Shown here piece after piece: positions 1 to 64,000 of a DNA stretch of 64,000 nucleotides. Each line of letters starts with the position of its first letter. Position 1 is the first letter of the stretch. A model generated the notes under the pieces. That model was given only the letters and a program-made list of their open reading frames with translations, had not been told where the DNA came from and ran no database searches. Made by a program: the position numbers and the translations under genes. This DNA is from Pseudodesulfovibrio hydrargyri (GTDB lineage Bacteria; Desulfobacterota; Desulfovibrionia; Desulfovibrionales; Desulfovibrionaceae), in the NCBI RefSeq assembly GCF_001874525.1, contig NZ_LKAQ01000004.1:1328895-1392894 (forward strand). The letters run 5' to 3'.

Positions 1-2
1 CC

Positions 3-308
3 CAGCGGGCCATGTCCACCCTGCTCGACATCACGAGCCATAAATTCGAGCCCCAAGGGGTCACCGCCCTGGCCCTGCTCGCGGAATCCCATATTTCCAT
101 CCACACCTGGCCCGAATCGGGCTATGCGGCCGTGGATATCTTCACCTGCGGCGAAACCGCCAAGCCCAGGCTCGCCTGCGAATATTTCGTCAGCGAGTTT
201 AAGGCCGCGGACCACACCCTGACCGTGCTGCCGCGCGGCAACGGCTGCGGGTGCCACCATCCCCTGACCCCGAAAGAGGAGGCGACGCTGTGGCAGGTTC
301 GAGGCTGA
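3..308 (+). CDS. speD: S-adenosylmethionine decarboxylase proenzyme, 5' end outside window
   Basis: Pyruvoyl enzyme that decarboxylates S-adenosylmethionine to make the aminopropyl donor for spermidine. The frame is open at the left edge, so the start and about 30 N-terminal residues expected for this roughly 120-130-residue family are missing. Visible are HKFEPQGVTA and the self-cleavage region ESHISIHTWPE; the serine that becomes the pyruvoyl group is encoded at 87-89. A conserved TCGE segment follows. The 3' end overlaps the start of speE by 19 bases, so the two are almost certainly cotranscribed. Identity rests on the processing motif and the speE neighbour. Confidence 0.93.
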   Translation, partial: QRAMSTLLDITSHKFEPQGVTALALLAESHISIHTWPESGYAAVDIFTCGETAKPRLACEYFVSEFKAADHTLTVLPRGNGCGCHHPLTPKEEATLWQVRG

Positions 309-1231
309 GTAGCGACTACTGGATCACCGAATACATGACCGAGGACGACGTCCACCTCCACGGGGTGGAGCGGATTCTCGACTTCAAGCGGACCGAATAC
401 CAGGAGATGTCCATCGTCCGCTCCAAGACCTTCGGCGCGGGCCTGGTCCTGGACGGCAAGTGGCAGGTCTCCGAACGCGACGAGTTCCTCTACCACGAGC
501 CGCTCGTCCACACCGCCCTGTACCAGCACGGAGCGCCGTCGCGCGTTCTGGTCCTGGGCGGCGCGGACGGCGGGGCCGTGCGCGAGGTCCTCAAGTGGAA
601 GTCCGTGACCAAGGCCGTCCAGGTGGAGATCGACAAGGTCGTGTACGACGCCTGCCAGGAGCATCTGGGCAACATCCACCAGGGCTGCTTCCAGAACCCG
701 CGCGCCGAGATCCGTTTCGGCGACGCCTTCGAAGTGCTCGAAAAGGAGGGCGGCTCCTGGGACGTGATCGTCTGCGACCTGTCCGACCCCCTCGAGGACA
801 GTCCGGCCATGAACCTCTTCACCAGGGAGTTCTTCACCACCTGCCGCGAGGCCCTGGCCCCGGGCGGCGTGTTCGTCATCCAGGCCGGGCCGGTCACGCC
901 CCCGTTCGACGACGGCCACGCCCGCATCGTGCGCACCCTGGGCACCGTGTTCGAGAACGTCACCCACTTCTTCTCCTGCACGCCCACCTACGTGGTCCCG
1001 CTCGGCTTCGCCCTGGGTTCGCTCAAGCCGCTGGACACCGATCCGGAACCGGCCAAGGTGGACGCCTTCCTGGCCGAAAACGTGGACGGCGAACTCAGGT
1101 TCTTCGACGGCATCGCCCTGCGCGGCCTCATGAGTCCGCCCAAATACCTGCGCGACAAGGTGGCCAAGGGAGAAACCCTTTCCACCCTCGACGACCCGGC
1201 CCGCTATACCGGCACCGGCGTCAAGTCCTAG
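290..1231 (+). CDS. speE: spermidine synthase (polyamine aminopropyltransferase)
   Basis: Transfers the aminopropyl group from decarboxylated SAM (made by SpeD) to putrescine or a similar diamine. The 313-residue protein has the Rossmann motif VLVLGGADGGAVRE and the acidic stretch VCDLSDPLEDSP followed by NLFTREFF, matching the family active site. I chose the GTG start at 290 because AGAGGAGG lies at 275-282, seven bases upstream; the frame also opens at a GTG at 251, but that start has no ribosome site and would add 13 atypical residues. It overlaps the end of speD. The exact acceptor amine cannot be told from sequence. Confidence 0.9.
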   Translation: MAGSRLSSDYWITEYMTEDDVHLHGVERILDFKRTEYQEMSIVRSKTFGAGLVLDGKWQVSERDEFLYHEPLVHTALYQHGAPSRVLVLGGADGGAVREVLKWKSVTKAVQVEIDKVVYDACQEHLGNIHQGCFQNPRAEIRFGDAFEVLEKEGGSWDVIVCDLSDPLEDSPAMNLFTREFFTTCREALAPGGVFVIQAGPVTPPFDDGHARIVRTLGTVFENVTHFFSCTPTYVVPLGFALGSLKPLDTDPEPAKVDAFLAENVDGELRFFDGIALRGLMSPPKYLRDKVAKGETLSTLDDPARYTGTGVKS

Positions 1232-1254
1232 ACGCGCGCGTACGTATATAAAAA

Positions 1255-1293
1255 GGCCGGGCCGGTGCATGCGCACCGGCCCGGCCTTTTTTT
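1255..1293 (+). terminator. Rho-independent terminator after speE
   Basis: Perfect 14-bp stem (1255-1268 pairing with 1273-1286), loop ATGC, followed by seven T residues. It begins 24 bases after the speE stop. A run of A at 1251-1254 could let it work on the other strand too, although the minus-strand gene below ends about 190 bases away. Confidence 0.9.
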
Positions 1294-1300
1294 GATGAAT

Positions 1301-1484
1301 GCCTCCGGCGGCCAGAGGGGGAAACTTTCGGGAAAGTTTCCCCCTCTGGGCTCCCTCTTCAAAGCTTTTTGTGTGCCTTCGGCAGGGGCGTGCGGGCGCG
1401 AAAGGGCGAGGGGGGCGCTTGCGTCTCCGCGAAGCGGTACAAAAAAATTGGAAAAAGAAGGGGAGGGGGAAAAGGGGAGACCTC
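1301..1484. repeat. convergent-gene intergenic repeat, copy A
   Basis: Begins with GCCTCCGGCGGCC, then a perfect 16-bp stem (1313-1328 with 1333-1348, loop CGGG), then CTCCCTCTTCAAAGCTTTTT. Related blocks recur at 14102-14693, 31672-31800 and 59259-59494. The second half, from about 1421, carries CCGCGAAGCGG followed by an A-rich and then G-rich tract that resembles 31681-31740. It lies between convergent speE and the glycosylase gene. I see no coding signal in it. Confidence 0.75.
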
Positions 1485-1910
1485 TTAAAGTTTTTCCCAA
1501 TCCCGCACGCCGCCTTTGACCAGGACGAACAGCGGGTGTGGCGCAGGGCGTAGGTTGCGGGAGTCTTCGAAGCGTTCGGGGTCGCGTTGTTCGAGTTTTT
1601 TGAGCAGGTGGCGCCACTCGTAGTCGAGCTGGCCGGTTGTTTCCTTGATGGGCGCGGCCTGGGCGTGCTCATCGATCTTGGAGGCGTCGAAGTTGTAGCC
1701 CCGGTTGCGGGCCTCGTTCAGCACGGCCGCGAGGAAGGCGTCGATGGCCGAGAGCGGGTCCGGGTGGTTGCGGAAGCGGATGAGCTGGGGATGGTTGGTG
1801 TAGCCCTTGGTCTGGCCGCGCAGGACCTTGCGGGCCAGGAGGCCTTCGCGCCATACAGCGGTCAGTCCCTTGACGTCGAGGAAGCGGGGATGGACGGTCC
1901 ACAGCCGCAT
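1485..1910 (-). CDS. pyrimidine dimer DNA glycosylase / endonuclease V-like protein
   Basis: A 141-residue protein whose N-terminal half (MRLWTVHPRFLD, then WREGLLARKVL, GYTNHPQLIRF and HPDPLSAI) matches bacterial members of the Pyr_excise family, which includes phage T4 endonuclease V. That enzyme excises UV-induced pyrimidine dimers using the amino group of residue 2 and a nearby glutamate. Here residue 2 is Arg rather than Thr, so methionine removal and the classical N-terminal chemistry are uncertain; the Glu of WREGLL is the likely catalytic acid. Its start is 6 bases after the stop of the upstream hypothetical gene, so the two probably form an operon. The family call is by recognition, and activity is inferred. 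Confidence 0.72.
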   Translation of the reverse strand: MRLWTVHPRFLDVKGLTAVWREGLLARKVLRGQTKGYTNHPQLIRFRNHPDPLSAIDAFLAAVLNEARNRGYNFDASKIDEHAQAAPIKETTGQLDYEWRHLLKKLEQRDPERFEDSRNLRPAPHPLFVLVKGGVRDWEKL

Positions 1911-1916
1911 GGCTGT

Positions 1917-2465
1917 CTACCTCGTCTCGGCCAGGTAGCCCAGTTCGCGGGCGAAGTCGTCGGTCTCGGCGGGCAGGCCGTGGAGCAGGTGGCCCAGGCG
2001 CATCATCTCTCCGGCCGGGAAGTCCTTCTGCCAGCGGGCGTAGTAGCCGGTGAACCCGTACATCCAGAGCATTTCCGAGGCCTGGGTGAAGACCTGGCGG
2101 GCGAGCTCGTCCCAGGTGGTGGAGGTCTCGATCTTCCAGACGGGATACTCCGCGCCGCCCACCTCGCGCTTGCCCTTGAAGTCCACCAGGATGTCGAGCA
2201 CGCCGCCGGGCCGGGGAGTGACCACCCAGTAGTAGAGCCAGCCTTCGCCGCCCCATTCGAATTCGGTATGCCGGTAGTCCGTCTCCATGTCCGTGGGCGC
2301 GTCGAGCCCGCGCACGTCGCACAGGCAGCGGAACAGGTCCTTGATGGGCTCGGAAAAATTGGAATTGACGCTCAGGTCGAAGTGGGAATCGTTTGACACC
2401 AGCCGGGCCTCCAGCCACCCGGCCCGCGCTTCGGTCAGGAAGATTTCAAAACGATTTTCGGGCAT
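1917..2465 (-). CDS. conserved hypothetical protein, unknown function
   Basis: I do not recognise this 182-residue protein. It is soluble with no signal peptide, acidic, and rich in aromatic residues (WGGEGWLYYWVV, LWMYGFTGYYARW). I chose the ATG at 2465 (MPENRFEIF) because GGAGG sits just upstream; an in-frame ATG at 2477 is the alternative and has a weaker ribosome site. A promoter is predicted at 2494-2522. It leads a probable two-gene operon with the UV-glycosylase-like gene, which hints at DNA repair but proves nothing. Confidence 0.7.
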   Translation of the reverse strand: MPENRFEIFLTEARAGWLEARLVSNDSHFDLSVNSNFSEPIKDLFRCLCDVRGLDAPTDMETDYRHTEFEWGGEGWLYYWVVTPRPGGVLDILVDFKGKREVGGAEYPVWKIETSTTWDELARQVFTQASEMLWMYGFTGYYARWQKDFPAGEMMRLGHLLHGLPAETDDFARELGYLAETR

Positions 2466-2493
2466 TCCGTCCTCCATGTCACAGTATCTTCGC

Positions 2494-2522
2494 ACACTAC
2501 ATAATTCGTCCGGGATAGGCAA
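2494..2522 (-). promoter_or_regulatory. predicted promoter for the 2465-1485 operon
   Basis: TTGCCT (2517-2522), 17-base spacer, TAGTGT (2494-2499), all read on the minus strand. Much of the same sequence recurs upstream of the NAD(P)-binding gene at 10832, including TTTGCCT, TCCCGG and GTGCGAA. Found by eye. Confidence 0.45.
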
Positions 2523-2824
2523 AGGGTGTGTGCCGCGAGACCGCGTCGGCCGGTGCCGAATCCTGGCCAGAAAAGGGTTTACAGGGTCCTATATTTTCGC
2601 TACGTACATGACTCTTCTTATTATGGGAGAATAGCTGATTCATAACTTGCTTGAATTGCTTGCCTTCCTCAAAAGGAGCGTAAAGATGTCGGGATCGGCC
2701 GCCAAGACCGACCGTGTGAACGGGGCTCGCCTGCCTCGGAAACGATGACCCGCCAGCACGGAACCAGCATCTTGAAAATATACGTTAAAACTACTTTGTC
2801 CGAGGTCCGTTGTGGAGGTAACCC
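2523..2824 (+). promoter_or_regulatory. rpsA leader region
   Basis: Gene-free stretch ahead of rpsA, richer in A+T than its surroundings. A weak promoter candidate is TTTACA (2578-2583), 17 bases, TACGTA (2601-2606). The stretch contains a short ORF at 2686-2748 with a strong ribosome site (see that entry). The rpsA ribosome site GGAGGT is at 2814-2819. I see no clear stem-loop. Confidence 0.35.
2686..2748 (+). CDS. possible 20-residue leader peptide upstream of rpsA
   Basis: ATG at 2686 preceded by AAAAGGAGCG at 2671-2680, one of the best ribosome sites in the window. It encodes MSGSAAKTDRVNGARLPRKR, which is basic, and stops 76 bases before rpsA. It could be a translated regulatory leader controlling S1 synthesis, or a chance ORF next to a purine-rich patch. 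There is no homology evidence. Confidence 0.3.
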   Translation: MSGSAAKTDRVNGARLPRKR

Positions 2825-4690
2825 ATGGAAAAAACTAACGAATCTGTTGAAATGCCTGAAATGGAAATGAACTTTGCCGATGCTCTCGACGAGTATCTGA
2901 ACTCCGATTTCGGAGATCTGGACGAAGGGACCATTGTCGCGGGCGAAGTCGTCAAGGTCGACAAGGACTACGTGCTGGTCGACGTGAACTTCAAGTCCGA
3001 AGGCCAGATCCCCGTCTCCGAATTCACCGAGCCGGACGGCACCGTGTCCGTGTCCGTCGGTGAGAAGGTCGACGTGTTCGTCGCCCGCAAGAACGAAGCC
3101 GAAGGCACCATCTACTTGTCCCGCGACAAGGCCAAGCGGATGCAGCTTTTTGATAAACTGGAAGAGCTCCAGGAGAAGGACGGCGAAGTCGTCGGCCGCA
3201 TCATCCGCCGCATCAAGGGCGGCTACACCGTCGATCTCGGCGGGGTCGAGGCCTTCCTGCCCGGTTCCCACGTCGACCTCCGTCCGGTCCCGGACATGGA
3301 CGCCCTGGTCAACCAGGAGTTCGACTTCAAGATCCTGAAGATCAACCGCCGTCGTTCCAACGTCATCGTGTCCCGCCGCGTGCTCCTCGAGGAGATGCGT
3401 TCCGAGCAGCGCGAGAAGCTGCTGGAGACCCTCGAAGAGGGCCAGGTGGTCCAGGGCAAGGTCAAGAACATCACCGAATACGGCGTGTTCATCGACCTGG
3501 GCGGCCTCGACGGCCTGCTGCACATCACCGACATGTCCTGGAAGCGCATCAAGCATCCCAAGGAGATGGTCGGCCTGGGCGACGATCTGGAATTGAAGAT
3601 TCTCAACTTCGACCGTGAAGGTCAGAAGGTTTCCCTGGGCCTCAAGCAGCTCGTGCCCGACCCGTGGGAGAACATCGCCGAGAAGTACCCCGAGGGTTCC
3701 CGCTTCACCGGCGTGATCACCAACCTGGCGGACTACGGCGCGTTCGTCGAGTTGGAGAACGGCGTGGAAGGCCTGGTGCACATCTCCGAGATGTCCTGGA
3801 CCCGCAAGCTCCGCCACCCCTCCCAGATGGTCAAGGTCGGCGAGGAAGTGGAAGTCGTCGTGCTCGGCGTCGATCCCGAGAAGAAGCGCATCAGCCTCGG
3901 CATGAAGCAGATTTCCCCGAACCCGTGGGACGTGGTCGCCGAGAAGTACCCCGAGGGCACCGTCCTCGAGGGCGCCATCAAGAACATCACCGAGTTCGGC
4001 GTGTTCATCGGCATCGAGGAGGGCATCGACGGCCTGATCCACGTGTCCGACATCTCCTGGACCAAGAAGATCCGCCACCCCTCCGAGGTCTACAAGGTCG
4101 GTGATTCCGTCCAGGCCAAGGTCCTCACCGTGGACAAGGAGAACGAGAAGTTCACCTTGGGCGTCAAGCAGCTGACCGAAGACCCGTGGACCCAGGTCCC
4201 GGCCAAGTACCCCGTGGGCCAGAAGGTCAACGGCGTGGTCACCAACATCACCGACTTCGGTCTCTTCGTCGAGGTCGAGGAAGGCATCGAGGGTCTGGTG
4301 CACGTCTCCGAGATCAGCCGCAAGAAGATCAAGTCCCCCTCCGAGATGTTCAAGGAAGGCGACACCATCGAGGCCAAGGTCATCCACGTGTCCGCGGACG
4401 AGCGCCGTCTGGGCCTGTCCATCAAGCAGACCAAGGAAGAGCCCGCCCGTTCCGGCGGCGGCAAGTCCAAGTCCTTTGGTGGCGACAGCGTGAGCGCCGG
4501 TTCCACCCTGGGCGACCTGCTCCGCGAGAAGCTGGAGGAAGCCGCCGGTGACGCCCTGGCCGCCGCCGAGGAGGAAGAGGCCGCCGCTTCCGTCGAGGCT
4601 GTCGAGGCCGTCGAGGAAGCCCCGGTCGAAGAGGCAGTCGAATCCGAAGCTCCGGCCGAGGAGGCCGCTGCCGAGGAAGAAGAGAAGTAA
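2825..4690 (+). CDS. rpsA: 30S ribosomal protein S1
   Basis: Binds mRNA on the small ribosomal subunit. This 621-residue protein shows six consecutive S1 RNA-binding domains; the last four carry the classic pattern (for example KNITEYGVFIDLGGLDGLLH and TNITDFGLFVEVEEGIEGLV) and the first two are divergent, as usual for S1. The tail after about residue 545 is low-complexity and very acidic (long Glu/Ala runs), making the protein longer than E. coli S1 (557 residues). The ATG at 2825 has GGAGGT six bases upstream. sppA follows after 12 bases and is probably cotranscribed. Confidence 0.97.
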   Translation: MEKTNESVEMPEMEMNFADALDEYLNSDFGDLDEGTIVAGEVVKVDKDYVLVDVNFKSEGQIPVSEFTEPDGTVSVSVGEKVDVFVARKNEAEGTIYLSRDKAKRMQLFDKLEELQEKDGEVVGRIIRRIKGGYTVDLGGVEAFLPGSHVDLRPVPDMDALVNQEFDFKILKINRRRSNVIVSRRVLLEEMRSEQREKLLETLEEGQVVQGKVKNITEYGVFIDLGGLDGLLHITDMSWKRIKHPKEMVGLGDDLELKILNFDREGQKVSLGLKQLVPDPWENIAEKYPEGSRFTGVITNLADYGAFVELENGVEGLVHISEMSWTRKLRHPSQMVKVGEEVEVVVLGVDPEKKRISLGMKQISPNPWDVVAEKYPEGTVLEGAIKNITEFGVFIGIEEGIDGLIHVSDISWTKKIRHPSEVYKVGDSVQAKVLTVDKENEKFTLGVKQLTEDPWTQVPAKYPVGQKVNGVVTNITDFGLFVEVEEGIEGLVHVSEISRKKIKSPSEMFKEGDTIEAKVIHVSADERRLGLSIKQTKEEPARSGGGKSKSFGGDSVSAGSTLGDLLREKLEEAAGDALAAAEEEEAAASVEAVEAVEEAPVEEAVESEAPAEEAAAEEEEK

Positions 4691-4702
4691 GGTAAAACCG
4701 TC

Positions 4703-5605
4703 ATGCGCATGGCAGGAACCAAAGACCGTTTCTCCCAGCGCCACCCCCTTCTGTTCGGGGTGATGATGATCATATTGGCCATGGCCCTCATCACGGGGGT
4801 CATGGCCTTTTTCCGTTCCATGGGCTGGACGCCCGGGACCTTCGCCCTGTCCGGCGACAAGATCGGCGTCGTCCACGTGGACGGCATGATCGTGGACGCC
4901 TCCAGGGTGGTCTCGTTCATCCGCACCCTGGAGGAGGACGACTCGGTCAAGGGCGTGCTCCTGCGGGTCAACTCCCCGGGCGGGGCCATCGCCCCCTCCC
5001 AGGAGATTTACGCCGCGGTCAAAGAGCTCAACCGGGCCAAGCCGGTCATCGCCTCCTACGGCACGGTGGCCGCGTCCGGCGGCTACTACTCGTCCTGTCC
5101 GGCCCGGATGATCTACGCCAATCCGGGGTCCATCACCGCCTCCATCGGGGTCATGGCCGAGTTCGTCACCGTGGCCGACGCCATGGAGAAGTTCGGCATC
5201 CGGCCCGAGGTTCTGACCACCGGCAAGTACAAGGCCGCGGGCACGCCCCTGCGCAACCTGACCGACGCCCAGCGCGAGCAGATGCTCGACCTCATGCAGG
5301 ACCTTCACGACCAGTTCGTGGACCATGTGGCCGAGGCGCGCGGCATGGACCGCGCCCGGGTGGCCGCCATCGCCGACGGCCGCGCCGTGACCGGTCGTCA
5401 GGCCGTGTCCCTCGGACTGGTGGACCGCATCGGCACCCAGGCCGACGCCATCGCCGAGCTCAAGAAGGAGACCGGCATCACCGGCCGCGCCCGTCTGGTC
5501 GAAGGGCCGGTCGAGGAACGCACCTTCGTCCAGGAACTGATGGGCTCCCTCAGGATCGATCTCTCGTCCAGCCTGCCCCAGGGCTGGTCATTCTTCTATA
5601 AATAG
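4703..5605 (+). CDS. sppA: signal peptide peptidase SppA
   Basis: Membrane-anchored serine protease (Clp/crotonase fold) that degrades cleaved signal peptides. The 300-residue short form has one N-terminal membrane helix (about 17-38). The predicted catalytic Ser125 lies in VAASGGYYSS and the Lys177 general base in TGKYKAAGTP; NSPGG upstream is the usual oxyanion-side loop. The short length implies assembly of identical subunits rather than the tandem-domain E. coli form. It starts 12 bases after rpsA; an ATG two codons downstream (4709) is possible. Confidence 0.92.
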   Translation: MRMAGTKDRFSQRHPLLFGVMMIILAMALITGVMAFFRSMGWTPGTFALSGDKIGVVHVDGMIVDASRVVSFIRTLEEDDSVKGVLLRVNSPGGAIAPSQEIYAAVKELNRAKPVIASYGTVAASGGYYSSCPARMIYANPGSITASIGVMAEFVTVADAMEKFGIRPEVLTTGKYKAAGTPLRNLTDAQREQMLDLMQDLHDQFVDHVAEARGMDRARVAAIADGRAVTGRQAVSLGLVDRIGTQADAIAELKKETGITGRARLVEGPVEERTFVQELMGSLRIDLSSSLPQGWSFFYK

Positions 5606-5727
5606 GCGGACCGACCCCACCGGAGGCGGGGGCCGCGAGGATCGCAGGCGCAGGCTTGCGGCCCGCTTCCTGTTGTGTCAGGTGTCCTGTCGCGGCCGAT
5701 CGGCCGTATCGAGGGGCGTCCTCCGCG

Positions 5728-8034
5728 CTATTGCGGCAGGGTCACGACCACGCTGGTCTCGCCCGGGGTGCCGGTCTCGACCGCGATGTCGCCGCCGTGG
5801 GTGCGTGCTATGAGCCGGGCGGAGTAGGTGCCCAGGCCCGAGCCTCGCGCCGGGCTGGAGGTGGAGTACTTGTCGAAAAAGGTCTCGCGCACGGACAGGG
5901 GCACCTCTCCCTGATTGCGGATGATCACGGTCAGGCCGTCGCGCCTGTCCAGGACGATGGACACGGACCCGGTCTCCGGAGAGGCCTCCAGGGCGTTGAG
6001 GATCAGGTTGGCGAGCATGGAATGGAAGAGCTCGGGGTCGGCGGACACGGGCAGGGTGCCGTTTTCCGCGCCGCCCATGACCTCGATGCCCACGCTGATC
6101 CCCTTTTCACTGATGTGCGGCAGCGCCTCGGCCTTGATCTTCTCGAGCACGCTGAGGACGTCCACAGTGCTTCGGTCCAGGACGTAGGTGCCGCACTCCA
6201 TCTTGTACAGGTCCAGCGACCGGTTGATCAGTTCGAGCATGCTCGCGCCCGCGTTTTCGATGGTCCCGAGCATGGCCTCCTGGGCCGCGTTCAGGCTGCC
6301 GTGGCGGCGGATCTCCTCGGGCAGGCCGATGACCGCGCCGAGCGGGGTCTTGAGGTCGTGCCTGGCCATGCGCTCCACGTCCTCGCGCAGGGCTTCGGCC
6401 AACTTGCGGTCGGTGATGTCGCGGCTGACGCCCTGCAGGCCGATGCGTTCGTCCTCTTCGGAAAAGAGGATGCCCAGGTGGGATTCGAGCCAGACCGAGC
6501 CGCCGTCCGCGCAGGTGAATTCGAGGTCCTCGGTGACCGAGGCGGTGGAGCCCTGGGCGTCGGCCAGGTCGTCGAGTACGCGCAGGATGTCCTTGAACCG
6601 GGTCTTGGACGCCGGGGTCAGGAACTCCTGGATGTACCGGCCCAGCACGTCCGAGCGCCTGAAGCCTCGTACGGCCTCGTCCGAGGGGCTGACGAAGGTG
6701 AAGCGGTAGTCCGCGTCCAACCCCCAGATGATGTCGGTCACGTTCTCGGCCAGGAGGCGGTACTGCTTTTCGCGCTGGCGCAGAGCCTCCTCCATGAGCT
6801 TGCGGTCGGTGATGTCCGTGCCCACGCAGAGCAGGCCGACGCTGCTCCCGTCCTTGGCGCGCACCGAGTCGTTGGCCCAGGCCACCCAGACGATCTCGCC
6901 GTTCTTGCGCACGTTCATGGTCTCGTTGAACGGGTGGGCCGTGGGGTTCATGAGCAGCCGGGCGAGGTAGCGGCGCATGGAGCGGCCCTCCAGGGTCTTG
7001 CGCGGGACCAGGGTGCCGACCAGTGGCTTGCCCAGCAGTTCGCCGGGCTCGTACCCGTAGAAATCCTCTGCGTATTCGTTGCAGAAGACGATGTCGCCGT
7101 CCATGTTGATGCGCATGATGATGGACTTGGCGCTGTGCACCAGCTGGTAGTAGCGCTCGCGGTCCTTGAGGCGTCCCATGACGATGACCGCCACGGCCCA
7201 CAGGGAGGCCGGGATGAGCACCATGGCCAGCAGCCCGAAGACGAGGATGTATTTGGCGTAGGGCGAGCCGGCCCAGCCCCCGCGCGGGGCGGCGGCCAGG
7301 AGCCAGTCGTCGGACGGGACGTGGACGGTGCGCAGCAGGGGGGCCATCTCGAAGACCACGGGATCGCCGGCGAGCATGGCGTCCCTGCCGTCCCGGGGCT
7401 GCTTGTCGCGCAGGGCCAGGAGGATGTCGCCGGACAGGCCGATGTTGGCGGTGCGGAACAGGGCGGCGGCGTCGAGGTGGACGCTGATCATGCCCCAGTA
7501 GCCCCCCGGGAGCGTCTTGCCGGGCAGAAAGACCGGAGCCAGGATGACGATCTCCTCGTTGCCGAGGGCATCCTCGCCCGGGGGCAGGATCTGCCTGCGC
7601 CCGGTGGCCTTGGCCCGCTTGAGCAGGGTGCGCAGGGTCGGGGTGCCCAACTGGTTCAGCTCGCGGCCGAATATCTTGTCAGCGCTCCAGGAAGGGTAGG
7701 CGTGGGACACGGTGTCGTCCTTGGCCAGCTGCAGGGAGCGCACGGCGGGCATGTTCACCAGCAGGGCGTCGGCCAGGACCGCGAACTGGGACTGGTTCAG
7801 GCCCGGGTTGACCTTGAGGAAGGCCTCTATGGCGCTGATCAGGTGGACGCCCGAGCCGATGGCCGAATCCAGGCTCGCCTTGCCCTCGTTCAGCGACTGG
7901 ACCACCCGGGCGCGGACCTTCTGGGCGTGGTGGTCCTGATCCGCGCGATAGCCGATGTAGACCATCACGGCGACGATGAGGCCGATGACAGGGGGGATCA
8001 GGTAGGTGATGCGCTTGAGCATGGGAACAGCCAT
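5728..8034 (-). CDS. membrane PAS sensor histidine kinase with extracytoplasmic sensor domain
   Basis: 768 residues. A membrane helix at about 8-28 and another at about 265-292 bracket a CHASE/Cache-like periplasmic sensor. Two PAS domains follow (about 300-415 and 425-550, each ending in DITDRKL), then the phospho-acceptor His559 in ARHDLKTPLGAVIG and an ATPase domain ending in GSGLGTYSARLIARTHGG. The downstream partner is not obvious; the nearby HD-GYP protein at 9197 lacks a receiver. The ligand is unknown. It is convergent with sppA; the 120 bases between hold a CGGCCG-ATCGGCCG palindrome at 5693-5706 but no clear terminator. Confidence 0.9.
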   Translation of the reverse strand: MAVPMLKRITYLIPPVIGLIVAVMVYIGYRADQDHHAQKVRARVVQSLNEGKASLDSAIGSGVHLISAIEAFLKVNPGLNQSQFAVLADALLVNMPAVRSLQLAKDDTVSHAYPSWSADKIFGRELNQLGTPTLRTLLKRAKATGRRQILPPGEDALGNEEIVILAPVFLPGKTLPGGYWGMISVHLDAAALFRTANIGLSGDILLALRDKQPRDGRDAMLAGDPVVFEMAPLLRTVHVPSDDWLLAAAPRGGWAGSPYAKYILVFGLLAMVLIPASLWAVAVIVMGRLKDRERYYQLVHSAKSIIMRINMDGDIVFCNEYAEDFYGYEPGELLGKPLVGTLVPRKTLEGRSMRRYLARLLMNPTAHPFNETMNVRKNGEIVWVAWANDSVRAKDGSSVGLLCVGTDITDRKLMEEALRQREKQYRLLAENVTDIIWGLDADYRFTFVSPSDEAVRGFRRSDVLGRYIQEFLTPASKTRFKDILRVLDDLADAQGSTASVTEDLEFTCADGGSVWLESHLGILFSEEDERIGLQGVSRDITDRKLAEALREDVERMARHDLKTPLGAVIGLPEEIRRHGSLNAAQEAMLGTIENAGASMLELINRSLDLYKMECGTYVLDRSTVDVLSVLEKIKAEALPHISEKGISVGIEVMGGAENGTLPVSADPELFHSMLANLILNALEASPETGSVSIVLDRRDGLTVIIRNQGEVPLSVRETFFDKYSTSSPARGSGLGTYSARLIARTHGGDIAVETGTPGETSVVVTLPQ

Positions 8035-8125
8035 CCGTTGTTTACGGCCGGGTATCGCGCCGCCTGACCGTCCTCATAACAAAAGGACGGGGGAATTGAA
8101 ACGGATGAGAAGGTCCCGGCGCGGA

Positions 8126-9004
8126 TCAGCCGCAGGCTTTGGCCAGGACGGCGTCGGCTCCGTCGATGGCCGGGCGCGGAACGACGAGCAGGGACTCGTC
8201 CGGGGAGAAGGGGGCCACGGCCTGCCGTTTCAGGCGCATCTCGCGCACCAGGCGGAGATGGCCGCTGCCGATGGGGTCGAAGGCCACGGCCGGGGACAGG
8301 TCCGGGCCGTTCAGGAAATCGAAGACCAGGTTCTCGGACAGGGAGAACATGTCGTCGAGCTGGCGGTTGACCTTTGATGAATGCAGCAGCCGTTCGGCCA
8401 GCCGCAGGGAGTCGCTCCAGGACTTGCGCCCGGTCACGGACAGGCTGCCCTTGAGCAGCTGTTTCTTGACCAGGAAGGGCAGACGGCGGCGGTCCATGGC
8501 CGTGAGCAGGGAGTCGTCCTGGACGCGGTTGGGCATGCGCAGCAGGCTTAGGGCGGTCTCCTGCTCGTTGCGGAAGCGGCGGTCGGCCTGGGCTTCCACG
8601 TAGACGTGGGAGAGCTTGGAGCCGGACTTCATGGCGGCCAGGGCGTTGGGCACGAAATAGTTGTGGGCCACCACGTCGGCGGTCAGGTGGGTCAGGTAGC
8701 CGTAGGCGTAGGCCGCCACGCGCGTGTCCCCGGCGGACTTGAGCAGTTTGAAGCCGGTCACCCAGTTGTGGCTGTGGCCGGGCTTGATCCGGGTGCCCTT
8801 GCCGATGAAGATGTCGGCGGACAGGGAGCCGTAGAGGAAGGCCTCGCGGTGGCGCGCCAGGATCGCGGCCAGCAGCGGCGGCAGGCAACCGAGGTTGGAC
8901 AGCACGGCGTTGCCCAGGGCCAAGTGCACCCCCGGCCCCCAGGCAAGGGCCTGATCGGGCATAAGCGCCACGAAAAGGCAGGCAAGGATCAGGACAAGCT
9001 TCAT
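8126..9004 (-). CDS. secreted zinc-dependent phospholipase C-like protein
   Basis: 292 residues. A signal peptide ends ...DQALA, placing Trp22 at the mature N-terminus. In zinc phospholipase C (Bacillus cereus PLC, S1/P1 nuclease superfamily) the N-terminal Trp amine is a zinc ligand, and the motifs that follow fit that family: GVHLALG, SADIFIG, HSHNW and HLTADVVAHNYFVP. A secreted phosphodiesterase or lipase role is likely, with unknown substrate. I chose the ATG at 9004 (MKLVLIL) because it creates the signal peptide and follows GGAGAG; the upstream in-frame residues look non-coding. Confidence 0.82.
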   Translation of the reverse strand: MKLVLILACLFVALMPDQALAWGPGVHLALGNAVLSNLGCLPPLLAAILARHREAFLYGSLSADIFIGKGTRIKPGHSHNWVTGFKLLKSAGDTRVAAYAYGYLTHLTADVVAHNYFVPNALAAMKSGSKLSHVYVEAQADRRFRNEQETALSLLRMPNRVQDDSLLTAMDRRRLPFLVKKQLLKGSLSVTGRKSWSDSLRLAERLLHSSKVNRQLDDMFSLSENLVFDFLNGPDLSPAVAFDPIGSGHLRLVREMRLKRQAVAPFSPDESLLVVPRPAIDGADAVLAKACG

Positions 9005-9196
9005 CGGATCGGGTCTCTCCGAGGGGAAACGTAAGGGTCTGGCCCGAAAAGTCAACGATAATCGTGTAAAGATTTACCCCTGGTGACCGCCGGTTTCGGC
9101 AACCTCCCGTCTTGGCTGAACAAAGGGCCGGGGCGGTTTTTCAGGCCTTTTCGGGTCGCGTTCAGGCGGTGGAAATCCGGGAGGCGCGCGGCCCGG

Positions 9197-9970
9197 TCAT
9201 GGCTTTTGCACCGTGCCGTCTTCCTCGACCTCGAGGATGAAGGTCTCGACCAGGTCCGCGTCCAGTGACGTCCCGGCCAGGCTGCGCAGGATGGCGAAGG
9301 CCTCGTCCACCGAGCGGCCCCGCTGGTAGGGCCGGTCCGTGGTCATGGCGTCGAAGTAGTCGGCCACGCACAGGATGCGCGCGCCCAGGGGGATGTCCTC
9401 GCCTTTGAGCCCGCGCGGGTAGCCCGAGCCGTCCATGAGCTCGTGGTGGGCGTAGACGTATTCCAGGGCCGGGCCCAGGAAATCGAGGTTCTTGAGGATG
9501 TCGCGGCCCCACTCCGGATGGCGGTGGATCTCGTCGACCATCTCCTTGGTCAGAGGCGTGTCCTCGCTGTTGAAGATGCGGTCGGAAAAGCCGATCTTGC
9601 CGATGTCGTGCAGGGTCCCGGCGATGCGGATGCGCTCCACCTCGGCCGCGGGCAGCCCCAGACGTTGGGCCAGCCGCCTGGCGTAGACCCCCACGCGCTC
9701 GCCGTGGCCCTCGGTGTAGGCGTCGCGCGCGCCCAGGGCGTGGGCCACGGCCGTGATGGTGTTGACCATGTCGCTGCGGATCTTGGCCAGGAGCTGCTCC
9801 AGCCGGTCCTCCCTGGCCTCGATCTTGGCCAGCATCAGGGCCACGGCCTCGGCCAGTTCCTGGATGTCCGGGTCGTACTCCGGCCCGGTCAGGGCCTCGA
9901 TGCCGTCGGCCGGACCGCCGATCGAGATGGTCCGGATGATGCGCAGCAGTTCCTCCCGGCCCTTGAGCAT
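9197..9970 (-). CDS. HD-GYP domain protein, probable cyclic-di-GMP phosphodiesterase
   Basis: 257 residues. An N-terminal helical segment of about 75 residues precedes a complete HD-GYP domain, with metal ligands in GTLHDIGKIG and the signature HHELMDGSGYP. HD-GYP enzymes hydrolyse cyclic di-GMP, lowering this second messenger. There is no receiver or other sensor, so activity may be set by partners. The ATG at 9970 follows GGAGGTAGC, which overlaps the stop of the upstream NAD(P)-binding gene, so translation is probably coupled. Confidence 0.9.
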   Translation of the reverse strand: MLKGREELLRIIRTISIGGPADGIEALTGPEYDPDIQELAEAVALMLAKIEAREDRLEQLLAKIRSDMVNTITAVAHALGARDAYTEGHGERVGVYARRLAQRLGLPAAEVERIRIAGTLHDIGKIGFSDRIFNSEDTPLTKEMVDEIHRHPEWGRDILKNLDFLGPALEYVYAHHELMDGSGYPRGLKGEDIPLGARILCVADYFDAMTTDRPYQRGRSVDEAFAILRSLAGTSLDADLVETFILEVEEDGTVQKP

Positions 9971-9971
9971 G

Positions 9972-10832
9972 CTACCTCCAGGCTCCCGCGTGGTCGGCCG
10001 CGAACTCGGCAAAGGGCCGCGCCGGGGCGCCGGTCAGGTATTCCACGGCCTGGGTGACGTTGCCCATCATCCCGAGCTTGATGACCCGGCTTAAGGACAC
10101 CAGCATGTTGCGGTTCCACTCGGGCACGCCCGCGCTGTCCAATCCCTCGATGTACGCCTCTTCCTCGACGGGGGTGTACAAGACCTTTACTCCGGCTTCC
10201 GAGCCGATGGTGTCGGCCACGTCCGTCAGGGTCAGCCCCTGCGGGCCGGTCAGGGCGTAGAAGCCGTCCGTGAACCCGTCGTTGTCCCGGAGCAGCCGGG
10301 CCGCGCAGGCCGCGATGTCGCGCACGTCGATGTAGCTGACCTTGTAGTCCTCCTCGGCCAGGGCGATGGTCCCGGATTTGATCATGTCCGCCAGGGTGGT
10401 GCTGAAATTCTGCATGAAGGAGTTGGGCCGCAGTACGGTGAACGGGATCTTGGAGTCCTCCACGAACTGGTCGATCATGCCGTTCTCGCGCCCCAGCCGC
10501 CAGTGGGCGTCCGAGGACGCGCCGTACGCGCTGGACCGGACGATGTATCCGATGCCCGCCTCCTTGGCCGCGTCCACGGCCAGCCGTCCGAACCGGGTCA
10601 TCTTCTCCAGCATGGGCACGACCAGGAACATGCGGTCGCACCCGGCCATGGCCGCGACCATGGAGTCCTTGTCCTCGAAATCGAAGACCCGCGCCTCCAC
10701 GCCCCTTGCCCTGAGCGCTTCGGCCTTTTCCGGGGAACGCACCCCGGCCACGATCTCGCCCTTGTCGGGAAGCGTATCGATCAGGCTCGAGCCGATGTTG
10801 CCGGCCGCGCCCGCTATGAAAATCCTGCTCAT
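9972..10832 (-). CDS. NmrA-like / atypical short-chain NAD(P)-binding protein
   Basis: 286 residues with an N-terminal Rossmann motif IFIAGAAGNIGSSL and the NmrA/HSCARG-like features VVPMLEKMTRF, SSAYGASSD and SYIDVRDIAACAA. Members are NAD(P)-dependent oxidoreductases (quinone reductase-like) or redox sensors, and I cannot decide which. The ATG at 10832 (MSRIFIAGA) follows AAGGAGCGG. It shares an operon with the HD-GYP gene, whose start is one base after this stop. A promoter is predicted at 10896-10925. Confidence 0.8.
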   Translation of the reverse strand: MSRIFIAGAAGNIGSSLIDTLPDKGEIVAGVRSPEKAEALRARGVEARVFDFEDKDSMVAAMAGCDRMFLVVPMLEKMTRFGRLAVDAAKEAGIGYIVRSSAYGASSDAHWRLGRENGMIDQFVEDSKIPFTVLRPNSFMQNFSTTLADMIKSGTIALAEEDYKVSYIDVRDIAACAARLLRDNDGFTDGFYALTGPQGLTLTDVADTIGSEAGVKVLYTPVEEEAYIEGLDSAGVPEWNRNMLVSLSRVIKLGMMGNVTQAVEYLTGAPARPFAEFAADHAGAWR

Positions 10833-10895
10833 GGAACCGCTCCTTCCCCCTGTCGGCCGCATCGGGCGCTCAGGGATTTTCCTTGTGACTTTCGC

Positions 10896-10925
10896 ACGCT
10901 ACACGAAGATGCCCGGGAAAGGCAA
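10896..10925 (-). promoter_or_regulatory. predicted promoter for the NmrA-like / HD-GYP operon
   Basis: TTGCCT (10920-10925), 18-base spacer, TAGCGT (10896-10901) on the minus strand. It is strikingly similar to the promoter at 2494-2522 over about 35 bases. Confidence 0.42.
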
Positions 10926-11059
10926 ACGGTCCGCCGCCCGTATCCGGCTCCCCGCGCGACCATTCCCCGTCCCTATTCGACCATTGACCGAAAGGACACT
11001 TGCACAGCGCGGCCAAGGGGGGTAACCCGGAGAGAAGCCAGAATAACCATGGAGTGGAA

Positions 11060-12763
11060 ATGCTTTTAGGAATCGACGTGGGCGGCACCCACACGGACGC
11101 GGTGGCCATCGACATCGGGGACACTCCCGCCGTGGCCGCCTCCTGCAAGGTGCCCACCCGCCATCACGATCTGCTCTCCTCGGTCACCGAGGCCCTGACC
11201 ACCATCCTCGGCCAGGTCGACAGGAACGCGGTCACCCAGCTCAACCTGTCCACCACCCTGTCCACCAACGCCATCGTCCAGAACAAGACCGAGGACGTGG
11301 GCGTCATCGTCTCGGCCGGGCCGGGCATCGACCCGCACAATTTCATGCCCTGCAAGGACTTCCACGTCATAGACGGGTCCATCGACCACCGGGGCAACGA
11401 GGTCCGCGCCCTGTCCACCCGCCAACTGGCCGAGGCCGTGGACGCCTGCCGCGACAACGGCGTGCGCGTCTTCGCCGCGGTCTCCAAGTTCTCCACCCGC
11501 AACCCGCGCCACGAAAATCTCATCCGGCGCACGGTCTGCAACTGCAAGTCCGTGGACGTCTGCGAACACGCCGATTTCGTCACCCTGGGTCACCAGCTCG
11601 GCGGGGCGCTGAACTTCCCGCGCCGGGTGGCCACCGCCTACTTCAACTGCGCGGTATGGCGGCTGTACAACGAGTTCGCCACGGCCGTGGAAGAGGCGTT
11701 GGCAGAGATGGGCCTGGGCCACGTCAAGGTCAACATCCTCAAGGCCGACGGCGGGACCATGCCCCTGCCGCAGTCGCGGACCCTGCCCGTGCAGTCCATC
11801 TTTTCCGGCCCGGCCGCCTCGGTCATGGGCATCATCGCCCTGACCGACATCTTCCACGACTCGGTCATCCTCGACATCGGCGGGACCACCACCGATATCG
11901 CGGTCTTCGCCGACGGCGCGCCGCTCATCGAGCGCGAGGGCATCGACATCGGCTCGCATCCCACCCTGGTCTCGGCGCTCAAGGTCCATTCCATCGGCAT
12001 CGGCGGCGACTCGGCCATCTCCGTGGTCGGCCCCGAGGTCCGCGTGGGCCCCAACCGGCTCGGTCCATCCGTCTGCCTGGGCGGGGAGCGCGTCACCCTG
12101 ACCGACGCCCTGAACTGCACCGGGGCCTGCTCGGTCGGCGACGTCGAAGCCTCGCGGAAGGCCATGGACGCCTATGCCTCGGCCCGCACCCTGACCGGCG
12201 AAAAGCTGGCCCGGGGCGCGGTGGCCTACGCGGCCAAGGCCATCCAGGACGCCACCCGCGCCCTGGTGGACGAGATCAACTCCAAGCCGGTCTACACCAT
12301 CCACGAACTGCTCGAAGGCAAGAAGATCGTGCCCAAGAAGGTCTACCTCATGGGCGGACCGGCCGAGGCCCTGCGCGAAGAGCTCTATCAGCGCTTCCAG
12401 CTGTCCACCGAGGTGCCCGCCAATTTCGACGTGGCCAACGCCATCGGCGCGGCCCTGACCCGGACCACCTGGGAACTGGAACTGTTCGCCGACACCCAGC
12501 GCCACGTTCTGTTCATCCCGACCCTGTCCCACCGCGAGAACATCCCCTCCGGCTACGATCTGGACGACGCCAGGCGCGACGCCGTCAACCAGCTGACCAT
12601 GCAGCTCGACTCCATGGGCGTGTTCCTCAAGGCCGAGGACGCCCAGATCACCCACGCGTCCAGCTTCAACATGGTCGAGGGATACGACCGGGTCGGCCGG
12701 AACATCCGCGTCAAATGCCAGGTGCGGCCCGGCGTAATCAAGACCTTCGGGGAGGGGCGCTAA
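11060..12763 (+). CDS. hydantoinase/oxoprolinase (HyuA) family ATPase
   Basis: 567 residues. The actin-like ATPase fold is shown by LLGIDVGGTHTDAVAID at the N-terminus and DIGGTTTDIAVF in the middle, with a late GGPAEALR loop. HyuA-type enzymes use ATP to open cyclic amides (hydantoins, 5-oxoproline) or carboxylate ketones. It is shorter than typical HyuA (about 680-700) and there is no HyuB partner. The start at ATG 11060 follows GGAG. Three bases separate its stop from the HDAC-fold gene, implying one operon and a joint pathway that may open and then deacylate an amide. Substrate unknown. Confidence 0.85.
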   Translation: MLLGIDVGGTHTDAVAIDIGDTPAVAASCKVPTRHHDLLSSVTEALTTILGQVDRNAVTQLNLSTTLSTNAIVQNKTEDVGVIVSAGPGIDPHNFMPCKDFHVIDGSIDHRGNEVRALSTRQLAEAVDACRDNGVRVFAAVSKFSTRNPRHENLIRRTVCNCKSVDVCEHADFVTLGHQLGGALNFPRRVATAYFNCAVWRLYNEFATAVEEALAEMGLGHVKVNILKADGGTMPLPQSRTLPVQSIFSGPAASVMGIIALTDIFHDSVILDIGGTTTDIAVFADGAPLIEREGIDIGSHPTLVSALKVHSIGIGGDSAISVVGPEVRVGPNRLGPSVCLGGERVTLTDALNCTGACSVGDVEASRKAMDAYASARTLTGEKLARGAVAYAAKAIQDATRALVDEINSKPVYTIHELLEGKKIVPKKVYLMGGPAEALREELYQRFQLSTEVPANFDVANAIGAALTRTTWELELFADTQRHVLFIPTLSHRENIPSGYDLDDARRDAVNQLTMQLDSMGVFLKAEDAQITHASSFNMVEGYDRVGRNIRVKCQVRPGVIKTFGEGR

Positions 12764-12766
12764 ACC

Positions 12767-14101
12767 ATGCTCAAATCCAACAACACCCTCGGCATCATCT
12801 TTTTCCCGGCCTTTGACTGGGCCATCTCGCCCACCCACCCCGAGCGGCAGGAACGGCTCCTCTACACCCAGGACCAGCTGCGCGAGGAAGGGCTCTTCGA
12901 CATCGAGGGCATCACCGAATTCAAGCCCGACGTGGCCTCGGTGGAGGACGTGGAACGCGTCCACTTCTGCTTCCCGGACGTGCCCTCGGTGGCCACCCGT
13001 TCGCACCTCATCTCCGCGGGCGGGGCCGTCAAGGCGGGCGAACTGGTCATGGAAGGCAAGACCGACCGCGCCTTCGCCATGGTCCGGCCTCCCGGACACC
13101 ACGCCATGAAGGTGGTCCACGGCTCGCGCGGCTTCTGCACCATCAATATCGAAGCGATCATGATCGAGCACATCCGGGAAAAGTACGGCCACAAGCGCAT
13201 CGCCATCGTGGACACCGACTGCCACCACGGCGACGGCACCCAGGACATCTACTGGCACGACCCGGACACCCTGTTCATCTCCCTGCACCAGGACGGCCGG
13301 ACCCTGTACCCCGGCACCGGCTTTCCCCGCGACCTGGGCGGGCCGGGCGCCATGGGCCGGACCCTGAACATCCCCCTGCCGCCCAACACCTCGGACGAAG
13401 GGTTCCTCATGGCCGTCGAGCAGGTGGTCCTGCCTATCCTCGAGGACTTCAAGCCCGACCTGGTCATCAACTCCGCCGGGCAGGACAACCACTTCTCCGA
13501 CCCGATCACCAACATGAATTTCTCGGCCGGGGGCTACGCGGCCATGAACGACATGCTCAAGCCGGACATCGCCGTGCTCGAGGGCGGCTACTCCATCCAG
13601 GGAGCGCTGCCCTACGTCAACCTCGGTATTTGTCTGGCCATGGCCGGCGTGGACTATTCCCACGTGCGCGAACCCAACTACAACGCGGAGCGCATCCGCC
13701 AGGACGCCCGGACCACCGAGTACATCAAGGAGCTCTGCAAACAGCTTCCCGCCCTGTACTTCGACCCGCCCGAGTTCGTGTCCAAGGACGACAGCCGCCA
13801 GGGCATCATCTCCGGCGACCACTTCGTGCGCCACAAGCAGATCTACTACGATACCGACGGTATCAACGAGGTCCAGCAGGAATCCGTGACCCTGTGCAAG
13901 CAGTGCCGGGGACTCTACAAGGTCGAGACCCGCGCCGACTCCGGGCCGCTCTGTCTCGGCGTGGAAATCCCGGTAAAGGCCTGCCCCGAATGCCGCGCCA
14001 AAGGCTACCAGGTCGTGGAGGACGCCCAGATCAAGGGGACCTACCGCTACATCCAGCTCATCAACCGGTTGGACAAGGAGTACGTCCGCTACGGGTTTTA
14101 G
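12767..14101 (+). CDS. histone deacetylase-fold amidohydrolase with C-terminal zinc-ribbon-like tail
   Basis: 444 residues. Zinc amidohydrolase of the HDAC/acetylpolyamine amidohydrolase superfamily: VRPPGHHAM, VDTDCHHGDGTQ, NSAGQDNHFSDP and LEGGY supply the catalytic histidines and the Asp-His-Asp zinc ligands. The bacterial role is deacetylation of small molecules such as acetylpolyamines, or of proteins. After the catalytic domain a tail carries CKQC (377-380) and CPEC (406-409), suggesting a second metal site not typical of the family. It is the second gene after the HyuA-like ATPase. speD-speE 11 kb away hint at polyamine metabolism, but this is speculation. Confidence 0.87.
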   Translation: MLKSNNTLGIIFFPAFDWAISPTHPERQERLLYTQDQLREEGLFDIEGITEFKPDVASVEDVERVHFCFPDVPSVATRSHLISAGGAVKAGELVMEGKTDRAFAMVRPPGHHAMKVVHGSRGFCTINIEAIMIEHIREKYGHKRIAIVDTDCHHGDGTQDIYWHDPDTLFISLHQDGRTLYPGTGFPRDLGGPGAMGRTLNIPLPPNTSDEGFLMAVEQVVLPILEDFKPDLVINSAGQDNHFSDPITNMNFSAGGYAAMNDMLKPDIAVLEGGYSIQGALPYVNLGICLAMAGVDYSHVREPNYNAERIRQDARTTEYIKELCKQLPALYFDPPEFVSKDDSRQGIISGDHFVRHKQIYYDTDGINEVQQESVTLCKQCRGLYKVETRADSGPLCLGVEIPVKACPECRAKGYQVVEDAQIKGTYRYIQLINRLDKEYVRYGF

Positions 14102-14273
14102 GATGTCTCCGACGGCCGGGGCGCCGCCCCGGACCCCGCTGGGGCTCTGCCCCAGGCCCCGCCAGGGAACCCTTTGAAAAGGGTTCCCTGGACCCTCCCA
14201 AACTTTTTGTGTCGCCTGCGGCGAAGGTGCGGGCGCGGGTGTGTGGGGTGTTTGTTCGGTTGGCGTGGGCGTA

Positions 14274-14398
14274 GCTTGGCCGGTTGGTGTCCCGAAAGGT
14301 TCGCGCCGGGCGTCCACGGGCCTCGGAGGGCCGTCCGGCGCGAACCCTTCGGGACGGTTGCCAACGCCGCAGGCGGGGTGATGCGGACACGGCCAAGC
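14274..14398. repeat. nested long inverted repeat
   Basis: Inner arms of 24 bp (14289-14312 and 14332-14355, 22 of 24 paired) and outer arms of 9 bp (14274-14282 and 14390-14398, perfect). It could fold into a structured RNA or be a remnant of a small mobile element. No promoter or product identified. Confidence 0.6.
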
Positions 14399-14470
14399 GG
14401 TCTTGCGGCGTTCTGTGGCTGCTGCTGGCTGGTATCTTTTTAGGGAAAGCCTTTCTTCAAAAACAACCCT

Positions 14471-14551
14471 GCGATTTCGGGCAGAAAAAACGGCGTGCGT
14501 CTTCCGGCGAAGAAGCCCGTCGTTTCATCCGTTTTTTCTGCCCGAAATCGC
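14471..14551. repeat. perfect 23-bp inverted repeat
   Basis: Arms 14471-14493 and 14529-14551 are exact reverse complements, containing a six-A run on the left and a six-T run on the right. The 35-base loop contains a small hairpin (TCTTC/GAAGA). The T-run lies inside the arm, so this is not a standard terminator for either flanking gene. Confidence 0.7.
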
Positions 14552-14710
14552 ACACCGGCACGGCGGAAGGCGTCTCTGTCCATCCTTTCGCGATCGCACG
14601 TACCTGAGCGAAGCGAACACGGGATTCTTAAGGCCCTCGGCCTTAAGCGGGTCCAGGGCAGCGCCCTGGTCTCTCCGAAGGAGCCGCCGGAGGCCTCCCC
14701 CCGAACGTAA

Positions 14711-14745
14711 CAGGGCCCGACTCGGTATTGCCGAGCCGGGCCCTG
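14711..14745 (-). terminator. possible terminator after the iron-sulfur flavoprotein gene
   Basis: 15-bp arms with one mismatch (14711-14725 and 14731-14745) around a 5-base loop, 22 bases beyond the minus-strand stop at 14768. The following minus-strand sequence TTACGTT is only a weak U-tract. Confidence 0.45.
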
Positions 14746-14767
14746 TCGGTATGGAGGTGACGGTCTG

Positions 14768-15343
14768 TTAGCCGTTCAGTTTCTGCATGACCCAGGCCAT
14801 GTTTTCGCCGAGGACGTCCATGGTCTGCATGCCTTCCTCGTCTTTGAGGACGTCGCCTTTGTCGAGGCCGAAGCCCATGTTCCAGTAGCGCGAGCCGGGC
14901 ACGACCATCTGTTGGATGAAGAAGAAGGAGTTGAGGGTGTTGAAGGCCTGCATGGCCCCGCCTCGGCGGGCGGCGACGATGGCCGCGCCGACCTTTCGGG
15001 CGAAGATGTTGCCGTTGACCAGGCCGACGATGCCGGCGCGGTCGATGAGCGCGCTCATTTCGGTGGTGATGGTGGCGAAGTAGGTGGGCGAGGCGAGCAG
15101 GATGCCGTCGGCCGCGTCCATGGCCTCGATACACTCATTGGCGAAGTCGTTCTTGATGGAGCAGCGGCGGTCCTTGTTCTCGGCGCATTTGTAGCAGGCG
15201 ATGCAGCCGTGCATTTTCTTGCCCGCCAGTTCGATCATTTCGGTCTCGATGCCCTGGGCCTCGAGTTTGGCCAGGGCACGTTGAATCATGTGCGCGGTGT
15301 TGCCGCCCTTTCGGGCGGATCCGTTGAATGCGACAACTTTCAT
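14768..15343 (-). CDS. iron-sulfur flavoprotein, NADPH-dependent FMN reductase fold
   Basis: 191 residues. Flavodoxin-like fold with N-terminal FMN loop FNGSARKGGNTA and SPTYFATIT. Cysteines in GCIACYKCAENKDRRC (CX2CX2CX7C) match the compact 4Fe-4S motif of iron-sulfur flavoproteins, which in anaerobes reduce oxygen, peroxide or quinones using ferredoxin electrons. It is the second gene after the nitroreductase (3-base gap), divergent from an HxlR regulator; together they look like an electrophile or redox-stress unit. Confidence 0.87.
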   Translation of the reverse strand: MKVVAFNGSARKGGNTAHMIQRALAKLEAQGIETEMIELAGKKMHGCIACYKCAENKDRRCSIKNDFANECIEAMDAADGILLASPTYFATITTEMSALIDRAGIVGLVNGNIFARKVGAAIVAARRGGAMQAFNTLNSFFFIQQMVVPGSRYWNMGFGLDKGDVLKDEEGMQTMDVLGENMAWVMQKLNG

Positions 15344-15346
15344 GGG

Positions 15347-15862
15347 TTACTCCTGGAAGGCGTTGTAGTGGACCCGTTCCGCCTGGAACCGGCTCGGGGA
15401 TTTGGGCTGCTGGGCGGGCCAGCCGATGGGGGCGAAGCCGAAGGGGATGATGTGTTCCGGAAGTCCGGCTATGGCCCGGTATGCGGTCATGCGTTCCTCC
15501 ATGGGGTAGATGCCGGTCCAGACCGAGCCCAGGCCCAGGGCGTGGGCGGCCAGAAGCAGGTTCTCCATGGCGGCGGAGCAGTCCTGGACCCAGTAGCCGG
15601 GAAATTTTTCCTTGGTCAGGTCGCCGCAGACCAGGACGCCCACCGGCACCTGCAGGGCCATCTTCACGTAGGGGTGCACTTCGGCTATGGCGTCGAGTCG
15701 TTCGCGTTCGTTGAACACGATGAACTGCCACGTCTGCGCGTTGAGCGCGCTGGGGGCCATCATGGCCGCCTCGAGGATTTGGCGGACCATCTCCTCGGGA
15801 ACGGGTTTGTCTTCGTATTGCCGTATGCTCCTGCGGGTGAGCAGGGCTTCCATGGTATCCAT
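15347..15862 (-). CDS. nitroreductase family protein
   Basis: 171 residues. FMN-dependent nitroreductase fold: TRRSIRQYEDKPVPEE at the N-terminus, APSALNAQTWQFIVF, and GLGSVWTGIYP near the end. Such enzymes reduce nitro compounds or quinones with NAD(P)H. The ATG at 15862 follows GGAGGAAGAC. It is the first gene of a two-gene operon with the iron-sulfur flavoprotein, transcribed away from the HxlR gene across a 163-base control region. Confidence 0.88.
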   Translation of the reverse strand: MDTMEALLTRRSIRQYEDKPVPEEMVRQILEAAMMAPSALNAQTWQFIVFNERERLDAIAEVHPYVKMALQVPVGVLVCGDLTKEKFPGYWVQDCSAAMENLLLAAHALGLGSVWTGIYPMEERMTAYRAIAGLPEHIIPFGFAPIGWPAQQPKSPSRFQAERVHYNAFQE

Positions 15863-15909
15863 GTCTTCCTCCGTGTTCGGGGTGTGGGGCGCTATTTACC
15901 TAGTTCATG

Positions 15910-15929
15910 TTCTCTGCTAGTGGAGAGAA
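15910..15929. promoter_or_regulatory. candidate HxlR operator, inverted repeat 1
   Basis: TTCTCT (15910-15915) and AGAGAA (15924-15929) flank an 8-base centre inside the divergent nitroreductase/HxlR control region. The position fits an autoregulated divergent operator; the assignment is inference. Confidence 0.35.
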
Positions 15930-15935
15930 AAGATC

Positions 15936-15947
15936 AAGTACGCACTT
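15936..15947. promoter_or_regulatory. candidate HxlR operator, inverted repeat 2
   Basis: AAGTACGCACTT is a near-palindrome 6 bases after the first repeat. HxlR family dimers bind short dyads of this kind. Which of the two, if either, is used cannot be decided by reading. Confidence 0.3.
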
Positions 15948-16025
15948 CAAAGTTCTATAGTAACCCAAAATATACCGATGAGGCCGGCGGATGTTCCGGG
16001 CGGGTGTCTGTCGGCGGGAGGGATC

Positions 16026-16406
16026 ATGAGCGCGGCGTGTTCGCAGAAGGTTTGCGGCGACAAGAAGTACTATTGCAGCATGGAGTTGACCCTTCAGGTC
16101 ATCGGCGGCAAATGGAAGCTGATCATCCTGCACAAGCTGGGCAAGGAGGGAACCATGCGCTTCAGCGAGGTCAAGCGGTCCATCCCGAACATCACCCAGA
16201 AGATGCTCACCCAGCAGTTGCGCGAACTGGAGTCGGATGGCGTGGTCCGGCGCGAGGTCTATCCCCAGGTGCCACCCAAGGTGGAGTATTCCCTGACCGA
16301 AATGGGGGAGAGCATCCTGCCGCTCATCGAAAGCCTGTGCCATTGGGGCGAGCGGTACGTGGAGTGGTTCGAAGGGCAGCTGCCCGAGGCCGCCGAGGCG
16401 GTGTAG
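16026..16406 (+). CDS. HxlR-family transcriptional regulator
   Basis: 126 residues with the winged-helix HxlR core: [38 protein letters not shown], and a wing ending in [12 protein letters not shown]. Cysteines at 5, 10 and 17 precede the core; in YodB/HypR-type members an N-terminal cysteine senses quinones or disulfide stress. The ATG at 16026 follows GGGAGGGATC; an upstream in-frame start would add 16 residues without a ribosome site. It probably represses the divergent nitroreductase-flavoprotein operon. Confidence 0.88.
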
Positions 16407-16488
16407 GCGGCCTATGGGCGCGGTCGCCGGGATTTCCGCTTTTCTCCCGGTGGTCCGTGCGGTAGTGTTGAAGACGAGGGGGGAGAAC

Positions 16489-16860
16489 ATGCACGGTAAT
16501 TTCAGACAGGACGGGGCGGCCGTCCCGGGCGGCGCGGTCTTTGACGCGGTCGCGGCCAGCGCGGACATCGGCCTGACCCTCGAGGAGTTCGCGCCGCTGC
16601 TGACCAAGGCGGCGGTGGAGATCCGGCTGCGCCTGGACGCGGTCCGCCAAGGCATGGCCGACAACGACCTTGAGGCCGTGGCCCTGAACAGCCACACCAT
16701 GAAGAGCGTGGCCGCCACCCTGGGGGCCGAAGCCGCCCGCCAGGCCGCGCTCGAACTCGAATGCTGCGCCAAGAACGGCGACGCGGCGCGCAGCCCCGAG
16801 CTGTTCGCCGACCTGGAGTTCCGGGCCGCCGAGTTGTTGACGGAGTTGGATCGGGCCTAG
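16489..16860 (+). CDS. HPt (histidine phosphotransfer) domain protein
   Basis: 123 residues, essentially one helical HPt domain. The likely phosphorylated His69 is in NSHTMKSVAATLGAEAA, followed by helices rich in Ala/Glu. HPt proteins pass phosphate between receivers in phosphorelays. The ATG at 16489 follows GGGGGGAG. No cognate kinase is adjacent; a second HPt module occurs in the fusion at 19482-20753. It may read through from the HxlR gene (82-base gap). Confidence 0.85.
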   Translation: MHGNFRQDGAAVPGGAVFDAVAASADIGLTLEEFAPLLTKAAVEIRLRLDAVRQGMADNDLEAVALNSHTMKSVAATLGAEAARQAALELECCAKNGDAARSPELFADLEFRAAELLTELDRA

Positions 16861-16891
16861 TCCTTTTGAAGAGAGAAATCAGGAGAGGACG

Positions 16892-17051
16892 GCCGCTTCG
16901 CGGCGTTGTCAGGTGACTTCGCCTTGATTCGCCCCGTCCTGCGGATTTGTCGGCGGGCAGCACCAGCTCTTAGGCGAGTCTTCAAGCCTTAGAGATAGCG
17001 ACGGCAGCGATAGGGTTCGCACTCTTGCATCCCATATGGCGCCTTCGGCGC
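16892..17051. repeat. second dispersed intergenic repeat, copy 1
   Basis: Shares GCCGCTTCGCGGCG, CAGGTGA-TTCGCC, AGGGTTCGCAC-CTTGCATCCC and GCGCCTTCGGCGC, in the same order and orientation, with 30698-30783. This copy carries an extra 75 bases or so in the middle. It lies between convergent HPt and phoU genes. Confidence 0.65.
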
Positions 17052-17070
17052 AAGGTAAATCAATGAGGAA

Positions 17071-17115
17071 GCCCGCCCCGTCCATATGGACGGGGCGGGC
17101 TTTTTGTTTCTTTTG
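17071..17115 (+). terminator. Rho-independent terminator
   Basis: Fully palindromic 15-bp arms (17071-17085 and 17086-17100) followed by TTTTTGTTTCTTTT. It suits plus-strand transcripts from the HPt gene. The minus-strand side (TTCCTC) is weak but may still help end phoU transcripts. Confidence 0.8.
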
Positions 17116-17125
17116 CGGTGCGGGA

Positions 17126-17791
17126 TCAGCCGCGGCAGTTGTGTTTCATGCTCGTGCCTTCCACGATGAAGACCACGGTTTCGGCCACGTTGGTGGACAG
17201 GTCCCCGACGCGTTCCAGGTGGCGCGCGCCGATGATGGCGTGCACGCCCCGCTCCACGATGCGCGATTCGGCGACCATGTCGGCGACCATCTGGCGCAGG
17301 ATGGCGATGGTCAGGTCGTCGGCCTTGTCGTCCATGCGGCAGATCTGCCCGGCCAGGGAGACGTCGTCGTCCACGTAGGCCTTGAGCGCCTCGGAGAGCA
17401 TCTTCTTGACCGTGTTGGCCAGGTCTTCCATCTTCGGGTTGTGGGGCATGGGCGGCCTGGTGGACAGGAAGATGGCCCGGTGGGCCAGGTTGACCGCCTC
17501 GTCGCCCAGTCGCTCCAGGTTCACCGTGATGCGCTGCGCGCCGACAATGGTGCGCAGGTCCACGGCCATGGGCTGGTCCAGGGCGAGGAGCTCCAGGCTG
17601 AAGTTGTCGATCTCGTCTTCCATCTCGTTGATGGCTTCATCGCCGACGATGACCGCTTCGGCCAGGTCGGCGTCGTTCTCGAGGTAGGCCCGGATCGCCT
17701 TGTGCACGGCGGATTCAGACAGGGCCGCCATGCGCAGGACCATGACCTTGAGGTCCTCGAGTTTTTTGGAAAAATGTGCGCGTTGTTCCAT
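17126..17791 (-). CDS. phoU: phosphate transport system regulatory protein PhoU
   Basis: 221 residues, all-helical, two PhoU repeats. Diagnostic patterns are VVIVGDE-like IVGDEAINEMEDEID in the first repeat and RHLERVGDLSTNVAE in the second. PhoU links the Pst transporter to the PhoR kinase and limits phosphate uptake. It is downstream of pstB by 27 bases, same strand. The pstS, pstC and pstA genes and phoBR are not in the window. Confidence 0.95.
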   Translation of the reverse strand: MEQRAHFSKKLEDLKVMVLRMAALSESAVHKAIRAYLENDADLAEAVIVGDEAINEMEDEIDNFSLELLALDQPMAVDLRTIVGAQRITVNLERLGDEAVNLAHRAIFLSTRPPMPHNPKMEDLANTVKKMLSEALKAYVDDDVSLAGQICRMDDKADDLTIAILRQMVADMVAESRIVERGVHAIIGARHLERVGDLSTNVAETVVFIVEGTSMKHNCRG

Positions 17792-17818
17792 GATGCGTTG
17801 CGTCCTTTGCTGTTCAGC

Positions 17819-18580
17819 TTAACCGAAACGGCCCGTAATGTAATCTTCCGTCTGCTTGTTGGCGGGATTGGTGAACATGGTCTTGGTGTCGTCCACCTCG
17901 ATCAGCTTGCCCATGTAGAAAAAGGCGGTTCGGTCGGACACGCGGGCCGCCTGCTGCATGGAATGGGTCACGATGATGATCGTGAATTCCTTTTTCAGCT
18001 CGTGGATCAGGTCCTCGATCTTCTGGGTGGCGATGGGGTCCAGCGCCGAGGCGGGCTCGTCCATGAGCAGGACCTCGGGCTCCACGGCCAGGGCGCGGGC
18101 GATGCACAGCCGCTGCTGCTGCCCGCCGGACAGTCCCAGGGCCGAGGTGTGCAGCCGGTCCTTGACCTCGTCCCACAGGGCCGCGCCCAACAGGCTCTCC
18201 TCGACCTTCTGCTCCATGTACTGCTTGTCCTTCACGCCGTTGACGCGCAGCCCGTAGGCCACGTTCTCGAAGATGGTCTTGGGAAAGGGGTTGGGCTTCT
18301 GGAAGACCATGCCGATGCGGCGGCGCAGGGAGACCACGTCCAGGCCCGGGGCGTAGATGTCCTGGCCGTCCAGGGTCATCCTGCCGTCCACCTTGGTGCC
18401 GGGGATGAGGTCGTTCATGCGGTTGATGCAGCGAAGGTAGGTCGACTTGCCGCACCCGGACGGTCCGATGAGCGCGGTGACCCTGTTGGACTCGAAGTCT
18501 ATGCTGATGTCCTCCAGGGCCTTGAAGTCTCCGTAGTGGAAATCAAGGTTGGTGGAGGACACCTTTATGGTCGTCGTCAT
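17819..18580 (-). CDS. pstB: phosphate ABC transporter ATP-binding protein PstB
   Basis: 253 residues. ATPase of the high-affinity phosphate importer: Walker [11 protein letters not shown], signature [10 protein letters not shown], Walker [11 protein letters not shown], and PstB-like [12 protein letters not shown] just after Walker A. The ATG at 18580 follows GGAG; further in-frame residues upstream look non-coding. It needs PstC/PstA permeases encoded elsewhere. A weak promoter (TTGCGC, 17 bases, TTATTT) lies at 18601-18629. Confidence 0.95.
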
Positions 18581-18600
18581 TGTTCGTGCTCCGTGGCAAA

Positions 18601-18660
18601 AAATAAGATGTGTTCCGCCGTCGGCGCAACGCACCACGAGTAACCCGATGGGGTTACGAG
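18601..18660 (-). promoter_or_regulatory. pstB upstream region with hairpin
   Basis: Weak promoter TTGCGC (18624-18629), 17 bases, TTATTT (18601-18606). Just upstream, GTAACCC and GGGTTAC (18640-18646, 18651-18657) form a 7-bp stem, followed by CGAG/CTCG. I do not see a convincing Pho box. Confidence 0.3.
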
Positions 18661-18699
18661 CCAATGACTCGTTTGTTACAATTGCGCGACAGCCTCCGG

Positions 18700-19407
18700 C
18701 TAGGGCAGGTCGACCAGGACGTGGAGCTGATCGCCGGCCTTGCGGATTTCGGGGGTCAGGCCCTTTTTCGGCGGGGTGCGGAAGTGGACGACCATGCGGA
18801 AATGGTCCGGGTGCTCGCCCATGACCACGTGTTTGACCACTCCTTCGGAGCGCAGCACGTTGCCGCCCCGGTGGGTCCATTTGCCCAGGATGTCGACCAC
18901 CAGCCGTCTGGGGTTGTCCAGGTTCAGGAACGCGGTCCGGCCCACCGGCCGGTCGGCGACCACGTTGAGGACAAAGCCCTGCCCGGTCTCGTCCAGCGTC
19001 ACCGAACGGATCGCGCCGGTCCCCTCGACCGGGGAGATGGCCGGGATTTCCGCCTGTTCGGCGGGCGTGGGTTCAGGGGCCGGTTCGGCGTTGTCGGCCG
19101 GGGCCCGGGTATCGGAGGCGGCCTGTTCGGTGGGCGCGGGCGTTGCGGAACCATCCGCTTCCGCAAGATCCGGCTCCGGGGTGAGCGGCTCCTCGGCGGA
19201 GGTGGCGGACGAGGCCGGGGCCTCGCTGCCGTCGGGCAGGACCTTGGGCAGGACCGTGAAGTCCACGTCCATGCGGACCTCGCTGCGCTCCCCGCCGGTC
19301 GCCTGCCCCTGAGCCAGGCCCGGACGGGCGGTCAGGGCCAGGGCGAGAAGCCCGGCCATGGCGCAGGCCGCCGGGAAAAGGAACCAGTGCCTGAACGTAT
19401 TCGACAT
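18700..19407 (-). CDS. exported AMIN-domain protein
   Basis: 235 residues. A signal peptide or N-terminal anchor (about 8-33, cleavage near GLAQG), then a low-complexity Pro/Ala/Glu linker (about 60-135), then an AMIN domain (about 140-235) with [11 protein letters not shown] and an alternating beta pattern. AMIN domains target periplasmic proteins, such as AmiC and secretin PilQ, to peptidoglycan. No catalytic domain follows, so it is probably an adaptor or localisation protein. The ATG at 19407 follows AAGGGGT. Confidence 0.78.
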
Positions 19408-19481
19408 GCATACCCCTTGCGGATTGAAAAACTCCAGTGGTCTATACTGGAATTGTCGCCCAAAGGCAAAGCCGGAACGGG

Positions 19482-20753
19482 TCAGAGGGAGTCGTAGTAG
19501 TCGGCCAGATCCGAGGCGATGCGCCGGTCGGACCAGCACGCCTCCATGAAGCGGCGGCCCGCTTCTCCGGCCTGTTCGCAGTAGCCGCGGTCCTTGGCCA
19601 GGCGCAGCAGCAGGTCGGCCAGTTGGTCCTGGTTCGTGGCCGTGAGCCACGGCAGTTCCCCGGTACCGGCGAATTCCGTGATGCGCGCCCGGTTCCAGTC
19701 GTCCAGGGCGGCGATGACGGCCAGCCCCTGGGAGAGCCCCTCCAGGCTGGACACGCCGTAATACCCCTGCATGTGGTCGAACAGGGCGTGGCAGCGCCGT
19801 TTGCGGGCCAGACACTCGTGGTTGGGCACGTCGTCGATCATATCCACGGAGACGTACACGTTGCGCCGGTTGACGTACTTGACCGCAGCCAGGAACTCCT
19901 CGGTGTTCTTGAGGTCCTTGCGCGTGGGCGAGTGGCAGACCTTGAGCTGGCCCGGGTCGTCGAAGCGGCCCCACATGGGCTTGAGCAGCGGGTCGTCGAT
20001 GGGCACCAGGTTGGGCTGCCAGCGGGCCTCGGGCAAAAGCCGGAGCAGGTCCGGGGTGGACACGAGCAGGTTGGTCCGCTTGAGCTCGCGGTACTTCTCG
20101 AGGAAGGAACCGGGATTCGAGCGGAAGTCGTGGTGCCCGTGGTGATGGTGGACCACGGCCTTGCCCCGGATGTAGTCCGCCGGTTTGAGCGGGCCGAAGG
20201 GCTGGTTCTCGTCGCAGGTCATGTGGAAATGGAAGACGTCGGCCTCACGCATGAGGATGGCGACCTCCTCCATGCCGTCCGGGCCGAGGTCCGGGACGTG
20301 CAGGTCCTTTTCCCAGTCGTGGGTGTAGCGGGTCTCCAGGGTGACCAGCCGAGCCGAGTGGGCCGTGTACCGGTTGAGCGCCTTGCAGAACTGGATGGCG
20401 GTCCCGGCGGGATCGTTTATGGCGAGCATGAGGATGCGCATTGCGGGCTTCCTTCCTTGATAACTGATGTCCACATTTTCGATGAATTCCTCCACGGCGT
20501 CGGCCAGCCGTCCGGCCTTCGCCCCATCCCTGCGCCGTCCCGCGTCCTCGATGGCCGCGCCCAGCTCGGTCAGTCTGGGCAGGCCGAAGGAGCCGCCGCT
20601 GCCCCGGAGCACATGCCCCTGGCGCGTCACGGCCTCGAAGTCGCCCTTCTCGACCGCCGCCCGCAGTGTCGCGAGCCCCGCGCGCCGCAGCGCGAGATAA
20701 CGGTCCATGATGGGTGCAAGCTCGGGATCGACGGTCACCGGATACTCCGGCAT
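19482..20753 (-). CDS. HPt domain fused to a glycosyltransferase-like domain
   Basis: 423 residues in one open frame. Residues 1-104 are an HPt domain (likely phospho-His47 in RQGHVLRGSGGSFGL). Residues 105-423 begin MRILMLAINDPAG and look like a GT-B glycosyltransferase (HHHHGHHDF, a donor-site-like YYGVSSLEGLSQGLAV, and C-terminal helices). The join at DISYQGRKPA-MRIL has a second ATG at 20441 with AAGGAAGG nine bases upstream, so a separate glycosyltransferase could also be made. The start at ATG 20753 follows GGAG. Either a true signalling fusion or two genes that lost a stop codon. Sugar and acceptor unknown. Confidence 0.75.
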   Translation of the reverse strand: MPEYPVTVDPELAPIMDRYLALRRAGLATLRAAVEKGDFEAVTRQGHVLRGSGGSFGLPRLTELGAAIEDAGRRRDGAKAGRLADAVEEFIENVDISYQGRKPAMRILMLAINDPAGTAIQFCKALNRYTAHSARLVTLETRYTHDWEKDLHVPDLGPDGMEEVAILMREADVFHFHMTCDENQPFGPLKPADYIRGKAVVHHHHGHHDFRSNPGSFLEKYRELKRTNLLVSTPDLLRLLPEARWQPNLVPIDDPLLKPMWGRFDDPGQLKVCHSPTRKDLKNTEEFLAAVKYVNRRNVYVSVDMIDDVPNHECLARKRRCHALFDHMQGYYGVSSLEGLSQGLAVIAALDDWNRARITEFAGTGELPWLTATNQDQLADLLLRLAKDRGYCEQAGEAGRRFMEACWSDRRIASDLADYYDSL

Positions 20754-20976
20754 GGCGGTCACTCCGATTTCGGGGTCCCCTTATCCACGGTCCCCGCCGT
20801 CCAGCGCCTGTCCGCAAGCGGGTGGGGCGGCAAGTCGATCGTGAATGAACATATATCGTCCAGGCGGGCCTTTGCCGAGGCCAAGGCCTGGTTCGGAAGT
20901 TGGCCGCCCCTGTCGCGAGCCGGGAACGGGGCCGTGGCGGGGCGGGGGGCGAGTCGGTTCGGACGCATGCCGGTTC

Positions 20977-21525
20977 CTAGAATTTGGACCCCCGCGATCT
21001 GCCGTCGCCCACGGCCGCGAGCTGGGCCTTGTTCAGCTTCTTGACCCAGACTTCCCCGGTCTGGGTGTTGAACAGGAGTTTGCGGCCCTGGGAACCGCCC
21101 ACGTCCTGGGCCTGGATGTCCAGCCGGGCGAACTTGAGCAGCTTCTTGGCCATCTCGATGTTGCGTCTGCCGATGTTGTACGAGCCCGAGGGCTCCATGT
21201 TGTTGACCGCCACGCCCTGGCCGCCGCCGAACATTTTGATGCACAGCTCGCGTCGCGGCACGCCGATCTTGTCCATGGTCTCGAGCATGTTCTGCAGGGC
21301 CGTGTCAACGAAGCGGCATATCTGCGGCTCCGGGCCCTGGTGCCGGGAGGTGGAGCTGTCCGGGAGAAAGGCGTGGCAGATGGCCCCTATGCCCATCTTG
21401 GGCGAGTGGATGGTCACGGCCAGGCACGAGCCCAGGACGGTCGTGACCAGGGTGGGCTGCACGCCGATAAAGCAGTCGCCCGTCTGCAAAAAAACCTTGG
21501 CCATGTGCGGCCCAATCGTTTTCAT
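20977..21525 (-). CDS. cheD: chemoreceptor glutamine deamidase CheD
   Basis: 182 residues. Deamidates glutamines on chemoreceptors and interacts with CheC-type phosphatases. The catalytic Cys34 lies in TTVLGSCLAVTI and His51 in GAICHAFLP; FGGGQG and the NIGRRN segment are also typical. A strong promoter is predicted at 21570-21597. No other chemotaxis gene is in the window. The HPt-glycosyltransferase gene begins 223 bases downstream on the same strand. Confidence 0.93.
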   Translation of the reverse strand: MKTIGPHMAKVFLQTGDCFIGVQPTLVTTVLGSCLAVTIHSPKMGIGAICHAFLPDSSTSRHQGPEPQICRFVDTALQNMLETMDKIGVPRRELCIKMFGGGQGVAVNNMEPSGSYNIGRRNIEMAKKLLKFARLDIQAQDVGGSQGRKLLFNTQTGEVWVKKLNKAQLAAVGDGRSRGSKF

Positions 21526-21569
21526 TCGCTTCTCCGGTTCAGGGGCGGCGCCCCAGAGGATTTTATCAT

Positions 21570-21597
21570 ACTATAAAATGCTTCATTTTTGTGTCTA
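21570..21597 (-). promoter_or_regulatory. predicted promoter for cheD
   Basis: TAGACA (21592-21597), 16-base spacer, TATAGT (21570-21575) on the minus strand; both hexamers match the consensus at five of six positions. It lies in an A+T-rich divergent region between cheD and the kinase gene. Confidence 0.55.
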
Positions 21598-21723
21598 AAG
21601 TCAACCGCCCGGTGTCTTTCCGGCCCGCCTTGTACACAAAAAATACCGGAAATCCAAATTATAAAAGAGCGCGTATGGAAAATACGCCATATTTCATGTA
21701 ACCAGGATGGTCCGGAGGTGCCC

Positions 21724-24327
21724 ATGCAGGGACGGAATCGACGAATTCTCACGTTGTTGCTCATCATGGTGGCGCTCGTGGCCGCGGTCTCCATGTACGG
21801 CACGCGGCTGCAGTTCCAGACGGCCATCAAGGAGGAGCGGGTCCGGCTGCAGGAGCTGGTCCAGAGCCAGGCGAGCCTGGCCGAGGAGATGGGGCGGATA
21901 CCCCGGGCCGAGCAGTCTCCGAAGGTGCCCACGGCCACCCGCGATGCGATACTCTACCACATCGGCAGGGCCCAACGGGACTTCGAGCTCCAGAGCCTGA
22001 CCGGCGAATTCATCGTGGCCCGGCTCGACGGTGGGGACATCCTCCATCTCCTGATAAACGGCATGCCCGTGTCCATGTCCGCGCCCGACGCCCGGACCCC
22101 CCTGGACAAGGTCGGCGAAGAGCCCATGCGGCGGGCTCTGTTCGGGGAGACCGGGACCATGATCGGGCCCAATCACCGGGGTGTCGAGGTGGTTGCCGCC
22201 TATGCCCCCATCGCCCTCGGCAACGGCACGCTCGGCCTGGTGGCCAGGATCGACCTGGATGAGATCCGCGCCCCGTTCATCCGCGCCAACGTGCAGGTCT
22301 TCGGGGTGGGCATGGGCCTGACCATCCTGTGCGCCTTCCTGTTCCTCAAGGTCAGCGAGCCGCTGATTCACGACCTGCAACTGAGCGAGAAGAGCTACCG
22401 CGACCTGGTGGAGGGGGCCAACAATCTGATCCTGCGCATCAACGAGGCGGGCGAGATCACCTTTGCCAACTCCTTTGCCCGGACCTTCCTGGTCGGGGCG
22501 GACGGAGGCCTGCTGGGACGCACGCTCATGTCCTTCTTCGAAGTGCAGGCCGAGGGCGTGGGGTTGGAGCAGGTGGTCGAGATCATCGGCGGCGAGGGCC
22601 GCCAGAACGAGATTCCGGTGCGCATGGTAGACGGCCGGGTGGGTTACGTGTCCTGGACGGTCAAGCTGGTCATGGACCAGGGGCGGCCCGCCGAGCTGCT
22701 GTGCATCGGCAACGACGCCACGCGCATCCACAAGGCGAACACGGCCCAAAAGGAGTCCGAGGAGCGCTTCCGGGGGCTGGCCAAGGCCTCGCCCGTGGCC
22801 ATCATCATCACCGACATCGCCGGGAACCTCCTTTACGCCAACGAAAAGATGCACGAACTGACCCGGGCCACGGCGGTCCAGCTGGCGGGCCAGGGATGGC
22901 TGAACAGCGTGCACCGCGAGGACCGCAAGCTGGTTTGGAAGCACTGGCTGGAGCGGGTGGGCCCGGCCACGGACAAGGTCGAACTGCGGCTCATGTCCGG
23001 CAACGGGGAGTTCGTCTGGGCCCTTTGGCAGGTGGTCGAGATGGGCAACACCCGGGGCGAGACCGCCGGGAATATCCACACCTTCACCGACATCACCGAG
23101 ATCAAGGAGGCCCAGCTGGCCATGAGCCGCCTGAACGCGGCCATCGACCAGGCGGCGGAGATGATCGTCATGAGCGACCTGGACAAGGTCATGACCTACG
23201 TGAATCCGGCCTTCGAGGCGGTCTCGGGCTACTCCCGGGCCGAGGCCGTGGGCAAGACGACCGACATCCTGTCCAGCGGGGAGCAGCCGCAGGAATTCTA
23301 TGACGATCTGTGGGGGACCGTGGCCGGCGGCAAGGTCTGGAAGGGGCGGATCGTCAACCGGCGCAAGAACGGCGAGCGGTACACCGTGGAAGCGAGCATC
23401 GGGCCCATCCGCAACCACGCGGGCGAGCTGATCGGCTTTGTCGGCCTGGGCCGCGACATCTCCCAGCAACTGGTGGTGGAATCGCAGCTGCGGCAGTCCC
23501 AGAAGCTCGAATCCATCGGCGAGCTGGCCGCGGGCATCGCCCACGAGATCAACACCCCGACCCAGTACGTGACCTCGAACCTGCAGTTCCTGCACGACTC
23601 CTGCGGGACCTATGCCGAGGCCGTGGGGCGCTGCCGGGAACTGATCGGTTTCGTGAAGGAACACCCCGACCTCTTCCCGGACGCGGGCTTCCGCGAGCGG
23701 GCCGAAACGGCCCTGGACGAGGAGGAGATGACCTATCTGGCCGAGGACGTGCCGGCCGCCCTGGAAGAGTCTTCGGCCGGGCTCAAGCGCATCGCCGAGA
23801 TCGTCCGCTCCATCAAGCAGCTGGCCCACCCCGGTGAACTGGCCAAGGCGTTCCACGACCTCAACGAGATCGTCCAGAACGCCGTCACCGTGTCCACCAA
23901 CGAGTGGAAGTACGTGGCGGCCATGGACTTCACCCCGGACGAGTCCCTGGCCCCGATCTTCTGCCTCAAGGGCGAGGTGGGACAGGTGGTCCTGAACCTG
24001 ATCGTCAACGCGGCCCACGCCATCGAGTCCAAGCTCAAGGGAAGCGACGGGCAGGGGGCCATCACCATCCGTACCCGGAGCGAAGGAAAGTTCGCGGTGC
24101 TCGAGGTCACCGACACCGGCACGGGCATGTCCCAGGAGATTGCCTCCAAGGCGTTCGATCCCTTCTTCACCACCAAGGAGGTGGGCAAGGGCACGGGACA
24201 GGGGCTGGCCATCTCCCACAACGTGGTGGTCGGCATGCACGGCGGCCGCATCGAGATCGATAGCGTGGAGGGCGAGGGCACGACCTTCACGGTTCGGCTG
24301 CCCTTTGAGGAGCTTCCGGCGGACTAG
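21724..24327 (+). CDS. membrane sensor histidine kinase with three PAS domains
   Basis: 867 residues. Two membrane helices (about 7-25 and 186-206) enclose an extracytoplasmic sensor; then three PAS domains (about 220-335, 345-460 and 470-590), His607 in AAGIAHEINTPTQYVTSN, and a HATPase domain with VVLNLIVNAAHAIE, DTGTGM and GTGQGLAI. The ATG at 21724 (MQGRNRR) follows GGAGGTGCCC. It is convergent with the receiver operon at 24324-27741, whose proteins are plausible partners. The stop codons of the two units share the palindrome CTAG. Confidence 0.92.
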   Translation: MQGRNRRILTLLLIMVALVAAVSMYGTRLQFQTAIKEERVRLQELVQSQASLAEEMGRIPRAEQSPKVPTATRDAILYHIGRAQRDFELQSLTGEFIVARLDGGDILHLLINGMPVSMSAPDARTPLDKVGEEPMRRALFGETGTMIGPNHRGVEVVAAYAPIALGNGTLGLVARIDLDEIRAPFIRANVQVFGVGMGLTILCAFLFLKVSEPLIHDLQLSEKSYRDLVEGANNLILRINEAGEITFANSFARTFLVGADGGLLGRTLMSFFEVQAEGVGLEQVVEIIGGEGRQNEIPVRMVDGRVGYVSWTVKLVMDQGRPAELLCIGNDATRIHKANTAQKESEERFRGLAKASPVAIIITDIAGNLLYANEKMHELTRATAVQLAGQGWLNSVHREDRKLVWKHWLERVGPATDKVELRLMSGNGEFVWALWQVVEMGNTRGETAGNIHTFTDITEIKEAQLAMSRLNAAIDQAAEMIVMSDLDKVMTYVNPAFEAVSGYSRAEAVGKTTDILSSGEQPQEFYDDLWGTVAGGKVWKGRIVNRRKNGERYTVEASIGPIRNHAGELIGFVGLGRDISQQLVVESQLRQSQKLESIGELAAGIAHEINTPTQYVTSNLQFLHDSCGTYAEAVGRCRELIGFVKEHPDLFPDAGFRERAETALDEEEMTYLAEDVPAALEESSAGLKRIAEIVRSIKQLAHPGELAKAFHDLNEIVQNAVTVSTNEWKYVAAMDFTPDESLAPIFCLKGEVGQVVLNLIVNAAHAIESKLKGSDGQGAITIRTRSEGKFAVLEVTDTGTGMSQEIASKAFDPFFTTKEVGKGTGQGLAISHNVVVGMHGGRIEIDSVEGEGTTFTVRLPFEELPAD

Positions 24328-25337
24328 TCGCCGGGTTCGCGGATGCGCCCTTCGTCCATGAGCGCCAGGGCGATGTCCACCACCTGCGCGTCGAACAGCC
24401 GTCCCCGCCCTTCGAGCAGGTAGCCGACGGCCTCGCTCTTGCCCAGGCCGTGACGGTAGGGCCGGTGGGTGATGATGGCGTCGATGATGTCGGACACGCA
24501 CAGAATCTTGGACTGGAGCAGCAGTTCGTCTCCGGAAAGCCCTTCCGGATAGCCGGATCCGTCCAGCCGTTCGTGGTGCTCGCGGATCATCCGGGCGATG
24601 GGCCATTCCACGCCCAGCCCCTTGAATATCTCGGCCCCCACCTCGGCGTGGGCCTTGATGATCGAAAATTCGGCGTCGGTCAGCTCGCCCTGCTTGTTCA
24701 GGATGTGGGACGGCACGGCCACCTTGCCGATGTCGTGGACCATGGCCCCCAGGCGCAGCCCGGCGATGTCGTCCTCGGCCATGCCCATGCGCTCGGCGAT
24801 CATGACCGCGATGTCCGCCGTCCGGTCCATGTGACCCGAGGTGTACGGGTCGCGGAACTCCACCAGCCGGGTGAAGGCGCGCAGGGTTTGCTCGAAGCCG
24901 TCCTTGAGCCGGCGCACGATCTCCAGCTCTTTGGCGGCCCGGGCCATCTCGGCATGCTCAATGCCTGCGGATATGGCCATGACCAGGTCGTCCGGGTCGG
25001 ACGGTTTGGTCAGGAAGCGGAAGATGGCCCCGGTGTTCACGGCCCGGATGGCGGTGTCCATGTCCGCATAGCCGGTCAGGATCATGCGCACGGTGTCCGG
25101 GTGGCGGTCGGCGACCTCGGCCAGCAGGGTTATGCCGTCCAGGTCCGGCATCTTGAAGTCCGAAACCACCACGGTGAACGGGCCTTGGGCCTCCATGACC
25201 TCCAGGGCCGAGGTCCCGCCCTGGGCGGTATGCAGGTCGAAATGCGCGCGCAGGGTCCTGCGGTGGGCGTCGAGCACCTTGGGCTCGTCGTCCACCATGA
25301 GCACCGGGACGTTCCTGAATGCCTCGCGCCAGGCCAT
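24324..25337 (-). CDS. response regulator, receiver plus active HD-GYP domain
   Basis: 337 residues. The receiver domain (about 10-125) has the acidic DDEP pocket, phospho-acceptor Asp in VVVSDFKMP and LTKPSD lysine. The HD-GYP domain (about 150-330) has GAMVHDIGKVAVP and EHHERLDGSGYPEGL intact, so cyclic-di-GMP hydrolysis is expected when the receiver is phosphorylated. It is third in an operon; its ATG overlaps the upstream stop by one base (TGATG). Convergent with the three-PAS kinase. Confidence 0.93.
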   Translation of the reverse strand: MAWREAFRNVPVLMVDDEPKVLDAHRRTLRAHFDLHTAQGGTSALEVMEAQGPFTVVVSDFKMPDLDGITLLAEVADRHPDTVRMILTGYADMDTAIRAVNTGAIFRFLTKPSDPDDLVMAISAGIEHAEMARAAKELEIVRRLKDGFEQTLRAFTRLVEFRDPYTSGHMDRTADIAVMIAERMGMAEDDIAGLRLGAMVHDIGKVAVPSHILNKQGELTDAEFSIIKAHAEVGAEIFKGLGVEWPIARMIREHHERLDGSGYPEGLSGDELLLQSKILCVSDIIDAIITHRPYRHGLGKSEAVGYLLEGRGRLFDAQVVDIALALMDEGRIREPGD

Positions 25338-26485
25338 CAGTCCACGGTCTCCGGCACGAGCACGGTGAAGGTCTCGGGGATGCCGACCTTTTCCGCGAAC
25401 ATGTGCATGCGGTCTATCTTGTCCTTGGTCAGCTCCAGGCTCTTGCGCACCAGCAGGGCCCCCTGCCTGGAGACCACGTCCTCGTGCAGGACCATGCCCG
25501 GGATGAGTTCTTGGAGGGTCACGGTGCGGATGGCGTAGCGGGCCTCCACCCCGAGCATGCCCTCGAGATAGTACATCAGTTCGGGGTCGTACTCCTCAAT
25601 GGTCTTTTCCATGCTCAGGAAGGCCTTTTGCGGGTTTTCCTCGCGCTGCCGTGCCATGTCGTAGTCCAGGGCGACCTTGAGGATGCGCCCGCCAATGGGG
25701 ATGTCCTCCTCCTTGAGGTTGTCGCGCGGGGTGCCCGTGCCGTCGAACCCCTTGAGCTGGTAGGCGATCATGTCCGCTATGGAATTAAGCCGGGGCAGCT
25801 TGCTCACCAGGCTCTGGGCGATGACCGGATGCATCTCCCACAGCTGCACCTGCTCGGGGGTCAGTTCCCCGCCGGTCTCCAGGGTCTCCAGGGTGCCGGG
25901 AGGCAGGATGAGCGTGCCGAGCTGGCAGAGCATGGCCGCGATGTCATAGCGCCACAGGTCCTTGAATTCCTTCTTCTCGGCGAAATAGCGCACGTAGCGG
26001 CGCACGCGGTTGATGCGCTCGCCCGCGTGGGGGTTGACCATGGCGGTGATCTCGCTGAGCAGGTCCACGCTGCCCTTGAGGGTCTTTTCCAGCAGGACCC
26101 GCTTGGCCGTGACCAGTTCGTACTGGCGGACCGCGTCGGCCACGTTCTGGAGCAGGTTGTCGCGCTCGCACGGTTTGGTCAGGAAGCGGAAGATGTTGCC
26201 GTCGTTGACCGCGCGGATGGCGTTGTCCAGGTCCGCGTATCCGGTCAGCATCAGCCGGGTGGTGTCCGGGCTCAGGGTCTTGAGCTCGTTGAGGAACTCG
26301 ATGCCGTTCATGCCCGGCATCTTGAAGTCCGAGACGGCCGCGGCATAGGGCTTGGTCCGGTCCAGGCGCTTCAGGGCTTCGGCCGGGACGGATTGCACGT
26401 CGACCTCGTACAGTTCGCGCAGCTGGCGGCGCAGGGCGGAGAGGACGTTGGGCTCGTCGTCGACGAGCAGGATGCGCGGCTTCAT
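25337..26485 (-). CDS. response regulator with degenerate HD-GYP domain
   Basis: 382 residues. The receiver domain is intact (DDEP, AVSDFKMP, LTKP). The following domain aligns with HD-GYP but the catalytic HD becomes CQ in AAMLCQLGTLILPP, and the HHExxDGSGYP signature becomes YQLKGFDGTGTP. It is therefore probably catalytically dead and may act as a sensor or a partner of the active paralogue directly downstream, whose start overlaps its stop. An extra C-terminal domain of about 80 residues (GMVLHEDVVSRQGALL) resembles modules found after HD-GYP proteins. Confidence 0.87.
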   Translation of the reverse strand: MKPRILLVDDEPNVLSALRRQLRELYEVDVQSVPAEALKRLDRTKPYAAAVSDFKMPGMNGIEFLNELKTLSPDTTRLMLTGYADLDNAIRAVNDGNIFRFLTKPCERDNLLQNVADAVRQYELVTAKRVLLEKTLKGSVDLLSEITAMVNPHAGERINRVRRYVRYFAEKKEFKDLWRYDIAAMLCQLGTLILPPGTLETLETGGELTPEQVQLWEMHPVIAQSLVSKLPRLNSIADMIAYQLKGFDGTGTPRDNLKEEDIPIGGRILKVALDYDMARQREENPQKAFLSMEKTIEEYDPELMYYLEGMLGVEARYAIRTVTLQELIPGMVLHEDVVSRQGALLVRKSLELTKDKIDRMHMFAEKVGIPETFTVLVPETVD

Positions 26486-26487
26486 GG

Positions 26488-27741
26488 CTACCCCCTGTCC
26501 AGAATGTCGTCGAGGAGATTCTCGTCGGCGCAGTTGAAGTCGTCGATATCCCGCCAGTGGTCGGAGATATAGTCCAGCCAGGTGTGCAGCCGCGTTTCCT
26601 CGAACAGCCGCGGGGCGATGTCCTCCCGGATGCGGATTCGGGAGTAGTCCTTGTGGAAGATCACGCAGTGGTGATCGATGGAGTTGGCCGCGGTGACCAC
26701 GTTGGGGATGTACTCGTCCGAGGGCCGGTGGTCGTGGTGGTAGCCGATGGCGTGGACCACCTCGTGGGACATGCCCCACAGGCCCATGAGATAGGCCCCC
26801 ATCTCGGCGTGGGAGGTGCCGAAGACCTCGCGCTCGACGCGATAGACCGGGCCGCCGTTTTCGCGGACCGACTTGAGGACCTGGCCGTATCGCTCGGGGA
26901 AATAGTTGATCAGGATGAGCTTGCCCACGTCGTGCAGCAGCCCGGCCATGCGGCAGCTGACGATGACGTTCTTGTCCGCCTTGTCGCACTCGGCGATGAG
27001 CCGGGCGATGTTGGCCACCCGGAAGCAGTGCTCCCAGAGCATGTTCAACTTGAGCCCGGTCAGGGCGTGCCCGTCGTAGGAGGTGAACAGGTGGGTGGAC
27101 AGGATCAGCGCCTTGATGGTCTCCAGCCCGAGCATGGTGATGGCCTTGTGCATGGAGTCGATGTGCGTGGGCAGGCCGAAGAAGGGCGAGTTGACCAGCT
27201 TGAGGATCTTGGCCATGAGCCCCACGTCCTGGGTGATGGAGTCCGCGATGCGCTCGATGGACGGCTCGGGCTTGGCCAGTTCGTCGCGGATCTCCTGGAA
27301 GACCTTGGGAATGACCGGCAGGGCGTCGATTTCGGTGACCAGCTTGAGCATCTCGGGATCGGTCAGGACCTCCTTGGACAGCAGGGCGCCCTCGATGCGG
27401 GCGACCAGGGCCTCGGCGGTGCACGGCTTGGAGATGTACTGGTGCACGGAGCGGATGGAGCGGATGACCTCGTTCAGGTCCACCTGCCCGGACAGGGCGA
27501 TGCGGATGGTCCCGGGGTAGGCGTCCTTGACGCGGGTGAGCAACTCGGCCCCGTCCATGCCCGGCATCTTGATGTCCGACACGATGACGTCGAACCGGGC
27601 CTTCTCCAGGGCTTCCAGGGCGGCCTGGCTGGAGTTGACCAGGACCATGTCCCAGTGGTCGCTCTTGTTCCGCAGCATTCGGCGCAGCGCGGCGAGAACG
27701 TTGGTCTCGTCGTCCACGAAAAGCAGGCGTATCTTGTTCAT
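26488..27741 (-). CDS. response regulator with HDOD domain
   Basis: 417 residues. The receiver (about 4-125: FVDDE, VIVSDIKMP, YISKPC) is followed by an HDOD domain (about 140-340: LPVIPKVFQEIRDELA, ILKLVNSPFFGLP, LLHDVGKLILINYFP). HDOD proteins are non-canonical HD relatives often linked to second-messenger and motility control. First gene of a three-receiver operon; 2 bases separate it from the next. The ATG at 27741 has only a weak AAGGAC upstream. Confidence 0.9.
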   Translation of the reverse strand: MNKIRLLFVDDETNVLAALRRMLRNKSDHWDMVLVNSSQAALEALEKARFDVIVSDIKMPGMDGAELLTRVKDAYPGTIRIALSGQVDLNEVIRSIRSVHQYISKPCTAEALVARIEGALLSKEVLTDPEMLKLVTEIDALPVIPKVFQEIRDELAKPEPSIERIADSITQDVGLMAKILKLVNSPFFGLPTHIDSMHKAITMLGLETIKALILSTHLFTSYDGHALTGLKLNMLWEHCFRVANIARLIAECDKADKNVIVSCRMAGLLHDVGKLILINYFPERYGQVLKSVRENGGPVYRVEREVFGTSHAEMGAYLMGLWGMSHEVVHAIGYHHDHRPSDEYIPNVVTAANSIDHHCVIFHKDYSRIRIREDIAPRLFEETRLHTWLDYISDHWRDIDDFNCADENLLDDILDRG

Positions 27742-27873
27742 CGGCGGGCGGTCCTTGTTCCGGTGCGGAAAAGCATGTTTCCAATACACCGTACACGAAG
27801 TCGCGGGCCGTGAGAATTATAAGATTCCCTTTTCTTCCGAAGAATTCCGGCCGTGGCGCCGGGCCGGGCGGGA

Positions 27874-29028
27874 TCAGCCCCGTTCGCGGGCGCGGATCTG
27901 CCGCGTGACCAGCTGGGCCAGGGCCAGGGAGGCCAGGGACAGGCCCACGGCCACCAGGAAGACCAGCTTGTAGTCGGCCATCCAGATGAGGCCGCCGGTG
28001 ATCGGCACGACCACGGCCGCGATGTGGTTGATGGTGAAACCCACGGCCATGCCCGAGGCGATGTCCTGCGGGTCCGCGATCTTCTGATAGAAGGTCTTGA
28101 TGGCGATGGCGAAGTTGAAGACGATGTTGTCCAGGATGTAGAGGGAGGCCGCCAGCAGCGGACTCTCGGTCAGGGCGTAGCCCAGGAAGATGACGGCCAG
28201 GGCGGTGTATTCCACGGTCAGGACCGAGCGTTCGCCGAACCTGTTGATGGACCGCCCGATGATCGGGTTGGCGAAGTAGTTGATGACGTTGTTGCAGACG
28301 AACAGGATGGTCACCTGCTCGATGGTGTAGCCGAACTTGGTGACCAGCAGGAACACGGCGAAGACCGTGAATATCTGCCGCCGCGCGCCGCTGAGGAAAG
28401 TCAGGGCGTAGTAGAGCCAGTAGCGGGAGCGGAAGGTCATCTTCTTGACCTGGGGCGGCAGGTCGGCCCGCGACGGGTCGCGGGTCAGCCCCCACAGACC
28501 GGCGGCCACGGCCACCCCGCCGAGCAGGGCGAACATCTCGGTGTAGCCCAGGCCCTTGGCCAGGAAGTAGATGACCGCGCCCACGCTGATGTTGGTCAGG
28601 GCGGTGATGGACCGCAGCCGGGCCATGATTACCGGGGCTTCGGTGCGGTCGAAATACTGCAGGGTCAGGGACTGGTTCATGGTCTCGTAGTAGTGGAAGC
28701 CGAAACTCATGAGCAGGGTGGTGAAGACCAGCCCGCCCAGGGAGGGCATGAACCCGGTCAGGCCCACGCCCATGCCGAGCACGACCACGGACAGGGCGGC
28801 CAGCCGGTGCTCGGAGATGATCAGGATCATGTAGATGGCCAGCAGGGCCAGGAAGCCGGGCACCTCGCGCACGGACTGGACCACGCCCATGCCCATGCCG
28901 TCCAGCCCGGCCACCTCCACGGCAAAGTTGTTCAGCAGGGTGCGCCACCCCTGGAAGGCCGCGCCGGTGCAGACGACCAGCACCAGCAGGAAGATGTACA
29001 TGCGCCGTTTCTTGTTCGCGTCGGTCAT
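27874..29028 (-). CDS. MFS transporter
   Basis: 384 residues with about 12 hydrophobic helices and major-facilitator features. It opens with MTDANKKRRMYIFLLVLVV and includes an amphipathic middle loop (PSRADLPPQVKKM). Substrate cannot be assigned; no drug-family signature is clear. The ATG at 29028 follows AAGGA. It is divergent from the DUF523 gene, with 75 bases between, so control sequences overlap. Confidence 0.85.
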   Translation of the reverse strand: MTDANKKRRMYIFLLVLVVCTGAAFQGWRTLLNNFAVEVAGLDGMGMGVVQSVREVPGFLALLAIYMILIISEHRLAALSVVVLGMGVGLTGFMPSLGGLVFTTLLMSFGFHYYETMNQSLTLQYFDRTEAPVIMARLRSITALTNISVGAVIYFLAKGLGYTEMFALLGGVAVAAGLWGLTRDPSRADLPPQVKKMTFRSRYWLYYALTFLSGARRQIFTVFAVFLLVTKFGYTIEQVTILFVCNNVINYFANPIIGRSINRFGERSVLTVEYTALAVIFLGYALTESPLLAASLYILDNIVFNFAIAIKTFYQKIADPQDIASGMAVGFTINHIAAVVVPITGGLIWMADYKLVFLVAVGLSLASLALAQLVTRQIRARERG

Positions 29029-29068
29029 TTGATCGAAATCCTTGGTTGGGGGAGCCAGACAATAGGGC

Positions 29069-29097
29069 TTGGACCCGGCAAAGATCAAGTGTAGAAT
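29069..29097 (+). promoter_or_regulatory. predicted promoter giving a leaderless start for the DUF523 gene
   Basis: TTGGAC (29069-29074), 17-base spacer, TAGAAT (29092-29097). The start codon follows after only six bases, so transcription would begin at about the A of ATG. There is no ribosome site. Confidence 0.45.
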
Positions 29098-29103
29098 CGG
29101 GCC

Positions 29104-29535
29104 ATGCCCGATACCCCCATTCTCGTGTCCGCCTGCCTGGCGGGCATATACTGCCGTTACAGCGGCGCGGTCGAACCCATTGAGCCCGTGGTGGACCTGG
29201 TCCGCAAGGGGCTTGCCGTGCCGTTCTGCCCCGAGGTTCACGGCGGCCTGCCCACCCCGCGCAGGCCGTGCGAGATCCTTGGCGACCGCGTGGTGGACGC
29301 CGATGGCGCGGACCGCACCGCCGAGTTCAGGCGCGGGGCCGAGGAAGGGCTCAGGCTGGCGAGGCTTCTGGGCTGCCGCCAGGCAGTGCTCAAATCGCGC
29401 TCCCCGTCCTGCGGCTCGGGCGAGGTCTACGACGGGACCTTCACCTCCACGCGGGTGGCGGGCGACGGGTTGTTCGCCCGGCTGCTCAAGGAGCACGGCA
29501 TCACCGTGCGCACCGAGGAGGACCTGGCCGGGTGA
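29104..29535 (+). CDS. DUF523 family protein
   Basis: 143 residues matching DUF523 end to end: VSACLAGIYCRYSG, FCPEVHGGLPTPRRPCEI and VLKSRSPSCGSG with conserved cysteines that may bind a metal or cluster. Function unknown. Its stop overlaps the GTG start of the YgjP-like protease (GTGA), so they are translated together. No ribosome site is visible, and the predicted promoter implies a leaderless message. Confidence 0.85.
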   Translation: MPDTPILVSACLAGIYCRYSGAVEPIEPVVDLVRKGLAVPFCPEVHGGLPTPRRPCEILGDRVVDADGADRTAEFRRGAEEGLRLARLLGCRQAVLKSRSPSCGSGEVYDGTFTSTRVAGDGLFARLLKEHGITVRTEEDLAG

Positions 29536-30251
29536 GCGGGCCGCTGCAATTCGCCGGGCTGCCCCTGGCCGTCAAGGCCAATCCGCGCGCCAAACGGGTG
29601 CTGGTCAAGTTGATGCCGGGCCTGGGGCTGGAGGTGGTCGTGCCCAGGCGGTTCGATGCCTCGCTGGTGCCGTCCATCCTCGAGGAGAAGCGGGCCTGGA
29701 TCGAGCGCACCCGCGACCGCATGCTCGCCGCCGGGATCGACCTGTCCGGCACGTTGCCCGAACTGCCCGAGGTCATCGAATATCGCGCCTGGGAACGGAC
29801 CGTGCGGGTGGACTACCTGGACCGGCCGGGCGCCATCCGGCTGACGGAGAACGCGGCCCGATGGCAGGTGGCCGGCCCCCTGGCGGGCCGCGAGGCGATC
29901 TTCGAGAAGCTGCGCGCCCTGACCGTGAAAAAGGCGCGCGAGGTGCTCCTGCCATGGCTCGACCGGACCAGCCGCCGGACCGGGCTGGTGTACTCCGCCT
30001 TGCGCGTGCGGCGGCAGAAGACCCGCTGGGGCAGCTGCTCGTCGCGCGGGACCATCTCGCTGAACGCCAAGCTCCTGTTCCTGCCGCCCGACCTGGTGGA
30101 TCACCTGCTCCTGCACGAGCTCTGCCACACCCGCCACATGAACCACTCCCCGGCGTACTGGGCCTGCGTGGCCGGTTTCGAGCCCGACTACCGACGGCTC
30201 GAGAACGCGGTCAGCCGGGGCAACCGCTACGTGCCTGCCTGGTTCCGCTGA
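29532..30251 (+). CDS. YgjP-like zinc metallopeptidase (DUF45/M48-related)
   Basis: 239 residues. The C-terminal half has KTRWGSCSSRGTISLN and the zinc motif LLHELCHTRHMNHSPAYW (HExxH plus a downstream His), as in YgjP/SprT-like peptidases. The N-terminal half is a beta-rich extension. The substrate is unknown. GTG start at 29532, overlapping the DUF523 stop by 3 bases and preceded by AGGAGG; the frame is open further upstream inside the DUF523 gene, so the overlap start is the sensible choice. Confidence 0.85.
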   Translation: MSGPLQFAGLPLAVKANPRAKRVLVKLMPGLGLEVVVPRRFDASLVPSILEEKRAWIERTRDRMLAAGIDLSGTLPELPEVIEYRAWERTVRVDYLDRPGAIRLTENAARWQVAGPLAGREAIFEKLRALTVKKAREVLLPWLDRTSRRTGLVYSALRVRRQKTRWGSCSSRGTISLNAKLLFLPPDLVDHLLLHELCHTRHMNHSPAYWACVAGFEPDYRRLENAVSRGNRYVPAWFR

Positions 30252-30300
30252 GTCCGGGATCCTTTTCCGCCACCGCCGCTCCCTCTGGCGCCTGTCCGGG

Positions 30301-30329
30301 TTGACGGGGCGGCCCGGCCCATGTAGGCT
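30301..30329 (+). promoter_or_regulatory. predicted promoter giving a near-leaderless arsR-type message
   Basis: TTGACG (30301-30306), 17-base spacer, TAGGCT (30324-30329). The ATG is seven bases further on, again with no ribosome site between. Confidence 0.38.
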
Positions 30330-30336
30330 TCGAAAC

Positions 30337-30681
30337 ATGTCGAAGTCAAAGGCCGAGACCGAGCCTGTCACCGCCACGCCCGAGGACGAGCTGGAGCAGA
30401 TGGCGCGCATGTTCAAGGCGCTGTCCAACCCGCATCGGTTGCGCATCTACCGCGAGCTGGCGTCCTGCGTCTGCAAGTCCGTGGCCCGGACGCCCGAGGA
30501 GTTCGGCAACTGCCAGTGCGGGTTCGCCGAGCGGTTCGGCCTGGCCCCGTCCACGGTGTCGCACCACTTCAAGGAACTGCGCGAGGCCGGACTCATCCAC
30601 ATGAAACGCGAAGCCAAGACCGTGCTCTTCTGGGTGGACCAGGAAGCCGCAAGCAAGCTGCGCCATGTGCTCAACGGGTAG
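30337..30681 (+). CDS. ArsR/SmtB-family metalloregulator
   Basis: 114 residues with the winged-helix ArsR core: MFKALSNPHRLRIYRELAS, GLAPSTVSHHFKELREAGLI and a wing FWVDQ. Four cysteines form two CxC pairs (44/46 in SCVCKS, 59/61 in NCQCGF); the first sits where ArsR proteins bind arsenite, so thiol metal sensing is likely. The ATG at 30337 is an inferred start. No efflux or arsenate gene is adjacent; the flavoprotein at 30901 is the nearest possible target. Confidence 0.87.
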   Translation: MSKSKAETEPVTATPEDELEQMARMFKALSNPHRLRIYRELASCVCKSVARTPEEFGNCQCGFAERFGLAPSTVSHHFKELREAGLIHMKREAKTVLFWVDQEAASKLRHVLNG

Positions 30682-30697
30682 CGGGGAATGTGTGGAT

Positions 30698-30783
30698 GCC
30701 GCTTCGCGGCGATGAACAGGTGATTTCGCCTCCGGCGGGCAAGGGTTCGCACCCTTGCATCCCGGTTATGCGCCTTCGGCGCG
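30698..30783. repeat. second dispersed intergenic repeat, copy 2
   Basis: Same ordered blocks as 16892-17051 (GCCGCTTCGCGGCG, CAGGTGATTTCGCC, AGGGTTCGCACCCTTGCATCCC-like and GCGCCTTCGGCGC) without the middle insertion. It lies between the ArsR gene and the flavoprotein gene. Each block contains a small hairpin, so it may act as a structured RNA segment or terminator. Confidence 0.65.
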
Positions 30784-30900
30784 GTGTCGGGTTATATTGG
30801 GTTGAGGGGAGCTCTTTTTTTTGGCTGATGCCTTCGATGATTCGTGAAGTCTAGAACGCTCAAACCTGCGCGGTCGGAACGCGCGAAACAAGGAGTTAAC

Positions 30901-31551
30901 ATGAAACTGATGGCCTTCAACGGCAGTCCGAGGAAGAAGTGGAATACCGCGACCATGATCGAGCACGCCCTGGAGGGTGCGCGCGAGGCCGGGGCCGAGG
31001 TGGAGCTGATCCATCTGTACGATCTCGATTTCAAGGGGTGTTCCAGCTGTTTCGCCTGCAAGCGGCTGGGCCGCAAGGAGGTCGGCGTGTGCACGGTGAA
31101 GGATGATCTCAAGCCCATCCTGGAGCGGGTTCGCGAGGCGGACGCGCTGCTCGTCGGCACCCCGGTCTATTTCGGTACGGAATCGGCTTGCACGCGGGCC
31201 TTTCTGGAGCGGGTCCAGTTCCCGTATCTCAACTACGCGGACTATAGCCGGTCGCATTTCCCGAGAAAAATCCCGACCGCTTTGATCTACACCATGAACG
31301 TGACGGAAAGCATGTTGAAGGATCTGAACTACCCGGTCGTCTTCGAACGGGCCCGGAACTTCATGGGCCTCCATTTCGGAAGTTGTGAGCTGCTGCTGTC
31401 CACGAACACGAGCCAGTACAAGGATTACGACAAATACGAAACCGGCTTCAACAAGGACGACAAGGCCCGTCAGCATGCCGAGCAGTTCCCCAAGGACTGC
31501 CAGGCGGCCAAGGAACTCGGCGCCCGCCTTGCCCAAGGCTACCAAGCCTGA
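30901..31551 (+). CDS. iron-sulfur flavoprotein / flavodoxin-fold NADPH FMN reductase
   Basis: 216 residues. FMN loop FNGSPRKKWNTATM and GTPVYFGTES; cysteines GCSSCFACKRLGRKEVGVC match the 4Fe-4S motif of iron-sulfur flavoproteins with a slightly longer last spacing. It is related to, but divergent from, the copy at 14768-15343 and probably has a similar oxygen- or quinone-reducing role with a different partner. The ATG at 30901 follows AAGGAGTTAAC. A strong bidirectional terminator follows. Confidence 0.87.
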   Translation: MKLMAFNGSPRKKWNTATMIEHALEGAREAGAEVELIHLYDLDFKGCSSCFACKRLGRKEVGVCTVKDDLKPILERVREADALLVGTPVYFGTESACTRAFLERVQFPYLNYADYSRSHFPRKIPTALIYTMNVTESMLKDLNYPVVFERARNFMGLHFGSCELLLSTNTSQYKDYDKYETGFNKDDKARQHAEQFPKDCQAAKELGARLAQGYQA

Positions 31552-31576
31552 TTTCGTCCCACCCCGTTCCTGTCCC

Positions 31577-31620
31577 AAAAAATCGGGGCCGCGTGCACAA
31601 GCATTCGGCCCCGATTTTTT
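31577..31620. terminator. bidirectional Rho-independent terminator
   Basis: 15-bp perfect arms (31577-31591, 31606-31620) with A6 at one end and T6 at the other. Suits the end of the plus-strand flavoprotein gene and also works for minus-strand transcripts. Confidence 0.88.
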
Positions 31621-31671
31621 CCCTCCAACCATCCGTTCTTACCCGGTCCTACTTTCTCCAGAGCGCATACA

Positions 31672-31800
31672 AAAAAACGCTCACCCCGCGAAGCGGCATA
31701 AAAAGTTTAGGAAGGAAGAGGGGATGGGGGTCCGGGGGAAGGGGAGAGGGAAACCCTTTCAAAGGGTTTCCCTCTCCCTTCCCCCGGCCGCCGGAGGCAG
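31672..31800. repeat. convergent-gene intergenic repeat, copy C
   Basis: Contains CCCCGCGAAGCGGCATAAAAAG, a G-rich tract, then a very long stem: 18-bp perfect arms (31742-31759 and 31761-31778) that extend outward with one bulge to about 31732-31787, and ends GCCGCCGGAGGC. It lies between the convergent flavoprotein and the small hypothetical gene at 31810. Confidence 0.75.
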
Positions 31801-31809
31801 CCTTTCGCT

Positions 31810-32049
31810 CTAGCTCTCGGCGTCTTCGAATTTGGTTTGGATGATGGCGGCGTCCTCGGGCCCGGCCTCGAGTTGCAGGGACTGGGACTGTCCGTGGCAA
31901 CGCACGCCTTCCGAGGTCAGGGTGATATATCCGGCGGACAGGGCGGTGGTGTACGGCATCTGCTCGCGCATCTCGTCGAAGTTGATGCGGCTGGGGAAGA
32001 TGATGGGCACGGCGGCGCCGGAAAAGTCTTCGAACATGATGTATTTCAT
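31810..32049 (-). CDS. small hypothetical protein
   Basis: 79 residues, not recognised: MKYIMFEDFSGAAVPIIFP and a short acidic end. No membrane helix or signal peptide; one cysteine. The ribosome site AAGGAG precedes the ATG at 32049, supporting real translation. It is divergent from the family 9 glycosyltransferase with 90 bases between. Confidence 0.7.
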   Translation of the reverse strand: MKYIMFEDFSGAAVPIIFPSRINFDEMREQMPYTTALSAGYITLTSEGVRCHGQSQSLQLEAGPEDAAIIQTKFEDAES

Positions 32050-32102
32050 GGCAGGGCTCCTTGCGGTAGACAGTAGCCGTTGGCCGTCCGCAGATCAAGA
32101 TG

Positions 32103-32131
32103 TTGCCTGATCCTGTCCGACAGGATACACC
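32103..32131 (+). promoter_or_regulatory. predicted promoter giving a near-leaderless glycosyltransferase message
   Basis: TTGCCT (32103-32108), 17-base spacer, TACACC (32126-32131); ATG eight bases later. The spacer contains a small palindrome, CCTGTCCGACAGG. Confidence 0.4.
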
Positions 32132-32139
32132 TACACCCC

Positions 32140-33180
32140 ATGCGCGAATACAAAAAAATCGGCGTCTGGCAAACCGCGTTCCTGGGTGACGCGGTTCTGA
32201 CCCTGCCGCTGCTCAGGGCGTTGAAGGGCCGCTATCCGGACGCGGAAATCCATTTTTTCGTGCGCGCCGGAGTGCAGTCCGTGTTCGAGGGCCAGCCCGA
32301 GATCGCGCAAGTGCGCCCCTTTGCCAAGCGCGGCACGCAGAAGTCGTTGAACGCGGCGGTCCGGCTGGGCTGGGAGATCGGCCGCGAAGGGTTCGACCTG
32401 TGGATATCCACCCACACCAGCCTGCGTTCCGCCCTGGTGGCCGGTGCCACGGGCATAAAGAGGCGCATCGGCTACAACCGGCCGTGGTACAACCGGCTGG
32501 CCTACACCGAGACCGTGGACCGGCGTTTCGACGAGCTGGCCGAGATCGAGCGGCTCATGGAGCTGGTCCGGCCCCTGGGCATCACCGGCCCGGCACCCAA
32601 GGCACGGCTGGTCCTGCCTGGGAAAGCGGTGGGCGCGGCCGACCATTTCTGGGAGACCTTCGGATTCGACCGGCCCGTGCTCGGCATCCATCCCGGCTCC
32701 ACCTGGCCGACCAAGTGCTGGCCCGAGGAATATTTCAGCGAGATCGTCGGCCGGGCCGTCGACGGGGGCGCGCACGTGCTCGTCTTTGCCGGGCCGGGCG
32801 AGGAGGCGGTGGCCGCGCGGGTCATCGACCGGGCCCAGGCCGACCCGCAGAGGGTGACCAACCTGGCCGGGCAGCTCTCGCTCCCGGAACTGGCGGCCTA
32901 CCTGGGACGGCTCGACGCGTATCTGACCAACGACTCGGGCCCCATGCACCTGGCCTGGACACAGGATGTCCCCCTGGTCGCCCTGTTCGGCCCGACCGTG
33001 GAAGGGCTCGGCTTCTTTCCGCGCGGTGAGAACTCCACGGTGTTGCAAAACGAGGACTTGGACTGCCGCCCCTGCGGCCTGCACGGTCCGAGGAAATGCC
33101 CGAAAGATCACTTCAAGTGCATGCGCGACCTCACCCCGGACCGGGTCTGGGACGCGGTCCGGGGCAAGCTCGGGGTGTAG
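32140..33180 (+). CDS. glycosyltransferase family 9 (heptosyltransferase-like)
   Basis: 346 residues, GT-B fold. The N-terminus has GVWQTAFLGDAVLTLPLLRAL; the C-terminal half has GIHPGSTWPTKCWP (donor site), TNDSGPMHLAW and FGPTVEGLGF, typical of ADP-heptose:LPS heptosyltransferases that build the lipopolysaccharide inner core. CRPCGLHG-type cysteines near the end are also seen in this family. No other LPS gene is adjacent. Start ATG 32140; no ribosome site. Confidence 0.88.
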   Translation: MREYKKIGVWQTAFLGDAVLTLPLLRALKGRYPDAEIHFFVRAGVQSVFEGQPEIAQVRPFAKRGTQKSLNAAVRLGWEIGREGFDLWISTHTSLRSALVAGATGIKRRIGYNRPWYNRLAYTETVDRRFDELAEIERLMELVRPLGITGPAPKARLVLPGKAVGAADHFWETFGFDRPVLGIHPGSTWPTKCWPEEYFSEIVGRAVDGGAHVLVFAGPGEEAVAARVIDRAQADPQRVTNLAGQLSLPELAAYLGRLDAYLTNDSGPMHLAWTQDVPLVALFGPTVEGLGFFPRGENSTVLQNEDLDCRPCGLHGPRKCPKDHFKCMRDLTPDRVWDAVRGKLGV

Positions 33181-33186
33181 CCTGGC

Positions 33187-33585
33187 CTAATCCTGTTTGC
33201 GCAGTTCGGTCTTGAACCGGCCCTTGAGGGTCCGATAGACCTTGCCGCCCTCAAGAAAAATCCTGCCGTTGCCTTTTTCCCCGAACACGATGGATTCGCC
33301 GTCCAGAGCCGCCGGCACCCAGTTGCTGAACTTGTCGCCGAACTTGACGTACATGACGTACCCTTTTTCCCGCTGCTCAAGGGCATAGGCGAAGGGGACC
33401 CGGATATCGTCGCCGCTTTGGAACCGCCCCAACAGGGCTGATGCCACCGGGGTCACGACCGTGACCTTGAAGGGGGAATCCCCGGCCATGTCGGTATCGG
33501 TCACTTCGAGGGCCAGGGCGGCCGTGGCGAGCAGGCCGGTCAGGATCAGGGAGGCGAGAGAGAGGGACAAGGTAAATCGTTTCAT
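33187..33585 (-). CDS. exported hypothetical protein
   Basis: 132 residues, not recognised. Signal peptide at 1-25 (SLASLILTGLLATAALA) and a beta-rich mature part with VMYVKFGDKFSNWVP and GRIFLEGGKVYRTLKG. Probably periplasmic. The ATG at 33585 follows TTGGAGAACAG. It is convergent with the glycosyltransferase gene (6 bases between stops). Confidence 0.7.
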   Translation of the reverse strand: MKRFTLSLSLASLILTGLLATAALALEVTDTDMAGDSPFKVTVVTPVASALLGRFQSGDDIRVPFAYALEQREKGYVMYVKFGDKFSNWVPAALDGESIVFGEKGNGRIFLEGGKVYRTLKGRFKTELRKQD

Positions 33586-33706
33586 CTGTTCTCCAAGGTT
33601 TTGCGCCGAGGACGGCGGTTGACGGGAAAAGCCGTTTCATATCCCGGCCTGCCCGGGATATCCATCAACAAACCTTAAGAATGGAGAGAGATTGCCAAAC
33701 GGTATG

Positions 33707-33739
33707 AAAAAGGGCGGTTCCTTGCGGAGCCGCCCTTTT
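33707..33739 (-). terminator. terminator after the atp operon
   Basis: GC stem (33711-33720 and 33727-33736, one G-T pair) flanked by A and T runs, read on the minus strand after atpC (stop 33767). Ends the long cell-shape and ATP synthase transcript unit. Confidence 0.82.
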
Positions 33740-33766
33740 GTTATCGGGTGGGGGAATCGACCGGTG

Positions 33767-34186
33767 TTAGCAGGTGCCTGCGCCCTGTCCGTTGGACTTG
33801 CAGCTGATGCGCGTGATGGCGCGCTTCAGGGCTGCCTGGTTGCGGGTGGCCTCGATCTTTTCCTTTTCGGCCCTGGCGCGCTGTTCGGCGCGTTCCTTGG
33901 CCTTCATGGCGCGTTCCACATCGATCTCCGTGGCCTTTTCGGCAACCTCGGCCAGGATGGTGACCTGGTTGTTGCTCACTTCGGCGAAGCCGCCGGAGAC
34001 GAAGACGTAGTACGCCTTGCCGTCTTGTTTGTAGTGAAGATTGCCGATCCCGAGAGCGGACAGGAAGGGCACGTGGTTCGGCAGCACGCCGAATTCGCCC
34101 ATGATGCCGGGCGCGCCCACGTAATCCACGTCCTCGGAAAGAACCTTCCGGTCGGGAGTGACAATTTCAAGCTTCATAGTGGCCAT
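33767..34186 (-). CDS. atpC: ATP synthase F1 subunit epsilon
   Basis: 139 residues. N-terminal beta-sandwich ([44 protein letters not shown]) and a C-terminal two-helix region rich in Arg/Glu that inhibits ATP hydrolysis. Central-stalk subunit. The ATG at 34186 follows GAGGTAACTC; a second ATG three codons in is possible. Last gene of the atp cluster. Confidence 0.95.
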
Positions 34187-34198
34187 GAGTTACCTCGC

Positions 34199-35599
<1,401 letters not shown>

Positions 35600-35612
35600 T
35601 CATAGCCCCCTT

Positions 35613-36494
35613 TTATCCTTTCAGCGCTTCCACGCCGCCGACAATGTCCATGAGATCGCCAGTGATGGCGGCCTGCCTCGTCTTGTTGTAGAGCAAGGTC
35701 AGGGTGTTCGTCAGTTCGTCGCACGCCTTGGTGGCGTTATCCATGGCCGCCATGCGGGCCGCGTGCTCGGATGCCGAGGTATCCAGCAGGCCGCGGTAGA
35801 CCTGGACCTTGATGAACCGAGGCAGCAGCTCGGCCAGCAGGCCCTCTACGGACGGTTCGTACAAGTAGTCTCCGGCGGATCCGGACTCGCCTTCGCCCGC
35901 GGCATCTTCCTGGGCCGCCATGGGCAGGACCGTCAGGTCGACGGGCGGCTGCTTGGCCATGCTCTGGAATTCGCCGAAGCAGACATGGACCTCGTCGAGG
36001 TCGCCCGCGACATACCCGGCGATGAGCTCGTTGCCGACGCTGGCCGCCAGGGTGAAGTCGAAGTTGGTCATGGCGTCGGCCTCGGCGCGCACGATCTCGA
36101 AGTCGAGCTTGCGGAAGGCGTCGCGCGCCTTCTTGCCGATGCACCACACCTTGACCGCCTTGCCCTCGGCCGCCTTGGCCCGGGCCAGTCGCTTGGCCGT
36201 GTTGATGATATTGATATTGAACGCGCCGCACAGGCCGCGGTCGGAGGTGACGACCATGATACCCACGGTCTTCACTTCCTCACGGACCTCCAGCAGCGGA
36301 TGTACCGATTCGTCGGCACCGGCCGCCAAGTCGCCGAGCATCTCGTAAAACTTGTTCGCATACGGACGGAAGCGTTCGATACGCTCCTGGGCGTTGCGCA
36401 GTTTTGCCGAGGCCACCATGTTCATGGCCTTGGTGATCTGCTTGGTTTTCTTGACGCCAGTGATCTGGTTCTGGACGTCTCTTAACGAAGCCAT
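35613..36494 (-). CDS. atpG: ATP synthase F1 subunit gamma
   Basis: 293 residues. Central rotor shaft: MASLRDVQNQITGVKKTKQITKAM at the N-terminus (split here in reading) and TSDRGLCGAFN in the middle, C-terminal helix ALTLLYNKTRQAAIT. Located between atpA and atpD as in nearly all bacteria. Confidence 0.97.
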   Translation of the reverse strand: MASLRDVQNQITGVKKTKQITKAMNMVASAKLRNAQERIERFRPYANKFYEMLGDLAAGADESVHPLLEVREEVKTVGIMVVTSDRGLCGAFNINIINTAKRLARAKAAEGKAVKVWCIGKKARDAFRKLDFEIVRAEADAMTNFDFTLAASVGNELIAGYVAGDLDEVHVCFGEFQSMAKQPPVDLTVLPMAAQEDAAGEGESGSAGDYLYEPSVEGLLAELLPRFIKVQVYRGLLDTSASEHAARMAAMDNATKACDELTNTLTLLYNKTRQAAITGDLMDIVGGVEALKG

Positions 36495-36510
36495 TCAACT
36501 ACCCCTTAGG

Positions 36511-38571
<2,061 letters not shown>

Positions 38572-38575
<4 letters not shown>

Positions 38576-39159
38576 TTGAGCACCACCTTTGTTAAATAGT
38601 CATCCACGAGCTTGTCGTGATCCGCGGCGCTCAGCTTCTCGGCAACGATCTTCTCGGCGGCGGCCACGACCATGTCGGCCATTTCGGCGCGGATGGTCTC
38701 GACGGCGGCCTGCGCCTCGTTGGAAGCGGTGCGCTTGGCCTGTTCGGTCAGGGCCTCGGCATCATGCTTCGCCTTCTCGATGATGGCGGTCTTGATGGCT
38801 TCGCCCTGGGCCCTGGCGTCGTCCAGGATCTGCTTCTTCTCCTGAGCCATGTTGGCGATGCTCGCCTCGACTTCCTTGAGCTTCTTCTCGGCGTCGATCT
38901 GGCGGCTCTGCAGGTCGTCCAGGTCCTGCTTGATGCCGTCGCGGCGTCCGACGAAGAAGTCCTTGATCTTGGAGCCCGCGGCCCACCAGATGATGCCGAG
39001 GAACAGAGCCAGGTTGATCAGCCGGAAGATGTACCGCTCCAACTGATAGTCCGCCAGGAACCAGCCCTCGAGATGGGGGCCGTGCTCGCTGGCGAAGGCG
39101 ACCGCGGAGATTGCCAGGGCGGTCAGCAGAACCGTAAAAAACAGGTACGTCCGTTTCAA
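38572..39159 (-). CDS. atpF: ATP synthase Fo subunit b
   Basis: 195 residues. N-terminal signal-like segment (MKRTYLFFTVLLTALAISAV) and a membrane helix near LINLALFLGIIWWAAG, then a long charged coiled coil that forms the peripheral stalk. The start is TTG at 39159 with GAGGAGGG eight bases upstream. It sits beside the b' gene; having both is typical of deltaproteobacteria and phototrophs. Confidence 0.93.
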
Positions 39160-39178
39160 AGTGGAAACCCTCCTCTTT

Positions 39179-39601
39179 CTAAGCCTGGCCCAGGATCTTG
39201 CCTGTCGCCTTCTCAGCGTAGTCGTACACGTCCTTGGTCAGCTGCTCCATGGCGGCCTTGACCTCGGACTGGATCTCGGCGCGATTGGCCTTGATCAGGC
39301 TAGAAGCCTCCTTGCCGGCCTCGGCCAGCATGGCCTGTTCCTGGGCCACGCCTTCGTCCTTGGCGGCGTTCCGGATCTCTCCGGCCTCCTTGCGCGCCTG
39401 GGTCAGCTGAGCCTCGTAGTCGGCCACTTTTTTCTCGGCGCTGGAGTTGAAGCCCTCGATCTTCTCCAGCTGGTCGGTCATCAACCCCTTGCGCTTCTTG
39501 ATGATTTCGCGGATCGGACGGATCAGCACGACATTCAGCAAGAAGATCATGACAATGAAGTTCAGACCTTGGATGAAAATGGTTTTGTCAGGTACTACCA
39601 T
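39179..39601 (-). CDS. atpF': ATP synthase Fo subunit b'
   Basis: 140 residues. One membrane helix (about 10-28, FIVMIFLLNVVLI) then a coiled coil with many Ala/Glu/Lys. Second, shorter peripheral stalk subunit, first gene of the cluster. The a and c subunit genes (atpB, atpE) are not in the window, consistent with the split arrangement in Desulfovibrio-type genomes. Promoter at 39649-39677. Confidence 0.9.
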   Translation of the reverse strand: MVVPDKTIFIQGLNFIVMIFLLNVVLIRPIREIIKKRKGLMTDQLEKIEGFNSSAEKKVADYEAQLTQARKEAGEIRNAAKDEGVAQEQAMLAEAGKEASSLIKANRAEIQSEVKAAMEQLTKDVYDYAEKATGKILGQA

Positions 39602-39648
39602 ACCATATGCCCCCGATGAGGTTGTGAATTTTGGCGCAAAGTCACTGC

Positions 39649-39677
39649 GAATTACCCAATTTCGCGGGTTGTGTCAA
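39649..39677 (-). promoter_or_regulatory. predicted promoter for the atp operon
   Basis: A perfect TTGACA -35 (39672-39677), 17-base spacer, TAATTC (39649-39654), 48 bases upstream of atpF'. A small hairpin (TCAAAGGC/GCCTTTGA at 39674-39694) overlaps the -35 and could also attenuate transcription arriving from the bactofilin gene. Confidence 0.5.
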
Positions 39678-39725
39678 AGGCTTTTTGCCTTTGAACCAGC
39701 ACGAATTAGCGGTTTCGCAATCGAT

Positions 39726-40100
39726 CTATGAAGGATCGGAAATCTTTTCCGGCTTTGCGCTTGCGGCGGTGTCCAGGCTGCCCATGACGAGTTGGCCCTC
39801 AAGCACAGCGCCTTCCTCGACGACCAGGACCGGAGTCCTGATATTGCCCTGCAAATTCGCAGTCTTATGCAGGACAACCTTGTTCTTTGCCTCCACTTCA
39901 CCCTTGATCCTGCCGGAGAGCACCAACTGGCCGACCTGGACCTGGCCTTCCACCACGGCATCCTGACCTATGACCAGCGTTCCTTCGGAGACCACCTCGC
40001 CCTGGAAGTTGCCGTCGATGCGCACCGCGCCCTGGAAATGCAACTTGCCGTGATAGTTGGTCCCCGCTCCCAAAAACGCATTGATCTCATCTCTGGCCAT
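39726..40100 (-). CDS. bactofilin
   Basis: 124 residues. Polymer-forming cytoskeletal protein: GKLHFQGAVRIDGNFQGEVVSEGTLV, GDAVVEGQVQVGQLVLSGRIKGE-type repeats of a right-handed beta-helix (quoted in shortened form). Bactofilins organise shape and peptidoglycan enzymes. The ATG at 40100 follows AGGAGCGGG. It sits directly after the rod-shape genes, fitting a shared cell-shape role. Confidence 0.9.
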   Translation of the reverse strand: MARDEINAFLGAGTNYHGKLHFQGAVRIDGNFQGEVVSEGTLVIGQDAVVEGQVQVGQLVLSGRIKGEVEAKNKVVLHKTANLQGNIRTPVLVVEEGAVLEGQLVMGSLDTAASAKPEKISDPS

Positions 40101-40155
40101 GAAAACCCGCTCCTGCGAAACCTGGTTGTGAAAAAAGGGGCTAGCTCCGTTCCGT

Positions 40156-41268
40156 TTACGCCTGCTTGAACAGGAACCGGCGCATGGATACGTTGAGCAC
40201 AAGCCCGACGAGGCAAAAATTCACCAGGGTGGCGCTGCCCCCGTAACTGATGAACGGAAGGGGGATGCCGACCACTGGCATTAGCCCGAGGACCATACCT
40301 GTATTAATCAGGATTTGCCAGAAAAAATAGAAGAACACGCCGGCCGCCAGGTAGGACCCGAACAGGCCGCGCGCGTCCCGGGCTATGACCACCATTTGAT
40401 AAAGAAATACGCAGAATAGGATCAAGAGGACCATGGTTCCGACAAAGCCCCATTCCTCGCCGAAAACGGCCACCGCGAAGTCGGTGTGGCGCTCGGGCAG
40501 AAAGCGCAGCTGGGACTGGGTCCCCTCCAGGAACCCCTTGCCCCAGAACCCGCCCGAACCGATGGCGATTTCCGACTGGATAATGTGGTAGCCCGCGCCC
40601 AGCGGGTCGGTGGTCGGGTCCAGGAAGGTCATGATCCGCTGTTTCTGATAGTCGTGGAGGAAGAACCAGGACAGGGGCAGCAGGCAGGGGATGGCCACCA
40701 GGCAGGTCTTGAAGACCTTTGCGGTCACGCCCCGAAAGAGGATCATGCCGCCCAGGATCATCAGTATGGACAGCCCCGAGCCCAGGTCCGGCTGCTTGAT
40801 GATCAGCCCGGCCAGGATCAGGCCCACGCCGAGCACGTAGGCCAGGCGGATGAAGTTGAGGGGTTCGCGTTCCCTGGACAGAATTCGGGCGCCGACGATG
40901 AGGACGGCGATCTTGGCCAGTTCCGAGGGCTGGAAGTTCATGAACCCGAGGTCGAGCCAGCGGCGCGCCCCGTAGATGGTCTTGCCCGCGAAGAACACGG
41001 CCACCAGCAGGACCACCGTGGTCCAGAACAGGGGCCAGGCCATGGTCTTGAGGTGGCGGTAGTCGAAGAACATGAAGACGAGCATGCCGAACAGCCCCAT
41101 GGCCCCCCAGAGCAGCTGGCGGTGGTAGAAGGGGGCCATGTTCATGCCCTCCTCCAGGCGGGTGCCGCTGGCCGAGTAGAGGTTGAGCACGCCGATGAGG
41201 AAGAGGATCACGGCCAGGCCGAAGAGCGGCCAGTTGATGTACAAGAGCAGCCTGCGATCAATCGGCAT
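40156..41268 (-). CDS. rodA: rod shape-determining protein RodA (SEDS peptidoglycan polymerase)
   Basis: 370 residues, about ten membrane helices. SEDS family transglycosylase that polymerises lipid II with PBP2. Signatures: NFQPSELAKIAVLI, LIIKQPDLGSGLSIL, FLPERHTDFAVAVFGEEWGF and PLPFISYGGSA. The start overlaps the mrdA stop by 11 bases. Confidence 0.96.
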   Translation of the reverse strand: MPIDRRLLLYINWPLFGLAVILFLIGVLNLYSASGTRLEEGMNMAPFYHRQLLWGAMGLFGMLVFMFFDYRHLKTMAWPLFWTTVVLLVAVFFAGKTIYGARRWLDLGFMNFQPSELAKIAVLIVGARILSREREPLNFIRLAYVLGVGLILAGLIIKQPDLGSGLSILMILGGMILFRGVTAKVFKTCLVAIPCLLPLSWFFLHDYQKQRIMTFLDPTTDPLGAGYHIIQSEIAIGSGGFWGKGFLEGTQSQLRFLPERHTDFAVAVFGEEWGFVGTMVLLILFCVFLYQMVVIARDARGLFGSYLAAGVFFYFFWQILINTGMVLGLMPVVGIPLPFISYGGSATLVNFCLVGLVLNVSMRRFLFKQA

Positions 41269-43132
41269 GGCGCTTCTCCTTGTGCTTGAGGGACAGGGCG
41301 CGCACGGCCCGGGCCTTGGCCTTCCGCTCCTCGGGGTTGGGCGTGACCTTGTCCAGGAAGAGGTAGTCGATGACCGCCTTGATGATGGGCCCGGCCCCGG
41401 AGCCGCCGTGCAGGCCGTGTTCCACCAGGCAGGCGATGGCGAAGCGGCGGCCGTCCTTTTCGGCTATGGCCGCCATCCAGGCGTGGTCGCGGAACCTGTA
41501 GGGAATCTGGTCGTCCTTGAGCGCCTTGAGTTCGTCGGTCAGCCGGACCACCTGGGCCGTGCCGGTCTTGCCGCCCACGGTCACGCCCTTGGTGCGGATG
41601 CGGCGGCAGGTGCCGTGCGGGTCCTCCACGGTGTCCACCAGGGCCTGGCGGAGCAGTCCGATCTGGTCGGGGCGCAGGGGGATGTCCGCCTGGACCACGG
41701 TCTTCTCGTCCTTGAGCAGCAGGGGCTTGAGCAGCTTGCCGCCGTTGGCGATGCCCGCGAAGAAGCGGACCACCTGCAACGGCGTGACCAGGGTGAATCC
41801 CTGGCCGATGGCCATGTTCAGGTTGTCGCCGCCCTGCCAGGACTCGCCGAACCGCTTGATCTTCCACTCGCGGGTGGGGATGTTGCCCGCCTTTTCGTGG
41901 GGCAGCCGGATGTCGGTCTTCTCGCCGAAGCCCACGGCCTTGGCGAACTCGCTCATGCGGTCCACGGTGAGTTTTTTGCCGAGTTTGTAAAAATAGACGT
42001 CGCAGGACTCCACCAGGGCGCGGTTCATGTCCACCTTGCCGTGGCCGCCGGCCCGCCAGCAGCGGAACACGCGGCGGCCGAGCTTGACGAATCCGGGACA
42101 GAACACGGTCTCCCGGGGGTCGATCATGCCGTAGCGCAGTCCGGCCCCGGCGACCACGTGCTTGAAGAGCGAGCCCGGCGGGTAGACCGACTGGATGACC
42201 CGGTTCTGCATGGGGTGCAGGGGGTCGTCGCGCAGCTTGGCCCACTGCTTGGAGGTCAGGCCTGAGGAAAAGTCGTTGGAGTCGTAGGACGGGGCCGTGG
42301 CCAGGGCCCAAAGCTGGCCGGTGTCGGCGTCCATGACGGCCACGCCGCCCGCCTCCTCGGAGAGCCAGTCCATGCACAGCTTCTGCAGCCCGAGGTCGAT
42401 GGACAGGGATATCTCGTGCCCGGCCTGGGGGTGCTTGAGGATCCGCTCCTTGAGCCTGCGGCCGTTGACGTCCACCTGGTACTGGGTCAGCCCCTTGATG
42501 CCGCGCATGCGGTCTTCAAGCATGAGTTCTATGCCCTGCTTGCCCACGTAGTCGCCCAGCGCCAGGTTTGGCCGCTTGGACATGTCCTCCTCGTCCGCCT
42601 CGGCCACGTAGCCGAGCACGTGGGCGAACAGGTCGCCGTAGCGGTACAGCCTGCGCGGCCGGAACTGGATCTCCAGGCCGGGCCAGCGCAGCTTGTTGGT
42701 CTCGACCAGGGCCAGCTGGGCAAAGGTAAGGTCCGGGACCACGATGAGCGGCTCGAACGGTTTCACCCGCTTGCGGTTCTTGTTGTACAGGGTCTTGAGC
42801 TCGAAGTAGTCCTTGCCGGTCCAGACCGCGATCTGGTGGACCAGCCGGTCCACGTCCGGGCAGTCCTCGCGGATGATGCCGAGCGCGTAGGCGGGCTCGT
42901 TCACGGCCAGGAGGTCGCCGTTGCGGTCGCGGATGAGCCCGCGCGGCGAGGGGATGGACTCCTGGCGCAGCTGGTTCTCCAGGGCCTGGGCCTGGTACGC
43001 CTCGCCGCGGTGGATCTGCAGGTACCACAGGCGGACGGCGAACAGGCAGAAAAGCCCCAGGATGAGCGCCTGGAGCAGAATCAGGCCCGAGCGCGGGGCC
43101 TGCTGTTCGGATTCGTTATAGAGGTCTGACAT
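41258..43132 (-). CDS. mrdA: penicillin-binding protein 2
   Basis: 624 residues. Elongation transpeptidase. N-terminal membrane helix (about 15-36), a dimerisation domain, then the transpeptidase with active-site Ser321 (PPGSLFKH), SCD motif in VESCDVYFYKLG and KTGTAQVV. Works with RodA and the MreBCD complex. Overlaps mreD by 17 and rodA by 11 bases. Confidence 0.96.
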   Translation of the reverse strand: MSDLYNESEQQAPRSGLILLQALILGLFCLFAVRLWYLQIHRGEAYQAQALENQLRQESIPSPRGLIRDRNGDLLAVNEPAYALGIIREDCPDVDRLVHQIAVWTGKDYFELKTLYNKNRKRVKPFEPLIVVPDLTFAQLALVETNKLRWPGLEIQFRPRRLYRYGDLFAHVLGYVAEADEEDMSKRPNLALGDYVGKQGIELMLEDRMRGIKGLTQYQVDVNGRRLKERILKHPQAGHEISLSIDLGLQKLCMDWLSEEAGGVAVMDADTGQLWALATAPSYDSNDFSSGLTSKQWAKLRDDPLHPMQNRVIQSVYPPGSLFKHVVAGAGLRYGMIDPRETVFCPGFVKLGRRVFRCWRAGGHGKVDMNRALVESCDVYFYKLGKKLTVDRMSEFAKAVGFGEKTDIRLPHEKAGNIPTREWKIKRFGESWQGGDNLNMAIGQGFTLVTPLQVVRFFAGIANGGKLLKPLLLKDEKTVVQADIPLRPDQIGLLRQALVDTVEDPHGTCRRIRTKGVTVGGKTGTAQVVRLTDELKALKDDQIPYRFRDHAWMAAIAEKDGRRFAIACLVEHGLHGGSGAGPIIKAVIDYLFLDKVTPNPEERKAKARAVRALSLKHKEKRHAD

Positions 43133-43601
43133 CGTGTCGCAGCCTCGCGGGGAAGAAGCGGTCCGCCAGGAACCAGATGACCGGGAAGGCGGCGGCCTGG
43201 ATGGCGCCCTGGATCAGGATGGGCCGCATGGGCACGGCCAGGTTGGCCAGGGAGGACAGGCCGAAGACCAGGGCCGGGTGGAGCAGGCCCAGCCACAGGC
43301 CGAGCAGGACCATGAACAGGTAGGAGCGGGCCTCGAAGAGCCAGCGTCCGGCGAAAAAGGCGGCGGCCAGCAGCCCGTACCAGGCCAGGCCGTATCCGAA
43401 GGGCAGGTTGCCCGTGCCCTCGATGAGCAGGATCCAGATCACGGCCAGCACCGCGGTGCGCTGCCCGCTTTCCTCCTGGAGGGAGACGATCAGGGCCGGG
43501 GCGAAGACGTCGATGCCCGGCACGGTCCGCTGGGCCCAGACGCCGAGGACGGTGTAGGCCCCCCACCAGAGTATGGCCAGGGCGCTAGTGGTCGGCGGCA
43601 C
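43116..43601 (-). CDS. mreD: rod shape-determining protein MreD
   Basis: 161 residues, about five membrane helices, the standard weakly conserved MreD. The GTG start at 43601 lies inside the end of mreC, with AAGGAGG ten bases upstream; the 17-base overlap implies coupled translation. Role: membrane partner of MreC in the elongasome. Confidence 0.86.
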   Translation of the reverse strand: MPPTTSALAILWWGAYTVLGVWAQRTVPGIDVFAPALIVSLQEESGQRTAVLAVIWILLIEGTGNLPFGYGLAWYGLLAAAFFAGRWLFEARSYLFMVLLGLWLGLLHPALVFGLSSLANLAVPMRPILIQGAIQAAAFPVIWFLADRFFPARLRHDVRPL

Positions 43602-44490
43602 CGTTCGCGTCCTCCTTCCCGGCTTCGGCCTCGGGCGCGGCCGCGTCGCCGGTCCCGGGCTGCACGGCGGCCTCGGGCTCGCGGCTGAGGAGCAGGACCT
43701 CTTCGAGCCCGGCCACGTCCACCAGGGGTTCGGCCTGGACCGTCAGGAACAGGGAGATGTCGGACCGCCTGATCTTGGTCACCCTGGCCACGGGCAGCCC
43801 CTTGGGGTAGATGCCGGACAGCCCCGAGGAGAGCAGCAGCTCGCCGGGGTCCACGTCCGCGTTCTGGTTGACGTAGCGCAGTTGCAGCGGCTCGCCGTAG
43901 CCCTGGCCCGAGAGCATGCCGGGCGAGCGGTTGTGGGCGCCCATGACCGCGATGCGGGAGTTGGGGTCGGTCAGGAGCAGGACCGTGGAGGTGGCCGCGC
44001 CCGAGCGCAGAATGCGCCCGACCAGCCCCTTGAGGGAGGCCACGGGCATGTCGTCGGTCACGTCGGACGCCTTGCCCTTGTCCACGACCACGGTGTCCAG
44101 CGCGCCCGCCGGGCCCATGCGCTGGCCGATGACCCGGGCCCCGGAAAAGGTCCATTTCTCCGGCGGGAGGAAGTCGAGCAGGGCTTCCAGGCGTGCGGCG
44201 GAGCGGGCCTGCGCGCCCATGATCATGTTGGTCCGCCGCAGTTCGGCGGCCTCGGCCCGCAGCTTGTCGTTGTCCTGCTTCAACCCGACCAGGTAGATGT
44301 AGCGGTGCCAGAAGCCGGAGACCTGCTCCGCCACCCAGATGCCGGGCTTGAGGACGATGCCGGAGATGTCCAGCCCGGTGTGGGACGACAGGGCGTCCAG
44401 GTGTCCGGTGCGCAGGTTCCAGGTAAACAGGGACAGATACACGAAAAGACAGGCCACGATGAGCATGGCGATCTTCTTGAGTCCTCTCAT
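43585..44490 (-). CDS. mreC: rod shape-determining protein MreC
   Basis: 301 residues. N-terminal membrane helix, a coiled coil (about 65-95), and a periplasmic beta-barrel pair with LKGLVGRILRSGAATSTVLLL-type segments and LLSSGLSGIYPKGLPVARV. Scaffold of the elongasome. The tail after about residue 270 is Ala/Glu-rich. 91 bases downstream of mreB. Confidence 0.94.
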   Translation of the reverse strand: MRGLKKIAMLIVACLFVYLSLFTWNLRTGHLDALSSHTGLDISGIVLKPGIWVAEQVSGFWHRYIYLVGLKQDNDKLRAEAAELRRTNMIMGAQARSAARLEALLDFLPPEKWTFSGARVIGQRMGPAGALDTVVVDKGKASDVTDDMPVASLKGLVGRILRSGAATSTVLLLTDPNSRIAVMGAHNRSPGMLSGQGYGEPLQLRYVNQNADVDPGELLLSSGLSGIYPKGLPVARVTKIRRSDISLFLTVQAEPLVDVAGLEEVLLLSREPEAAVQPGTGDAAAPEAEAGKEDANGAADH

Positions 44491-44581
44491 GCGTCCTTCC
44501 CCGCGGACTTATGAAAGCGCACAATTGCGGCTTCGGGCAATCGTGCGCTTTCGGATAGACGGTGTATGGCCATATCGTCCG

Positions 44582-45798
<1,217 letters not shown>

Positions 45799-45805
45799 AA
45801 AAATC

Positions 45806-46786
45806 ATGGTTCGTTTCCATCGGCTGTCCGCCCATCTCCGCCGACGGTTCGGCGAACGGGTCCAGAAGATCCCCCTGGACGCCGGTTTTTCCTGCCCGAA
45901 CCGGGACGGGACCCTGTCGCGCGAGGGGTGCGTGTTCTGCAACCCGCAGGGGTCTGGGTCGGGCATGCTCGGCCGGGGACTATCCATACGGGAACAATGG
46001 GATTTCTGGCGTGACATTCACGTGAAGAAACACGGCCTGTCCCGGTTCACCGCCTATCTCCAATCCTATTCCAACACCCACGGCCCGGCCGCGAAGCTGG
46101 CCGCCGCCCTGGCCGCGCTCGCCGGTCTGCCCGGCCTGACCTGCCTGGCGCTGGGCACCCGGCCCGACTGCCTGGACCGGGAAAAGCTCGATCTGCTCGC
46201 CGAGAGCAGGGAGCGGCTCGGCCTGGCCGAGGTCTATCTGGAACTCGGCCTGCAATCGGCCAACGACGTCACGCTCAAACACATCAACCGGGGCCATACC
46301 GCCGCCGCGTTCGCCGAGGCCGCGCATGCCGCCGCCGAACGCGGCCTGACCGTGGTGGCCCACGTCATGGCCGGGCTGCCCGCGCCGGACGGCCGCGAGG
46401 GGCTTGACGAACTGCTCGACACCGTGGCCTTCGTGGGCGCGCTCCCGGTGGGCGGCATCAAGTTCCACAACGTCTTCGTCTGCCGGGGCACGCGCCTGGC
46501 CCGCTGGTTCGACCAGGGGGGCTACGTTCCGCCCACGCAGGAGGAGTACCTGCACTGGCTGGGCGAGGCGATCATGCGCCTGGATCCGCGCGTTGTCATC
46601 CACCGTCTGAACGGCAACCCGGCCCAGGGCGAACTGGTCGCCCCGGCCTGGGCGGGCAACCTGCGCCGGGTGCACAACGCGGTCATCGGCCATTTCGAAA
46701 GGCACGACATCTGGCAGGGCAAACTGAACGGCGCGGAAGACGGCCCGCCCGAGTGGTTCGGCACAGCCGCCGGGGAGGGGCTATGA
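45806..46786 (+). CDS. radical SAM protein, YhcC/TIGR01212 family
   Basis: 326 residues. Radical SAM enzyme: cluster cysteines in DAGFSCPNRDGTLSREGCVFC, then LALGTRPDCLD, VYLELGLQSAN and VVAHVMAGLPAPDGREG, all diagnostic for the YhcC group (function unsettled, Elp3-like). The ATG at 45806 (MVRFHRLS) matches where family members begin; no ribosome site. The stop overlaps the ogt start (ATGA). Confidence 0.9.
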   Translation: MVRFHRLSAHLRRRFGERVQKIPLDAGFSCPNRDGTLSREGCVFCNPQGSGSGMLGRGLSIREQWDFWRDIHVKKHGLSRFTAYLQSYSNTHGPAAKLAAALAALAGLPGLTCLALGTRPDCLDREKLDLLAESRERLGLAEVYLELGLQSANDVTLKHINRGHTAAAFAEAAHAAAERGLTVVAHVMAGLPAPDGREGLDELLDTVAFVGALPVGGIKFHNVFVCRGTRLARWFDQGGYVPPTQEEYLHWLGEAIMRLDPRVVIHRLNGNPAQGELVAPAWAGNLRRVHNAVIGHFERHDIWQGKLNGAEDGPPEWFGTAAGEGL

Positions 46787-47283
46787 CCACATCCAGCGAA
46801 TGGGTGCGCGGCGGCCGATTCGGCCTGCGTCTGGATTGGCGGGACGGTCTGGTCCGCCATATCGGGACGGCCTGGGCCGAGGACGTGCGCGAGGACGCCC
46901 CCCTGTCCGCAGCCGCCATGGAGCTCAAGGCGGCCCTGCTGCGCTACGAGGCCCGCCAGGCCCCGGACTGGCCGGACCTGCCGTTCGACTTTTCGGGCAT
47001 GAGCGAATTTCAAAAGGCCGCCATCGAGGAATTGCGCCGCATCCCGCCGGGCACCACCCGGACCTACGGCCAGATGGCCGCGCTCCTCGGCCGCCCCAAG
47101 GGCGCGCAGGCCGTGGGCCGGGCCATGGGCGCGAACCCGTTCCCCATCCTCTATCCCTGCCATCGAGTGGTCGGCTCAGGCGGCGCCATGACCGGCTTCT
47201 CCGCCTCGGGCGGCATCGCCATGAAAAAAGCCCTGCTCCGCCTGGAAGGCGCGGAACAGGGCCTGTTGCCCGGTTTGGAATGA
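46783..47283 (+). CDS. ogt: methylated-DNA-[protein]-cysteine S-methyltransferase
   Basis: 166 residues. Suicide DNA repair protein that removes O6-alkyl groups from guanine onto its own cysteine, in PILYPCHRVVGSGG. TRTYGQMAALLGRPKGAQAVG is the DNA-binding helix-turn-helix. A reduced N-terminal domain precedes it. Overlaps the radical SAM stop by 4 bases (ATGA) and so is translationally coupled to it. Confidence 0.93.
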   Translation: MTTSSEWVRGGRFGLRLDWRDGLVRHIGTAWAEDVREDAPLSAAAMELKAALLRYEARQAPDWPDLPFDFSGMSEFQKAAIEELRRIPPGTTRTYGQMAALLGRPKGAQAVGRAMGANPFPILYPCHRVVGSGGAMTGFSASGGIAMKKALLRLEGAEQGLLPGLE

Positions 47284-47300
47284 GTGCCCAGGAGACTGCT

Positions 47301-47585
47301 ATGAACTACGAGTATTTTCCATTGCCAGAGAATGCCGAGTGTCCGTTTTGCTCTACCCCGATTCCGGCCGGGGCAAGCGTCTGCGCCGGTTGCGGTGCCG
47401 TATACGCAGTCAAGCGGCGGGTGAAGGGCATTGCCTTCGGTTTTTTTCTCGTCGGTCTGTATCTGGGCCGTGATCTCGCCTCGGATTGGATGCTCCTTTT
47501 CGCACTGGCAGTAGGTGCATTGGGGGCCTGGGCCGTCAACTGGTCGGACTCGCGCAGGCCCCTCTGGCTGAGAGGCGAGCCCTAG
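47301..47585 (+). CDS. small zinc-ribbon membrane protein
   Basis: 94 residues. Two CxxC pairs (CPFC and CAGC, about 14-34) form a zinc ribbon, followed by two membrane helices (IAFGFFLVGLYLG and LLFALAVGALGAWAV). Function unknown. The ATG at 47301 follows AGGAG, 17 bases after ogt. Its stop shares the CTAG palindrome with the convergent copper chaperone gene. Confidence 0.75.
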   Translation: MNYEYFPLPENAECPFCSTPIPAGASVCAGCGAVYAVKRRVKGIAFGFFLVGLYLGRDLASDWMLLFALAVGALGAWAVNWSDSRRPLWLRGEP

Positions 47586-47779
47586 TCCACGTACTCGAAA
47601 CCGATCTGGTCGATGGCTTCCTTGATGGCCTTCTTGTCGATGGGCGCGGGTTCCTCGAATTTGACGTCGCCGGTCAGGAGGTCGACGGACACGTCCTTGG
47701 CCCCCAGTTTTTCCATGGTCTCGGTCACGGATTTGACGCAGTGCTGGCAGGACATGCCTTTGACTTTTACCGTTGTCAT
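47582..47779 (-). CDS. copZ: copper chaperone (heavy-metal-associated domain)
   Basis: 65 residues, a single HMA domain with the copper-binding GMSCQHCVKSV. CopZ-type chaperones hand Cu(I) to CopA. The ATG at 47779 follows AAGGAG. It is 26 bases downstream of copA, same strand, and probably in its transcript. Confidence 0.9.
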   Translation of the reverse strand: MTTVKVKGMSCQHCVKSVTETMEKLGAKDVSVDLLTGDVKFEEPAPIDKKAIKEAIDQIGFEYVD

Positions 47780-47805
47780 GATGGACTCCTTGTTTATCGG
47801 GTTTA

Positions 47806-50301
47806 TCACTTGAAAAAGCGCAGTCTGAGGGCGTTGGACACGACCGTCACCGAACTCATGGCCATGGCCGTGCCCGCGATCATCGGGTTCAGGGTGGGGC
47901 CGCCGAAGACGTGCAGCACGCCCGCGGCCACCGGGATGCCGATGACGTTGAAGGCGAACGCCCAGAACAGGTTCTGCTTGATGTTGCGCAGGGTCGCCCG
48001 GGACAGGTTGAGCGCGGTCAGGATGGCGTGCAGGTCCGAGTGCATCAGGACCACGTCGCCGGATTCCACGGCCACGTCGATGCCCGAGCCCATGGCGATG
48101 CCGATGTCCGCCTTGGCCAGGGCCGGGGCGTCGTTGATGCCGTCGCCGACCATGGCCACCTTGCGGCCCTCGGTCTGGAGACGGTCCACCTCCTCGGCCT
48201 TGCGGTCGGGCAGGACCCCGGCAATAACCTCGTCGATGCCCGCGCGCCCGGCGATGACCCGGGCGTTGGTCTCATTGTCGCCGGTGAGCATGACCGGGGT
48301 GAGCCCTCCCTTCTTCAGGGCGGCGACCACCTCGGGGGTCTCCTCGCGCATCTCGTCGGCGATGGCGAACAGGGCGTTGAGCTTGTTGTCCGAGGCGAAG
48401 TAGACCACGGTCGCGCCCTGCCGCTCGTAGTGGCCCACGGCCTCCTCGGCAAAACCGTCGTCGCCGAAACCGAGCCCGTGTTCCCGCATGAACGCCCAGT
48501 TGCCGATCATGACCTCGCGGTAGCCCACCTTGGCCTTGATGCCCTTGCCCAGGATGGCCTCGAACTCGTCGGGCGCAGGGTAGTCGAGGCCCTTTTCCTT
48601 GGCGTGGCGGACCACGGCCTGGGCCAGGGGGTGTTCGGACTGGCTCTCGGCCGAGGCGGCCAGGTAGACGGCCTCGGTCTGGGCCATGGTGCCCCGGACC
48701 ATGGTGATGGCCGCCACCTCGGGTCGGCCGTGGGTCAGGGTGCCGGTCTTGTCGAAGACCACGGTGTCCAGGCTGCCCGCCTCCTGCAGGGCCCGGCCCG
48801 ACTTGATCAGCACGCCGAGCTGCGCGCCGCGTCCGGCCGAGACCATGATGGACACGGGCGTGGCCAGCCCCATGGCGCAGGGGCAGGCGATGACCATGAC
48901 GGCCACGAAGATGCGCAGGGAGAATGGGAAGCCCGCCTGGCCGATGAAGTACCAGGCCAGCCCGGCGATGAGCGCGATGAGCATGACCGTGGGCACGAAA
49001 TAAAAGCTGATGCGGTCGGCCAGGTTGGCGATGGGGGCCTTGGACCCCTGGGCCTCCTGGACCAGCTTGACGATCCGGGCCAGCATGGTGTCGTTGCCCA
49101 CGCGGTCGGCGCGCATGGTCAGCGCGCCCGAACTGTTCAGGGTGCCGCCCGCCACCGGGTCGCCCACCTGTTTGCCCACGGGCATGGGCTCGCCGGTGAG
49201 CATGGACTCGTCCACCGAGGAGCGCCCGTCGGTCACGGTGCCGTCCACCGGGATGCGTTCGCCGGGCTTGATCAGCAACAGGTCGCCCGGCTCCACCTCG
49301 GCCACGGCGATGTCCACCTGCTCGCCGTCCTTGAGCAGGGTGGCCGTGTCCGGGGCGAGCTGCATGAGCGCCCGGATGGCGTCCGAGGTCTTGAGCTTGC
49401 TGCGGGCCTCGAAATACTTGCCCAGCGAGATCATGGCGATGAGCACGGCTGCGGATTCGTAGTAGAGGTCCATGGCCAGGACGTGCGGATCGCCCAGGCC
49501 GAAGAGCAGGGCCAGGGTGTTCCACAGGGAATAGAGGAAGGCCGCGCCCGTGCCCATGGCCACCAGGGAGTCCATGTCCGGTCCGCCGCGCAGGAGCGCG
49601 GGCACGCCGTGGAGATAGAAATTGCGGCCCGACCAGACCACGGGCAGGGTCAGCAGCAGCTGGACCACGGCAAAGGTCGCCGGGGAGTGCGCCGGGTCGA
49701 GGAAGGCGGGCAGGGGCATGCCCCACATGTGGCCCATGGACAGGATGAGCAGGGGCAGGGCGAAGCAGAAGGCCGGGATGAGCGCCCGTTTCTGGGCGGC
49801 CAGGCGGTCTTCCGCCTCCTTGCGGCGCTTCTCGAAAAGATCGCCCTCTTCGGAACGCACCTCGGAGGTGAAGCCCGCGTTCGCGATGGCGTCGCGGATC
49901 TCGCGCCGCGAGACCAGGGAGGGATCGAAGACGAACTTGCCGGTCTCGGCGGCCAGGTTGACCGAGGCCGTGTCCACGCCGTTCATCTTGCCGACCACGC
50001 GCTCGATGCGCGAGGAGCAGGAGGCGCAGTGCATGCCGCCTATGTCCAGGTCCAGGGCGGACAGGCCGCCCGCCACCGGTTCCTGCGGCTCGTCGAACTC
50101 GGCCTCGAACCCGAGGCCCTTTATCTTTTTGCCCACCTCGTCGGCGGACACGGCGTCCGGGTCAAAGGACAGGGCCATGGTTTCGGCGGCCAGGTTCACG
50201 GACACGTCGTCCACGCCGTCCATGTTGCCGACCACCTTCTCGATGCGCGCCGAACAGGACGCGCAATGCATTCCCTTTACCTGTGCCGTGACTTTTTTCA
50301 T
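47806..50301 (-). CDS. copA: copper-exporting P1B-type ATPase
   Basis: 831 residues. Two N-terminal HMA domains, each with GMHCASC, then about eight membrane helices, the Cu-selective [10 protein letters not shown], phospho-Asp in [10 protein letters not shown], and [12 protein letters not shown]. Exports Cu(I) from the cytoplasm. The ATG at 50301 ([10 protein letters not shown]) follows AAAAGGG; promoter at 50330-50358. Makes an operon with copZ. Confidence 0.95.
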
Positions 50302-50329
50302 ATTGATAACCCTTTTCAATTGTGGTTCC

Positions 50330-50358
50330 AATATGGACACTTGCGGCCGCTTTGGCAA
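50330..50358 (-). promoter_or_regulatory. predicted promoter for copA-copZ
   Basis: TTGCCA (50353-50358), 17-base spacer, CATATT (50330-50335) on the minus strand, giving a leader of about 23 bases. No clear CueR- or CopY-type dyad in the spacer apart from GCGGCCGC. Confidence 0.45.
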
Positions 50359-50458
50359 GGGGGTGGGGGGGTATATTTATCGGGACAGGACGGCCTCTAT
50401 GGCGGCCATGGCCCTTTTCGGATGTGTTCCGCCGCCGGGGCGGATCCGGCCGGTGCGG

Positions 50459-52675
50459 TCAGCCCCGGTCCAGCCCGGCGGCCACCAGGCGGATCAGGTC
50501 GTAGGGGTGCGCCCCGCCGAGCGCCTCGAAGACCGGGGTCATGGCGGTGACGCCTTTGGAGCGGTACTCGCGCAGGGCGGCCTCGATCCGTTCGCGCTCC
50601 TCGTCCGGCAGGTTGGCCACGCGGCGGTAGTCTATCTTTCCCATGTTCACGGCCAGGATGAGGTGCCGCCAGATGGACGAGGGCTTGAGCCCGCGAGCCT
50701 CGGCCACCCCGTCCACGTCGCCGGTCTCCAGGAAGAGGTCCAGGGTGGTCTGGGCCGTGGCCGTGAAGTCCGGCTTGGCGTCGGCCTCCCGTTTCTTGGC
50801 CTCGCGCACCTCTTCGGGGATATCCGGGATGTTGTCCGGGCGGCCGTGCTCCTCCTCGTGCCCCTTGAGGCTCTCGAGGAAAGCCTCGCCGAAGCGCTCC
50901 AGCTTGCTCGCGCCCACCCCGCTCATGCAGGCGAACTCCTCCATGTCGCGCGGGCGGTAGCGCACGAATTCGAGCAGGGTCTTGTCCGCGAAGATGGCGT
51001 ACGGCGGCACGGACTGGGCCTCGGCCAGGGACAGGCGCAGGTCGCGCAGCCGCTCGAACAGCGCCTCGGCCTCCCAGTTGGTCAGGATGTCCTCGGCCAG
51101 GGCCGGGGCGCGGCGCTTCTTCTTTTTGTCCCGCTTGGGCAGGGCCGGGTCCTTGCGCAACCGCACCGGCATCTCGCCCTTGAGCACGGGCCAGGAGCGC
51201 TCGTTCAGGGTCAGGGCGTTGAACCGCTCCAAATCCACCGAGCACAGCCCGGCGGCCAAAAGCTGGCGATAAACCGATTTCCACTCGTCCTGGGTCATGT
51301 CCTTGCCGATGCCGTAGGTGGACACCCGGTCGTGGTTGAAGCGGACGATCTGGTCCGTGCTCGCGCCGGTCAGGACCCCGGCCAGGTGGTTGACCCCGAA
51401 ACGCTGCTCGGTGCGGAATATGTTGGACAACGCCTTCTGGGCGATGACCGAGCCGTCGTACGTATCCACCGGGCTCAGGCAGTTGTCGCAGTTGCCGCAC
51501 GGCTCGATGTGCTCGCCGAAATAGGCCAGCAGCGCCTGGCGGCGGCAGGACGCGGTCTCCAGGAAGGCGAACAGCGAGCCGAGCTTGGCGTGCTCGATGC
51601 GTTTGCGCGACTCCACGGCCTCGCCCGAGTCGATCATGGAGCGCAGGATGGCGATGTCCTGCATGCCGTAGCACATCCAGGCCGAGGCGGGCAGGCCGTC
51701 GCGTCCGGCGCGGCCCGTCTCCTGGTGGTAGGCCTCCAGGGACTTGGGCGGTTCCAGGTGGCAGACGAAGCGCACGTTGGGCTTGTCCACGCCCATGCCG
51801 AAGGCCACGGTGGCGACCATGATGACCCCCTCCTCGCGCATGAACCGTTCCTGGTTGTCGAACCGTTCGCCCGCGGACAGCCCGGCGTGGTAGGGCAGGG
51901 CGTTGTACCCGTTCTTGCGCAGGAATTCGGCGGTCTGTTCAACCTTCTTGCGGCTTAGCCGGTAGACGATGCCCGCGTCCCCGGGGTGGTTCTCGTCGAT
52001 GAACCGCTTGAGCATGCGCGTGGGGTTCTTCTTGGGCACTACCGTATAAGTAATGTTCGGCCGGTCGAACCCGGTGGCGAAGACCCGCGCGCTCTCCAGG
52101 TGCAGGTTCTTGACGATGTCCGCCTGGGTGGGCTTGTCCGCCGTGGCGGTCAGGGCCAGGCGCGGCACGTCCGGGAAGCGCTCGCGGATGATCGACAGCT
52201 GGGTGTATTCCGGCCGGAAGTCGTGCCCCCACTGGGACACGCAGTGGGCTTCGTCGATGGCGAACAGGGCCGGGTTGCAGCGGGCCAGCAGGTCCAGGAA
52301 ACCGGGTCGGCAGAGCCGCTCCGGGGCCACGTAGAGCAGGTCGAGCTGTCCGTTCAGGGCCATCTGCTCGATGTCGCAGGCCGTGCGCGGGTCCATGGCG
52401 GAGTTCAGGCAGGCGGCGCGCACGCCCATCTGGGTCAGCCCCTGGACCTGGTCCTGCATGAGCGCGATGAGCGGGGAGACGCAGACGCCCACGCCTGGCC
52501 GGAGCATGGCCGGAATCTGGTAGCACAGGGACTTGCCCCCGCCCGTGGGCATGAGCACCAGCGAGTCGCCGCCGCTCATGACGTGATCGATGACCGATTC
52601 CTGCAGCCCGATGAACTCGGGGTAGCCGAATACCGAGGAGAGGATTTCGCGCGGTGTTGCGCCTGAGACGGACAT
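50459..52675 (-). CDS. recQ: ATP-dependent DNA helicase RecQ
   Basis: 738 residues. Superfamily 2 helicase: [66 protein letters not shown]; then a zinc-binding Cys group (CRRQ...CGNCDNC), RQC and HRDC-like domains, and a C-terminal extension. Processes stalled forks and recombination intermediates. The ATG at 52675 is the family start. It is divergent from the PocR kinase with 30 bases between. Confidence 0.95.
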
Positions 52676-52705
52676 GGGGAGCCAGCGTAGGGCAAAGGAG
52701 ATGGG

Positions 52706-54616
52706 ATGGCAATGGCCTTGACGCTCCCGGTATTTGACTTGGGTATGGATTTGATGGACAAACTGGATAGCTGTTCCAATCCGAGGGGGGAAACCGTGAA
52801 CAAGGACGAACTGGAGCGGAAAGTGGCCGGTCTGCGCCGCGAACTGGCCAGGGCCGAAAGCGAGTTGTCGGCCTTGGGCGGTACGCAGCCCCCTGCGGAG
52901 GTCGGATTCCTCGACCTCTTCGAACTGGACGAGATCCAGGCCATTCAGGACGCCTTTGCGGCGGCCACCGGCGTGGCCTCCATCATCACCACACCAGACG
53001 GCGAGCCCATCACCGAACCGAGCAATTTCAGCCGGTTGTGCAGCAATATCATCCGCAAGACCGAAAAGGGGCTGTGCAACTGCCGCCGTTCCGATGCCGT
53101 GCTCGGCCGGTTGAACCCCCGGGGCGCGACCATCCAGCCGTGTCTGAGCAGCGGGCTGTGGGACGGGGGCGCGTCCATCTCGGTGGACGGCCGCCACATC
53201 GCCAACTGGCTGGTCGGCCAGGTGCGCAACGAGCACGTGGACAAGGAGAACGCCCTGGCCTACGCCCGGGAGATCGGGGCCGACGAGGTGGATTTCATCC
53301 GCGCCTACGAGGAGGTCACGGTCATGCCCCTGGAGCGGTTCAAGGCCGTGGGCCGGGCGCTCTTCCTGCTGGCCAATCAGATGTCCTGGATCGCCTACCA
53401 GAATCTCATGCTGGCCGACCACATCCGCGAGATACAGGCCGCCCACAGGGAGGTTCTGACCCTGCGCAACTACCTGTCCAACATCATCGACTCCATGCCC
53501 TCGCTGGTGGTCGGCGTGGACGCCGAGGGTCGGATCACCCACTGGAACATGCGCGCCGTGGCGGCCACCGGGTACGAGCAGAACGAGGTCGAGGGGCGGC
53601 TGCTGGTCGACGTCATGCCAGACCTGGGCATGGAGTTGAGCCGGGTCTCCTCGGCCATCGCCCAGGGGGCCCCGGCCATCCGCGAGCGGGTGCCCTCCGA
53701 GGTGGACGGGGAGCGCCGCTACCGCGACGTGTCGGTCTACCCCCTGGTGGCCAACGGGGTGAAGGGTGCGGTGGTCCGGGTGGACGACATCACCGAGAAG
53801 GTGCGCATCGAGGAGATGATGATCCAGTCCGAGAAGATGGTCTCCGTGGGCGGGCTGGCCGCGGGCATGGCCCACGAGATCAACAACCCCCTGGCGGCCA
53901 TCCTGGGCAACGCCCGGCTGCTGCGCAAGCGTCTGCTGGAGGAGAGCCGCCGCAACCGCCGCACGGCCGAGGAGTGCGGCACGGACCTGGACCGGGTCGT
54001 GGACTACGTGCGCGCCCGGGGCGTGGACGCCATGCTCGACGCGGTCATCGAGTCCGGCGAGCGGGCGGGCCGGGTGGTCACCAACATGCTCGGCTTCTCG
54101 CGCAAGACCGACGGCGAGGCGCGCGACGAGGACGTGGCCGGGATCCTGGACAAGGCCGCGGAGCTGGTCCGCAGCGGCCACGACCTGGAGCACAGCTACA
54201 ATTTCAAGGACATCGCCTTTGACCGGGAATACGGGGAAGGGCCGTTTCCGGTCCGCTGCGACGCGAGCCGCCTGGAACAGGTCTTCTTCAATATCCTGAA
54301 CAACGGGGCCCAGGCCATGACCTTCGCCATGAAGGAGACGGGCCGCGAGCCGCGTTTCGTCCTGCGCTGCCACCGTGTGGACGGAGCCATCCGGGTGGAG
54401 ATCGAGGACAATGGGCCGGGCATGAGCGAGGAGGTCCGCCGCCGGGTCTTCGAGCCGTTCTTCACCACCAAGAAGGCGGGCGTGGGCACCGGGCTGGGCA
54501 TGTCCGTGTCCTACTTCATCGTCACCGAACTTTTGGGCGGGACCATGCGGGCGGAGTCCGGGCCGGACCGGGGCGCGACCTTCGTCATCGAGATTCCGGC
54601 GTCCGGAGAGAGATAG
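52706..54616 (+). CDS. PocR-PAS sensor histidine kinase
   Basis: 636 residues, no membrane helix. A coiled-coil N-terminus, PocR ligand-binding domain (about 70-235: [40 protein letters not shown]), a PAS domain (about 255-380), His390 in [18 protein letters not shown] and an ATPase domain. PocR binds small hydrocarbon or diol-like ligands. Start ATG 52706 has AAGGAG five bases upstream; GTG at 52797 with AGGGGGG is a real alternative. No receiver is adjacent. Confidence 0.88.
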
Positions 54617-54764
54617 GGGGCCGCCGTCCGCAAACCCGCCTTCGGAACACTTGCCTCGGGGCCTGGGGGTGTTTATCCTTCATGATGTCGGACGTGCGCC
54701 GGGCCGCGAGCCCCGCGCCGCCGTTTCCATACGCCACCCTGCAACCTCGGGATATTCCGCGAAC

Positions 54765-56186
54765 ATGTTCCAATTCGCCCACGACGACCGGACCGCCGGT
54801 CTGTACACCATAGCCGTCTCCCAGTTCGCCCTGGTCTTCATGCTCTCGGCCGTGGCCGTGGCCGTGCCCGCCCTGGGCCGGGAGTTCGGGGCCAGCGCCT
54901 CCCAGCTCGGGCTGGTGGAGTCGGGCTACATCTCGGCCGTGGCCATGCTCCTTTTTCCGGTCACCCGGCTGTCCGACAAGATCGGGCGCGGGGCCACGTT
55001 CGCCACGGGCATGGCCCTGTTCACGGTCATGAGCGTGATCCTGCCGGTCTGCCACACCATCAACCAGTTCATCATCCTGCGCGTGTTCCAGGGCGGCGGC
55101 GGGGCCATGATGGTCTCCACCGGCCTGGCCATCATCGCCGACCTCTATCCCGGCCCGGGCCGGGCCCGGGCCATGGGCATCGTCTCGGCCGGGGTCTACC
55201 TCGGCCTGTCCGTGGGGCCGTGGCTCGGCGGGCTCATCGTCACCCACTTCGGCTGGCGCTGGATATTCTACGGCGGGGCCCTGCCCTGCGCCGTGGGCTT
55301 TCTGCTGACCTTGAAGACCCTGCCGGTCAAGCCGATGGTGGCAAAAGGCGTGCGCTTCGACTTCGGCGGGGCGCTGTTCATCGCGCTGGGCATGATCCTG
55401 CTCTCCCAGGGCGGCTCGCACCTGGACGGCGCGTACGGCGCGATCATGCTCGCCTGCGGCGTCTTCTTCCTGCTCTGCTTCGTCTTCTGGGAGGGGCGGG
55501 CCAAGGCCCCGCTGCTCAGCCTGACCCTGTTCAGCGGCAACCCGGCCTTTTCCCTTGGCTCGGCCGCCCAGTTCATCAGCTACGCGGCCATCTACGGGAT
55601 CACCTTCCTGCTCTCCCTGTACCTCCAGGTGGCCCAGGGCATGACCGCCGGCGATGCCGGGTTCATCCTCATGGTCCAGCCGGTCATGCAGGTCGTCTTC
55701 TCGGTCGTCAGCGGCAAGTGGTGCGAGCGCTGGTCGCCGCACCTGGTGGCCACCGCGGGCATGGGGCTGGCCACCGTGGGGCTGGGCGCGGCCATCTTCC
55801 TGGGCGCGGCGCCGTCCCTGCTGTTCACGGCCGGAATCCTGGCCCTGTGCGGCGCGGGCACGGCCATGTTCGCCACGGCCAACATGGCCGTCATCATGGG
55901 CGCGGTGAACCGTGAGAACTACGGCGTGGCCTCGGCCGTGGTCGCGGCCATGCGGACCACGGGCATGACCGTTTCCCTGGTCTTCATCAGCGGCGTGTTC
56001 GCGGTCGTCATCGGACCCGTGGCCCTGACCCACGACAACGCGGGCGTGTTCATCACGGCCATGCGGCTGGCCTTCATCGCCCTGACCGTGTTCAGCGCGC
56101 TGGGCGTGCTCATGTCCGCCAAGGGGCGGCTGGAGACGCGCAGGGAGGCGGCCGGGACCAAAGGCGGCCCGGACGTCGGGGAATAA
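54765..56186 (+). CDS. MFS drug-resistance-type transporter (DHA2 family)
   Basis: 473 residues, about 14 membrane helices as in DHA2 exporters. GLVESGYISAVAMLLFPVTRLSDKIGRG (shown in part), RVFQGGGGAMM and GVYLGLSVGPWLGGL are the A/B/C motifs of this group. Exports drugs or other organics; substrate unknown. Start ATG 54765 (MFQFAHDD) has no good ribosome site. The 148 bases before it hold nothing I can assign. Confidence 0.85.
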   Translation: MFQFAHDDRTAGLYTIAVSQFALVFMLSAVAVAVPALGREFGASASQLGLVESGYISAVAMLLFPVTRLSDKIGRGATFATGMALFTVMSVILPVCHTINQFIILRVFQGGGGAMMVSTGLAIIADLYPGPGRARAMGIVSAGVYLGLSVGPWLGGLIVTHFGWRWIFYGGALPCAVGFLLTLKTLPVKPMVAKGVRFDFGGALFIALGMILLSQGGSHLDGAYGAIMLACGVFFLLCFVFWEGRAKAPLLSLTLFSGNPAFSLGSAAQFISYAAIYGITFLLSLYLQVAQGMTAGDAGFILMVQPVMQVVFSVVSGKWCERWSPHLVATAGMGLATVGLGAAIFLGAAPSLLFTAGILALCGAGTAMFATANMAVIMGAVNRENYGVASAVVAAMRTTGMTVSLVFISGVFAVVIGPVALTHDNAGVFITAMRLAFIALTVFSALGVLMSAKGRLETRREAAGTKGGPDVGE

Positions 56187-56199
56187 AAAAATATCATGA

Positions 56200-56226
56200 A
56201 AAAAGGCCGCCCCGAAAAGGCGGCCT
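56200..56226 (-). terminator. terminator after the gene at 56235
   Basis: Stem GGCCGCC/GGCGGCC (56206-56212 and 56220-56226) followed on the minus strand by six T. It sits between convergent genes. Confidence 0.7.
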
Positions 56227-56234
56227 CGTCGTGT

Positions 56235-56651
56235 CTAGACCACGCCGGCCAGCATGTTGCCGGGCGGCGGCAATATCTGCGCCTGGGCTTTGGCGTAGGC
56301 GGCCAGGGCGGACCTGATCCGTCCGGCCGAGGGCCTGTCGCCGTCCGTTCCCGGGGCCTGGCGTTCGCGGTAGACCGCCCCGTCGGCCCCGACCTCGGCG
56401 CGCAGGTCCTCCACCTCGGCCTGGGACCTGAAGGCGCGGGCCTGGCGGTTCTGTTCGCGCACCGAACGGGACAGGGAGGGGTCGAGGACCGTGGTCTCCT
56501 CGCGGTAGTCCACGCCGAACTTGCCCAGGCGAAAGCCGAACGACGTGGTCGTCGTCCTGGCCTGGGGTTGTACCGCCTTGCGCTCCTTTTGGCGTTCGGC
56601 CAGGGAGTCGGTCTTGCGGTATTGTTCGGCAGCCTGCGAGGGTATCCTCAT
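56235..56651 (-). CDS. hypothetical protein
   Basis: 138 residues, not recognised. It is soluble and rich in Arg, Gln and Ala, with SLAERQKERKAVQ and a C-terminal RIRSALAAYAKAQAQIL. No signal peptide or cysteine. The ATG at 56651 follows GGGAGACGAGC; an upstream ATG (56795) would add 48 residues lacking support. Function unknown. Confidence 0.62.
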   Translation of the reverse strand: MRIPSQAAEQYRKTDSLAERQKERKAVQPQARTTTTSFGFRLGKFGVDYREETTVLDPSLSRSVREQNRQARAFRSQAEVEDLRAEVGADGAVYRERQAPGTDGDRPSAGRIRSALAAYAKAQAQILPPPGNMLAGVV

Positions 56652-56842
56652 GCTCGTCTCCCATGTCAGGCCTTTTTTTGCGACAAAAAAAGGCCGTGGC
56701 ATTGCATAAGGCAGCCCGGCCGTCCCTGTGACCCATGTCACGCTCAATCCAGAGGGACCCGTGGTTTTCCGCCTCCCTTCCGTGGGAGTTGGCAAATCCG
56801 TATTCGGTCAGTCTATAGATACTATAATCCTTCAATACGATT

Positions 56843-56872
56843 TTGACAACCCCGGGTGTTTGGCGCTACTAG
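56843..56872 (+). promoter_or_regulatory. predicted promoter for nfnAB
   Basis: Perfect TTGACA (56843-56848), 18-base spacer, TACTAG (56867-56872), 75 bases upstream of nfnA. Upstream, TATAAT at 56823 has no partner -35. The 295-base gap to the divergent hypothetical gene contains nothing else I can assign. Confidence 0.48.
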
Positions 56873-56884
56873 CAGAATCCTTGC

Positions 56885-56897
56885 CACTGAATCAGTG
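56885..56897. promoter_or_regulatory. candidate operator, palindrome CACTGA-A-TCAGTG
   Basis: A perfect 6-bp dyad with one central base, just downstream of the predicted nfnAB start of transcription, where a repressor could block elongation. The regulator is unknown; it does not match the usual Rex site. Confidence 0.35.
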
Positions 56898-56946
56898 TCG
56901 GGGTCCCGCTGGAATGGGGTCTTGTTCTAACCGTAAGAGAGAGTAC

Positions 56947-57798
56947 ATGAGTTACAAAATTCTAAAGAAAGAAGAGCTGATCCCGGGGCAGACCACGATG
57001 CTGGTCATCGACGCGCCCCAGATCGCCCAAAAGGCCAAACCCGGCAACTTCGTCATGCTCAGGGTGAACGAGCACGGCGAACGCATTCCCCTGACCATCG
57101 CGGATTGTGACGCGAAAAATGGTACCATTACCATTATTTATCTGGTCGTGGGCAAGACCACGGCCGAGATGAACACGCTGAAGGAAGGCGACGGATTCGC
57201 GGACGTGTGCGGCCCGCTCGGAAAGCCCACGCATATCGAAAAGACCGGCACCGTGGTCTGCGTTGGCGGCGGCACCGGCATCGCGGCCATGCACCACATC
57301 GCCAAGGGCCATGTGGAGGCGGGCAACCGGGTCATCGCCGTCATCGGGGCGCGTTCCAAGAACCTGCTCCTTTTCTGCTCCGAACTTTCCGCGCTCTGCC
57401 CCGAGGTTCGTATCGCCACCGACGACGGCACCGAAGGCCACAAGGGCTTTGTCACCGAGGTCCTGCAGGATCTCCTGGAGACCGAGGACGACGTGGCCGA
57501 AGTGGTCGCCATCGGCCCGGTTCCCATGATGGAGGCCGTCTGCCGCGTGACCAAGCCGTTCGGCACCAAGACCACGGTATCGCTCAACTCCATCATGGTC
57601 GACGGCATCGGCATGTGCGGCGCGTGCCGCTGCACCGTGGGCGGCAAGACCCTGTTCGCCTGCGTGGACGGGCCCGAGTTCGACGGCCAGAAGGTCGATT
57701 TCGACGAGCTCAAGGCCCGGCTGCGCCAGTTCACCGAGCAGGAGGCGGAATCAACGGAAATGTTCAGCAAGGAGTGTCGGTGCCATGGCGGAGAATAA
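56947..57798 (+). CDS. nfnA: NADH-dependent ferredoxin:NADP+ oxidoreductase subunit A
   Basis: 283 residues. FAD/NAD-binding ferredoxin reductase-like fold: GKPTHIEKTGTVVCVGGGTGI, AIGPVPMMEAVC, and a C-terminal 2Fe-2S site with GMCGACRCTVGGKTLFACVDG. Together with NfnB it bifurcates electrons from NADPH to NAD+ and ferredoxin, balancing the cell's redox carriers. The ATG at 56947 follows AAGAGAGAG. Overlaps nfnB by 14 bases. Confidence 0.94.
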   Translation: MSYKILKKEELIPGQTTMLVIDAPQIAQKAKPGNFVMLRVNEHGERIPLTIADCDAKNGTITIIYLVVGKTTAEMNTLKEGDGFADVCGPLGKPTHIEKTGTVVCVGGGTGIAAMHHIAKGHVEAGNRVIAVIGARSKNLLLFCSELSALCPEVRIATDDGTEGHKGFVTEVLQDLLETEDDVAEVVAIGPVPMMEAVCRVTKPFGTKTTVSLNSIMVDGIGMCGACRCTVGGKTLFACVDGPEFDGQKVDFDELKARLRQFTEQEAESTEMFSKECRCHGGE

Positions 57799-59200
57799 AA
57801 AGAAGATCATCGGCGAACGCACTCCCATGCCCCTCCAGGACCCCCAGGTCCGGGCCGGGAATTTCGAGGAAGTGGCCCTGGGCTACACCCGCGAACAGGC
57901 CCTGATCGAGGCCGGGCGGTGTCTGCAATGCAAGAAGCCCACCTGCCAGGACGGCTGTCCGGTGAACATCGACATCCGCTGGTTCATCGCCTGCCTGGTG
58001 GACGACGACCTCGAGGGCGCGTTCAACGCCATCCGCAGGACCAACTCCCTGCCCGCGGTCTGCGGCCGGGTCTGCCCCCAGGAGACCCAGTGCGAAGGCA
58101 ACTGCATCCTCGGCAAGAAGCACCAGCCCGTGGCCATCGGCCGCCTGGAACGCTACGTGGCCGACACCTACGCCGCCAAGTCCCCCTGCGAGGAGGTCAC
58201 CGACCTGGCCGCCTGCGCCCTGGAGCGCGAAGGCCTCAAGGTCGCCTGCATCGGCTCCGGCCCGTCTTCCCTGACCGTGGCCGGCTACCTGGCCGGACGC
58301 GGCATCAAGGTGGACGTGTTCGAGGCCCTGCACGAGCCGGGCGGCGTGCTCATCTACGGCATCCCCGAGTTCCGCCTGCCCAAGTCCGTGGTCGCCAGCG
58401 AACTGGACGGCCTGCGCAGGCTCGGTGTGACCTTCCACACCAACTGGGTGGGCGGCAAGACCATCACCATCCAGGACCTGTTCGACCAGGACTACAACGC
58501 CGTGTTCATCGGCGTGGGCGCCGGGCTGCCGCGCTTCCTGAACGTGCCGGGCGAAAACCTGGTGGGCGTGTTCTCGGCCAACGAGTACCTCACCCGGGTC
58601 AACCTCGGCCGGGCCTACGACTTCCCCAACTACGACACCCCGTCCTATAAGGCTCGGCGGGTGGTCGTCCTGGGCGCGGGCAACGTGGCCATGGACGCCG
58701 CGCGCACCGCCCTGCGCATGGGGGCCGAAGAGGTCTCCATCGTCTACCGGCGCTCCGAGGACGAGATGCCCGCCCGCCGCGAGGAGATCGAGCATGCCGT
58801 GGAGGAGGGCGTCAAGATCCGCTGCCTGTGCGGCCCGATGACCTTCCACGGCGACGATCAGGGCCGGCTCGAGGCCATGACCGTCCAGAAGATGGCGCTT
58901 GGCGAACCCGACGAGTCCGGCCGCTGCTCGCCGGTCTGCCTGGAAGGCGAAACCGAGCGGATTCCCTGCGACATGGCCATCATCGCCGTGGGCACCCGGC
59001 CCAACCCCATCCTGCTCGAGGCCACTCCCGACCTCGGACTGAACAAGTGGGGCTACGTGGAGGCCGATCCCGAAACCGGCGAGACTTCCATCTCTAACGT
59101 CTTCGCGGGCGGCGACATCGTCACCGGCGCGGCCACGGTCATCTCCGCCATGGGCGCGGGCCGTCGCGCCGCCAAGGAAATCGCCAAACGGCTCCTGTAG
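57785..59200 (+). CDS. nfnB: NADPH-dependent subunit B of NfnAB (glutamate synthase small chain-like)
   Basis: 471 residues. N-terminal 4Fe-4S clusters (CLQCKKPTCQDGCP and CGRVCPQETQCEGNC), then two Rossmann domains (VACIGSGPSSLTVAGYLA, VVVLGAGNVAMDAARTALRM). NfnB is homologous to the small subunit of glutamate synthase, and with nfnA alongside the Nfn assignment is firm. The frame starts inside nfnA. Followed by a strong terminator. Confidence 0.94.
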   Translation: MAENKKKIIGERTPMPLQDPQVRAGNFEEVALGYTREQALIEAGRCLQCKKPTCQDGCPVNIDIRWFIACLVDDDLEGAFNAIRRTNSLPAVCGRVCPQETQCEGNCILGKKHQPVAIGRLERYVADTYAAKSPCEEVTDLAACALEREGLKVACIGSGPSSLTVAGYLAGRGIKVDVFEALHEPGGVLIYGIPEFRLPKSVVASELDGLRRLGVTFHTNWVGGKTITIQDLFDQDYNAVFIGVGAGLPRFLNVPGENLVGVFSANEYLTRVNLGRAYDFPNYDTPSYKARRVVVLGAGNVAMDAARTALRMGAEEVSIVYRRSEDEMPARREEIEHAVEEGVKIRCLCGPMTFHGDDQGRLEAMTVQKMALGEPDESGRCSPVCLEGETERIPCDMAIIAVGTRPNPILLEATPDLGLNKWGYVEADPETGETSISNVFAGGDIVTGAATVISAMGAGRRAAKEIAKRLL

Positions 59201-59222
59201 CCAGGGCCCTTTCATATGTAAT

Positions 59223-59257
59223 AAAAAGCCCCCGCGCATCGCGCGGGGGCTTTTTTT
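59223..59257. terminator. bidirectional Rho-independent terminator after nfnB
   Basis: 14-bp arms (59223-59236 and 59242-59255) with flanking A and T runs. Begins 22 bases after the nfnB stop. Confidence 0.88.
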
Positions 59258-59258
59258 G

Positions 59259-59494
59259 CCTCCGGCCTCCGGCCCCCCATCCCCACTCCCCTCCTAAACT
59301 TCTTATATCGCTTCGCGGGGTGTGGGCGGCCGAGGTAAAGTGTCCTGTCGTCCCGACGATACCGTAAAAAGGAGAGCCCCCTCGGCACATCCTCCCCTCA
59401 ACCCTCCGCACGCGCGGATGCGCAGACAAAAAGTTTTGAAGGGGAGTCCAGAGGGGAACCCTTTCCAAAAGTTTCCCCTCTGGCCGCCGGAGGC
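59259..59494. repeat. convergent-gene intergenic repeat, copy D
   Basis: Bracketed by GCCTCCGGC at the left and GCCGCCGGAGGC (59482-59493) at the right, i.e. inverted ends. Contains CTCCTAAACTTCTTATA and CGCTTCGCGGGG in the first half, and AAAAAGTTTTGAAGGGGAG plus an imperfect stem (11-bp arms 59448-59458 and 59473-59483) in the second. The second half is copy A in reverse orientation. It lies between convergent nfnB and the TAXI gene. Confidence 0.75.
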
Positions 59495-59505
59495 ATTCTT
59501 CTTCC

Positions 59506-60867
59506 CTAATCCGCCGGGTGGCCGGTGTCCTGGATGGGGTGTCCGGCGATTTTTTCCAGCCGTTGGCGGATCATGCGGATGTGCAGCCTGAGGGAGTAGA
59601 TGTAATCCGTATAGGACAGGGGGACCGAGGTCTCGAGCACGAGGCGGTCCATCCGTTCGAGTTCCTCGAGCATGGCGCGCGCCTCGGCCGGGTCGGTCAG
59701 GTCGTAGGCGTGCATGTCCAGTTTCTTGAGCTGCTTGTACCACTTGAAGATGCGCCGCCGGATCTGCCAGCGGTAGGCGGGCGGGGTGATCTTGAACAGC
59801 GGGAAGAGCAGGGTCAGCAGGGGGATGAGCAGGATCTTGAGCCGTTCCACGGTGATGGCCACCTGGAAGGGCAGGTAGCGCATGAGGAACGGGGGGCCGG
59901 ATTTGTAGAAGTTCCTGGCCTCGTCGCTCAGGGGGAAGAGCACGGCCTGGTCGTTGGGGAACTGGTGGGTGGCCGCGAACATGTCGCCCTTGCCGTGGAT
60001 CTTGGCCGCGGCGAGCAGGAACAGGTATTTGAGCGCCGGGTGCAGGTCGTCGCGGACCACCAGGTTGGCCGTGGGCGCGAGCAGGGTCACGTCGCGGGCG
60101 GGCAGGTCGCGCATGAGGTCGATGCCGCCCTGGGGCAGGGTCAGCTTTTCCAGGAACCGGTGGGTGCGCACGTAGGTCTCCGCCCGGTCGAAGGAATACA
60201 GGTTCACGGTCTTGTGCGCCTCGCTCAAGGTCCGCACGGCCTCGGAGTTGACCCCGGCGATGACGAACAGGGCGTCGATCGCGCGGTCGAGCAGTTCGGG
60301 GATGGCCTGGGCCGTGCCTTCGGGCAGCAGGGTGGCCGTCTCCGGAGTGATCCCGTTCTCGGCAAGCAGCTGGAGGACCATGTGGCTGGTCCCGCTGCCC
60401 TCGGCCCCGACCGCGACCTTGCGGCCCTTGAGGTCGGCCAGGGTCTTCACGCGCAGCCGTTTGGAGGTGAACAGCCAGACCGGTTCGAAATACAGCGAGC
60501 CCAGGCTTTCCAGGTCGGGGTGCTCCTCAGGGGTGGTGATGCCGCCCTGCATGAACGCGGCCTGCACCCCGGACTGCGGGTCGCCGACAATGGCCAGGTT
60601 GTCCATGGACCCCTTGGAGGCGCGCACCTCCAGCTCGAAGCCGTGCTCCTTGAAGAACTCGGCGTATTCCTGGGCAAAGGCGTAGTACGCGCCGCCCTCG
60701 CCGCCGGTGGCCATGACCACCTTGCCCGGGGGCAGGGGCTTGACGAACTGGAAGGTCACCCACAGGGCCAGGGCGAGCACGCCGATGGCCGCGCCGTATA
60801 TGATGAACGACATGAGCACGTGTGAGCGCAGGAACTTGACGAGCTTTTTTATATAGGGGTTCTGCAT
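59506..60867 (-). CDS. membrane-anchored TAXI-type (TRAP) solute-binding protein
   Basis: 453 residues. N-terminal membrane helix (about 15-40), then a TAXI-family binding domain (VMATGGEGGAYYAFAQEY, VGDPQSGVQAAFMQGGITT, KVAVGAEGSGTSHMVLQLL), then a second hydrophobic segment (about 370-390, LLIPLLTLLFPLFKI) and a cytoplasmic-looking helical tail. Ordinary TAXI proteins are soluble periplasmic receptors for TRAP importers; this one is tethered and has no TRAP permease nearby, so it may be a sensor. Promoter at 60876-60904; start ATG 60867 with no clear ribosome site. Confidence 0.83.
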   Translation of the reverse strand: MQNPYIKKLVKFLRSHVLMSFIIYGAAIGVLALALWVTFQFVKPLPPGKVVMATGGEGGAYYAFAQEYAEFFKEHGFELEVRASKGSMDNLAIVGDPQSGVQAAFMQGGITTPEEHPDLESLGSLYFEPVWLFTSKRLRVKTLADLKGRKVAVGAEGSGTSHMVLQLLAENGITPETATLLPEGTAQAIPELLDRAIDALFVIAGVNSEAVRTLSEAHKTVNLYSFDRAETYVRTHRFLEKLTLPQGGIDLMRDLPARDVTLLAPTANLVVRDDLHPALKYLFLLAAAKIHGKGDMFAATHQFPNDQAVLFPLSDEARNFYKSGPPFLMRYLPFQVAITVERLKILLIPLLTLLFPLFKITPPAYRWQIRRRIFKWYKQLKKLDMHAYDLTDPAEARAMLEELERMDRLVLETSVPLSYTDYIYSLRLHIRMIRQRLEKIAGHPIQDTGHPAD

Positions 60868-60875
60868 GATGCCCG

Positions 60876-60904
60876 AATGTAAATAAAAGCCGGGCCGTGG
60901 GCAA
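60876..60904 (-). promoter_or_regulatory. predicted promoter giving a near-leaderless TAXI message
   Basis: TTGCCC (60899-60904), 17-base spacer, TACATT (60876-60881) on the minus strand; the ATG follows after eight bases. Confidence 0.42.
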
Positions 60905-61035
60905 GACGGCGGATGCGATTTTCGGCACATCGTCACCAGGCCGTCTGCCGGGTCCGTCTTGCGCAGAGCGCGGAATATGGGTAGGGATGGAGGAGTGTTG
61001 GAGTTTTCCGCCACGCAACCCGGACCGGATACGCC

Positions 61036-61908
61036 ATGCCCAAGCTGAAAACCCTGCTTGTCCATCCCGACCCCGAGGTCCGCACGGCCCTGCGCGACGT
61101 GCTGGAGGAGGTCCCCTTTGTCCAGGTCCTGGGCGAGGCGGTCTCGGCCTTCGAGGCGCTGGAGCTGCTCGAGGCCATCCCCTACGGGGTGTTCTTCGTG
61201 GGAGTGGACCTGCCGGGCGGGGCGAGCGGCATCGAGATGGCCCAGATGCTCGCCGGGCGCAAAAACAAGCCCGCCCTGGTGTTCATCTCCGATTCCGAGT
61301 CCCAGGCCTACGCCGCCTTCGAGCTGGGGGCCACGGACTACCTGCTCTGGCCGCCCGCGCCCGGACGCATGGCCCGGACCATGGACCGTCTGCAGACCTT
61401 CAAGACCCGGTTCCGCGAAGTGCCGCCCCCGGCCCCGTATCCGGACGATCCGGACGACGAGCCGAGCGAGGGCTTTGAGCAGACCGTGAAGCTGCCCCTG
61501 CCCGAAGAGGAGCAGGACTCGTTCCTGGCCGCCCTGCAGGCCGCCTGGGACCAGACCTCCAACCGGCGGCCCGAGATCGACAAGCTGGCCGTGAACCAGG
61601 ACGGGCGGACCATCCTCATCCCCTACGACCAGATAATCTTTGTCGAGGCCTTCGAGGACTACTCCTACGTGCACACGGCCAACCAGAAATTTCTTTCCTC
61701 CTATCGGCTCAAGAACCTGGAGGACCGGCTCGGGCCGCACCGCTTCTTCCGCGTGCACCGCAAGTATCTGGTGAACCTGGACATGGTCACCGAGATAGCG
61801 TCCATGCCCGGCTCGAACTTCATGCTGCGCACGGCCGGGCGCACGCGGATCGAGCTGCCGATCAGCCGCCGGCGCATCGCCGAGCTGAAGAAGATCATCG
61901 GGCTGTGA
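61036..61908 (+). CDS. LytTR response regulator with atypical receiver
   Basis: 290 residues. N-terminal receiver-like domain (Asp58 in FVGVDLPGG, Asp12 in VHPDPEV) that lacks the usual conserved lysine: the YLLKP-type site reads LLWPPAPG. A Pro/Asp-rich linker (about 135-160) follows, then a LytTR DNA-binding domain (about 185-285) with ILIPYDQIIFVEAFEDYSYV and FFRVHRKYLVNLD. No kinase is next to it. It may respond to something other than phosphorylation. Confidence 0.87.
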   Translation: MPKLKTLLVHPDPEVRTALRDVLEEVPFVQVLGEAVSAFEALELLEAIPYGVFFVGVDLPGGASGIEMAQMLAGRKNKPALVFISDSESQAYAAFELGATDYLLWPPAPGRMARTMDRLQTFKTRFREVPPPAPYPDDPDDEPSEGFEQTVKLPLPEEEQDSFLAALQAAWDQTSNRRPEIDKLAVNQDGRTILIPYDQIIFVEAFEDYSYVHTANQKFLSSYRLKNLEDRLGPHRFFRVHRKYLVNLDMVTEIASMPGSNFMLRTAGRTRIELPISRRRIAELKKIIGL

Positions 61909-62022
61909 ACCGATGGATCGCCCCGGGCCGGGCCGTTGCGGCCGGTCCGACCGTTTAACCCGCCGCTGCTGCCGTTGGCCGAATAAGCCGGGAGTTGCGG
62001 AACGAAAATGCTATGAATGAGA

Positions 62023-62057
62023 CTCGCAAAACCGGGTATTCCGGTTGACTCTGCGAG
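62023..62057 (+). promoter_or_regulatory. stem-loop over the acs ribosome binding site
   Basis: Two-tier hairpin: outer arms CTCGCA/TGCGAG (62023-62028, 62052-62057), inner arms AACCGG/CCGGTT (62030-62035, 62041-62046). The outer arm covers the first bases of the acs ribosome site AGGAGG (62056-62061), so folding could lower translation. Confidence 0.5.
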
Positions 62058-62065
62058 GAGGGCAC

Positions 62066-63982
62066 ATGGACCAGTCAGGCGCTATAGACAATCTGCTGCA
62101 GGAGGAACGGGTCTTCCGTCCGCTCCCGCAATTGGTCATCGAAGCCAACGTCAATCCCCAGGAGCTGGAGGGAGCGCGCAAGTTCGCGGCCATGGACCCC
62201 ACCGGGTACTGGGAGGAGGCCGCCGACGAGCTGGACTGGTTCAAGAAGTGGGACCAGGTCCTGGACGACAAGGACGCGCCGTTCTACCGCTGGTTCCCGG
62301 GCGCGCGCTGCAACATCGTCTACAATGCGCTCGACCGCCACATCGAGACCGCCAACAAGAACAAGCTCGCGCTCATTTGGGAAGGGGAGCCGGGCGACCA
62401 GCGCAAGTACACCTATTTCGAGCTCTACCGCGAGGTCAACCGTTTCGCCAACGCCTTGCGCTCCCTGGGCATCCGCAAGGGCGACCGCGTGGTCATCTAC
62501 ATGCCGCCCCTGCCCGAGACGGTCATAGCCATGCTCGCCGCGGCCAAGATCGGCGCGGTCCATTCCGTGGTATTCGCCGGGTTCTCGGCCAAGGCCCTGC
62601 GCAAGCGGATCAACGACGCCCAGGCCAAGCTGCTGATTACGTCCGACGGGTTCTACCGCAACGGCCGGATCATCAGCCTCAAGGAGACCGCCGACGAGGC
62701 GTTGGTCGGGGCATGCGCCGACTGCGTGGAGGCCATGGTCGTGGTCCGGCGCTGCAACATCGGCGTGGACATGGTCGACGGCCGGGACTTCCAGTACGAG
62801 GACCTGGTCCGCCAGGAGCGCAACGAGGCCCCCACCGAGGTCATGGACGCGGACGACCCGCTCTTTCTGCTCTATACTTCCGGGACCACGGGCACGCCCA
62901 AGGGCGTGGTCCACTCCCACGGCGGCTACATGGTCGGCGTGCACCGCACCCTGACCACGGTCTTCGACATCAAGCCCACGGACATCTTCTGGTGCACCGC
63001 CGATCCCGGCTGGGTCACCGGCCACTCGGCGGGCATCTACGGGCCGCTCATGGCCGGGACCACCTCGGTCATGTACGAAGGCCACCCCAACTACCCCCAG
63101 GCCGACCGCCTCTGGTCCATCGTGGCCAAGTACGGGGTGACGATCTTCTACACCGCGCCGACCATGATCCGCATGCTCATGCGCTTTGGCGCCCAGTACC
63201 CCAAGCAGCACGACCTGTCCTCCCTGCGCCTGCTCGGCACCGTGGGCGAACCCATCTCGCCCGAGGCCTGGATATGGCTGTACAAGAACATCGGCCGGTC
63301 CGAATGCCCGGTGCTCGACACCTGGTGGCAGACCGAGACCGGCATGTTCATGATCTCGCCCCTGCCCATCTCCGTGCTCAAGCCGGGCTCCGTGACCAAG
63401 GCCCTGCCCGGCGTGGAGGTGGACGTGGTCGATCGCGACGGCAACCCTGTGCCGCCCGGCAAGGGCGGCCTGCTCGTGGTCACCGCGCCCTGGCCGTCCA
63501 TGATGACCGGCCTGTGGAACGACGACGACCGCTTCAAGGAGTACTGGTCCCAAATCCCCGGCGTCTACTACGCGGGCGACGTGGCCCGCAGGGACGAGGA
63601 CGGCTACATCTGGATCCAGGGCCGGGCCGACGACGTCATCAACATCGCCGGGCACCGCATCGGCTCGGCCGAGCTCGAAGCCGCCTTCGGCGTGCACCCG
63701 GCGGTCTGCGAATGCGCCGCCATCGGCGTGCCCGACCAGATCAAGGGCGAGGCCGCCAAGGCGTTCGTCATGCTCAACGACGGCTTCGAGCCGGGCGACG
63801 AACTGATCAAGGACCTCAAAAAGACCATCCGCAACGAACTCGGACCCGTGGCCGTGATCAAGTCCATCGAGTTCCGCGATTCCCTGCCCAAAACCCGGTC
63901 CGGCAAACTCATGCGCCGCGTGCTCAAGGCCGAGGAAAATGGTTTTGAAATAGGCGACTTGACCGGACTGGACGACGATTAA
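62066..63982 (+). CDS. acs: acetyl-CoA synthetase
   Basis: 638 residues. AMP-forming ligase converting acetate, ATP and CoA to acetyl-CoA. Signatures: YTSGTTGTPKGVVHSHGG, DTWWQTETGMFMIS, and the regulatory Lys614 in LPKTRSGKLMRR. Such enzymes are switched off by acetylation of that lysine. The ATG at 62066 follows AGGAGG five bases upstream. A sequestering stem-loop precedes it. Confidence 0.97.
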   Translation: MDQSGAIDNLLQEERVFRPLPQLVIEANVNPQELEGARKFAAMDPTGYWEEAADELDWFKKWDQVLDDKDAPFYRWFPGARCNIVYNALDRHIETANKNKLALIWEGEPGDQRKYTYFELYREVNRFANALRSLGIRKGDRVVIYMPPLPETVIAMLAAAKIGAVHSVVFAGFSAKALRKRINDAQAKLLITSDGFYRNGRIISLKETADEALVGACADCVEAMVVVRRCNIGVDMVDGRDFQYEDLVRQERNEAPTEVMDADDPLFLLYTSGTTGTPKGVVHSHGGYMVGVHRTLTTVFDIKPTDIFWCTADPGWVTGHSAGIYGPLMAGTTSVMYEGHPNYPQADRLWSIVAKYGVTIFYTAPTMIRMLMRFGAQYPKQHDLSSLRLLGTVGEPISPEAWIWLYKNIGRSECPVLDTWWQTETGMFMISPLPISVLKPGSVTKALPGVEVDVVDRDGNPVPPGKGGLLVVTAPWPSMMTGLWNDDDRFKEYWSQIPGVYYAGDVARRDEDGYIWIQGRADDVINIAGHRIGSAELEAAFGVHPAVCECAAIGVPDQIKGEAAKAFVMLNDGFEPGDELIKDLKKTIRNELGPVAVIKSIEFRDSLPKTRSGKLMRRVLKAEENGFEIGDLTGLDDD

Positions 63983-63983
63983 G

Positions 63984-64000
63984 CGCCTCCGGCGGCCGGG
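63984..64000. repeat. start of another intergenic repeat at the window edge
   Basis: CGCCTCCGGCGGCCGGG right after the acs stop has the same leading block (GCCTCCGGCGGCC) as copies A and D. The rest is outside the window. Confidence 0.5.

Follow-up and report, generated by a model that had tools for sequence, protein, structure and literature searches.

A dispersed family of intergenic hairpin repeats in Pseudodesulfovibrio hydrargyri whose tail mirrors its stem

The hairpin repeats found in intergenic gaps of Pseudodesulfovibrio hydrargyri are a real, genome-wide family with roughly a hundred copies in the genome. In each half, the tail mirrors the stem in parallel orientation, a relation reported here for the first time. 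Taken as a whole, the repeats are probably best explained as a dispersed insertion, non-coding by gene calls, that consists of two head-to-head halves, in each of which the tail would fold onto the stem as a third strand, acting at the level of DNA.

Hairpin repeats in the window and across the genome

In the window, that is, the whole 64,000-nt stretch of DNA that was analyzed, related stem-loop copies lie at four sites, approximately 1301-1484, 14102-14694, 31672-31798, and 59265-59494 (Table 1), as the sequence-only reading had proposed. Its description of these copies as complete did not withstand inspection by eye: those at 1301 and 59265 each have one stemless half reduced to the tail, that at 31672 has nearly lost one half, and hairpins stand at both ends only in 14102-14694, a copy of 592 nt with further inverted repeats inside at 14289-14355 and 14470-14552. 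The second half of copy 1 adjoins the stop codon of a converging Pyr_excise gene, and at this site in a congener (G002) the hairpin is present (L231) and holds a further insert. The CTTCAAA..CTTTTT tail and the CCGCGAAGCG block given as shared features are both present, but the former is only one tail class, others being CCAAAACTTTTT, CCTAAACTTTTT, and CCAGAACTTTTT, and the latter is merely one variant of the inner mini-hairpin, alongside TGCCTTCGGCA, CGCCTTCGGCG, and GCGCATGCGCGC.

Table 1. Element copies and adjacent hairpins, in window positions ("mirror tail" denotes the segment that mirrors the stem)
Feature	Position	Strand	Parts and remarks
Copy 1, intact half	1301-1370	+	outer mini-hairpin GCC-TCC-GGC 1301-1309; main hairpin 1312-1349
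Copy 1, intact half, mirror tail	1350-1370	+	ends CTTTTT
Copy 1, inner mini-hairpin	1374-1384	+	TGCC-TTC-GGCA
Copy 1, second half, stem absent	1427-1484	-	inner mini-hairpin CCGCGAAGCGG 1427-1437; tail remnant
Copy 2, left half	14102-14208	+	directly 3' of stop codon; variant end GATGTCTCCGACGGCC
Copy 2, left half, parts		+	GC-only hairpin units, then hairpin 14162-14191; mirror tail 14192-14208
Copy 2, right half	14625-14694	-	end GCCGCCGGAGGC at 14683-14694
Copy 3, intact class-B half	31700-31798	-	end 31787-31798; main hairpin 31732-31787; mirror tail 31700-31731
Copy 3, remnant of other half	31672-31696	-	with inner mini-hairpin CCGCGAAGCGG 31686-31696
Copy 4, intact class-A half	59428-59494	-	end 59483-59494; main hairpin 59448-59483; mirror tail 59428-59447
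Copy 4, other half, stem lost	59265-59317	+	GCCTCCGGC, tail immediately after, then inner mini-hairpin CGCTTCGCG
Copy 5, first bases	63985-64000	+	continues past the window; gap C4:1392877-1393208 behind acs
A-tract/GC-hairpin/T-tract terminator beside copy 1	1250-1291		I8; outside the element
GC hairpin without T-run beside copy 2	14710-14746		I19
A-tract/GC-hairpin/T-tract terminator beside copy 3	31577-31620		I11
A-tract/GC-hairpin/T-tract terminator beside copy 4	59223-59255		I17

The end motif GCCTCCGGCGGCCRGRG has 109 matches in the 4.08-Mb genome, compared to 0 for the reversed motif, and 68 halves with at most two end mismatches were found on 40 genome stretches, compared to 0-3 for six shuffled ends, confirming that the recurrence is more than chance. 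DNA-folding z-scores, computed for a single half per window copy, were -5.1, -4.5, -7.6, and -2.7. From 172 halves, 46 were dropped for three end mismatches; 16 of the 126 kept had no resolved stem-tail unit and were left out of unit analyses. Only one of the 126 was called inside a gene and one was unplaced, using a gene caller trained with a codon-position GC filter, introduced after a check of the end of speE.

In the full element, the two halves flank a mostly unique core (~120 nt), and each half comprises, in order, a mini-hairpin, a long stem-loop, and a C-rich tail. Read along the G-rich strand, a half presents its third purine strand first, followed by the purine arm, the loop, and the pyrimidine arm. 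The T-run is detached from the stem, lying ~12-30 nt further on. A second, facing tail occurs within 420 nt in 50 of 96 gaps, and 11 of 43 cores have at least 20 nt in common with any other core (six core pairs). A mini-hairpin of at least 3 bp follows the tail in 118 of the 126 halves, a count without a control; a pattern search for tail plus inner hairpin, the spacing of which we think was wrong, gave 0 matches.

Database searches returned no known family. For five element loci searched against Rfam up to an E value of 1, every match fell below the gathering score, most of them to miRNA hairpin families. Carriage on plasmids or phages was set aside, one half used as a query having no match in either collection, where the low-complexity filtering of BLAST limits sensitivity. 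Searches of the open literature, with the accessible text of PMC4666352, yielded no description of such elements in Desulfovibrio or Pseudodesulfovibrio. Separately, the only Rfam match above the gathering score in the window was a c-di-GMP-I riboswitch.

Covariation of stem and tail

Tails matched their own stems in the mirror sense far better than re-paired ones, with z = 10.6, 5.7, and 4.0 for classes B, A, and C and z = 16.4 for all 89 distinct pairs (0/5000 shuffles each); the direct-repeat control gave z = 4.4, 2.8, 3.9, and 9.8, respectively, and in class C alone the two relations were nearly equal (own scores of 4.81 for mirror and 5.15 for direct). These shuffles overstate independence, owing to common ancestry within classes and to two genomes that dominate the cross-phylum set.

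A stem-to-tail code was also learned without a prior by EM (best of 25 random starts) from 64 distinct pairs, which are the 110 units minus odd starts, long tails, N, and duplicates. With pseudocounts included, G was read as C (560/564), T as A (211/214), and A as T (236/302) or A (64/302), while stem C was less fixed; the total score was 1188 for the parallel code versus 768 for the antiparallel. Opposite stem C (n = 183), the tail carried C in 131 cases, T in 30, and G in 21. Because C is the commonest tail base, it is barely enriched there (0.4 bits), the rare G being enriched by 2.5 bits, and strand-switch triads at C:G are thus not established.

The parallel code transferred to held-out pairs. 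Trained on 35 class-B pairs, it reached z = 8.2 on 29 non-B pairs and 9.3 on 64 cross-phylum pairs, and trained on non-B pairs, it reached 6.2 on class B and 9.4 on the cross-phylum pairs (7 of 96 cross-phylum copies were unresolved; the 89 resolved gave 64 distinct pairs with tails of at least 2 nt). Antiparallel models scored -0.4 and 0.1 on the cross-phylum pairs, but one trained on class B reached 5.4 on non-B halves; the cross-phylum set does separate the mirror from the antiparallel relation. An earlier cross-phylum test of 21 organisms gave a mirror z of ~8, and a z of 6.4 for a direct control contaminated by the end of the 3' arm. Antiparallel pairing of the tail with the 5' arm, as an attenuator-like hairpin beside the T-run, was rejected, as it is weaker except in class C and fails across phyla.

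That low-complexity purine/pyrimidine tracts and common ancestry produced the mirror relation, with no structure involved, is very unlikely. Class-B stems are such tracts, the classes are families of related copies, and class C fails to separate mirror from direct repeats. However, among all intergenic inverted repeats, 122 had a mirror score of at least 9, compared to 46 in composition-matched reversed controls (26 versus 36 inside genes), the code carries over between classes and phyla where the antiparallel model fails, and, by eye, stem and tail change together in orthologous copies. A strict mirror scan in fixed register (at least 8/10) gave almost no signal, 6 mirror versus 2 direct, which we attribute to over-extended stem boundaries; local alignment with reversed controls was used instead.

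Gene context of the copies

In the fetched part of the genome, the 96 gaps with a copy comprise 44 convergent, 50 tandem, and 2 divergent gaps. Divergent (promoter-only) gaps, which make up 26% of all gaps, are avoided (2/96, p = 1.4e-10), and convergent gaps, which make up 18%, are enriched per gap (44/96), but a count by 3' ends shows no clear difference between convergent and tandem gaps (p = 0.06). The sequence-only reading had placed copies only between converging genes, which holds for the four copies in the window but not for the genome; the fifth copy that it saw after acs does begin at 63985, but its gap, beyond the window edge, is tandem. Equal frequency in tandem or divergent gaps was to have told against that reading: tandem gaps are as frequent as convergent ones, which counts against it, but divergent gaps are not.

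Positions behind genes raise the possibility of a bidirectional intrinsic terminator, each half stopping transcription of the gene facing it. Consistent with this are the strong hairpin with a T-run on each side, the convergent enrichment per gap, and the finding that 42 of 85 ends facing a gene 3' end start no more than 15 nt past the stop codon, none with a conventional terminator between. A conventional terminator separates gene and element at 41/138 3' ends in element gaps, compared to 53/100 convergent and 47/233 tandem ends in whole element-free gaps, although the stretches compared are unequal. Nevertheless, the T-run is remote from the stem, a separate terminator lies alongside three of the four window copies, and where an end is located 50-80 nt past a stop codon, a conventional terminator intervenes in 23 of 29 cases. 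Moreover, orientation in tandem gaps is balanced (30 versus 37), copies occur inside hslV-hslU and pheS-pheT, and a related Escherichia coli motif is reported, in the accessible text of PMC4666352, to lack terminator activity. The dedicated bidirectional terminator suggested earlier is therefore improbable.

An element acting in RNA, as an mRNA triple helix or hairpin that gives MALAT1-like 3'-end protection or forms an intercistronic leader before the Shine-Dalgarno (SD)-like end, is also unlikely. Read from the facing gene, a half runs purine arm, pyrimidine arm, pyrimidine tail, and U-run, an arrangement that matches a Y.R-Y RNA triple helix, and the ends just past stop codons fit such a role. 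In tandem gaps of two other genomes, 33 of 43 copies have the tail side toward the 3' end of the upstream gene, with the G-rich strand in sense in 23 versus 9 copies in Armatimonadetes SKW107 and 10 versus 1 in Ruminococcus YE71 and kin, counts nearly unchanged with the codon-position GC filter; this bias leaves room for a role at the RNA level. However, it runs opposite to the 3'-protection reading and is absent from P. hydrargyri, where orientation is balanced. The Y.R-Y reading would also require many C+.G-C triads, and it leaves tail A opposite stem T and opposite stem A unexplained.

Empty sites and insertions within operons

Empty orthologous sites exist in congeners. At hslV-hslU, the genes abut as TAA-ATG in some congeners, while in others the element lies exactly at the junction with its terminal GGAGG at SD distance from the hslU start, which makes a role as a strong terminator unlikely. 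Of 36 congener loci matched, 30 were read: the genes abut (0 nt) in 8, the hairpin element is present in 14, 5 retain just the SD-like end or a decayed form of the element, and 3 have neither. The HslV end was found by its C-terminal motif in 26 of the 30, and G002, G003, G004, and G015 were assigned using the 130 nt upstream. At pheS-pheT, the 30 loci read (35 matched) comprise 8 with a hairpin, 4 decayed, 16 empty, and 2 ambiguous. More generally, of 39 ends that point toward a gene start, 17 read ..GCCGCCGGAGGC and are placed 4-12 nt upstream of the start codon as called; the genes with an element end at this position include hslU, pheT, valS, and def.

At hslV-hslU and pheS-pheT, the insertion appears to supply a ribosome-binding site of its own. 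The SD-like end would make insertions within operons tolerable, and the element may persist solely as an SD-like site once the hairpin decays. No clear target duplication was seen by eye at the empty sites of hslV-hslU and window sites 1 and 4. Between two close species, 14 of 166 orthologous gaps had shared copies and 7 had a copy called in one only, the single G002-only call appearing false by eye; with most sites either common to both species or decayed, the comparison captured no recent movement.

Distribution and Y1 genes

Counts of the end motif range from 0 to 109 per genome across 36 genomes of the genus, P. hydrargyri included. Copies were found across phyla, in Ruminococcus, Armatimonadetes, Nitrospira, UBP15, and others, and the loop/tail pattern was present in 2 of 297 genomes of a sampled phylum search (P. 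hydrargyri included), indicating a patchy distribution.

Extragenic palindromes in inverted pairs, associated with 3' ends and highly variable in copy number, resemble a REP/BIME family, which would be moved by a RAYT (Y1) transposase and bound by gyrase or an IHF-like protein. Y1 is represented in the P. hydrargyri genome by one 78-aa fragment, with no intact RAYT found; Y1 matches do not correlate with copy number across the 36 genomes (rho -0.10), and 7 of 13 genomes with at least 20 end motifs have no Y1 match. An origin through RAYT was rejected on this basis. To our knowledge, REPs also lack a mirror third strand. Membership in such a family is thus very doubtful, REPs being, moreover, described as palindromes of 20-40 nt in the part of PMC4666352 available. 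The suggestion of a REP/BIME-like mobile element surviving where it does no harm was nonetheless the closest of the earlier ones, given dispersed, often head-to-head pairs, variable copy number, empty sites, and avoidance of divergent gaps; its link to RAYT-driven REPs is unsupported.

Discussion

The favored reading, a mirror tail in a three-stranded fold, fits the stem-tail code: an intrastrand triplex would place G on G:C, A or T on A:T, and T on T:A, with C:G positions less fixed. Since mirror repeats are, as far as we know, not a product of DNA copying, we infer selection for such a triplex, itself deduced from sequence. The fold would act on DNA while the strand is single, during replication or the element's own movement, and would have a role in its spread. 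G runs are also prone to other folds, such as quadruplexes and slipped hairpins.

Bacterial triplex-forming repeats have been catalogued since 2000. As far as PMC4666352 (Holder et al. 2015) describes them, the PIT elements (Hoyne and Maher), TM-ECO, and the ITxF classes likewise combine a hairpin with a mirror third segment, and intrastrand triplex motifs are intergenic, multi-copy, and sometimes inverted pairs, vary widely in copy number among relatives, and decay by loss of parts. By our own tests rather than the ITxF program, the present repeats have three consecutive triad-capable segments with a mirror third, and they are intergenic with many copies. In contrast with TM-ECO, whose order is Y-R-R (class II, or class III when the opposite strand is read), they are R-Y-Y or R-R-Y by strand (class IV/I, by our reading of the definitions given there), and have longer stems that include mixed sequence, a two-half architecture, mini-hairpins, SD-like ends, and a third strand that covaries with the stem over many variants. 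The TM-ECO pattern CCCTCNCCC N3-6 GGGNGAGGG N3 GGGNGAGGG had 0 exact matches, and a loose Y9/R9/R9 pattern likewise 0, in 1.09 Mb of genome stretches including the window (about a quarter of the genome). For the E. coli PIT/TM repeats, an intrastrand triplex was proposed; according to the text seen of PMC4666352, it forms as single strands in vitro and was undetected in vivo by DMS footprinting, the evidence there being in vitro folding and sequence instability, with none for selection of the three-stranded form.

Other known systems agree only in part. The avoidance of promoter-only gaps and the often inverted pairs recall REP/BIME elements, but the units here are larger and carry the mirror tail. 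MITEs (e.g., Correia, RUP) are likewise small, non-coding, paired-end insertions at gene edges; however, the cores here are mostly unrelated, the internal sequence that copies would have in common from a parent element is missing, and neither a parent transposase nor, by eye, a clear target duplication was recognized. Bidirectional intrinsic terminators are likewise hairpins between converging genes, with a T-run in either direction, but here the T-run is detached, separate terminators often lie alongside, copies occur inside operons, and convergent gaps do not predominate.

More tentatively, the family may be selfish DNA found across phyla that spreads via the three-stranded fold, recognized by an enzyme other than a RAYT. 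Compensatory change would keep the third strand in register with the stem, and the SD-like end would permit insertion between abutting genes, leaving the downstream gene unsilenced, for example at hslV-hslU. If true, this would constitute evolutionary evidence for selection of triplexes in bacteria. The joint change of stem and tail over copies, stem classes, and phyla, following a code that largely matches triplex chemistry, makes the question testable, and the sites at hslV-hslU and pheS-pheT provide a second, independently testable point.

Copies in the window and anatomy of the element

The four copies and the beginning of a fifth were found in the window (C4:1328895-1392894 of the 4.08-Mb genome) where the sequence-only reading had placed them, and codon-trained gene calls confirmed that each of the four lies between converging genes. 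Their description as complete held for the copy at 14102, which has hairpins in both halves, and failed by eye for the other three.

Elements and other features in the window (flanking genes from codon-trained gene calls)
Feature	Position	Strand	Flanking genes or remark
Copy, site 1	1301-1484		speE-like/Pyr_excise, converging
Copy, 592 nt	from 14102		histone-deacetylase-like/FMN reductase, converging
GC-only first unit	14119-14160		mirror-tailed
Inverted repeat	14289-14355		inside the copy at 14102
Inverted repeat	14470-14552		inside the copy at 14102
Copy	from 31672		FMN reductase/79-aa ORF, converging
c-di-GMP-I riboswitch	56707-56803	-	exceeds Rfam gathering score
Copy, site 4	59265-59494		gltA/TAXI-TRAP, converging
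Beginning of fifth copy	from 63985		after acs

From outside to inside, a half comprises an outer mini-hairpin (GCC-TCC-GGC, variant GTC-TCC-GAC), a main hairpin (about 12-33 bp), a tail that spans about 15-35 nt and terminates in CTTTTT, and an inner mini-hairpin (CCGC-TTC-GCGG, TGCC-TTC-GGCA, CGCC-TTC-GGCG and others), followed by the core. Core length was 79-260 nt, with a median of 123 (n = 43 measured), and only 11 of these 43 cores had at least 20 nt in common with another. Of 96 gaps, 50 had a second tail that faces the first and lies no more than 420 nt away.

Several smaller pieces were also observed. The two long inverted repeats inside the copy at 14102 are not of the triplex-tail type and are possibly nested elements. 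The GC-only unit (CCGGGGC-GCT-GCCCCGG ACCCCGC), also seen in halves at loci L002, L004 and L007, may be a module in its own right. Several elements harbour, in the loop or the stem of their hairpin, a second palindrome, a small insert of some 45-55 nt with core GCGAGTCTTCGAG..., for example L019 at ~1501-1620 (genome G000 C1:693160-693277) and L231 (genome G002, window site 1); similar inserts appeared in G002 gaps when these two genomes were compared, as if this were a further mobile piece targeting hairpins. Another conserved repeat with its own inverted arms, GCTGTGCATTTT ... CACCGCAGCGTAGCCGTCTACGTGAGGAT ... AAATGTGCAGATG, occurs in some cores (L021-L023, behind the element tail; G000 C4:1621716-1622360 and C4:1699056-1699421).

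The tail mirrors the stem

The tail tracks a stem sequence that varies widely, as seen when an arm is set beside the stem end and tail: CCAGGGAACCTTTTG with GG ACCCTCCAAAAC, CCTAAGAACCTTTTG with GG AATCTCCAAAAC, CCAGAGGGGGAACCTCTTGG with GG ACTCCCCCTCCAGAAC, and CCGGGGGAAGGGGAGGAAAA with GG ACCCCCATCCCCTCCTTTT. Read in parallel with the 5' arm, the tail approximates its complement, which equals the 3' arm reversed. Among intergenic inverted repeats (n = 1583), local alignment scores of at least 9 were reached by 122 mirror compared to 46 composition-matched direct relations, while for inverted repeats within genes (n = 3225) the counts were 26 and 36. Re-pairing tails inside a stem/tail class lowered the mirror score in all three classes (z of 10.6 in class B, 5.7 in A and 4.0 in C, with 0 of 5000 shuffles), with z of 4.4, 2.8 and 3.9, respectively, for the direct-relation control. 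Class C alone is undecided between mirror and direct, because the direct relation scores equally high there (own pairs, 5.15 direct vs 4.81 mirror).

A substitution table from stem to tail, the best of 25 fits with random starts, read G to C, T to A, and A to T (sometimes A); opposite stem C, the tail had C in 131, T in 30 and G in 21 of 183 cases, with clear enrichment only for the rare G. The total score of the code was 1188 for the parallel arrangement vs 768 for the reversed arm. Tables fitted separately on class B and on the rest were concordant for G, A and T, and predicted stem-tail partnership in held-out copies (the other set and the cross-phylum copies) with z of 6.2 to 9.4. For antiparallel fits, z was 5.4 on non-B copies, 0.5 on class B, and -0.4 and 0.1 on the copies from other phyla.

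On the G-rich strand, the code places G on G:C, A or T on A:T, and T on T:A, with a mixture of G, A and C at C:G positions that is not decisive. The canonical purine-motif triads are G.G-C, A.A-T and T.A-T, and T on T:A corresponds to T.A-T with the strands switched. Because DNA copying is a known source of direct and inverted repeats and is not known to yield mirror repeats, we infer from these sequences that the stem-tail relation would be a product of structural selection.

Copies in other phyla

A pattern in which the loop and the end of the tail alone are fixed, TTTGAAAARGG N6-26 CCYAAACTTTTT, matched at least 105 stretches; among 80 listed loci are Ruminococcus sp. YE71, Armatimonadetes SKW107, Nitrospira Bin_21_1, UBP15, Desulfovibrio, Nitratidesulfovibrio and Clostridia. 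From listed loci, 96 copies were read; their stems differ as much as TTTGAGGGGAAAAACCC does from CTAAAACCC, and the tails match them. Geobacter and Flavobacteriales gave one match each, probably by chance judging from appearance. Within the window's phylum, 2 of 297 sampled genomes matched, one being the own genome, and the distribution is therefore patchy. SKW107 and YE71 (L125-L204), from unrelated phyla, carry many copies per genome, and several Armatimonadetes copies have a common CCCGCTTTTTGCCCAAAGGGGG stretch in front.

Genome-wide census and gene context

The end motif GCCTCCGGCGGCCRGRG occurs 58 + 51 times in the 4.08-Mb genome, and its reversed control 0 times. For the census, 100 listed end-motif places were read with 4-kb flanks (73 stretches, the remainder inside the window), together with an unselected baseline of 20 stretches of 20 kb. 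Counting as a half any end motif with at most 2 mismatches plus a tail motif, we obtained 126 halves, one of them called inside a gene and one without a neighbour. In 40 stretches, six shuffled ends yielded 0 to 3 halves vs 68 for the real end.

Of the 96 gaps holding halves, 44 were convergent, 50 tandem and 2 divergent. The earlier claim that every copy lies in a convergent gap thus fails genome-wide, tandem gaps being occupied as often as convergent ones, while the scarcity in divergent gaps stands. Measured against gap-type shares from the baseline stretches, copies avoid divergent gaps (p = 1.4e-10) and are enriched in convergent ones when counted per gap (p = 1.7e-10), but the convergent excess is small when counted per gene 3' end (p = 0.06). 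In the baseline alone, copies occupied 3/31 convergent, 7/99 tandem and 0/46 divergent gaps of at least 60 nt (convergent vs tandem, p = 0.70; divergent vs rest, p = 0.065).

Gene 3' ends are faced by 85 element ends, which begin 0-15 nt behind the stop codon in 42 cases and 50-80 nt behind it in 29; a conventional terminator lies between stop and element in 0/42 of the near and 23/29 of the far ends. These separate terminators, positions inside operons, and the balanced orientation in own-genome tandem gaps (30 vs 37, p = 0.46) speak against the terminator role that the sequence-only reading had entertained. By rough gene calls, nearly alike in a second run, Ruminococcus copies were 10 convergent, 11 tandem and 1 divergent, and Armatimonadetes copies 1, 32 and 1, with 7 at contig edges. 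In tandem gaps of these two groups, the tail side faced the upstream gene's 3' end in 33/43, a bias not seen in the own genome that allows for a possible RNA-level role.

At gene starts, 17 of 39 facing ends lie 4-12 nt ahead of the called start codon and terminate in GCCGCCGGAGGC, including those before hslU, pheT, valS and def. The rule is placement at a reading-frame edge, combined with an element end capable of acting as a Shine-Dalgarno sequence.

Insertion and decay in the genus

Across 36 genus genomes, four of them <90% complete, the end motif was absent from 7 and most numerous in the own genome (109 occurrences), the next highest count being 98; of 24 genomes from outside the genus, 3 had a single match. 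The same end and stem also occur in MAGs labelled Pseudodesulfovibrio (L134, L195). By-eye comparison of loci whose convergent neighbours are the same showed an element at site 1 in G000, G002, G032, G033 and G027 and none in G021. At site 4, G000, G002, G010 and G007 carry the element, G033 has a remnant of it, and G025 lacks it.

At hslV-hslU (30 loci read of 36 matched, hslU identity confirmed, classes by eye), the hslV stop directly abuts the hslU ATG in 8, a hairpin element occupies the junction in 14, a GGAGG-like end alone or decayed form in 5, and neither in 3; species differ in which stem class (A, B or C) is found there. At pheS-pheT (30 of 35, pheT identity confirmed, also by eye), there were 8 hairpins, 4 decayed copies, 16 loci with none and 2 unclear. 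On these by-eye classes, the abutting hslV-hslU junction may be ancestral. Across 166 orthologous gaps, G000 and G002 (median 92% protein identity) have 14 sites in common and 7 that were called in just one of the two genomes, and copies are therefore mostly old. In decay, stems of halves are lost, and tails and ends are kept.

Nature of the element

Y1 transposases, the type tied to REP elements, did not track copy number across the 36 genus genomes (rho -0.10). A 78-aa Y1 transposase fragment was seen in an AT-rich region (L031) of the own genome; the window is 65% GC. Intrastrand triplex repeats include the PIT elements of Hoyne and Maher. The closest literature on such repeats (PMC4666352) describes triplex formation by single strands in vitro, no stable triplex observed in vivo, and no promoter or terminator activity, with sequence instability raised. 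On the best reading, the element described here is a DNA-level one and probably selfish, and the hairpin with its third strand could be the form that is recognised or protective.
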